Origin: Betaproteobacteria bacterium
Lineage (GTDB): Bacteria; Pseudomonadota; Gammaproteobacteria; Burkholderiales; SG8-39
NCBI GenBank assembly: GCA_016868105.1
Contig: VGIA01000019.1
Coordinates: forward strand, 1-33,843
Direction: 5' to 3'
DNA length: 33,843 nt
Below the pieces are notes generated by a model. The model worked only from the letters and a program-made list of their open reading frames with translations, was not told where the DNA came from and made no database searches. The first letter of the stretch is position 1; every line of letters starts with the position of its first letter. Positions 1 to 33,843 of the stretch are shown here, piece after piece. Position numbers and translations under genes: made by a program.

Positions 1-285
1 GGCGCTGCACCGGCCGGCGGTGCACGCCAGGCCTGCGCGCGCGCACCGCTACCGTCCGGTGCGGCCCGCGTGCTGCGGCGCGGCCGAGGATCGCTGCGAT
101 ACCGTGCACCGGCTCGCCTCATGGGCGGGCGAAGCGACCCAGTCGCTCGGGTAGTTAGCGCACCCTGTCCAGACCGGAGCGCTCGAGCGCGGCCTTGAGC
201 TCCACACGCGAGTTGGGCATGCGGTGAATTTCCACCGGCCGCAGACGCCGGCATCCGCCGCCTGGTTCTCGATGCCGGCTGCAGC

Positions 286-1728
286 TTAGAGACCGCTGTC
301 CAGCCGCTTGCGGCTGATGTACGTGGCGTGAAAGCCGTTGGGGACCCGCTGCGGCACCAGGACGCGCGCAATCGGACCGCGCCCAAATTCCCGGCCGCGG
401 CAATCGAACACCTGGATCTCTGAGCGAACCTCGAGCGGGTTCCAGACGAAGCTGACCAGGTAGCCATCGTCCTCCTTCTGCGCGTGGTCGGCGCGCGCAA
501 AGCCGGGCTCGTTGTAGTAGAACGCCGGGCCCTCGCTCCAGGCCTGGTAGCCGCCCGTCTCCAGGTCGTGTTTGGTGAGCCCGGTGAAGCGCGGCTCCTC
601 CTCTCCGCCGTGCGGAAACACGATATGGTAGGACCAGCGGTTCTTGCGCCCCGCGTACTCGGAGTTGATGATCGGGAACTCGCTGTTCAGGACGTCGTCG
701 ATCGCGCGCTCACGCGTCTTCCCCGAGCGCAGATCGAAACGCCACTCGTAGAGCATGAAGTCGCGCTGGCGCTTGCGGATGGTCTGGATCAGCCTGGCCA
801 CGTCCGGCTGGCCTTTCTCGTCCAGGTACAGGCGGTAGGGCGTGCCCACCATCACGATCTCATCGCCTTCCTCCCAGGCATTGGCGACGTGCAGCATGTA
901 GGTCGGCTTGGCCTCGAACCAGCGGATGTCGCCGGCGGCCCCGTAGCGCGGCACGATGCCGAAGCGAGACGGGAGCTCGGGTTCAAAGCGCAGTTTGTGC
1001 CGCCCCAGCTTGAGCGCTTCCGCATCCGGCAACAGCGGGAAGTCGTGCAGGATGGTGTAGTTCTCGGTCACCGCCATGTCGTGCGGCAGGCGCGGCCCCG
1101 GCAGCTTGACCGGGATACGGTGCTTCAGCCTGCCGTCGGCCCCGATCACCCCGTAGCTCATGTACGGCGGCTCCTTGCCGTAGTCGAAGAACAGCAGCTC
1201 CCCGGTGCGCTCGTCCGGCCGCGAATGCGCCGAGAGCTTGCCGATCGCCCCGCCAAAGGTCGCCGGCCCCAGCGTCTCCAGCGTCATCAGGTCGACGTGG
1301 TAGGGCACGCCGGTCAGGTAGAACATCGTCAGCAGCTTGCCCGCGTGGTACTTGACGTCGGTATTGGAGTTGTTGCGCTGCGGCTCGTCAGGCCGGTCGG
1401 CGCGCGGCGCCTCCTTCAGGCCCTTCCAGAGATGGCGCCCGGCTGCGCGCTCCTCCTCGAAGGCCGCGGTATGGATCCAGCGGTTGCGGTAGCTGACGCG
1501 GCCGCGGTCGAAGTAGGCGGCGTGCAGCATGCCGTCCCCGTCATAGACGTGGTAGCGCCAGTCCGGCGGGTACATCGGGTTGGGCCCGTTGCGCACGTAG
1601 ACGCCGTTGAGATCGGCCGGCAGCTCGCCGATGATCTCCAGCTTGTCGAAGTACGCCTCCCGCTCGATCGGAGCGTTCGGTCCGTCAAGACCGGGGATGG
1701 AATGGCGCGGCAGGTCTGCGAGCTTCAT
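286..1728 (-). CDS. Carotenoid oxygenase / lignostilbene-dioxygenase family protein
   Basis: Translation from MKLADLPRHSIPGLDG...; N-terminal LNGVYVRNGPNP motif. Four putative Fe-binding His contexts: KLSAHSRPD, YTILHDFP, YMLHVANAWEEGD, VPNGFHATYI. Start trimmed from the 746-aa ORF, which runs upstream out of frame over the neighbouring gene. Confidence 0.9.
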   Translation of the reverse strand: MKLADLPRHSIPGLDGPNAPIEREAYFDKLEIIGELPADLNGVYVRNGPNPMYPPDWRYHVYDGDGMLHAAYFDRGRVSYRNRWIHTAAFEEERAAGRHLWKGLKEAPRADRPDEPQRNNSNTDVKYHAGKLLTMFYLTGVPYHVDLMTLETLGPATFGGAIGKLSAHSRPDERTGELLFFDYGKEPPYMSYGVIGADGRLKHRIPVKLPGPRLPHDMAVTENYTILHDFPLLPDAEALKLGRHKLRFEPELPSRFGIVPRYGAAGDIRWFEAKPTYMLHVANAWEEGDEIVMVGTPYRLYLDEKGQPDVARLIQTIRKRQRDFMLYEWRFDLRSGKTRERAIDDVLNSEFPIINSEYAGRKNRWSYHIVFPHGGEEEPRFTGLTKHDLETGGYQAWSEGPAFYYNEPGFARADHAQKEDDGYLVSFVWNPLEVRSEIQVFDCRGREFGRGPIARVLVPQRVPNGFHATYISRKRLDSGL

Positions 1729-1736
1729 GGCACCCC

Positions 1737-2696
1737 TCAGTCGGCGCGGAATCCCGAAGCCTTGACGGCGCTCTCCCAGCGCTCGTAATCCGAACGCACC
1801 ATGCGCGCGAACTCGTCGGGAGTGCTTGGAAACGGCACCAGGTCGATGGTGCGCAGTTTCTGCTGCACCTCGGGGGCGCGCAGCGCGGCGGTGATCTCCC
1901 GGTGCAAGGTCTGCACCGCCGTGGCCGGCGTGCCGGCCGGCGCGACGAAGCCCGACCAGATGTAGATCTCCATCTTCGGATAGCCGAGCTCCTTGAACGT
2001 CGGGACATTGGGCATCAACGGCGAGCGCTGCCCGCCCGTGATGGCGAAGGCTTTGAGCTTGCCGCTCTCGAGGTGCGACTTGACCGAGATGAGCGGCAGG
2101 AAGGCGGAGCGTACCTGGCCGCCGAGCAGGTCCTGGAGTGCGAACGGGCTGCCCTTGTACGGCACGTGGGTCATGTCGATGCCGGCGAGCTGGTTCAGGA
2201 TCACGCCCGCGAAGTGCGACGGATTTCCCGCGGTGAATGAGGCGAACGTGGTCTTGCCCGGGTTGGCCTTGGCGAAGCCGATGAACTCGGCGAGCGAGGT
2301 CGCCGGCACGTCGCCGGCGCCGGCGAATGCCATCTGCGATCCGACCGCCTGCGATATCGGGGCGAAGTCCTTGAACGGATCGTAGGGCAGCTTGCTGAAC
2401 GTGTGGGGATTGATGGACATCAGTCCCGAGGTCGCGAGCAGGATGGTGTAGCCGTCCGGCGGCGAGGACATCAGCGCCTGCGCGGCGATCAACCCGGCGC
2501 CGCCAGGCTTGTAGTCGAACACCCACGGCTGGCCGGTGGCCTCGCGGAACCGGTCGGCGACCATGCGCACGACGGTGTCGTTCACGTTCCCGGCGGGGAA
2601 CGGCTGGATCAGCTTCACGGGCTTTGCCGGGAACTCCTGCGCCTGTGCCGTTGCGAAGGCCAGCATGCTTGCAATGACGATAATTCCCTGTTTCAT
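1737..2696 (-). CDS. Bug/TctC-family tripartite tricarboxylate transporter substrate-binding protein
   Basis: Signal peptide MKQGIIVIASMLAFATAQAQ, then FPAKPVKLIQPFPAGNVNDTVVR...PGGAGLIAAQ...HVPYKGSPFALQDLLGGQV, typical of Bug proteins. Confidence 0.92.
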   Translation of the reverse strand: MKQGIIVIASMLAFATAQAQEFPAKPVKLIQPFPAGNVNDTVVRMVADRFREATGQPWVFDYKPGGAGLIAAQALMSSPPDGYTILLATSGLMSINPHTFSKLPYDPFKDFAPISQAVGSQMAFAGAGDVPATSLAEFIGFAKANPGKTTFASFTAGNPSHFAGVILNQLAGIDMTHVPYKGSPFALQDLLGGQVRSAFLPLISVKSHLESGKLKAFAITGGQRSPLMPNVPTFKELGYPKMEIYIWSGFVAPAGTPATAVQTLHREITAALRAPEVQQKLRTIDLVPFPSTPDEFARMVRSDYERWESAVKASGFRAD

Positions 2697-3127
2697 GCCT
2701 TTATCCTCATGTGGTCGGTTGCCTTGATCTCGCGTTGCATCCAGCGTACCAGCGCCGCTGCGAGCGGCGCCATACGCGCGTCGATCGTGTCGTAGCGGCC
2801 CTGCCGCGCCAGCCCGATGAGCTTCTCCCGGTTGGCGCGGCCCTGCGGGGAGTCGTTACCCGGCCCGCGGGATATCAACGCGAGCCGCGTGATCCTGTTG
2901 CGGACCTGCGCCGCCATGGCAAGCGCGAGGTAACCTCCGAACGAGAAGCCGGCCAGCGCGAAGCGCCCGGGCAAGGCCGCAAGGTGTGCGGCCGCGATTT
3001 CATCCACGCTGGCGCTCGTCCCGTGCTCGGGAACGATGCAGTCGACGGGCCCTGGCCGCGCGCGCACCGCGTCCCACACTTCGGCGGTGTTGCTCAACCC
3101 GGGGAGGAGGACGAGCGGTTCACCCAT
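2693..3127 (-). CDS. Alpha/beta-hydrolase, apparently truncated (N-terminal half only, 144 aa)
   Basis: LVLLPGLSNTAEVWD and nucleophile elbow GFSFGGYLALAMA present. ORF stops after about 144 aa, without the C-terminal Asp/His region. Stop overlaps the start of the downstream Bug gene (ATGA). Confidence 0.75.
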   Translation of the reverse strand: MGEPLVLLPGLSNTAEVWDAVRARPGPVDCIVPEHGTSASVDEIAAAHLAALPGRFALAGFSFGGYLALAMAAQVRNRITRLALISRGPGNDSPQGRANREKLIGLARQGRYDTIDARMAPLAAALVRWMQREIKATDHMRIKA

Positions 3128-4088
3128 GGCGAGCCCGTGCCCGCGCGTATTGCTGGCGCAACTCGTCGGCGAGCGCCGCCACCGGCTTCACGCGGTCGAC
3201 GCAGCCCACGCCCTGTCCGGCGGACCAGATGCCCTTCCAGGGCTGCTGGTTGCTGTTCTGCCCCCTGAACTCCATTTCCTTGCGCGGCTGCAGGTTGTCC
3301 GGGTCCAGCCCGGCCGCGATGATGGTCGGGCGCAGCATGCTCGCGTTGGCGCCGGTGAAGGCCTTGGTCACGACCAGGTCGTCGGGCCCGCATTGCGTAA
3401 GCATCTCCTTGTACTCGGCCTGCGCCTGGCTCTCCTGCGTCGCGACGAACATCGTGCCCATGTAGCACAGATCCGCTCCCAGCACTTCTGCGGCCCGGAT
3501 GCCGGCGCCGTCACAGACGCCGCCGGCGTAAACGATGTACCCGTCCCACCATTTGCGCACCTGGGGCACGAAGGAAAAGCCGGCCATCGCGCCGGTGTGG
3601 CCGCCGGCGCCGGAGCTCACCAGAATCAGGCCGTCCACGCCGCAGTCCGCCGCCTTGTGCGCGAGCGCGAGGCTGTTGACATCCGCAAACACCAGGCCGC
3701 CATAGCCGTGGACGATGTCGACGGCGCGACGCGGCGAGCCAAGCGCGGTGATCACGATCGGCGCGCGGTACTCTGCGACCAGCGCCAGGTCGGCCTCGCA
3801 GCGCTCGTTGGTGCGATGGGTGACCACGGTCGCCGCCCAGGGTCCGACCGGCCTGCCGCCGGCTTCCCGCTGCAGCGCGGCGTACCCCGACGAGATCTCC
3901 TGCAGCCACTGTTGCAGCGCTTCGGTCGTGCGGCAATTGGGTGTCGGAAAGGCGCCGATGATTCCCTCGCGGCAGGCCGCGAGCACCAGCGCCGGCCCCG
4001 AAATGAGGAACATCGGCGCGGCAATCAGCGGCAGCGAAAGGGCGTGCGGAAAGGGCTTATGCACCATCGCGTGGGCGGCACGCTCCAT
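3120..4088 (-). CDS. Nitronate monooxygenase / 2-nitropropane dioxygenase-like FMN protein
   Basis: LPLIAAPMFLISGPALVLAACREGIIGAFPTPN...VFADVNSLALAHKAADCGVDGLILVSSGAGGHTG...YAGGVCDGAGIRAAEVLGADLCYMGTMF. Start ATG 4088 overlaps the thiolase stop (TGATG). Confidence 0.9.
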   Translation of the reverse strand: MERAAHAMVHKPFPHALSLPLIAAPMFLISGPALVLAACREGIIGAFPTPNCRTTEALQQWLQEISSGYAALQREAGGRPVGPWAATVVTHRTNERCEADLALVAEYRAPIVITALGSPRRAVDIVHGYGGLVFADVNSLALAHKAADCGVDGLILVSSGAGGHTGAMAGFSFVPQVRKWWDGYIVYAGGVCDGAGIRAAEVLGADLCYMGTMFVATQESQAQAEYKEMLTQCGPDDLVVTKAFTGANASMLRPTIIAAGLDPDNLQPRKEMEFRGQNSNQQPWKGIWSAGQGVGCVDRVKPVAALADELRQQYARARARHG

Positions 4089-5320
4089 CAGGCGGGGTCC
4101 CGGCGCACGACAAAGCTGGCCACCGTGGTGCAGCTGCCGCCGATGTTCAGGGTCTGGAAGGTGCGCGCGCCCTCGACCTGGCAATCGCCCGCGGTGCCGG
4201 TCACCTGGCGCGCCGCGTCGAGCAGCATGCGCGCGCCGGTCGCGCCCACGGGATGGCCGCAGCCGATCAGGCCGCCGCTCGGATTGATCGGCAACTCGCC
4301 TCCCATCCCGATGCGGTCCTCCTCGACGGCCTTCCAGGACTCCCCCGGCGCGGTCAGACCGAGGTGATCGATGGCCATGTACTCGGTGGTGGTGAAGCAG
4401 TCGTGCGTCTCGACGCCATCCAGCGACTCTGGGCCCGCGATGCCGGCCCGCCCCCAGGCTTGGGTGATGGTGTCGCGCACATGCGGCAGCACGTAGGGTG
4501 CGCCGCGGCTGCGCGCGAGCTTCTCCTCGAACAACAGCCCGGCGGTGCGGTGGCCCCAGCCCGCGATGTAGGGCAGGTCTTCCAGCTTGCCGCCGCGGCG
4601 CTCGACCCAGCGCCTGGCGAAGGCGGGTGAGGCGAGGACCACTGCCGCGCCGCCGTCGCTGATCTGGCCGCAGTCCTGGCGCCGGATCATGCCTTCGATG
4701 ACCGGGTTGGCCTCGTCGTCGGCGCGAAAGCTGGCGTCGGTGAACTGCCACTTGCGCGTCTGCGCGTTCGGGTTGCGGCGCGCGTTCTCGAGGTTGGTTC
4801 GCGCAATCGCGCCGAGGTGCTCGTAGCGCAGGCCGTAGCGGCGCTCGTACTCCGCTCCGAGCAGGCCGAACATGTAAGGCCACATGAACTTCGCTTGCTG
4901 GCCTTCGCGGCCGACCCAGGCGGCCGACCCCTGGTACTGCGCCGCCTGGTCGCCGTGGACATTGCGCTCCTCCTCGGCGCCGAGCACCAGCGCGCACTGG
5001 TAGCGGCCGCATTCGATCTCGGCCATGGCCGCGAGCACCGCCATGCTGGAGGAAGCGCAGGCGGCTTCATGCCGGGAAGCGGGCGTGCCCCAGAAGGCGG
5101 GCAGCACGGAGGCCACCATCGCGCCCAGGTGCGCCTGCCCGCGGTGCAACTCGCCGAAGGCGTTGCCCACGTGGATGGTGTCGATCTCCTCCGGCTCCAG
5201 GGCGCAGGCCGAGAGCGCGCCCTCGGTGGTCTCGCGCACGATCGCCGCCAGGTCCCCGCCGCTGCGTGACCAGTTCCTGGCGAAATCGGTCTGGTGGCCT
5301 CCGAGGATGAACGTGCGCAT
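4088..5320 (-). CDS. Thiolase / acetyl-CoA acetyltransferase (SCP2-thiolase type)
   Basis: MRTFILGGHQTDFARNWSR...; active-site Cys in HEAACASSSMAVLAAM; GGLIGCGHPVGATGARM C-terminal motif. RBS AAAAGGAG upstream of ATG. Confidence 0.93.
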   Translation of the reverse strand: MRTFILGGHQTDFARNWSRSGGDLAAIVRETTEGALSACALEPEEIDTIHVGNAFGELHRGQAHLGAMVASVLPAFWGTPASRHEAACASSSMAVLAAMAEIECGRYQCALVLGAEEERNVHGDQAAQYQGSAAWVGREGQQAKFMWPYMFGLLGAEYERRYGLRYEHLGAIARTNLENARRNPNAQTRKWQFTDASFRADDEANPVIEGMIRRQDCGQISDGGAAVVLASPAFARRWVERRGGKLEDLPYIAGWGHRTAGLLFEEKLARSRGAPYVLPHVRDTITQAWGRAGIAGPESLDGVETHDCFTTTEYMAIDHLGLTAPGESWKAVEEDRIGMGGELPINPSGGLIGCGHPVGATGARMLLDAARQVTGTAGDCQVEGARTFQTLNIGGSCTTVASFVVRRDPA

Positions 5321-5346
5321 GACCAGGCTCCTTTTGCAGGGCTCCT

Positions 5347-5376
5347 AAAATACGACCGGTCGTGCTTTTATGTCAA
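5347..5376 (-). promoter_or_regulatory. Predicted sigma70-type promoter with a TetR-type operator in the spacer, upstream of the thiolase operon
   Basis: Minus strand reads TTGACA-(18 bp)-TATTTT. The spacer region contains perfect 12-bp palindrome ACGACCGGTCGT (5352-5363), whose last base overlaps the -10 element. Confidence 0.7.
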
Positions 5377-7010
5377 GCTTGGAGCCGCTCCCGCAGCACC
5401 CGTTTCAGCACCTTGCCGAAGGCGTTGCGCGGCAGCGCCTGCAGCAGCAGCAGCCGCTCCGGCAGCTTGTAGACCGCGACCCGCTTCTGCGTGCGCAGAA
5501 ACCCGGTCAGCTCTTCCAGCGTCGGCGTCGATCCGCCCTGTGCGACGACCGCGGCGCAGACCCGCTCGCCCAGCCGCTGGTCCGGATAGCCGATCACCGC
5601 CGCCTCGCGCACCGCGGGGTGCTCCAGCAGCAGCGCCTCCACTTCCTCCGAGGAAATGTTGAAACCGCCCCGTACGATGATGTCCTTCAGCCTGCCGACG
5701 AAGCGGTAGAGCTGGCGCTCGTCGCCGGCGATTTCGAACAGGTCCCCGGTGCGGAACCAGCCCTGCGCGTCGAAGGCGCGCGCGGTCATCTCCGGGGAGC
5801 GCCAGTAGCCGGAGAAGATGGCCGGCCCCTTGACCCGCAGCTCGCCCGGCCGTCCGGGCGCCTGGATCTCCTCCCCGCTTTCCGGGTCAACCAGCTTGGT
5901 GAGCACCCGCCGGCTGACCGGCAGGCGCCATTGGTGCGTGCCGGCGCCGAAACGCGGGAAATAGCTCGCGCGCTGCGCCGGCTCCGGCAGGTCGAGGCTG
6001 CTCGCCGTCAGCGAGGCGCCTTCGTTGGTGCCGAAATAGTTGGTGACGTCGATGCCGTGGCGCTCCGCGAGCACGCGCAGAGTCCATTCCGGCAGCGAGC
6101 CGCCACCCGAGCCCAGCGCGCGCAGCCGCAAGCCCGCAAGCAGGCCTTCGTTCTGCGCCAGCACGGTGAGCGTGGCCGGCGAGGCGATGGAGTAGTCCAC
6201 GGCTTCCTCGCGCAGCTGGGTCACGAACAGGTTCAGGTCGAAGGGATGGTGCAGCACCAGCTTGCCGCCGGTGATGAGCCAGGGCAGGAACTGCCCGGCG
6301 ATGCCCGCCATGTTGACCAGCGGGAAAGGGTTCAGCAGCGTGCAGCCCTCGGTCAGCCGGCCTGCCAGGATCATGTTCTCGGGGATCGACAACCACTCGT
6401 TGTGGCTGCGGGGGACGCCTTTGGGCACGCCTTCGGTGCCGGAGGTCCAGCACAGCGTCGCCACCTCGTTGGCGTCGACCTCGGCCTCGGCGCGCAGGCC
6501 GGCGCTATCCGGGCCGAGAACCGGGTCGCCCAGCGCAACGACCCGACCCGGGGGCTCGATCAGCGCGCGCAGCATCTCGGCATGCCGATAACTGAGTATG
6601 CGCTCCGCCGTCAGCGCGATCCTGGGACGCGCCAGTGCAGCGATCTGCACCAGTTCATGCTCGCGGTACTGGATCGGGACCGGCGTGATGATGGCGCCCA
6701 GGCGCATGCAGGCGAGGTACGCGATCGGCAGCTCGGCGCAGTTCGGCAACTGGACCAGCACCACGTCGTCCTTCGCCACGCCGAGCCGCGCCAGGGCCTG
6801 CGCCAGCCGCTGCACCTCGGCGCCGAGCTCGCGCCACGTGAGCCGCCGGGGCCTGCCGTCGACGAAGCGCTCGCGGTTGGGCGGATCGACCAGCGCCAGG
6901 GCGTCGGGCCGCCTGGTGATTTGTACGTCCAGCCAGTCGTGGATGCGGCGGGTTCCCCACCAGCCGCGCGCAGTGAGCTCTTCGATGCGCTCGCGCGGCG
7001 CGAGGATCAT
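5373..7010 (-). CDS. AMP-dependent acyl-CoA synthetase/ligase (aryl/cyclohexanecarboxylate-CoA ligase-like)
   Basis: MILAPRERIEELTARGWWGTRRIHDWLD...; LCWTSGTEGVPKGVPRSHNE (P-loop-like A3), NYFGTNEGAS, GWFRTGDLFEI, RFVGRLKDIIVRGGFNISSEEVE, FGKVLKRVLRE. Start overlaps the TetR stop (ATGA). Confidence 0.92.
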   Translation of the reverse strand: MILAPRERIEELTARGWWGTRRIHDWLDVQITRRPDALALVDPPNRERFVDGRPRRLTWRELGAEVQRLAQALARLGVAKDDVVLVQLPNCAELPIAYLACMRLGAIITPVPIQYREHELVQIAALARPRIALTAERILSYRHAEMLRALIEPPGRVVALGDPVLGPDSAGLRAEAEVDANEVATLCWTSGTEGVPKGVPRSHNEWLSIPENMILAGRLTEGCTLLNPFPLVNMAGIAGQFLPWLITGGKLVLHHPFDLNLFVTQLREEAVDYSIASPATLTVLAQNEGLLAGLRLRALGSGGGSLPEWTLRVLAERHGIDVTNYFGTNEGASLTASSLDLPEPAQRASYFPRFGAGTHQWRLPVSRRVLTKLVDPESGEEIQAPGRPGELRVKGPAIFSGYWRSPEMTARAFDAQGWFRTGDLFEIAGDERQLYRFVGRLKDIIVRGGFNISSEEVEALLLEHPAVREAAVIGYPDQRLGERVCAAVVAQGGSTPTLEELTGFLRTQKRVAVYKLPERLLLLQALPRNAFGKVLKRVLRERLQA

Positions 7011-7666
7011 CGCGCGGCGCGGCGCCGGTGCGGCTGCGCGGCGTGGTCCCGCAGCAGGCGCTCGAACGCCAGCCGTGCCCGTCGCGCGCGCGGGTCGGTG
7101 CCCAGGAGCCTGCGCAGATGGTGATGCGCGTGCACGATGCCCAGGAACTCGAACGCGAACTGGGCGGGATCGGTGCGCGGGGCCAGCTGGCCCGCCTCGA
7201 GCGCCTGCCGCGCCAGGCGCTCGATGGTGGATTGCAGGGCGTGGTGGCCGCGCACCACCGCGTCGCGCATCGGCCCCGGGGGCGCATCGTCGAACTCGAA
7301 GGCGCAGCTGATCAGGATGTCGCCGCTCGGCACGCTGTCGGACCGGATCCAGGCCATCCAACCGTCGAAAAGGCGGCGAATGCGCGGCACTCCGCGCGGC
7401 GCCGCCACGGCCGGTTTGAGTACGCGCTCTACGAACATTGCGGAGGCCAGCTCCAGCGTCCGGATCTGCAGGTCTTCCTTGGAATGGAAGTGCGCGAACA
7501 GCCCGCTCTTGGAAAGCCGAGCGTGAGCGGCGAGCGTGCCGAACGACAGGCCCTGAAAGCCGATGCGGCTGGCAAGGGCGAGCGCCTCGTGCAGCACGCG
7601 CGCCTTGGTGTTCTGACTCTTGGAGATCTTCGCGGTCGGTTTGCCGGCGGCTGCCACGCGCGGCAT
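7007..7666 (-). CDS. TetR/AcrR-family transcriptional regulator
   Basis: HTH: ALALASRIGFQGLSFGTLAAHARLSKSGLFAHFHSKEDLQIRTLELA. ATG 7666 preferred over the TTG at 7693 given in the ORF track. Confidence 0.9.
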   Translation of the reverse strand: MPRVAAAGKPTAKISKSQNTKARVLHEALALASRIGFQGLSFGTLAAHARLSKSGLFAHFHSKEDLQIRTLELASAMFVERVLKPAVAAPRGVPRIRRLFDGWMAWIRSDSVPSGDILISCAFEFDDAPPGPMRDAVVRGHHALQSTIERLARQALEAGQLAPRTDPAQFAFEFLGIVHAHHHLRRLLGTDPRARRARLAFERLLRDHAAQPHRRRAAR

Positions 7667-7693
7667 CGTACGACCGACCGTGCTTTTTCTCAA
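7665..7693 (-). promoter_or_regulatory. Predicted TetR autoregulatory promoter/operator
   Basis: Minus strand TTGAGA-(17 bp)-TACGAT with spacer AAAAGCACGGTCGGTCG. The 19-nt AAAAGCACG[GT]CGGTCGTA (7669-7687) matches the thiolase operator at 17 of 19 positions. Confidence 0.6.
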
Positions 7694-7749
7694 CCCTACG
7701 GCAGTTTCAGCGCTACTGTCTTAAAGAACACCAGACGCGGCGGCGCGGT

Positions 7750-8559
7750 TCAGGTCTTCCCGCGCCAGGGTACCAGCCTGGTCTCGAGGGCGCGCATGGC
7801 GAGGTCGAACGCATAGGCGACCACGCCAATGACGACGATGCCCATGATGACGATGTCGGTACGCAGGAAGTTGGAAGCGTTGAGCACCATCTGGCCGAGA
7901 CCGGCGGTGGCCGCGACCATCTCGGCGGCGACGAGCGTCGTCCAGCCAAAGCCCACCGCGATGCGCATGCCGGTGAGGATCTCCGGCAGCGCGGCCGGAA
8001 TCACCACGTGGCGTACCACCTGCAGGAAGCTCGCGCCCATCGAGTAGGCGGCGTGGATCTGCTCGATCGAGACCGAGCGCACGCCGGCGCGTGCCGCCAT
8101 GGCGAGCGGCGCGAAGCAGGCGAGGTAGATGAGGATGATCTTCGCCGTCTCGTCGATGCCGAACCAGATCACGATCAGCGGCAGGTAGGACAACGGCGGC
8201 AGCGGCCGGTAGAACTCGATCGGCGGGTCGAACGCACCGCGCGCGATGCGCGAGACGCCCATCGCGATGCCGATGGGGATCGCGGTCACGCAGGCGGCCG
8301 CGAAGGCCGCCAGCACGCGCCACAGGCTCCAGCCGAAGTGATTGACCAGCGGCTCGCCTCCCTGGATCTCGCCGCGGTTGGCATCGAGGAAGGCTTTTGC
8401 GATCGCCTCCGGCGCCGGCAGGTACAGTGGAGCGACCCAGCCCAGGTGGGTTGCCAGCCACCACAGCACGAGCAGCGCCGCGACGGTGATGGCGCTGATC
8501 GCCGTGCTCGGGCCCTCGCCCGGCATGCGGAAGCCGCTGACCGGCCGCGGGTCGCTCAT
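7750..8559 (-). CDS. tauC: ABC transporter permease, taurine/sulfonate/nitrate type (TauC/SsuC-like)
   Basis: Multi-pass protein with [63 protein letters not shown] and [22 protein letters not shown]; adjacent tauB- and tauA-like genes. Confidence 0.88.
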
Positions 8560-9335
8560 GCCGGCGCGCGGTGGATACGCGAGAGTATTTCCTCGCGCAG
8601 GCGGATGAATTCGGGATCGGCCTTCACCCGCCGCGCATCGCGGCTCTTGATGTAGCGGCGCGAAAAATCGACCTCGTAGGTGTGCGCGATGCGTCCCGGC
8701 CCCGGCGTCATGACGATCAGCCGCGTGGCGAGAAACAGCGCTTCCTCCACGCTATGCGTGATGAAGAAGAAGATCTTGCGCGTGGAATGCCAGAGTTCGA
8801 GGATCAGCTCCTGCACCGATTCGCGCGTGAAGGCGTCGAGCGCGCCCATCGGCTCGTCCATCAGCATCACTTCCGGGTCGCTCGCCAGCGCGCGCGCGAT
8901 CCCCACGCGCTGCTGCATGCCGCCGGAGATCTGGTAGATCGGGTGCTCGGCGAAATCCGCCAGACCGACCTGCCGCAGCTTCTCCAGCGCGATGTGCCGG
9001 CGCTCGGCTTGCGGCAGGCCGCGCATGCGCAGGGCGAATTCGACGTTGCCGCGCACCGACAGCCAGGGCATGAGCGCGTGCTTCTGGAACACCACGCCGC
9101 GCTCGCGCCCCGGCCCGGTGACGGCGCGCCCGTCCAGGCGCACCTCGCCCGCCGACGGGACGAGGAAACCGGCGATGCAGTTCAGCAATGTCGTCTTGCC
9201 GCAGCCCGAGGCTCCCAGGGCGACGACGAAATCCCCGGCGTCCATGTCGAGCGACACGCCGGAGAGCGCGAGCGTATGCCGGCCTGCTTGGCCGGCATAG
9301 TTCACGCTGACGTCGCGGACTTCGAGCTGCGCCAA
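8556..9335 (-). CDS. tauB: ABC transporter ATP-binding protein, taurine/sulfonate type (TauB-like)
   Basis: Walker [13 protein letters not shown], signature [15 protein letters not shown], Walker [21 protein letters not shown] start 4 nt after tauA stop; 4-bp overlap with tauC. Confidence 0.92.
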
Positions 9336-9339
9336 CGCG

Positions 9340-10329
9340 CTACTTCATCGCGCGCTGGATGTAGCTTGCGTTGACGCCCACCGAGTAGTCGGGCAGCGCC
9401 TTTTCCAGCTGCTTTTGCTCGACGAGGAATTGCGCCGTGGCGGCAAACGCCTTGGCCGCGATGCTGTTCTTGCCGCCACCCAGCCACTTGTCGGCCTGCT
9501 CCTTGATCGGCACGTAGGCGTAAAGCGCCATGCCGGCCGGCGTGTCCTCGGGTTTGGCGCCGCTCCACTTGGCGACCGCCTTCACTTCCGCCGAGTCCTT
9601 CGTCCACTTGGCCTTGTTCTTGCGATAGGACTCGTCGTGCGCGGCCATGATCTTCACCAGCGCGACGATGAACTCCTGGTTGCCCTTGGCCCAGTCCTTG
9701 TTCGCCGCGACGGCGTCGAAGGTGGCCTTGCCCGTCTTCGCGGTGATCTGGCCGGAGGTGATCACCACCTTGCCGTTGCCCTTCACCTTGGTGAGCACCG
9801 GATCCCAGATGTAGGTGGCGTCGAGGTCGCCGCGATCCCAGGCGGCGGCGATCTCCGGCGGGCGCATGTTGAGGAACTTGACGTCAGCGGCCTTGAGCTT
9901 CGCCATCTCAATCGCCACCATGGCGTGGAAGTGGCCGGTCGAGGCGAAGGGCGTCGCCACGCGCTTGCCCTTGAGGTCCTCGATCTTGTTGATGCCCGAG
10001 CCGTTGCGCGCCACCAGCGCCTCGGCATCGCCGATGTCGTCTAGGATCCAGAACAGCTCAAGCGGCAGCCCGCGCGAGATGCCGGCGGCAAGGGGCGCTG
10101 AGCCCAGCTCGCCCACCTGCACCTGGCCGGAGGCCATCGCCTTGATCACTTCACCGCCGCCGCCGAACTGCTTCCAGTTGATCTTGTAGCCGGTCGCTTT
10201 CTCGATTTCCTTGGACTCCTGCGCCACGCGGTAGGGCACCAGCATGTCCTGGTAGGCGATCGTGACCTCCTTCTGCGCCAACGCGCTGCCGGCGAACGCG
10301 AGGGCCAGTACGGCCAGTTTACGTTTCAT
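9340..10329 (-). CDS. tauA: Taurine-type ABC transporter substrate-binding protein (TauA-like)
   Basis: Signal peptide [19 protein letters not shown], then [18 protein letters not shown]...[62 protein letters not shown], typical of TauA. Confidence 0.9.
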
Positions 10330-10351
10330 GCTTCTCTCCTCCTGGGTTGGA

Positions 10352-11695
10352 CTACAGCGCCTTCAGCACGGCGCGAAGTTTTTCGGTCATTTCGTCGATG
10401 TGCGACTTCTCCGCCACCAGCGGCGGGGCGATGATGCCGGCGTCGCCCGTGGTCTTGATGTGCATGCCGGCATCGAACAGCTGCTTCTGCCACCGGTGCC
10501 CGCGCCGGCCGGGCGCGCCATCGGGCGCGACCTCGATGCCGGCGAGAAAACCGCAGCCGCGGATGTCGCTGACAACCGCGGCATCGCGCAACGACCACAT
10601 GGCGTCGAGAAAGTAGGGCGAGAGCGCCGCGGCGCGCTCGAACAGCCGCTCGTCGCGGTAGATGTCCTGCGCCGCGAGCGCCGCCGCGCAGGCCACCGGG
10701 TGCGCCGACCAGGTATAGCCGTGGAAGAACTCGATCGCGCCCTCGGGGGCGGCGGCCATCAGCGTGTCGTGGATCTCGCGCCGCGCCGCCACCGCTGCCA
10801 TCGGTACCGCGCCGTTGGTGATCGCCTTGGCCATGGTGACGATGTCCGGGGTCACGCCGAAGCTCTGCGCGCCGAAGGGCGCGCCGGTGCGGCCAAAGCC
10901 GCAGATCACCTCGTCGAAGACGAGCAGGATGCCGTGCGCGTCGCAGATCGCGCGCAGGCGCTCCAGGTATCCGCGCGGCGGCACCAGCACCCCGGTGGAG
11001 CCGGCGACCGGTTCCACCACGCAGGCTGCGATGTTCTCCGCGCCGTGCAGCTGCACGAGGCGCGCCAGATCCTCGGCGAGCTCGGCGCCGCGCGGCGGCT
11101 GCCCGCGCTCGAAGCGATTCTCCGCGAGCCAGGTGTGACGCATGTGCGCGACCGCGCCCGGCACGCCGGCGAAGGCGCGCCGGTTGTTGACTATGCCCGA
11201 AAGCGCGATGCCGCCGAAGTTGACGCCGTGGTAGGCGCGCTCGCGCGAGATGAAGAGCTGGCGTGTGCCCTCCTTCTTCGCGCGGTGGTACGCGAGCGCG
11301 AGCTTCATCGCCGTGTCGACCGCCTCCGACCCGGAGTTGACGAAGAACACCCGATCCAGGCCCGCAGGCAGGATCGCCGCGAGGCGGTTGGCGAGCTCGA
11401 AGGCCTTCGGGTGGCTGCGCAGGAAGTTCGGCGTGTAGTCCAGCTCCAGCAGCTGGCGGTGCACGGCCTCGGCAATTTCGCGCCGACCGTGTCCCGCCGC
11501 GCAGGTGAACAGGCCCGAAGAGCCGTCGAGCACCTTGCGCCCATCCGGCGTCCAGTAATACATGCCCTCGGCGCGCGCGACGAGCTTGGGCTCCTGCTTG
11601 AACTCGCGGTTGGGGGTGAAGGGCAGCCAGTGCGCCTCCATCGACGGCGCGGCGGGGGCGGGGGCGAGGGCGGTGCTCCTGGGAAGCGCGGACAT
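10352..11695 (-). CDS. tpa: Class III aminotransferase, omega-amino acid (beta-alanine/taurine):pyruvate transaminase candidate
   Basis: HWLPFTPNREFKQEPKLVARAEGMYYWTPDGRKVLDGSSGLFTCAAGHGR; FVNSGSEAVDTAMK; DEVICGFGRTG; PLP-Lys TMAKAITNG. Taurine specificity inferred only from the tauABC/xsc neighbourhood. Confidence 0.75.
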   Translation of the reverse strand: MSALPRSTALAPAPAAPSMEAHWLPFTPNREFKQEPKLVARAEGMYYWTPDGRKVLDGSSGLFTCAAGHGRREIAEAVHRQLLELDYTPNFLRSHPKAFELANRLAAILPAGLDRVFFVNSGSEAVDTAMKLALAYHRAKKEGTRQLFISRERAYHGVNFGGIALSGIVNNRRAFAGVPGAVAHMRHTWLAENRFERGQPPRGAELAEDLARLVQLHGAENIAACVVEPVAGSTGVLVPPRGYLERLRAICDAHGILLVFDEVICGFGRTGAPFGAQSFGVTPDIVTMAKAITNGAVPMAAVAARREIHDTLMAAAPEGAIEFFHGYTWSAHPVACAAALAAQDIYRDERLFERAAALSPYFLDAMWSLRDAAVVSDIRGCGFLAGIEVAPDGAPGRRGHRWQKQLFDAGMHIKTTGDAGIIAPPLVAEKSHIDEMTEKLRAVLKAL

Positions 11696-11717
11696 GGAAT
11701 TTCTCCCTGCGCGGTGG

Positions 11718-12863
11718 CTAGCCGCGCCCATCGAGCGGCACGTAGGGGCGCGGCTCCGGGCCATTATACATAGTCAGCGGGCGGATGAGGATGTTGTTCT
11801 CAGTCTGCTCCAGCACCGACACCGCCCAGCCGGGCACGCGGCCGATGGCGAAGATCGGCACGAACAGGTCCGGCGGGATGCCGTTCAGGTAGTAGACCAC
11901 GCCGGCGTAGAAATCCACGTTCACGTTGACGCCGTGGCGCGCGTAGGGCTTCATCGCCGCGACCAGGGCCTCGAGGATCTGGTACCACTGCGGCTGGCCC
12001 ATCTCGATCGATAGTTTCTCTACGCCCGCGCGCATGTGGCGCGCGCGCGGGTCCTCGGCGCGGTAGACGCGGTGGCCGAAGCCCATCACCGCCTCCTTCG
12101 CGGCGCGCTTGCGCTTCACGTACTCCGCGGCTTGCGACGCCTCGCCGATCTCCTTCGCCATGTGCATGACGTTCTCCGCGGCGCCGCCGTGCGCGGGGCC
12201 GGAGAGCGCGGCGATCGCCGCGGTCACCGCCGAATGCAGGTCGGCGTCGGTGCCCGCCACCACGCGCGCGGTGAAGGTGGAGGCGTTCGAGCCGTGCTCG
12301 GCGTGCAGGATCATGTCGGTGTCCATGAGCCGCGCCGTGTCTTCGCCCGGGCGCCTGCCCTGCAGCATCCAGAGGAAGTTCGCCGCGTGCCCCAGCGCCG
12401 GGTCGGGCGCGACCGGCGCGCGGCCGTTGCGGATGTGCTCGTGCGCGGCGACGATCATCGGCACCTGCGAGGTCAGCCGGATGCCCTTGCGCAGGGTCGC
12501 CGCCGCCGACTTGTCGGCGGTGTCCGGGTCGAAGGCGGCGAGCGCCGAGACCGCCGTGCGCAGCACGTCCATGGGGTGCGCGTTGCGAACCGTCCTGATG
12601 ATTTCAAGGATGTCCCTGGGAAGCGTGCGGGCAGATCTGAGTTCGTTGGTGAACGCTTCAAGCTGGTTCCGCGCAGGAAGCTCCCCCTTCAGGAGCAGGA
12701 AACAGGTTTCCTCGAAAGTGGATTGCTGGGCGAGGTCGTGGATCGAATAGCCGCGGTAGCGCAGCTCACCCGCGCGGCCGTCGATGTAGCAGACCTTGGA
12801 GCGGTCGAAGTAGACGCCCTTCAAGCCGCGGTGGATCTCGATCTTCTCCGGGGTGTCGCTCAT
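11718..12863 (-). CDS. Citrate synthase / 2-methylcitrate synthase family
   Basis: GLKGVYFDRSKVCYIDGRAGELRYRGYSIHDLA...; LHAEHGSNASTFTARV; GPAHGGAAENVM; GFGHRVYRAEDPRARHM; SVLEQTENNILIRP. Confidence 0.9.
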   Translation of the reverse strand: MSDTPEKIEIHRGLKGVYFDRSKVCYIDGRAGELRYRGYSIHDLAQQSTFEETCFLLLKGELPARNQLEAFTNELRSARTLPRDILEIIRTVRNAHPMDVLRTAVSALAAFDPDTADKSAAATLRKGIRLTSQVPMIVAAHEHIRNGRAPVAPDPALGHAANFLWMLQGRRPGEDTARLMDTDMILHAEHGSNASTFTARVVAGTDADLHSAVTAAIAALSGPAHGGAAENVMHMAKEIGEASQAAEYVKRKRAAKEAVMGFGHRVYRAEDPRARHMRAGVEKLSIEMGQPQWYQILEALVAAMKPYARHGVNVNVDFYAGVVYYLNGIPPDLFVPIFAIGRVPGWAVSVLEQTENNILIRPLTMYNGPEPRPYVPLDGRG

Positions 12864-12870
12864 GGTTCCA

Positions 12871-12945
12871 TCCCGCTGAAAAACCGCCCTCCACGAAGAG
12901 TACCCCTCCGGTGACGGAGTTGCTAGCCCGGCCGGCGAGGAAGGT
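12871..12945 (-). pseudogene. Remnant of the 3' end of a short-chain dehydrogenase/reductase gene
   Basis: The dctM/citrate-synthase intergenic region translates on the minus strand as TFLAGRASNSVTGGVLFVEGGFSAG, matching the conserved SDR C-terminal pattern FLAS..ASxxVTGxVLxVDGGxxAG. Confidence 0.6.
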
Positions 12946-12971
12946 GCTGGGCGGCCATCGCTGTCCTGCGG

Positions 12972-14291
12972 CTACTTGCCGTACAGAACGCCCGGCAGCC
13001 ACAGCACCAGCTGCGGGAACAGGATCACGAGCGCGAGCCCGATCAGCTGGATCATCATGAACTGGAACATGCCGATGTAGATGTCGCTCAACTGCCAATG
13101 GGGCGCCACGCCCTTCAGGAAGTAGGCCGACAGCGCCACCGGCGGCGAGAGCCACGCGGTCTGCAGGTTGACCGCGATCAGGATCGCGAACCAGGTCATG
13201 TCGAACCCGAGCTGCTTCACCATCGGCAGCACGATCGGCACGAAGATGAGCACGATCGGCACCCACTCGAGCGGCCAGGCCAGGAGGAAGATCGCCGCCA
13301 TGATGATCACCAGGATCACGTACTTGTTCAGCTCCAGCCCCAGCAGCGCCTGCGACAGGACCTCGGGCGTGCCGAGCCGCGAGAACACGCCGCCGAAGAA
13401 GTTCGACGCCGCGACCAGGAACAGGATCATGCAGGACACCTCGATCGTCTTCAGGACCGAGTTGTAGAGCAGCGGCCAGGTGAGGCGCCGGTACAGGATG
13501 ACGAGCGTGAGCGAACCGAACGCGCCGAGCGCGGCGCCCTCGGTCGGCGTGGCCACGCCGCCGAGGATCGCGCCCAGCGAGCACGCGAGCAGCACCGAGA
13601 TCGGGATCATGCCTTTCACGAACTCGACGAGCAGAGAGCCGACGTTCGCCGCGCGCTCTTGCGCAGAGAGTGCCGGGCCGAGCGAAGGATTCAGGTAGCA
13701 GCGCGCGAGCGCGTAGGCCGCGTACATCGCCGCGAGCATGATCCCGGGGATGAGGGCCCCCGCATACAGGTCGGTCACCGGAATTCCCATGACCGGCCCC
13801 ATCACCACCAGCATGACGCTGGGCGGGATGAGGATACCAAGGGTACCTCCGGCGGTGATGATGCCGGCCGACAGGCTGACGTCGTACTTCGAGCGGTCCA
13901 TGGAGCGCGCCGCCATGATGCCGAGCAGCGTCACCGACGCGCCGACGATGCCGCTCGCCGCGCCGAACAGGGTAGCGACGAACATGCACGACAGGTAGAG
14001 CGACCCGTTCAGGCCGCCGAGCATCTTCTGCATGACGAGGAAGAGGCGCTCCATCAGCCCGGCGCGCTCGAGCAGCAGGCCCATGAAGATGAAGAGCGGC
14101 ACCTGAGCAAGCGTCTGCTCCTTCATGGTCGCGAAGGTCTGGAAGAGCAGCAGGTGGAACACGGTGTCGCCGAAGCCCCAGTAGCCGAAGCCCAGGCCGA
14201 GGAAGATCAGCGTGAACGCGATCGGGAAGCCGATGAAGATGGAGGCGATGAGCGCAACCAGCATCCATCCGCCGATGACCTCGGGGGTCAC
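12972..14291 (-). CDS. dctM: TRAP transporter large permease (DctM)
   Basis: Multi-pass protein with AGIITAGGTLGILIPPSVMLVVMGPVMGIPVTDLYAGALIPGIMLA and FVPIVLPMVKQLGFDMTWFAILIAVNLQTAWLSPPVALSAYFLKGV. GTG start overlaps dctQ stop. Confidence 0.95.
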   Translation of the reverse strand: MTPEVIGGWMLVALIASIFIGFPIAFTLIFLGLGFGYWGFGDTVFHLLLFQTFATMKEQTLAQVPLFIFMGLLLERAGLMERLFLVMQKMLGGLNGSLYLSCMFVATLFGAASGIVGASVTLLGIMAARSMDRSKYDVSLSAGIITAGGTLGILIPPSVMLVVMGPVMGIPVTDLYAGALIPGIMLAAMYAAYALARCYLNPSLGPALSAQERAANVGSLLVEFVKGMIPISVLLACSLGAILGGVATPTEGAALGAFGSLTLVILYRRLTWPLLYNSVLKTIEVSCMILFLVAASNFFGGVFSRLGTPEVLSQALLGLELNKYVILVIIMAAIFLLAWPLEWVPIVLIFVPIVLPMVKQLGFDMTWFAILIAVNLQTAWLSPPVALSAYFLKGVAPHWQLSDIYIGMFQFMMIQLIGLALVILFPQLVLWLPGVLYGK

Positions 14292-14875
14292 TTCGCGTTG
14301 CCTTCACTCGGCAGTTCGTCGGCGAGCGCTTCCTCAATCGAGCGCTGCTTGGTCAGCCATGCGCCAGTGCGGATCGCATGCACGCACTTGAGGAACTCGG
14401 ACGCGCCCTGCAGGAGCAGCAGGCCCAGCGCGACCGGCAGCACCGACTTGAGCGGGTACAGCGGCGGCATCCAGGCGCTGGCCATCGCGCGCTCCTGCCG
14501 CTGCCAGGACAGGATCGCCCAGTCCACCGACAGCCAGAAGAAGATGGCGATGCCGGGAAAAAAGAGGAACAGGTAGCAGAACGCGTCCACCGAGGCCTGT
14601 ACCTTCACCGGCCACTTCTGGTAGAGGAAATCGGTGCGGATGTGCGAGCCGCGGTACAGCGTGTAGGCGGCCCCCAGCATGAACAGCGCCCCGTAGAGCA
14701 TGTACGAGAGGTCGAAGGCCCAGTACGTCGGCTTCACCAGGTAGCGCATCGCGATTTCCCAGGTCATCACGAAGATCAGCGGAATCACCAGCCATCCCGC
14801 GATGCGGCCAGACCAGTCGCTGATCGCGTCGATGCCGCGGGTTACGCGCACCAGGGCGCCCGATTCGGTTCTCAT
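14288..14875 (-). CDS. dctQ: TRAP transporter small permease (DctQ)
   Basis: Four-TM small protein, MTWEIAMRYLVKPTYWAFDLSYMLYGALFMLGAAYTLYRGSHIRTDFLY, between DctP and DctM. Confidence 0.93.
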   Translation of the reverse strand: MRTESGALVRVTRGIDAISDWSGRIAGWLVIPLIFVMTWEIAMRYLVKPTYWAFDLSYMLYGALFMLGAAYTLYRGSHIRTDFLYQKWPVKVQASVDAFCYLFLFFPGIAIFFWLSVDWAILSWQRQERAMASAWMPPLYPLKSVLPVALGLLLLQGASEFLKCVHAIRTGAWLTKQRSIEEALADELPSEGNAK

Positions 14876-14885
14876 GCACCCTCCC

Positions 14886-14916
14886 CAAAAAAACGGGCGG
14901 CCTGGCGGCCGCCCGT
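14886..14916 (-). terminator. Intrinsic (rho-independent) terminator-like hairpin between dctP and dctQ
   Basis: Minus strand ACGGGCGGCC-GCCA-GGCCGCCCGT followed by T-run (TTTTTTT overall): perfect 10-bp GC-rich stem, 4-nt loop. Arms 14907-14916 and 14893-14902. Confidence 0.8.
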
Positions 14917-14936
14917 ACCGGTTCGCTGCCGGCGGG

Positions 14937-16049
14937 CTACTTGCCGCCCTTCAGGTGCGCCTCGGCGACCGACGTGTTCAGCTTCTGGATGCTGAGCCAG
15001 TAGGGCACCGTGTCCTTGGCGAATGCGGTCTGCGAATCAAGCACCTTCTTGAAGAACGCGTTCTTTGACGCAGTCTCGGCGTAGACCTTCTTCGCCGCCG
15101 CCGTGTACGCCGTGAAGTAATCCTGCGGCGTGTCGTGCGCCTGCACGCCGTGCTTGGTCTTGAGCTCGATCAGCGCCAGTGTGTTGGCGCGGATGCGATA
15201 CGCCATGGTGTCCATGAGGGACGCCATCGCCGCGGTCTCGAAGATCGCCTGCACGTCCTTCGGCAGCTTGTTCCAGAAGTTCTTGTTGATGTAGATGTCT
15301 GCGTTGACGACGTTCTGGTGCAGGCCCTGCAGGTAGTAATGCTTGAACGCCCGCTGAAAGCCGTAGGCGATATCGGTCACCGGGCAGCACCATTCCGCGC
15401 CGTCGAGCACACCGCGCTCGGCCGAGGGAATGATCTCGCCCCCGGGCAGGAACACCGCCGGCACGCCCATTTCCTTGTAGATCGCGCCCGGGATCCCCGG
15501 CGGGGTGCGGAAGCGGCGCTTCTTCAGGTCTTCGACGCTCTTGATCGGCTCCTTGAACCAGCCCAGCGCCTCGGGGCCGACCGACTGCACCATGAAGCCG
15601 ACCACGTTCATCTTCAGATGCTGGTCCCACATCTCGCGGTACAGGTCCCTGCCGCCGCCGTGGAAGAACCACGAGAGCCAGGCCATCTGGTCCATGCCCA
15701 CGCCGGAGCCCGCCGAGGGCGAGCCGAACAGCGTCGCGGCGGGGTGCTTGCCGGTCCAGTAGTGTGTCCACGCGAAGCCGGCTTCGACCAGGCCCTTGTC
15801 CACCGCGTCGAGCGTCTCGGCGGTGCCGACCACTGCGCCGTCGGCCAGCACCTCGATCTTGAGGCGGCCGTTGGTCATCGCCTCCATGCGCTTGGAGAAC
15901 TCCTGCAACAGCTTGAACTCGTCGGCCGATGCCGGCACCACGGTCTGCAGCCGCATGCGATGGGTCTGCGCAAGCGCGAGGCCCGGCAGCAGCGCGGCCA
16001 GGAGCGCGAGCGCGGCCGCGCGGCGCATCCAGCTAGTGAACCGATCCAT
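14937..16049 (-). CDS. dctP: TRAP transporter substrate-binding protein (DctP)
   Basis: Signal peptide MDRFTSWMRRAAALALLAALLPGLALAQ, then MRLQTVVPASADEFKLLQEFSKRMEAMTNGRLKIEVLADGAVVG...RRFRTPPGIPGAIYKEMGVPAVFLPGGEI. RBS AAAAGGGGAC upstream. Confidence 0.93.
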   Translation of the reverse strand: MDRFTSWMRRAAALALLAALLPGLALAQTHRMRLQTVVPASADEFKLLQEFSKRMEAMTNGRLKIEVLADGAVVGTAETLDAVDKGLVEAGFAWTHYWTGKHPAATLFGSPSAGSGVGMDQMAWLSWFFHGGGRDLYREMWDQHLKMNVVGFMVQSVGPEALGWFKEPIKSVEDLKKRRFRTPPGIPGAIYKEMGVPAVFLPGGEIIPSAERGVLDGAEWCCPVTDIAYGFQRAFKHYYLQGLHQNVVNADIYINKNFWNKLPKDVQAIFETAAMASLMDTMAYRIRANTLALIELKTKHGVQAHDTPQDYFTAYTAAAKKVYAETASKNAFFKKVLDSQTAFAKDTVPYWLSIQKLNTSVAEAHLKGGK

Positions 16050-16079
16050 GTTGTCCCCTTTTGTTGACTGGTCAAAGAA

Positions 16080-16093
16080 TGAAACCGCTTGCA
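16080..16093. promoter_or_regulatory. Putative LacI-family operator O1
   Basis: TGAAACCGCTTGCA fits TGNAANCGNTTNCA; located in the dctP/lacI divergent intergenic region. Confidence 0.5.
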
Positions 16094-16146
16094 AAGACTA
16101 TTTTAGGGGTTCGTCATAGTCAAGCTGCGGTGCAACAGAAAGCAAC

Positions 16147-16160
16147 TGCAAACGTTTTCA
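16147..16160. promoter_or_regulatory. Putative LacI-family operator O2
   Basis: TGCAAACGTTTTCA, near-palindromic with central CG, fits TGNAANCGNTTNCA. Lies 24 bp before the LacI ATG. Confidence 0.6.
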
Positions 16161-16184
16161 TCGGCAGTGCTAGAGTTGCCCCCG

Positions 16185-17204
16185 ATGGCTCGACGCCCCA
16201 ACCCGAAGCTCTCCGACGTCGCCCGGGCAGCCGGCGTTTCCCTCGCCACGGCCTCGCGCGCGCTGGCCGACCCGGGCCTCGTGCGCCGGGAAACGCGCGA
16301 GCGCGTCCAGGGCGCGGCGAGCATGCTGGGCTACGTCCCGCACGGGGCGGCGCGGGCGCTGGCCACGCGCCGTTCGCGCACCGTGGGCGCGGTGTTCCCG
16401 CCGGTCGACAACCCGATCTTCGCGGCGGCCACGCAGGCGCTGGGGCACCAGCTGGCGACGGCGGGCTACACGCTGCTGCTCGCCGCTCACGAATACGACC
16501 CTTCGGCCGAGCTCGCGGTGACGCGCGCGCTGCTGGAGCGGGGCGTGGATGGCCTGGTGTTCGTCGGCATGGACCATGACCCGGAACTGTTCACGCTGCT
16601 CGCGCAGGCCGGCGTCCCTTATGACCTGATGTGGTCGCTGGACCCGGCGCGCTTCCACCCGTGCGTGGGCGTCGCCCACCGCATGGCGTCGGTGCGCGCC
16701 ACCCAGCATCTGCTGGAGCTTGGCCACCGCGAGTTCGCGGTGATCGCCGGGCATACCGCCCACAACGACCGCACCCGCGAACGGCTGGCGGGCGTGCGCG
16801 AGGCTCTCGCGGCGCGCTCGATCGAGCTGCGGCCCGAACGCATCGCGGAGGCCGAGTTCGCGCTGCCGCAGGCGCGCGCGGCGTTGCGCCTGCTGCTGGA
16901 GCGCTCGCCGGGCTTCACCGCGCTGGTGTGCGGCAACGACGTGCTGGCGATCGGCGCCCTGGCCGAATGCGCGAGCCGGGGCATCGCGGTTCCGGCGCGG
17001 CTTTCGATCGTCGGTTTCGACGACATCGACATGGCTTCGGGGGTCACCCCCGCGCTCACCACGGTGCGGGTTCCCGCTGCGGAAATGGGCCGGCGCGCGG
17101 CCGCGCGCATGCTCGCGCGCCTCGCCGGCGGCGCGGTGGCGCACGTGGAGGAATTGCCGGCGGAGGTGATCGTGCGGGCGAGCACCGGCCCGGCGCCGCG
17201 ATGA
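16185..17204 (+). CDS. LacI/GalR-family transcriptional regulator
   Basis: N-terminal HTH KLSDVARAAGVSLATASRALADPGLVRRETRERVQGAASMLGYVPHGAARALA; FDDIDMASGVTPALTTVRVPAAEMGRRAA. Confidence 0.95.
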   Translation: MARRPNPKLSDVARAAGVSLATASRALADPGLVRRETRERVQGAASMLGYVPHGAARALATRRSRTVGAVFPPVDNPIFAAATQALGHQLATAGYTLLLAAHEYDPSAELAVTRALLERGVDGLVFVGMDHDPELFTLLAQAGVPYDLMWSLDPARFHPCVGVAHRMASVRATQHLLELGHREFAVIAGHTAHNDRTRERLAGVREALAARSIELRPERIAEAEFALPQARAALRLLLERSPGFTALVCGNDVLAIGALAECASRGIAVPARLSIVGFDDIDMASGVTPALTTVRVPAAEMGRRAAARMLARLAGGAVAHVEELPAEVIVRASTGPAPR

Positions 17205-18751
17205 TCGAGGCCGATTACATCGTCGTCGGCGCGGGGTCGGCGGGCTGCGTGCTCGCGCACCGGCTCTCCGCCGACGGCCGCCACCGCGTCCTGCTGCTGG
17301 AAGCGGGCCCGCGCGACCGCTCGCTCTGGATCCACCTGCCGATCGGCTACGGCAAGACCATGTTCCACCCGGTCTACAACTGGGGCTTCCAGACCGACCC
17401 CGAACCGACCATGAACGGGCGGCGCATCTACTGGCCGCGCGGCCGGGGCCTGGGCGGCTCCTCCTCCATCAACGGCCTCATCTACGTGCGCGGCCAGCGC
17501 GAGGATTACGACGCCTGGGCGGCGGCCGGCAACCGCGGCTGGGGCTGGGACGAGGTGCTGCCGTACTTCCGGCGCAGCCTCAGCTCGGTTTCGGACATCG
17601 GCGCGAAGCACGAGCTGATCGAAGCCATCATCGCCGGCGCCGGCGAGCTGGGAATCCGCCGCAGGCCCGACTTCAACGGCGGTGACCAGGAAGGCGTCGG
17701 CTACTACCAGCTGTTCACCAAGGCTGGCTGGCGCTCGAGCAGCGCCACCGCGTACCTCAGGCCGGCCGAGGGCCGGCCAAACCTGCAGGTCGAGACCGGA
17801 GCGCAGGCGACGCGCATCCTCTTTGAAGGTGCGCGCGCGGTCGCGGTGCAGTACCGCAAGGGCGGCGCGATGCGCGAGGCCAGGGCCGCCCGCGAGGTCA
17901 TCCTCAGCGCCGGCGCGCTGCAGAGCCCGCAGCTGCTGCAACTCTCGGGCGTGGGGCCGGGCGCGCTGCTGCACAGCTTCGGCCTGCCCGTGCTCAAGGA
18001 CCTGCCGGGCGTGGGCGAGAACCTGCAGGACCATTTGCAGTTGCGCGTCATGTACCTGTGCACGCGCCCGATCACCACCAACGACGACCTTGCCAGCTGG
18101 TGGCGCAGCCTGAAGATCGGCCTGCAATGGGTCCTCACCCGCAGCGGGCCGCTCGCGATCGGCATCAACCAGGGCGGGCTGTTCACGCGCGCGTTGCCGG
18201 AGTCCAGGACGCCGGACGTGCAGTTCCATTTCGCCACGCTCTCGGCCGAGCTCGCGGGCGCGAAGCCGCACCCCTGGCCGGGCTTCACGATGTCGGTCTG
18301 CCAGCTGCGCCCCGAATCGCGCGGCACCGTGCGCATCCGCTCCGCCGACCCCTTGGAGCCGCCCTCGATGCAGCCGAACTACCTTTCGGCGGAGCTTGAC
18401 CGGCGCTGCGCGGTGGCGGGCGTGCGCCTGGCGCGCTCGCTGGCCTCGACCGCGGCCCTGCGGCCCTACGTCGCGGAGGAGTATCGGCCCGGCGCGCAGG
18501 CAACAACCGACGAGGAGCTCCTGGAGTTCGCGCGCGATCACGGCGCGACCATCTTCCACCCCTCAGGCACCTGCAAGATGGGCAGCGACCCGATGGCAGT
18601 GGTCGACGATCGCCTGCGCGTGCACGGCCTGCAGGCCCTGCGGGTGGTCGACTGCTCGATCATGCCGGCGCTGGTTTCCGGCAACACCCACGCGCCGGTG
18701 GTGATGATCGCCGAGAAGGCATCGGATCTGATCCTGGAGGACGCCCGCTAG
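17201..18751 (+). CDS. GMC-family FAD oxidoreductase / choline-dehydrogenase-like alcohol dehydrogenase (isethionate dehydrogenase IseJ candidate)
   Basis: FAD motif DYIVVGAGSAGCVLAHRLS; GRGLGGSSSINGLIYVRGQREDYDAWA; C-terminal HPSGTCKMG...VVDCSIMPALVSGNTHAPVVMIAEKASDLI. 4-bp overlap (ATGA) with lacI. Confidence 0.92.
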   Translation: MIEADYIVVGAGSAGCVLAHRLSADGRHRVLLLEAGPRDRSLWIHLPIGYGKTMFHPVYNWGFQTDPEPTMNGRRIYWPRGRGLGGSSSINGLIYVRGQREDYDAWAAAGNRGWGWDEVLPYFRRSLSSVSDIGAKHELIEAIIAGAGELGIRRRPDFNGGDQEGVGYYQLFTKAGWRSSSATAYLRPAEGRPNLQVETGAQATRILFEGARAVAVQYRKGGAMREARAAREVILSAGALQSPQLLQLSGVGPGALLHSFGLPVLKDLPGVGENLQDHLQLRVMYLCTRPITTNDDLASWWRSLKIGLQWVLTRSGPLAIGINQGGLFTRALPESRTPDVQFHFATLSAELAGAKPHPWPGFTMSVCQLRPESRGTVRIRSADPLEPPSMQPNYLSAELDRRCAVAGVRLARSLASTAALRPYVAEEYRPGAQATTDEELLEFARDHGATIFHPSGTCKMGSDPMAVVDDRLRVHGLQALRVVDCSIMPALVSGNTHAPVVMIAEKASDLILEDAR

Positions 18752-18763
18752 GAAGAATCCCCG

Positions 18764-19528
18764 CTACTGGGCAAAGGTCGCCGCCAGTTCGCCCGCGGCG
18801 CGCTGCAGCGTGGGGACATGTTCGAGCGCGCGCGGCAGGGGCATGCGCGCCACCGGAGCCTGCATCGCCACCGCGCCGATCGCGCGTCCGTCGCGCCAGA
18901 GCATCGGCACCGCCACGCAGACCAGGCCGGTGATGAACTCCTCGGCATCGGTGCCCACGCGCTCGCGGCGCACGCGCTTGAGGTGCGCCTCGAGCGCGCT
19001 GCGCTCGGCCAAGCTACACGGGGTGTGCCGCTCCAGCCGCAGATGCGCCATCAGCCGCGCGCGCCGCGCGGCGGGCAGCAGCGCGAGCAGCAGCTTGCCG
19101 CTCGCGGTGCAGTGCAGCGGCACCTTGGAGCCGGGCTGGAGATTGACGCGCAGCGGCGAGGGCGTCTCGACGCGGTCAAGGTAGACCACCTGCGCGCCCT
19201 CGAGCATGGTGAGGTTGCAGGTCTCGCCCAGTTCGTCGACCAGCCCCTGCAGGATCGCGCGCCGCGCGCCGCGATGGGTGGAATTCGCCAGCACCCGCAG
19301 CGCGAGCGAGGACAGTCTCGGGCCGATCGTGAATCGCCGGCCTTCCGGCTCGCGGCCCACCAGTTCCGCGCCGGCGAGTTGCCCGAGCAGGCGATGCACC
19401 GTGGGCTTGGGCAGGCGCACGCGCTGCGCGAGGGAGGCGAGCGTGACCGGGCCATCGTTCTGGGCGAGCGCGTCGAGCAGCGCAAAGGCGCGCACGCTGG
19501 CGGCGGCATGGTCGAGTTTGCGGGCCAT
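18764..19528 (-). CDS. IclR-family transcriptional regulator (SauR-like candidate)
   Basis: HTH RAFALLDALAQNDGPVTLASLAQRVRLPKPTVHRLLGQLAGAELV; effector domain LNLQPGSKVPLHCTASGKLLLA-type motif. Divergent from xsc. Confidence 0.92.
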   Translation of the reverse strand: MARKLDHAAASVRAFALLDALAQNDGPVTLASLAQRVRLPKPTVHRLLGQLAGAELVGREPEGRRFTIGPRLSSLALRVLANSTHRGARRAILQGLVDELGETCNLTMLEGAQVVYLDRVETPSPLRVNLQPGSKVPLHCTASGKLLLALLPAARRARLMAHLRLERHTPCSLAERSALEAHLKRVRRERVGTDAEEFITGLVCVAVPMLWRDGRAIGAVAMQAPVARMPLPRALEHVPTLQRAAGELAATFAQ

Positions 19529-19546
19529 GAAATCGCCAAGTTATCA

Positions 19547-19574
19547 GAAAATGGAACGAATCCGGCACATTTTC
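19547..19574. promoter_or_regulatory. Inverted repeat in the iclR/xsc divergent intergenic region, candidate IclR operator
   Basis: GAAAATG-(14 nt)-CATTTTC, a perfect 7-bp inverted repeat in the 111-bp intergenic region. Confidence 0.4.
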
Positions 19575-19639
19575 GCACTCCGCCTTGTCCCCGCGAGGGC
19601 GCTGTGGAAGACTTCTCTCCTCGTTCAGGAGGAAACCCC

Positions 19640-21430
19640 ATGGGCAAGACCGAAACAATCCCCGTCCCTGCCGCCGTCATTGGCAAGCAGAAGATGACGC
19701 CCTCGGAAGCCTTCGTCGAGGCGATGGTCGCGCAGGGCGTGCGCAACGTGTTCGGCATCGTCGGCTCGGCCTACATGGACGCGCTGGACCTCTTCCCCGC
19801 CGCAGGCATCCGCTTCATCCCCACGGTGCACGAGCAGGGCTCGGCGCACATGGCCGACGGCTACTACCGCGTCACGGGCAAGCACGGCGTGTGCATCGGG
19901 CAGAACGGCCCGGGGATCACGAATTTCGTCACCGCGATCGCGGCGGCGTACTGGGCGCACAGCGCCGTGGTCGCGATCACGCCCGAGACGGGCTCGCTGT
20001 CGATTGGCCTGGGCGGCTTCCAGGAGACCGACCAGCTGCCGATCTTCTCCAAGATCACCAAGTTCCAGGCGCACGTGAACAACCCGGCGCGCATGGCGGA
20101 AATGACCGCGCGCGCCTTCGACCGTGCCATCCTCGAGATGGGCCCGACGCAGCTCAACATCCCGCGCGACTTCTTCTACGGCGAGATCGAGTGCGAGATT
20201 GCGCAGCCGATCCGCGTCGAGCGCGGCGCCGGCGGCGGCGCGAGCCTGGATGCGGCGGCGGCGGTGCTCGCCGGGGCGAAGTTCCCGGTGATCATCGCCG
20301 GCGGCGGCGTGATTGCGGCCAACGGCGTCGGCGCCTGCGTGGCGCTCGCCGAGTTGCTCGATGCGCCCGTCTGCAACTCGTACCTGCACAACGACACGTT
20401 CCCGGCCAGCCACCGCCTGTGGTGCGGCCCGCTCGGCTACCACGGCTCCAAGGCCGCGATGAAGGTGCTGTCCAAGGCCGACGTGGTCGTCGCGCTCGGC
20501 TCGCGCCTCGGGCCCTTCGGCGTGCTGCCGCAGTACGGCTTCGATTACTGGCCGGCGCACGCCAAGCTGATCCAGATCGACGCCGATGCCAAGGTGCTGG
20601 GCCTGGTGAAGAAGACCTCGGTCACGGTGAATGGCGATGCGCGCGAAGCCGCCGAAGCGCTGGTCGCGCGCCTCAGGGGCCGCAGCCTGGCGGGCACGGC
20701 GAGCAAGGCGGAGCGCCTGGGCCTTGTCAAGGCCGAGAAGGAGGCCTGGACCAAGGAACTCGCCGGCTGGGACCACGAGAACGACCAATGGAGCCTGGAA
20801 GTCGCCAAGGACTCGAAGTTCATGCACCCGCGCATGATGCTGCGCGAGCTGCAGAAGGCGATGCCCGCCGATGCGATGGTCTCCACCGACATCGGCAACA
20901 TCTGCCAGGTCGCCAACTCCTACCTCACGTTCGACAAGCCGCGCTCGATGTTCGGCGCCATGATGTTCGGCAACTGCGGCTACGCCTTCCCGACCATGAT
21001 CGGCTGCAAGTCGGGCGCGCCCGACCGCACGGCGGTGGCGTACGTGGGCGACGGCGCCTGGGGCATGAGCTTCGGCGAGATCCTCACCTGCGTGCGGGAG
21101 AACATTCCGGTGACTGCCGTGGTGTTCAACAACCAGCAATGGGGCGCCGAGAAGAAGAACCACGTCGACTTCTACCGCAACCGCTTCCTGGGCGTGGACC
21201 TGGAGAACCCGAGCTTCGCCGGCATCGCCAAAGCCATGGGGGCCGAGGGCATCGTGGTGGACAAGGTGTCCGATGTGGGCGATGCTTTCCGGGCGGCCTG
21301 CCAGGCGCAGAAGGAAGGCAAGACCACGATCGTCGAGATGATGTGCACGCGGGAACTCGGCGACCCGTTCCGCCGCGACGCGCTGAGGAAGCCGCGCCGC
21401 ATGCTGGAGAAGTACAAGGCGATGGTCTGA
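19640..21430 (+). CDS. xsc: Sulfoacetaldehyde acetyltransferase (ThDP-dependent)
   Basis: MTPSEAFVEAMVAQGVRNVFGIVGSAYMDALDLFPAAGIRFIPTVHEQGSAHMADGYYRVTGKHGVCIGQNGPGITNFVTAIAAAYWAHSAVVAITPETGS... is characteristic of Xsc. ThDP/Mg region VGDGAWGMSFGEILTCVRENIPVTAVVFNNQQWGAEKKN. RBS AGGAGG. Confidence 0.93.
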   Translation: MGKTETIPVPAAVIGKQKMTPSEAFVEAMVAQGVRNVFGIVGSAYMDALDLFPAAGIRFIPTVHEQGSAHMADGYYRVTGKHGVCIGQNGPGITNFVTAIAAAYWAHSAVVAITPETGSLSIGLGGFQETDQLPIFSKITKFQAHVNNPARMAEMTARAFDRAILEMGPTQLNIPRDFFYGEIECEIAQPIRVERGAGGGASLDAAAAVLAGAKFPVIIAGGGVIAANGVGACVALAELLDAPVCNSYLHNDTFPASHRLWCGPLGYHGSKAAMKVLSKADVVVALGSRLGPFGVLPQYGFDYWPAHAKLIQIDADAKVLGLVKKTSVTVNGDAREAAEALVARLRGRSLAGTASKAERLGLVKAEKEAWTKELAGWDHENDQWSLEVAKDSKFMHPRMMLRELQKAMPADAMVSTDIGNICQVANSYLTFDKPRSMFGAMMFGNCGYAFPTMIGCKSGAPDRTAVAYVGDGAWGMSFGEILTCVRENIPVTAVVFNNQQWGAEKKNHVDFYRNRFLGVDLENPSFAGIAKAMGAEGIVVDKVSDVGDAFRAACQAQKEGKTTIVEMMCTRELGDPFRRDALRKPRRMLEKYKAMV

Positions 21431-21470
21431 TCCCGCGGCAAACGGGCAAACAGGGTCTGAGGAGGCCAAG

Positions 21471-22427
21471 ATGAGGAAGATCGTTTTGTTGGCGGGGCTG
21501 CTGCTGGCAACCCAGGCGGGGGCGCAGGACTGGCCTGTGAAGCCGGTCCGGTTCATCAACCCGTTCCCGGCCGGCGGCGGCACGGACACGTTCGCCCGGC
21601 CGCTGTCGGTGGTGTTGAGCAGGAACCTCGGGCAGCAGTTCATCGTCGAGAACCAGGGCGGTGCGGGCGGCACGGTCGGCGCGGCGAACGCCGCGCGGGC
21701 CGGGGGCGACGGCTACACGTTCCTGATCGGGGCGGTGCACCACACCATCGCGCCGAGCGTGTACCCGAAGCTCAGCTACGACCTCGAGAAGGACTTCGTC
21801 CCCGTCACGCTGCTCGCCACGGTGCCGAACGTGGTGGTGCTGAACTCGAAGACTAACTTCAAGACGGTGAAGGAACTCGAGACGTTCGCGAAGGCGAACC
21901 CGGGGCGGCTGAACTACGGCTCGCCGGGATCGGGCACCTCGCAGCACCTCGCGGCGGAGCTCTTCAAGCTGGGCACCAAGACCTTCATGGTCCATATTCC
22001 CTACCGCGGCCTCGGGCCGGCGATGCAGGACTTCCTCGCCGGCAACTTCGAGGTCATGTTCGACGGGCTGGGGGCGTCGGCGGCGCAGATCAAGGCGGGC
22101 AAGATCCGCGGCATCGGCATGATGGCGCCGAAGCGCCATCCTCAGTTCCCCGACATCCCGACCATGGCCGAGCAGGGCTATCCGGGCATGGAAGTGTCAA
22201 CCTGGTACGCGATGTGGGGCATCCGCGGCACGCCGCAGACGGTCATCGACAAGATGTACGCCGAAGTGTCGAAGGCCCTCAAGGATCCGGCCATCGTCAA
22301 GGTCTGGGAGGTCACCGGCGCCGACTTCGGCGGCCAGCGCCCCGGGGAGTTCGCCAAATACGTGCGCTCCGAGATCGAACGCTGGGCCAGGGTTTCCAAG
22401 GCGGCCAACATCAAGGTGGACAACTGA
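21471..22427 (+). CDS. Bug/TctC-family substrate-binding protein
   Basis: Signal peptide MRKIVLLAGLLLATQAGAQ, DWPVKPVRFINPFPAGGGTDTFARPL...ENQGGAGGTVGAANAAR...HIPYRGLGPAMQDFLAGNFEVMFDG. Confidence 0.94.
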   Translation: MRKIVLLAGLLLATQAGAQDWPVKPVRFINPFPAGGGTDTFARPLSVVLSRNLGQQFIVENQGGAGGTVGAANAARAGGDGYTFLIGAVHHTIAPSVYPKLSYDLEKDFVPVTLLATVPNVVVLNSKTNFKTVKELETFAKANPGRLNYGSPGSGTSQHLAAELFKLGTKTFMVHIPYRGLGPAMQDFLAGNFEVMFDGLGASAAQIKAGKIRGIGMMAPKRHPQFPDIPTMAEQGYPGMEVSTWYAMWGIRGTPQTVIDKMYAEVSKALKDPAIVKVWEVTGADFGGQRPGEFAKYVRSEIERWARVSKAANIKVDN

Positions 22428-22482
22428 CCTGATAGGCGCGGCCCAAACCCCGGTTTCCGAGGCGCGCGACGCGGTCGCTGGG

Positions 22483-23856
22483 TTGGTGCGCCGCGCGCGC
22501 GACGCCCAGCGCGAGTTCGCCCGCTGGCCGCAGGCGCGCGTCGACGAGGCCGCGCTTGCCTGCGGCTGGGCGATCATGAAGCCGCAGAACAACCGCGTGC
22601 TCGCCGAGATGGCGGTGCGCGACTCGGGCCTCGGCAACGTCGAGGACAAGATCCAGAAGAACCATCGCAAGACCCTGGGCCTGCTGCGCGACATCGCCGG
22701 CGTGAGGACGGTCGGCGTGCTCGCCGAGGTCCCGGAAAAGGGCATCACGGAAATCGCGCGGCCGGTCGGCGTGGTCGCCGCCATCACGCCCTCGACCAAC
22801 CCCGGCGCGACGCCCGCCAACCAGATCATCAACGCCATCAAGTGCGGCAACGCGATCATCCTCGCGCCCTCGCCCAAGGGTTCCAGCACCGGCGAGAAGC
22901 TGCTCGAGTTCGTCCACGCCGAGCTTGCAAAGGTGGGCGCGCCCGCCGGCCTGGTACAGATCCTCCCCGCGCCGGTGACCAAGGCGGCGACGCTCGAGCT
23001 GATGCGCCAGGCAGACCTGGTCGCCGCCACCGGATCGCAGGCCAACATCCGCGCGGCGTACTCCAGCGGCAAGCCCGCGATCGGCGTCGGCATGGGCAAC
23101 GTGGTCTCGATCGTGGACGCCAGCGCCGAGCTCGCCGACGCGGCGCGAAAGATCGCGCTCTCCAAGACCTTCGACAACGCCACCAGCTGCTCGTCCGAGA
23201 ACTCGGTTGTGATCCTCGCGCCGGTCTACGACGCGATGCTGGCCGAGTTGGCGAAAGCGGGCGGCGTGATGCTGGGCGACACCGACAAGGCGCGGCTGCA
23301 GAAGCTGATGTTCCGCGACGACAAGCTCGCCCCGGCCGCGACGGCCCAGGCCGCGCCGCGCTTAGCGTCGCTGGCCGGCGTGGAGAACGCCGCGGCCAAG
23401 GCGGCGCGCTTCCTGATGGTGGAGGAATCGGGCGTCGGCCCCGCCTGTCCCTTCTCCGGCGAGAAGCTCTCGCCGGTGCTCGCGGTCTACCGCGCGGCGG
23501 GCTTCGACCAAGCCTTTGCGCTCACCCGCCGGATCTACGATTACCAGGGCCGCGGGCACTCGGTGTCGATCCACACCCGGGACGAGGCGCAGGTGCGCCG
23601 GCTCGGCCTCGAGATGGAGGTCGCCCGGGTGATCGTCAACCAGGCGCATTGCATTGCCACCGGCGGCAGCTTCGACAACGGGCTGCCGTTCTCGCTGTCG
23701 ATGGGCTGCGGCACGTGGGGCGGCAACAGCTTCTCGGACAACATGCACTGGCGCCATTTCCTCAACATCACGCGCATCGCCCGCGTGATCCCCGAGCGCG
23801 TCCCGACCGAGTCCGAGATCTTCGGCAGCTACTTCGCCAAGCACGGCAGGGGCTGA
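22483..23856 (+). CDS. sauS: Acylating aldehyde dehydrogenase, probable sulfoacetaldehyde dehydrogenase (SauS-like)
   Basis: RARDAQREFARWPQARVDEAALACGWAIMKPQNNRVLAEMAVRDSGLGNVEDKIQKNHRKTLGLLRDIAGVRTVGV; ARPVGVVAAITPSTNPGATPANQIINAIKCGNAIILAPSPKGSS; catalytic Cys KTFDNATSCSSENSVV. Start uncertain: no ATG; TTG 22483, GTG 22486 or an upstream site. Confidence 0.8.
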   Translation: MVRRARDAQREFARWPQARVDEAALACGWAIMKPQNNRVLAEMAVRDSGLGNVEDKIQKNHRKTLGLLRDIAGVRTVGVLAEVPEKGITEIARPVGVVAAITPSTNPGATPANQIINAIKCGNAIILAPSPKGSSTGEKLLEFVHAELAKVGAPAGLVQILPAPVTKAATLELMRQADLVAATGSQANIRAAYSSGKPAIGVGMGNVVSIVDASAELADAARKIALSKTFDNATSCSSENSVVILAPVYDAMLAELAKAGGVMLGDTDKARLQKLMFRDDKLAPAATAQAAPRLASLAGVENAAAKAARFLMVEESGVGPACPFSGEKLSPVLAVYRAAGFDQAFALTRRIYDYQGRGHSVSIHTRDEAQVRRLGLEMEVARVIVNQAHCIATGGSFDNGLPFSLSMGCGTWGGNSFSDNMHWRHFLNITRIARVIPERVPTESEIFGSYFAKHGRG

Positions 23857-25334
23857 TGGCGCAGCAGACCCTGCGCGACGTGCTCGCCGGGCATGTTGCG
23901 CGCCAGCCTGACCGGCCCTTCCTGATCGCCCCCGAGAGCGGACGGATCCTGCTCTACCGCGAGATCGACCGCCAGTGGCGCATCCTGGCGCGCTTCCTGG
24001 CAGCCTCAGGCCTTGAGCGCGGCGACAAGGTGGCGCTGTACCTGCACAACGGCTACCAGGCCGCGCTGCTGTTCCTCGCCACCATGGTCGGCGGCTACGT
24101 GATCGCGCCGCTGAACCTGCTCTCGCAGCGCTCGCAGCTGGCTTACGTGCTCGATCACTGCGACTGCAAGGTGCTGTTCACGTCGCGCGAATACGAGAAG
24201 GCCCTGGGGGAGGCGCTCGCCGACGTAAAGCGCCGCATCCGGGTGATCGTCATCGACACCGACTCGCCGGCGCTCTTTCTGGATGAAGAACTGCCGGCGA
24301 AGCAGCTCGAGCCGGTCGCGCCGCAGGATCCGGCGCTCTTGATGTACACCTCGGGCACCACGGGGACGCCCAAGGGCGCACTGCTCACCCACGCCAACCT
24401 GGTGGCGGGCGGCCGCGCCGTGACGGACTGGCACGGCCTCGGGCCCGAAGACCGGTGCCTGTCGTCGCTGCCGATCTACCACATCAACGGCCAGGTGATC
24501 GCCACGGTGACGCCGTTCGTCTCCGGCGGCAGCCTGATCGCGCCGCGCCGCTTCAGCGTGTCGACCTGGTGGGACATGGTCGAGCGCCACGAGGCGACCT
24601 GGATCAACCTGGTGCCGACGATCATCGCCTACCTGCTGAACGCCGCCGAGCCCGGGCGCAAGTACGCCTTCCCGAAGGTGCGCTTCGGCCGCTCGGCCTC
24701 GGCGCCGCTGCCGCCCGAGCAGCACCGCGCCTTCGAGCAGACCTTCGGCGTGTCGGTGACCGAGTGCATGGGCATGACCGAGACCTCGTCGGTGGCATTC
24801 GCCAACCCGCAGGATCCGGCCAGGCGCAAGTACGGCAGCCTCGGGCTGCCTTGCGGCGTCGAGGCGCGCGTGGTGAACGGCGAGCTGCAATTGCGCGGGC
24901 CGAACATCATGACGGGCTACTACAAGGCCCCGGAACTGACCGCGAAGACGTTCGATGCCGAGGGCTGGCTGCTCACGGGCGACCTCGGCCATGCGGACGC
25001 GGACGGATTCTTCTACATCTCAGGCCGCTCCAAGGAGCTGATCATCAAGGGCGGCGAGAACATCGCGCCGCGCGAGATCGACGAGGCCCTGCTGAAGCAT
25101 CCGGCGGTGCTGGAGGCCGCGGCGGTCGGCATCCCGGACAAGAACTACGGCCAGGACATCCTCGCCTGCGTGGTGCTGAAGCAGGGCGCGAGCCTGTCGG
25201 AGGCGGAACTGCGCCAGTTCTGCCTGGGGGAGCTCGGCCGCTACAAGACGCCCCGGGAGTTCCGCATCCTCGCCGAACTGCCCAAGGGGCCCTCGGGAAA
25301 GGTGCAACGGCTCAAGCTGGCCGGCGACGTTTGA
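23856..25334 (+). CDS. sauT: Acyl-CoA ligase, probable sulfoacetate-CoA ligase (SauT-like)
   Basis: LLMYTSGTTGTPKGALLTHANL, GMTETSSVAFANP, GWLLTGDLGHADADGFFYISGRSKELIIKGGENIAPREID, GPSGKVQRLKL. TGATG coupling with the SauS-like gene and xsc context. Confidence 0.78.
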   Translation: MAQQTLRDVLAGHVARQPDRPFLIAPESGRILLYREIDRQWRILARFLAASGLERGDKVALYLHNGYQAALLFLATMVGGYVIAPLNLLSQRSQLAYVLDHCDCKVLFTSREYEKALGEALADVKRRIRVIVIDTDSPALFLDEELPAKQLEPVAPQDPALLMYTSGTTGTPKGALLTHANLVAGGRAVTDWHGLGPEDRCLSSLPIYHINGQVIATVTPFVSGGSLIAPRRFSVSTWWDMVERHEATWINLVPTIIAYLLNAAEPGRKYAFPKVRFGRSASAPLPPEQHRAFEQTFGVSVTECMGMTETSSVAFANPQDPARRKYGSLGLPCGVEARVVNGELQLRGPNIMTGYYKAPELTAKTFDAEGWLLTGDLGHADADGFFYISGRSKELIIKGGENIAPREIDEALLKHPAVLEAAAVGIPDKNYGQDILACVVLKQGASLSEAELRQFCLGELGRYKTPREFRILAELPKGPSGKVQRLKLAGDV

Positions 25335-25440
25335 GGCGGTTCTGGCGTGGGCAGAGCGGATCGTGGGCATCGCGCACGCGCCGATCACGCGGTCTGCCGG
25401 AGAGATTCCCTCCGTAGGCGCAGACAACCCCCACGCCGGC

Positions 25441-26196
25441 TTACCCCATGTGCCAACCGTGACTCACGACGATAGACTGGCCCGTGAGCGCTTTGGTTGG
25501 AAACGCGGCAAGGAAGAGCGCCACCTGGGCGACTTCGTTCACGGTGGTGAACTCGCCATCGACGGTCGTGCGCAACATGACGTCCTTGACGACCGATTCC
25601 TCAGAGATGTTCATCTCTTTCGCGAGTTGAGGAATCTGCCGCTCGATCAGCGGCGTGCGCACAAAGCCCGGGCAGATGAGGTTGGAGCGGATGCCGTGCG
25701 GCGCGCCCTCCTTCGCCACCACGCGGCACAGGCCTGCCAACCCGTGCTTGGCGGCGACGTAGGGGCCTTTCTGCACCGAGGCCTCGAGCGAATGCACCGA
25801 GCCCATGAGGATGATCGAGCCGCCGCGCTTCTGGCGGATCATGTGCCGCAGGCAGGCGCGCGTGGTCAGGAAACCGCCATCGAGATGGATCCCCAGCACC
25901 CGCTTCCAGTTGGCGAAAGACACCTCGGCGATGCTGTCGATGTGCTGCACGCCCGCGTTGCTCACAAGAATGTCGACGCCGCCCAGCTGGCGCACCGCCT
26001 CATCCACGCCCCGCTCCACTTGCCCCTCGTCGGTCACGTCCATGCGCAGGCTGATGGTGTTCTTCGTCCCGGTTCGGGGTTCATTCAAGTCCGCGATGCA
26101 GACCTTCGCCCCCGCCTCGGCGAAGACGCGGGCGATCTCGGCGCCGATGCCGCTCGCTGCGCCGGTGACGATGGCAGATTTCCCGTTGAGCGTCAT
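25441..26196 (-). CDS. SDR-family dehydrogenase, 3-hydroxybutyrate dehydrogenase-like
   Basis: [96 protein letters not shown]. The AGVQH and AKHGL...[10 protein letters not shown] motifs resemble BdhA. Confidence 0.82.
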
Positions 26197-26250
26197 GGGG
26201 GCTCCTGGGGGAGTAGGAACACGAACGGCGGCGCCATCGCGAGCCAGGTC

Positions 26251-26934
26251 TCAGGTGCGCAGAAATCCACCGTCGACGGCGATGGTCTCGCCGGTGATGA
26301 ACGACGCGGCTTCCGAGGCGAGGAAAAGGGCCGCCCTTGCGATGTCCTCCGCCTCGGCAAGGCGGCCGAGCGGTATGCGCGCGAGCACCCGCTCGCGCAG
26401 CGCGGCGTCGAGCTGCGCGCTCACCATGTCGGTGGCGACCACCGCCGGCGCAATGGCGTTGACGCGGATGCCCTGCGCGCCGAGCTCGCGGCCCAGGCCG
26501 CGGGTGATGGCCACCACAGCCGCCTTGGTCGCGCCGTACCAGACGTTGCCGATCGCGCCGCCGCCCTTTTCGTGCGACACCGAGGCGATATTGATGATCG
26601 ACGCGCCCCGCCGTCCCCGCATGGCGGGAACCGCCGCCTGCACGCAATTGAAGATGCCCGTGACGTTCACCGCAAGCAGGCGGTCCCAGGCCTCGCCGGT
26701 GGTCTGGTCGAAAGGTCCGGAGGCGAGAAGGCCGGCGTTATTCACCAGCACATCGATCGCACCGACTTTGTCCATGCATTTTCTTACCGATGCGCGATCC
26801 GTCACATCCATCGCCAGGCCGCCGCCCGCGATGTCGGCCCGGTGAACGACGAAGCCTTCCTTTTCGAAACCGGCAGCAATACCCGCGCCAAGCCCGCGAG
26901 CCGCGCCGGTGACGAGCACGACCCTGCCGTTCAT
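26251..26934 (-). CDS. SDR-family oxidoreductase (FabG-like)
   Basis: VVLVTGAARGLGAGIAAGFEKEG; LVNNAGLLASGPFDQTT; WYGATKAAVVAITRGLGRELGAQGIRVNAIAPAVVATDMV; FLASEAASFITGETIAVDGGFLRT. Confidence 0.92.
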   Translation of the reverse strand: MNGRVVLVTGAARGLGAGIAAGFEKEGFVVHRADIAGGGLAMDVTDRASVRKCMDKVGAIDVLVNNAGLLASGPFDQTTGEAWDRLLAVNVTGIFNCVQAAVPAMRGRRGASIINIASVSHEKGGGAIGNVWYGATKAAVVAITRGLGRELGAQGIRVNAIAPAVVATDMVSAQLDAALRERVLARIPLGRLAEAEDIARAALFLASEAASFITGETIAVDGGFLRT

Positions 26935-28373
26935 GAGGAGAAGGTCATTTCGGTGCCCGCGAAGCGGATGCGCGCGTACTCGATGTCGCGCCGCTGCGCG
27001 AGCCAGCCCGCGAGCTCGGCGAGCGGCGTGGTGCGAAAGCTGTATTGCGGCGGCGGCTTGCTCAGGGGCGCGAGCAACTTGCGGTCGTAGAAGGCGGCGA
27101 GCAGCAGCTCCTCGTCGAGCGCGCCGGGGAGCTCGCGCCGCAGCCGCGGCAGCCAGGGCTCGAGGTTCTCCCCCGGTCGGTTGCTGACGAGGTCCTTTTC
27201 CTTCAAATCGATTCGATCGAGAAAATCGCCGGAAATCGGAGCGGCGAGCTTTCCATAGCAGCCGGCCGCGTACTTGCGGACCTCGTCCGGGATCGTCTTG
27301 TAGCGCTCGCCCTGCACCACGTTCAGCACTGCCTGCGTGACGATGTACTGCGCGAACGGGCTCACCGCGATCGGATAGCCGAGGTCCTTGCGCACGCGCG
27401 CCGCCTCCTCGAGAATCTCGGGCAGGCGGTGCTCGATTTTCATCGTCTGCAGCTGGTAGCGCAGGTTGGAGATCATGCCGCCGGGAATCTGGTGCTGGTA
27501 GAGCGCCGGATCGTATTTCGCCGGCACGCCGGCGGGCTTATCCTCGCGCACGCACAGCCAGCGGAAATAGTCCGCCACCCGCTTCAGCGCTTTCCGGTTC
27601 ATGCCCGTCTTGAACCCCAATCGCTCGGCGCGCCCGGCGATCTCCTCTGTCGCCGGCAGCGACGCGCCGTTCGCAAGCGGCTCGCTCGCGGTGTAGCCGT
27701 GGGCGAAGCCGCTCTCGATCGCGACCTGATAGACCTCGGGCGCGAGCCCGGATTGGCAATGCGAGTGCAGCTGCACCGGGATCGGGCCTGCCGCCTGGAC
27801 CACAGCCGAAAAGAGCGAGCGGCCGCGCTCCGGGGTCAAAAGGCCGGTCGGGTCCTTGATGCACAGGATGTCGGACTTCTGCTCGACGAGTTCTTTCGCG
27901 CGCGCGACGTAGTACGCGTCCGTGTGCACCGGCGAGAGCGTGTAGGTCAGCCAGCCGTTGATCTTCATCCCCGCCTCGCGGCCGGCCTTGATCGAAGATT
28001 CGAGGTTGCGGTTGTCGTTCAGCGCGTCGTAGACCGTGAACACCTTGATGCCGAGCTTCGCCAGCACCTTCGCGTTCAGCTCGACCACGTCGTCCGGGAA
28101 GAGCTCGAAGGTGTAGAGGCTCTGGCCTCGCGTCAAGGCGTCGGTTGGGGTGCGCAGCCGCTCGCACAGCAGCTTGACGCGCGCGAACGGATCCTCGTGC
28201 AGATAGCGCACGCAGACATCGAACACCGCGCCGCCGAGGATGTTGATCGTGTCGTAGCCGCAGCGATCGATCTCCTCGAGGATTGGCGTCATCATGGCCG
28301 TCGTCATCCGGGTGCCCCAGAGGCATTGGTGCGCGTCGCGCAGCGTTACATCCACGAAACCGAAGCGTTTCAT
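26931..28373 (-). CDS. Carboxyltransferase-domain protein (oxaloacetate decarboxylase alpha / pyruvate carboxylase B / transcarboxylase 5S type), no biotinyl domain
   Basis: VTLRDAHQCLWGTRMTTAMMTPILEEID; VYDALNDNRNLESSI; LCIKDPTGLLTPERG; VQLHSHCQSGLAPEVY; PGGMISNLRYQL. Ends before any biotin-attachment motif. Confidence 0.9.
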   Translation of the reverse strand: MKRFGFVDVTLRDAHQCLWGTRMTTAMMTPILEEIDRCGYDTINILGGAVFDVCVRYLHEDPFARVKLLCERLRTPTDALTRGQSLYTFELFPDDVVELNAKVLAKLGIKVFTVYDALNDNRNLESSIKAGREAGMKINGWLTYTLSPVHTDAYYVARAKELVEQKSDILCIKDPTGLLTPERGRSLFSAVVQAAGPIPVQLHSHCQSGLAPEVYQVAIESGFAHGYTASEPLANGASLPATEEIAGRAERLGFKTGMNRKALKRVADYFRWLCVREDKPAGVPAKYDPALYQHQIPGGMISNLRYQLQTMKIEHRLPEILEEAARVRKDLGYPIAVSPFAQYIVTQAVLNVVQGERYKTIPDEVRKYAAGCYGKLAAPISGDFLDRIDLKEKDLVSNRPGENLEPWLPRLRRELPGALDEELLLAAFYDRKLLAPLSKPPPQYSFRTTPLAELAGWLAQRRDIEYARIRFAGTEMTFSS

Positions 28374-28383
28374 CGCAATTCGA

Positions 28384-28836
28384 TCAACTCGGGTCGATCA
28401 GCATGAGCGGCTGGCCGTGCTCGACCGACTGCGCGTTGCCGACCAGGACTTCCCTGACGACGCCGCTCAGGCCCGCCTCGACCTGGTTCATCAGCTTCAT
28501 CACTTCGATGATGCCGACCACGGTGCCAGGCTCGACCTTGCTGCCCGCCTCGACGAACGGCGGCGCATCCGGCGCCGGCGCGCGGTAGAACGTGCCGACC
28601 ATCGGGGCGTGCACCGCCGGCGCATCCGCGGGTGCTTCAGTTTTCGACAAAACCCTTTGTTCCGGCTCGCCTTTCGGTTCCACTGGCGCATGGCTACCCA
28701 CTTGCGCTCCATTGGCCCGGCGCACGTTGACCTCGATGTCGCCGACCTTGAGGCGGAATTCGCCGAAGTGCGACGCGGTGCGGATCACCTCGGCGATCTT
28801 CAGCAGGTCCTGGTAGGACAGTTCGCGGCTCGCCAT
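28384..28836 (-). CDS. Biotin carboxyl carrier protein (AccB-like)
   Basis: APMVGTFYRAPAPDAPPFVEAGSKVEPGTVVGIIEVMKLMNQVEAGLSGVVREVLVGNAQSVEHGQPLMLI, with biotinylation motif EVMKLMN. Confidence 0.93.
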   Translation of the reverse strand: MASRELSYQDLLKIAEVIRTASHFGEFRLKVGDIEVNVRRANGAQVGSHAPVEPKGEPEQRVLSKTEAPADAPAVHAPMVGTFYRAPAPDAPPFVEAGSKVEPGTVVGIIEVMKLMNQVEAGLSGVVREVLVGNAQSVEHGQPLMLIDPS

Positions 28837-28856
28837 TGGCAGGATAATATTCGACC

Positions 28857-29687
28857 ATGAGCCTACCCGTCATCATTACCGTCGCTATTACCGGCGCCGT
28901 GCCGAAGAAGAAGGACAATGCGGCGGTTCCGGTCGTCCCCGCCGAGCAGGTGGAGTCGACGCACGAGGCCTTCGAGGCCGGCGCTTCGCTCGTCCACATC
29001 CATGTGCGCAATCCGGACGAGTCGCCCGGCTCCGATCCCGAGCTCTACGGGCGCGTGCAGGAGGGAGTGCGCAAGCATTGCCCGGGCATGATCGTGCAGT
29101 TCTCCACCGGTGGCCGCGGGCGCGAGCAGTCCAGGCGCGGCGCAATGCTGTATCTGAAGCCCGATATGGCGTCGCTCGCCACCGGCTCGGTGAACTTCCC
29201 GACCAACATCTACGAGAACCCGCCCGACTTCGTCGAAGGTCTGGCCAAGGCCATGCTCGAGAACGACATCAAGCCCGAGGTCGAGGTGTTCGACCTGGCG
29301 ATGCTCTACAACGCCGCCAATCTCGTCAAAAAGGGCCTGCTCAAGGATCCTCCGCATGTGCAGTTCGTGATGGGCATCCCGAATGCCATGCCTGCGCGGC
29401 GTTCCATTTTTGACTTTCTGCGTTCCGAACTCAAACAGGTGCTCCCGAACGCAACCTGGGTCGCCGCGGGGGTCGCGCGGCACCAATGGGAAGTGAACCA
29501 GTGGTGCATGGAGACCGGCGGTCACTGCCGCACCGGGCTCGAGGACAACCTCAGAATCACCCCCGACCGTCTCGCGGCGAGCAACGCGGAACTCGTCAAG
29601 CTCATCGTCGACAACTGCGCGAAATTCGACCGCCGGCCTGCGACGCCGAAGGAAGCGCGGCGGATACTGGGGCTGCGCGCGGCCTGA
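28857..29687 (+). CDS. Beta-keto acid cleavage enzyme family (BKACE, DUF849)
   Basis: PVIITVAITGAVPKKKDNAAVPVVPAEQVESTHEAFEAGASLVHIHVRNPDESPGSDPELYGRVQEGVRKHCPGMIVQFSTGGRG...FDLAML...FVMGIPNAMPA...GVARHQWEVNQWCMETGGHCRTGLEDN, typical DUF849. Confidence 0.93.
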   Translation: MSLPVIITVAITGAVPKKKDNAAVPVVPAEQVESTHEAFEAGASLVHIHVRNPDESPGSDPELYGRVQEGVRKHCPGMIVQFSTGGRGREQSRRGAMLYLKPDMASLATGSVNFPTNIYENPPDFVEGLAKAMLENDIKPEVEVFDLAMLYNAANLVKKGLLKDPPHVQFVMGIPNAMPARRSIFDFLRSELKQVLPNATWVAAGVARHQWEVNQWCMETGGHCRTGLEDNLRITPDRLAASNAELVKLIVDNCAKFDRRPATPKEARRILGLRAA

Positions 29688-29733
29688 TCGCCGGCGGTCA
29701 GGCCTGGCGCGACTGCGCCACCACCGGCGCGTT

Positions 29734-30849
29734 TCAGGCCGCGAGCGTGTCGGGTGCGGTGTAGTCGTAGCCGAGGTCGTCGGCGACCGCCTTGCAGGTG
29801 ACCTTGCCGAGGGCGACGTTGAGGCCGTTGCGCAGATGCGCGTCGTCGGCCAGGGCCTTCCTCCAGCCCTTGTTGGCGATGGCGAGCGCGAAGGGCAGGG
29901 TGACGTTGTTCAGCGCGTAGGTCGAGGTGCGGGCGACACCGCCCGGCATGTTGGCCACGCAGTAATGGATGACGTTGTCGACCACATAGGTCGGCTCGGC
30001 ATGGGTGGTGGCCTTGGAGGTCTCGGCGCAGCCGCCCTGGTCGATGGCGACGTCCACGAGAACCGCGCCGGGCTTCCAGTCCTTCAGCATGGCGCGGGTG
30101 ACGAGCTTGGGCGCCGCGGCGCCGGGGATCAGCACCCCGCCGATGACCAGATCGGCGGTGGCGCATTCGTCTTCGACCGCGCCCTGGGTGGAGTAGATGG
30201 TCTTGAGCTGGGTGCCGAAGCGCGCGACCAGCTCTTCCATGCGCTCGGTGCTCTTCTCGAGGATGGTCACCTCAGCGCCCATGCCGAGCGCAATGGCAGC
30301 GGCATTGGTGCCGACCACGCCGCCGCCCAGGATCACCACCTTGGCGGGGGCCACACCCGGAACGCCGCCGAGCAGCACGCCGCGGCCGCCCTGGGCCTTC
30401 TCCAGGCAATGGGCGCCGGACTGGACCGACATGCGGCCGGCGACCTGCGACATCGGGGCCAGCAGCGGCAGGCCGCCGCGCGGCGAGGTCACGGTCTCGT
30501 AGGCGATGCAGACGGCGCCGGAGTTGACCAGATCGCGGGTCTGCTCCGGATCGGGCGCGAGATGCAGATAGGTGTAGAGGGTCTGGCCTTGGCGCAGCAT
30601 GGCGCGCTCGGCCGCCTGCGGCTCCTTGACCTTCACCAGCAGGTCGGCCTTGGCGAAGATCTCGGCGGCGGACGGGATGATCGTGGCGCCGGCCGCGGCA
30701 TAGTCGGCGTCGGTCGCGCCGATCCCGGCGCCGGCATTGGCCTGCACCCAGACCTTGTGGCCCTGGCGCACGGCTTCGCGCACCGACAAGGGCGTCATGC
30801 CGACGCGGTATTCGTGATTCTTGATTTCCTCCGGTACGCCGATGAGCAT
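29734..30849 (-). CDS. ald: Alanine dehydrogenase
   Basis: [44 protein letters not shown]...LVKVKEPQ...[12 protein letters not shown]...[62 protein letters not shown]. Confidence 0.96.
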
Positions 30850-30872
30850 GTTTCAGTCCTCCAAGAGCTAGT

Positions 30873-31895
30873 CTAGCGGGGTGCCAGGTCCGCCTGGGTG
30901 GTGAAGGAGTCGGCGTAGAACTCGTCCTCCGGCAGCCGGCACTGCCCTAGGAAGTCCTTCTTTGCCGAATCCACCATGACCGGCACGCCGCAGGCGTAGA
31001 CCTGGTGTGCGGAAAGATCCGGGAAATCCTGCATCACCGCGCGGTGGACGAAGCCGGTGCGCCCGGTCCAGTGGTCCTCGGACAGCGCGTCCGAAATCAC
31101 CGGGACGTACTTCAAGTGCCCCTGCGCCGCCCAGCCTTCGGCGAGCGCGTTCAGGTACAGGTCCTTGGGCCGCCGCCCGCCCCAGTACAGCGTCATCGGC
31201 CGCGCGATGCCCTTGTGGATCATGTGCTCGATCACCGCCTTGATGGGCGCGAAGCCGGTGCCGGAGGCGACGAACACGATGGGCCGGTCGGAATCCTCGC
31301 GCAGGAAGAAGGTGCCCAGCGGGCCCTCGAAGCGCAGGATGTCGCGTTCCTTCATCTTGCCGAAGACATGGTCGGTGAACTGGCCGCCGGCGACGTGGCG
31401 CACGTGCAGTTGCAGCAGTTCGGCGTCGTGCGGCGCGTTGGCCATGGAGAAGCTGCGCCGCGCGCCCTCCTTCAGCAGGAACTCGATGTACTGCCCGGCA
31501 AGGAACGCGAGCTTCTCGTTCGCGGGCAGCTTCAGGTGCAGGGCCATCACGTCATCGGCGAGCCGTTCCATCTTCTGCACCCGGCAGGGCAGCGTCTTCA
31601 CCTGGATGTCCTTGGCTGCGCCGACGGTGCGTGCCTCGATCACCAGGTCCGACAGCGGCCTGGCCTGGCAAAAGAGCGCCTTGCCCTGCGCCCTCTCCTG
31701 GTCGGTGAGCGCTTTCTTCTGGTAAGTGCCGTAGTCCACGCTGCCGGACAGGATCTTGCCCTTGCAGCTGCCGCAGGCGCCGTTCTTGCAGCCATAGGGC
31801 AGCACGATGCCCTGGCCCAGCGCGGCGGCGAGCACGGCCTCGCCGTCCTCCACCTGGAAGGCGAGACCTGCGGGCTGGACCGTGACGGTGTGCAT
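30873..31895 (-). CDS. 2Fe-2S ferredoxin/FNR-type oxidoreductase (often annotated CDP-6-deoxy-delta-3,4-glucoseen reductase)
   Basis: 2Fe-2S motif PYGCKNGACGSCKGKILSG; FAD site RRSFSMANAP; NAD site VFVASGTGFAPIKAVIEH. Start ATG 31895 chosen from ORF 30873-32132. Confidence 0.9.
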   Translation of the reverse strand: MHTVTVQPAGLAFQVEDGEAVLAAALGQGIVLPYGCKNGACGSCKGKILSGSVDYGTYQKKALTDQERAQGKALFCQARPLSDLVIEARTVGAAKDIQVKTLPCRVQKMERLADDVMALHLKLPANEKLAFLAGQYIEFLLKEGARRSFSMANAPHDAELLQLHVRHVAGGQFTDHVFGKMKERDILRFEGPLGTFFLREDSDRPIVFVASGTGFAPIKAVIEHMIHKGIARPMTLYWGGRRPKDLYLNALAEGWAAQGHLKYVPVISDALSEDHWTGRTGFVHRAVMQDFPDLSAHQVYACGVPVMVDSAKKDFLGQCRLPEDEFYADSFTTQADLAPR

Positions 31896-31913
31896 ACAAT
31901 GTCCGCTGCGAAA

Positions 31914-32768
31914 ATGGCTACGGTGAAAAAGCGCCTGCTGATGGCCGGTTTTGGCGACGTCGCGCGCCGTGCCTTGCCGCGCCTGCAACCGGCGTTCGAG
32001 TGCCGGCACGGGTCGCGCGCCACGGGCTTCGACCTGGACCGGCCCGAAACCCTCGCCGGGCTCGAAGCCGACGCGGTGCTCCATTGCGCGCCGCCCCCGC
32101 CAACCGGGGAAACCGACCCGCGCACCGCGCACCTGCTCGCGGCGCTGGAAAAGGCCCGCATTCTACCCAGCCGGATGGTCTACGTCAGCACCAGCGGGGT
32201 CTATGGCGATTGCGCCGGCGCCGTCGTGGACGAGTCGCGAGCGGTGAACCCGCAAACGCCGCGCGCCATCCGGCGCGCCGATGCGGAGCGCCAGCTTGCG
32301 CTATGGTGCACCGCGCGGGGCATTGCCCTGGTGGTGCTGCGCGCGCCGGGCATCTACGCCGCCGACCGGCTGCCGGTGGACCGCGTGCGCGCCGGCACGC
32401 CGGTGCTGCGGGACGAGGACGACGTGTTCACCAGCCACATCCATGCCGAGGACCTCGCCGCGGCCTGCGCGCGCGCGCTGCAACCCGATGCCCCGGGCGG
32501 GATCTACAATGCGAGCGACGAGAGCCGCCTGAAGATGGCCCAATGGATGGACCTGGTCGCCGACCACGCCGGCCTGCCGCGACCGCCGCGAGTCGCGCGC
32601 GCCGAGGCGGGCGCGCGAATTCCCCCGGCGCTGCTGTCTTTCATGGGCGAATCGCGCCGGCTGGACAACACGCGCCTGAAGCGCGTGCTCGGCCTGCGGC
32701 TCGCCTATCCGACGGTGCGCGAAGGATTGAAGCATGCCCGCATTGCTGGTGCTGACCAACCTGCCTGA
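31914..32768 (+). CDS. NAD(P)-dependent epimerase/dehydratase-like protein
   Basis: KKRLLMAGFGDVARRALPRL; VYVSTSGVYGDCAGAVVDESRAVNPQTPRAIRRADAERQL; FTSHIHAEDLAAACARALQ; GIYNASDESRLKMAQWMDLVAD. ATG 31899 is an alternative start. Confidence 0.85.
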   Translation: MATVKKRLLMAGFGDVARRALPRLQPAFECRHGSRATGFDLDRPETLAGLEADAVLHCAPPPPTGETDPRTAHLLAALEKARILPSRMVYVSTSGVYGDCAGAVVDESRAVNPQTPRAIRRADAERQLALWCTARGIALVVLRAPGIYAADRLPVDRVRAGTPVLRDEDDVFTSHIHAEDLAAACARALQPDAPGGIYNASDESRLKMAQWMDLVADHAGLPRPPRVARAEAGARIPPALLSFMGESRRLDNTRLKRVLGLRLAYPTVREGLKHARIAGADQPA

Positions 32769-33063
32769 CCGCGCCGCGGCCGAGCGCCTTGCGCAAACGC
32801 TGGTGGAGCAGCGCCTCGCGGCCTGCGTCAATCTGCTCGCGCCCTGCCGCTCGGTGTACCGCTGGAGCGGTGAACTGCAGCGCGACGAGGAGCACCCGTT
32901 GCTGGCGAAGACCACCACGGAGCGCTACCCGGGGCTGCAAGCCGCGATCCGCGCCGCCCATCCCTACGAACTCCCGGAGATCATCGCGGTCCCAATCGAG
33001 TGCGGTCTGCCCGAATACCTGGAATGGATCGGGTCCGAGACCGGCTCATCCACGCCCCCATGA
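32734..33063 (+). CDS. cutA: Divalent-cation tolerance protein CutA
   Basis: LLVLTNLPDRAAAERLAQTLVEQRLAACVNLLAPCRSVYRWSGELQRDEEHPLLAKTTTERYPGLQAAIRAAHPYELPEIIAVPIECGLPEYLEWI: full-length CutA1. Confidence 0.95.
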   Translation: MPALLVLTNLPDRAAAERLAQTLVEQRLAACVNLLAPCRSVYRWSGELQRDEEHPLLAKTTTERYPGLQAAIRAAHPYELPEIIAVPIECGLPEYLEWIGSETGSSTPP

Positions 33064-33843
33064 TCCGCCTCCTTCTCCTGCTCCTCGCGCTTGCCGCCGG
33101 ATCCGCGCAGGCGGGGAACCCGGTGGACCTGCTCGAGCCCGAAAAGGCGTTCCGCATCTCGGCGCGGGCACTGGATGAGCGCACCGCGGAGGTGAGTTTC
33201 GTCATCGCCGAGGGCTACTACATGTACCGCGACAAGTTCCGCTTCGCGGCCCAGCCCGGGGCGAAGCTGGGTGCCGCGGAACTCCCGCCAGGCGAGCGCA
33301 AGAAGGACGAGTTCTTTGGCGAGGTGGAGACCTACCGCAAGCGCCTCGCCATCCGCATTCCGGTGCTGAGCACCGACGGCACGCTGCGGCTCACCGTGAC
33401 CTCGCAGGGCTGCGCCGACGTTGGGGTGTGCTACGTGCCCATGGATTCGCAGGTGTCGTTGCGCTTGGCCGCGCTCGCCGGCGGGACGGGGGCGTCGGAC
33501 CGCGGCCCGCTCAGCAGCCTGGTCGAGCTCGCCGGCCGCGCCAGCGACCTCGAGATGGCGCAGCTGTTCGAGTCCGGCAGCCTGGCGCTGGTGCTGGCGA
33601 GCTTCCTCGGCCTGGGGCTGCTGCTCGCGTTCACCCCCTGCGTGCTGCCGATGATTCCGATCCTGTCGGGGATCATCGCCGGCGAGGGCGCGCGCATCGG
33701 CAAGCGGCGCGCGTTCCTGCTGTCGCTCGCCTACGTGCTCGGCATGGCGGTGGCCTACGCCGTCGCCGGTGCCGCCGCCGGCTGGTCGGGCACCTACATC
33801 GCCGCGGCGCTGCAGAACGCCTGGGTGCTGCTCGCCTTCGCGC
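33060..33843 (+). CDS. dsbD: Thiol:disulfide interchange protein DsbD (5' part, truncated by window end)
   Basis: Signal peptide MIRLLLLLLALAAGSAQAG; TVTSQGCADVGVCYVPM; TM region LGLGLLLAFTPCVLPMIPILSGIIAGEG. ATG overlaps the cutA stop; no stop before 33843. Confidence 0.93.
   Translation, partial: MIRLLLLLLALAAGSAQAGNPVDLLEPEKAFRISARALDERTAEVSFVIAEGYYMYRDKFRFAAQPGAKLGAAELPPGERKKDEFFGEVETYRKRLAIRIPVLSTDGTLRLTVTSQGCADVGVCYVPMDSQVSLRLAALAGGTGASDRGPLSSLVELAGRASDLEMAQLFESGSLALVLASFLGLGLLLAFTPCVLPMIPILSGIIAGEGARIGKRRAFLLSLAYVLGMAVAYAVAGAAAGWSGTYIAAALQNAWVLLAFA

Follow-up and report, generated by a model that had tools for sequence, protein, structure and literature searches.

Organic sulfur is widely present as C2 sulfonates, taurine and isethionate among them. 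On pBPHY01 of Paraburkholderia phymatum and on pNK83 of Caballeronia sp. NK8, counterparts of the routes for taurine, isethionate and sulfoacetate are all gathered around xsc within about 30-33 kb, partly with different parts. In addition, SauST together with a TTT transporter has already been described (PMC12625764).

The window analyzed here, a 33,843-nt stretch, originates from an uncultured Burkholderiales genome. Its region at 7750-30849 probably constitutes an Xsc-centered catabolic island for taurine, isethionate and sulfoacetate, and a five-gene module within it most likely serves the same metabolism. The limits of the region coincide with gene-model ends, namely the stop of tauC (7750) and the start of the alanine dehydrogenase gene (30849). 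Curated or domain models located all the genes named in the first-pass annotation at or near this span, although that inventory omitted a LacI regulator (16167-17204), two short-chain dehydrogenases, a pyruvate-carboxylase-B-like protein, a biotin carboxyl carrier protein and a beta-keto acid cleavage enzyme that also lie within it. The gene grouping is far beyond chance, because each module recurs adjoining xsc in other genomes. The enzyme families and their conserved linkage were established by computation, and from them we infer the substrates, the reaction order and all activity in the island. The multi-input funnel onto one Xsc proposed in the first-pass annotation is still the best reading, given the curated matches and the conserved modules near xsc. 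Its further suggestion that the combination with citrate synthase may be undescribed does not hold, since the pBPHY01 and pNK83 islands are already comparable and citrate synthase near xsc or IclR recurs in the family; the idea of a unique three-input island was thus rejected. The island probably illustrates how a single desulfonating enzyme gathers several feed routes through module swapping; for the lineages concerned, metagenomes are the only source here.

Xsc and two accompanying genes are encoded as follows, with bit scores and model cut-offs in parentheses:
19640-21430, forward strand: xsc, sulfoacetaldehyde acetyltransferase (TIGR03457, 918 against 676; NF005713, 923 against 620)
18764-19528, reverse strand: IclR-family regulator, divergent from xsc (PF09339, PF01614)
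11718-12863, reverse strand: citrate synthase II (TIGR01800, 450 against 421)

By passing a curated equivalog model, the Xsc protein is predicted to be the sulfoacetaldehyde-desulfonating enzyme. Its identity could have failed by falling with the acetolactate synthases, a possibility ruled out by the score of 918 bits compared with 315 on the acetolactate synthase model TIGR00118; no other ThDP enzyme in this genome scores above 316 against the Xsc model. The IclR gene is kept at the same position in most of the xsc loci read, and citrate synthase adjoins xsc, IclR, GMC dehydrogenase or TRAP transporter genes in five loci, including L141. Xsc would convert sulfoacetaldehyde and phosphate into acetyl phosphate and sulfite. 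Acetyl phosphate would then become acetyl-CoA through Pta, which is encoded outside the island elsewhere in the same genome, and the citrate synthase of the island would pass the acetyl-CoA to the TCA cycle. Candidates for the sulfite exporter TauE lie on other contigs of this genome, and a PF00174 search of it found no sulfite dehydrogenase.

The genes directly downstream of xsc may provide the sulfoacetate route:
21471-22427, forward strand: lone Bug/TctC solute-binding protein (PF03401)
22483-23856, forward strand: SauS, acylating sulfoacetaldehyde dehydrogenase (NF047625, 738 against 600)
23856-25334, forward strand: SauT-like AMP-forming acyl-CoA ligase (PF00501/PF13193), whose start overlaps the SauS stop by 1 nt

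The start of SauS is uncertain and possibly lies about 20 nt further upstream, as the whole-genome match starts at 22462. The best solved relatives of the ligase are oxalyl- and malonyl-CoA synthetases. The SauS-SauT pair is conserved among relatives, including P. phymatum and Caballeronia, and the order IclR-xsc-TctC-SauS-SauT is found in many Burkholderiales. Between xsc and SauS, many relatives carry TctC, or else TctC-TctB-TctA. Of the three transporter types previously assigned to the locus, ABC and TRAP are complete, whereas the Bug type is represented by its solute-binding protein with no TctA or TctB adjoining. Sulfoacetate would enter with help from the Bug protein plus an unlinked permease; SauT would then activate it, and SauS would reduce the activated form to sulfoacetaldehyde.

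The least ordinary part of the island, overlooked in the first-pass annotation, is the five-gene module at 25441-29687:
25441-26196, reverse strand: SDR1, 3-hydroxybutyrate-dehydrogenase-like (NF009931, 348 against 340; closest structures the hydroxybutyrate dehydrogenases 6zzo and 4trr)
26251-26934, reverse strand: SDR2, FabG-like short-chain dehydrogenase (PF13561), with a 4-nt overlap with the carboxyltransferase gene
26931-28373, reverse strand: PycB/OadA-like biotin-dependent carboxyltransferase of a distinct clade (NF006761, 439 against 402)
28384-28836, reverse strand: biotin carboxyl carrier protein, BCCP (TIGR00531, 126 against 115; biotin site EVMKLM)
28857-29687, forward strand: beta-keto acid cleavage enzyme, BKACE (PF05853; NF053568, 460 against 350; closest structures 3no5, 3fa5 and 3chv)

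Among 98 family genomes, the six with a BKACE ortholog are also the six with a carboxyltransferase ortholog, a coincidence with a chance probability of about 7e-9 when the relatedness of the genomes is ignored. Xsc and SauS are both present in four of these six; for Xsc this is weakly above chance (4/6 versus 25/98 overall, p = 0.035). A strict cut-off suggested that G448 lacks Xsc, which was rejected upon finding Xsc and SauS fragments on its contig C353. BKACE relatives outside the family, at 75-77%, stand in unrelated gene settings. SDR2 is located between GMC and xsc in two further loci.

These genes could be unrelated to sulfonates, forming an ordinary two-subunit anaplerotic pyruvate carboxylase or a levulinate/3-oxoadipate-type pathway that adjoins the island by chance, and we consider this possible, if somewhat doubtful. 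It agrees with the NCBIfam labels, which name the BKACE model 3-oxoadipate-specific and the carboxyltransferase model "pyruvate carboxylase subunit B", and with the product of levulinate carboxylation, 3-oxoadipate, which is the named substrate of BKACE. Xsc was likewise not detected in the module-bearing genomes G465 and G456, which are 85% and 64% complete, respectively. The active site of the carboxyltransferase bears on both sides of the question. We take the aligned positions to hold the roles of the Arg-Asp, Lys, His-x-His and Thr residues; the Arg, Asp, Lys and His-x-His are kept, so that the Arg and metal residues suited to a pyruvate-like ketone remain, yet the catalytic Thr is replaced by Ser across the whole clade (support 100/100), unlike in the pyruvate carboxylases compared. 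The gene neighborhoods also argue against a chance association. In G404, BCCP-PYCB-SDR2-SDR1-xsc form a co-directional run, and in G406 the co-directional order is BCCP-PYCB-TRAP-TAXI-SDR2-TauE-SDR1-xsc, and in both genomes SDR1 immediately precedes xsc, at a distance of about 50 nt. TauE stands beside a member of the same carboxyltransferase clade in G478, and a sulfite-oxidase-family gene lies near the module in G465. These linkages suggest that the module most likely belongs to the same sulfonate metabolism as the island.

Within that sulfonate metabolism, the module SDR would oxidize an alcohol to a methyl ketone, and BCCP and the carboxyltransferase, with a biotin carboxylase acting in trans, would carboxylate the ketone to a beta-keto acid. 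BKACE would then cleave the beta-keto acid with acetyl-CoA into acetoacetate and an acyl-CoA, plausibly sulfoacetyl-CoA, which SauS and then Xsc would finish. In its most specific form, in which a sulfonated methyl ketone, for example 2-oxopropane-1-sulfonate, gives a sulfonated beta-keto acid and then sulfoacetyl-CoA, the module would provide a previously undescribed fourth entry to the sulfoacetaldehyde pathway, a proposal that we regard as unlikely. The literature search found nothing relevant on sulfoacetone, sulfoacetoacetate, or sulfoacetaldehyde together with a biotin carboxyl carrier. If the module does feed sulfoacetyl-CoA, it would represent a new kind of organosulfonate breakdown, in which a ketone is carboxylated and then cleaved with formation of a CoA ester. 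Growth on hydroxyalkyl or oxoalkyl sulfonates, including some industrial ones, would then be predicted.

A second input, proposed for isethionate, involves a TRAP transporter and a dehydrogenase with its neighboring regulator:
12972-14291, reverse strand: TRAP large permease DctM (PF06808)
14288-14875, reverse strand: TRAP small permease DctQ (PF04290)
14937-16049, reverse strand: TRAP solute-binding protein DctP (PF03480)
16167-17204, forward strand: LacI-family regulator (PF00356, PF13377), with a 4-nt overlap with the GMC start
17201-18751, forward strand: GMC oxidoreductase, proposed isethionate dehydrogenase, IseJ-like (PF00732/PF05199)

Isethionate would be imported by DctPQM and oxidized by the GMC dehydrogenase to sulfoacetaldehyde. 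The GMC gene is linked to a transporter and xsc, as expected of an IseJ candidate; GMC with TRAP genes lies near IclR-xsc in four loci, including L141, and the LacI-GMC pair is kept in three. The profile libraries used gave no match to a specific model for IseJ or SauT, and the GMC protein barely reaches the threshold of a general choline dehydrogenase subfamily model (605.1 against 605), which would also fit an enzyme for another substrate. Furthermore, in the TRAP-LacI-GMC loci L138 and L172 a histidinol-dehydrogenase-like gene, presumably of the HpsN kind, adjoins and follows dctM, and for this reason the compound handled by the transporter and GMC may be DHPS or some other alcohol, sulfonated or not, rather than isethionate. 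We judge this assignment rather unlikely, because the window and L141 combine TRAP-GMC with citrate synthase and have no histidinol-dehydrogenase-like gene beside dctM. In the P. phymatum island, moreover, the gene for a 66% identical GMC protein is flanked by an MFS gene on one side and an IclR gene on the other, as expected for the known iseU-iseJ-iseR layout.

The genes assigned to taurine occupy both ends of the island:
7750-8559, reverse strand: tauC-like ABC permease (NF007545 TauC, 290 bits, under the 342 cut-off)
8556-9335, reverse strand: tauB-like ABC ATPase (NF008421, 329 bits, under the 357 cut-off), with a 4-nt overlap with tauC
9340-10329, reverse strand: tauA taurine-binding protein (TIGR01729, 331 against 304)
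10352-11695, reverse strand: AptA-type omega-aminotransferase, proposed taurine:pyruvate aminotransferase (NF052567 AptA, 624 against 500)
29734-30849, reverse strand: alanine dehydrogenase, AlaDH (TIGR00518, 501 against 392)

Taurine models are the best NCBIfam matches of TauB and TauC, and of the three transporter proteins TauA alone exceeds its cut-off. Taurine would be imported by TauABC and deaminated with pyruvate to sulfoacetaldehyde, while AlaDH would regenerate pyruvate from alanine. The first-pass annotation had noted an omega-amino-acid:pyruvate aminotransferase and cited Tpa as an established enzyme for taurine deamination. The class-III enzyme found here is of the beta-alanine:pyruvate (AptA) kind, and no taurine-named model appears among its best 25 matches listed. 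Its relatives adjoin tauABC and/or IclR-xsc in six loci, with the orders tauABC-aminotransferase-AlaDH-GMC-xsc in L165 and tauABC-aminotransferase-IclR-xsc in L040. That it is a beta-alanine:pyruvate transaminase, with taurine not a carbon source here, would accord with the AptA equivalog and with its closest solved structures, which are beta-alanine/omega-amino acid:pyruvate transaminases, but is improbable given this recurrent linkage, its position directly after tauABC, and the report that omega-amino acid aminotransferases (EC 2.6.1.18) can replace Tpa and turn taurine into sulfoacetaldehyde (PMC12625764).

Among known systems, the region at about 757-792 kb of P. phymatum STM815 pBPHY01 (NC_010625) shares with the window tauABC-like ABC genes, SauSTUR-like aldehyde dehydrogenase, AMP-ligase, MFS and IclR genes, and the GMC gene with MFS and IclR. 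It contains two xsc copies, a linked pta, and TauXY-like and TauR-like genes; a TauXY-like dehydrogenase takes the place of the AptA-type aminotransferase, MFS carriers replace TRAP and Bug, and the part of the plasmid that was read shows no BKACE/carboxylase module. Caballeronia sp. NK8 pNK83 (NZ_AP024327.1:123532-165319) arranges SauSTUR-like genes, a TauXY-like pair, xsc-pta, and GMC and MFS genes around a single xsc. It differs in that no tauABC, TRAP or such aminotransferase was recognized in the stretch, and its GMC is just 51% identical. We take sauRSTU, iseJ and xsc of Cupriavidus necator H16 to be counterparts of the window genes. By description rather than by protein sequence, that strain shares the SauS/SauT/Xsc chemistry and the oxidative isethionate route (PMC12625764), and the window differs in its transporter types and its extra module. 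Finally, the window BKACE is by curated model a member of the 3-oxoadipate:acetyl-CoA type family (NF053568) with a putative substrate, and is set apart by its linkage to a biotin carboxyltransferase and xsc.

The C2-sulfonate genes listed in the first-pass annotation are present at 7750–30849, as confirmed by curated-model scores and gene layout. The source assembly (2.5 Mb, 190 contigs, 96% complete), of which the window is one contig, is taken to be a metagenome-assembled genome, and the nearest named xsc loci derive from uncultured Burkholderiales/Betaproteobacteria. A codon-usage gene caller reproduced the expected gene models. The island comprises 21 genes in a modular layout:

First block, minus strand: tauCBA, aminotransferase, citrate synthase, dctMQP
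After dctMQP, plus strand: LacI, GMC
After GMC, minus strand: IclR
After IclR, plus strand: xsc, lone TctC, SauS, SauT
After SauT, minus strand: SDR1, SDR2, PycB/OadA-like carboxyltransferase, BCCP
After BCCP, plus strand: BKACE (SDR1 to BKACE, 25441–29687)
Last island gene, minus strand: AlaDH

The Xsc candidate reaches 918 bits with TIGR03457, well over the cut-off of 676, versus 315 with the acetolactate synthase model, and none of the genome's other ThDP enzymes exceeds 316 bits with the Xsc model; therefore, the alternative assignment to acetolactate synthases or other ThDP enzymes, raised in the first-pass annotation, does not hold. SauS exceeds its equivalog cut-off (738 > 600); TauA, AlaDH, citrate synthase II, BCCP, and BKACE likewise score above the cut-offs of their models. 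TauB and TauC match taurine models best, with scores under the cut-off. A curated model identifies the aminotransferase as an AptA-type omega-aminotransferase, and its closest solved structures are beta-alanine/omega-amino acid:pyruvate transaminases. Omega-amino acid transaminases of this type are reported to replace Tpa (PMC12625764). Among solved structures, oxalyl- and malonyl-CoA synthetases are closest to the SauT candidate, which would be fitting for a short acid substrate bearing a second negative charge. Model searches gave no specific curated name for the GMC protein. The lone Bug/TctC gene (21471–22427) lacks TctA/TctB partners; loci L156 and L160 have a full TctC-TctB-TctA set before SauS. 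Outside the island, a separate minus-strand run at 286–7666 (carotenoid/lignostilbene-type dioxygenase, TctC, hydrolase, nitronate monooxygenase-like, thiolase-like, AMP ligase, and TetR) is judged unrelated to it. A BenC-type ferredoxin/FAD reductase gene (30873–31895), which shares its strand with AlaDH, lies immediately upstream of it; no partner oxygenase was seen.

The taurine, isethionate, and sulfoacetate routes would meet at sulfoacetaldehyde, which Xsc and then an unlinked Pta would process; pta lies elsewhere in the genome, outside the island. No PF00174 member (SorA/YedY family), which would be a candidate sulfite dehydrogenase, was found in this 96% complete genome.

The module from SDR1 to BKACE was overlooked in the first-pass annotation. 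Orthologs of BKACE (85–89%) and of the carboxyltransferase (68–80%) occur in the same 6 of 98 family genomes, the window's included, and lie a few kb apart at most in every one. Genome G404 shows LacI-GMC, BKACE on the opposite strand, and then BCCP-carboxyltransferase-SDR2-SDR1-xsc, with 4-nt overlaps or gaps of at most about 50 nt from BCCP to xsc, in which the contig ends. A second contig begins inside xsc and continues with TctC-TctB-TctA-SauS-SauT; we infer that the two join within xsc. The run in G406 is BCCP-carboxyltransferase-TRAP-TAXI-SDR2-TauE-SDR1-xsc; this genome also has SauS fragments at contig ends, with SauT adjoining. A biotin carboxylase gene between BCCP and the carboxyltransferase in G448 completes the biotin-dependent carboxylase, and fragments of Xsc and SauS lie on another contig. 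G465 carries a sulfite-oxidase-family gene near the module. Xsc and SauS occur in four of the six module genomes, a weak enrichment over the family background (p = 0.035) among related, non-independent genomes. Physical linkage to xsc is the stronger argument; the two linked genomes, G404 and G406, are from a single genus. Separately, G478 holds four carboxyltransferase relatives (L185 7122–8588; L186 4514–5983, 9739–11187, and 11964–13409), one of which adjoins TauE and an SDR2-like gene.

Based on enzyme families and linkage, we hypothesize a chemically sensible ketone route: dehydrogenation would yield a methyl ketone, which would be carboxylated to a beta-keto acid and cleaved by BKACE with acetyl-CoA. 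If the ketone were 2-oxopropane-1-sulfonate, the BKACE product would be sulfoacetyl-CoA, exactly the SauS substrate. In the literature searched, no biological paper treats these compounds as metabolites. There are two main rivals, a 3-oxoadipate/levulinate-type pathway and an ordinary pyruvate carboxylase. In the alignment, BKACE lacks the Glu that stands at the equivalent position of the aminohexanoate enzyme and there binds the amino group, in keeping with a substrate that has no such group. The carboxyltransferase clade, well separated in the tree (support 100/100), retains the Arg-Asp, Lys, His-x-His, and RGQ Arg of pyruvate carboxylases, and carries Ser where these and nearly all other compared relatives carry Thr, one paralog outside the clade (L186_4514) also having Ser. 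The sulfonated-ketone route is a candidate new branch that merits follow-up.

The xsc neighborhoods of 80 named loci and of genomes from the window's own family and order were labeled by similarity to the window's genes. The order IclR-xsc-TctC-SauS-SauT is widespread among them. GMC and TRAP genes recur near IclR-xsc (L139, L141, L147, and L148), tauABC and the aminotransferase beside xsc (L040, L165, and L169; L165 also has AlaDH and GMC), and citrate synthase next to xsc, IclR, GMC, or TRAP genes (L141, L142, L146, L149, and L150). Because no sampled relative has all three routes within the roughly 10 kb read on either side of xsc, this exact combination is unusual within its family. In xsc loci with LacI and GMC, a histidinol-dehydrogenase-like gene directly follows dctM (L138 19029–20000; L172 16005–17324), which suggests that relatives have a DHPS (HpsN-type) input. 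A B12 set resembling glutamate mutase (MutE and MutL), not seen in the window, stands beside xsc in L187 (6460–10917, between xsc and the TTT/SauS genes), L021, L145, and L151, joined by a B12-binding protein in the first three; L187 and L021 also carry an enolase-superfamily gene. The set is possibly a further sulfonate branch.

The first-pass annotation had proposed a multi-input funnel onto one Xsc, in a combination perhaps undescribed as a unit. The novelty is weakened by plasmids of Paraburkholderia phymatum and Caballeronia sp. NK8, which carry counterparts of all three routes around xsc. Role names in both were assigned here by similarity and gene order; in the deposited NK8 annotation, only xsc and pta bear specific names, and the collection used gives the P. 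phymatum stretch without annotation. These islands resemble that of the window but differ in having TauXY-like and MFS-type parts. The funnel reading is likely right, and of a known kind.
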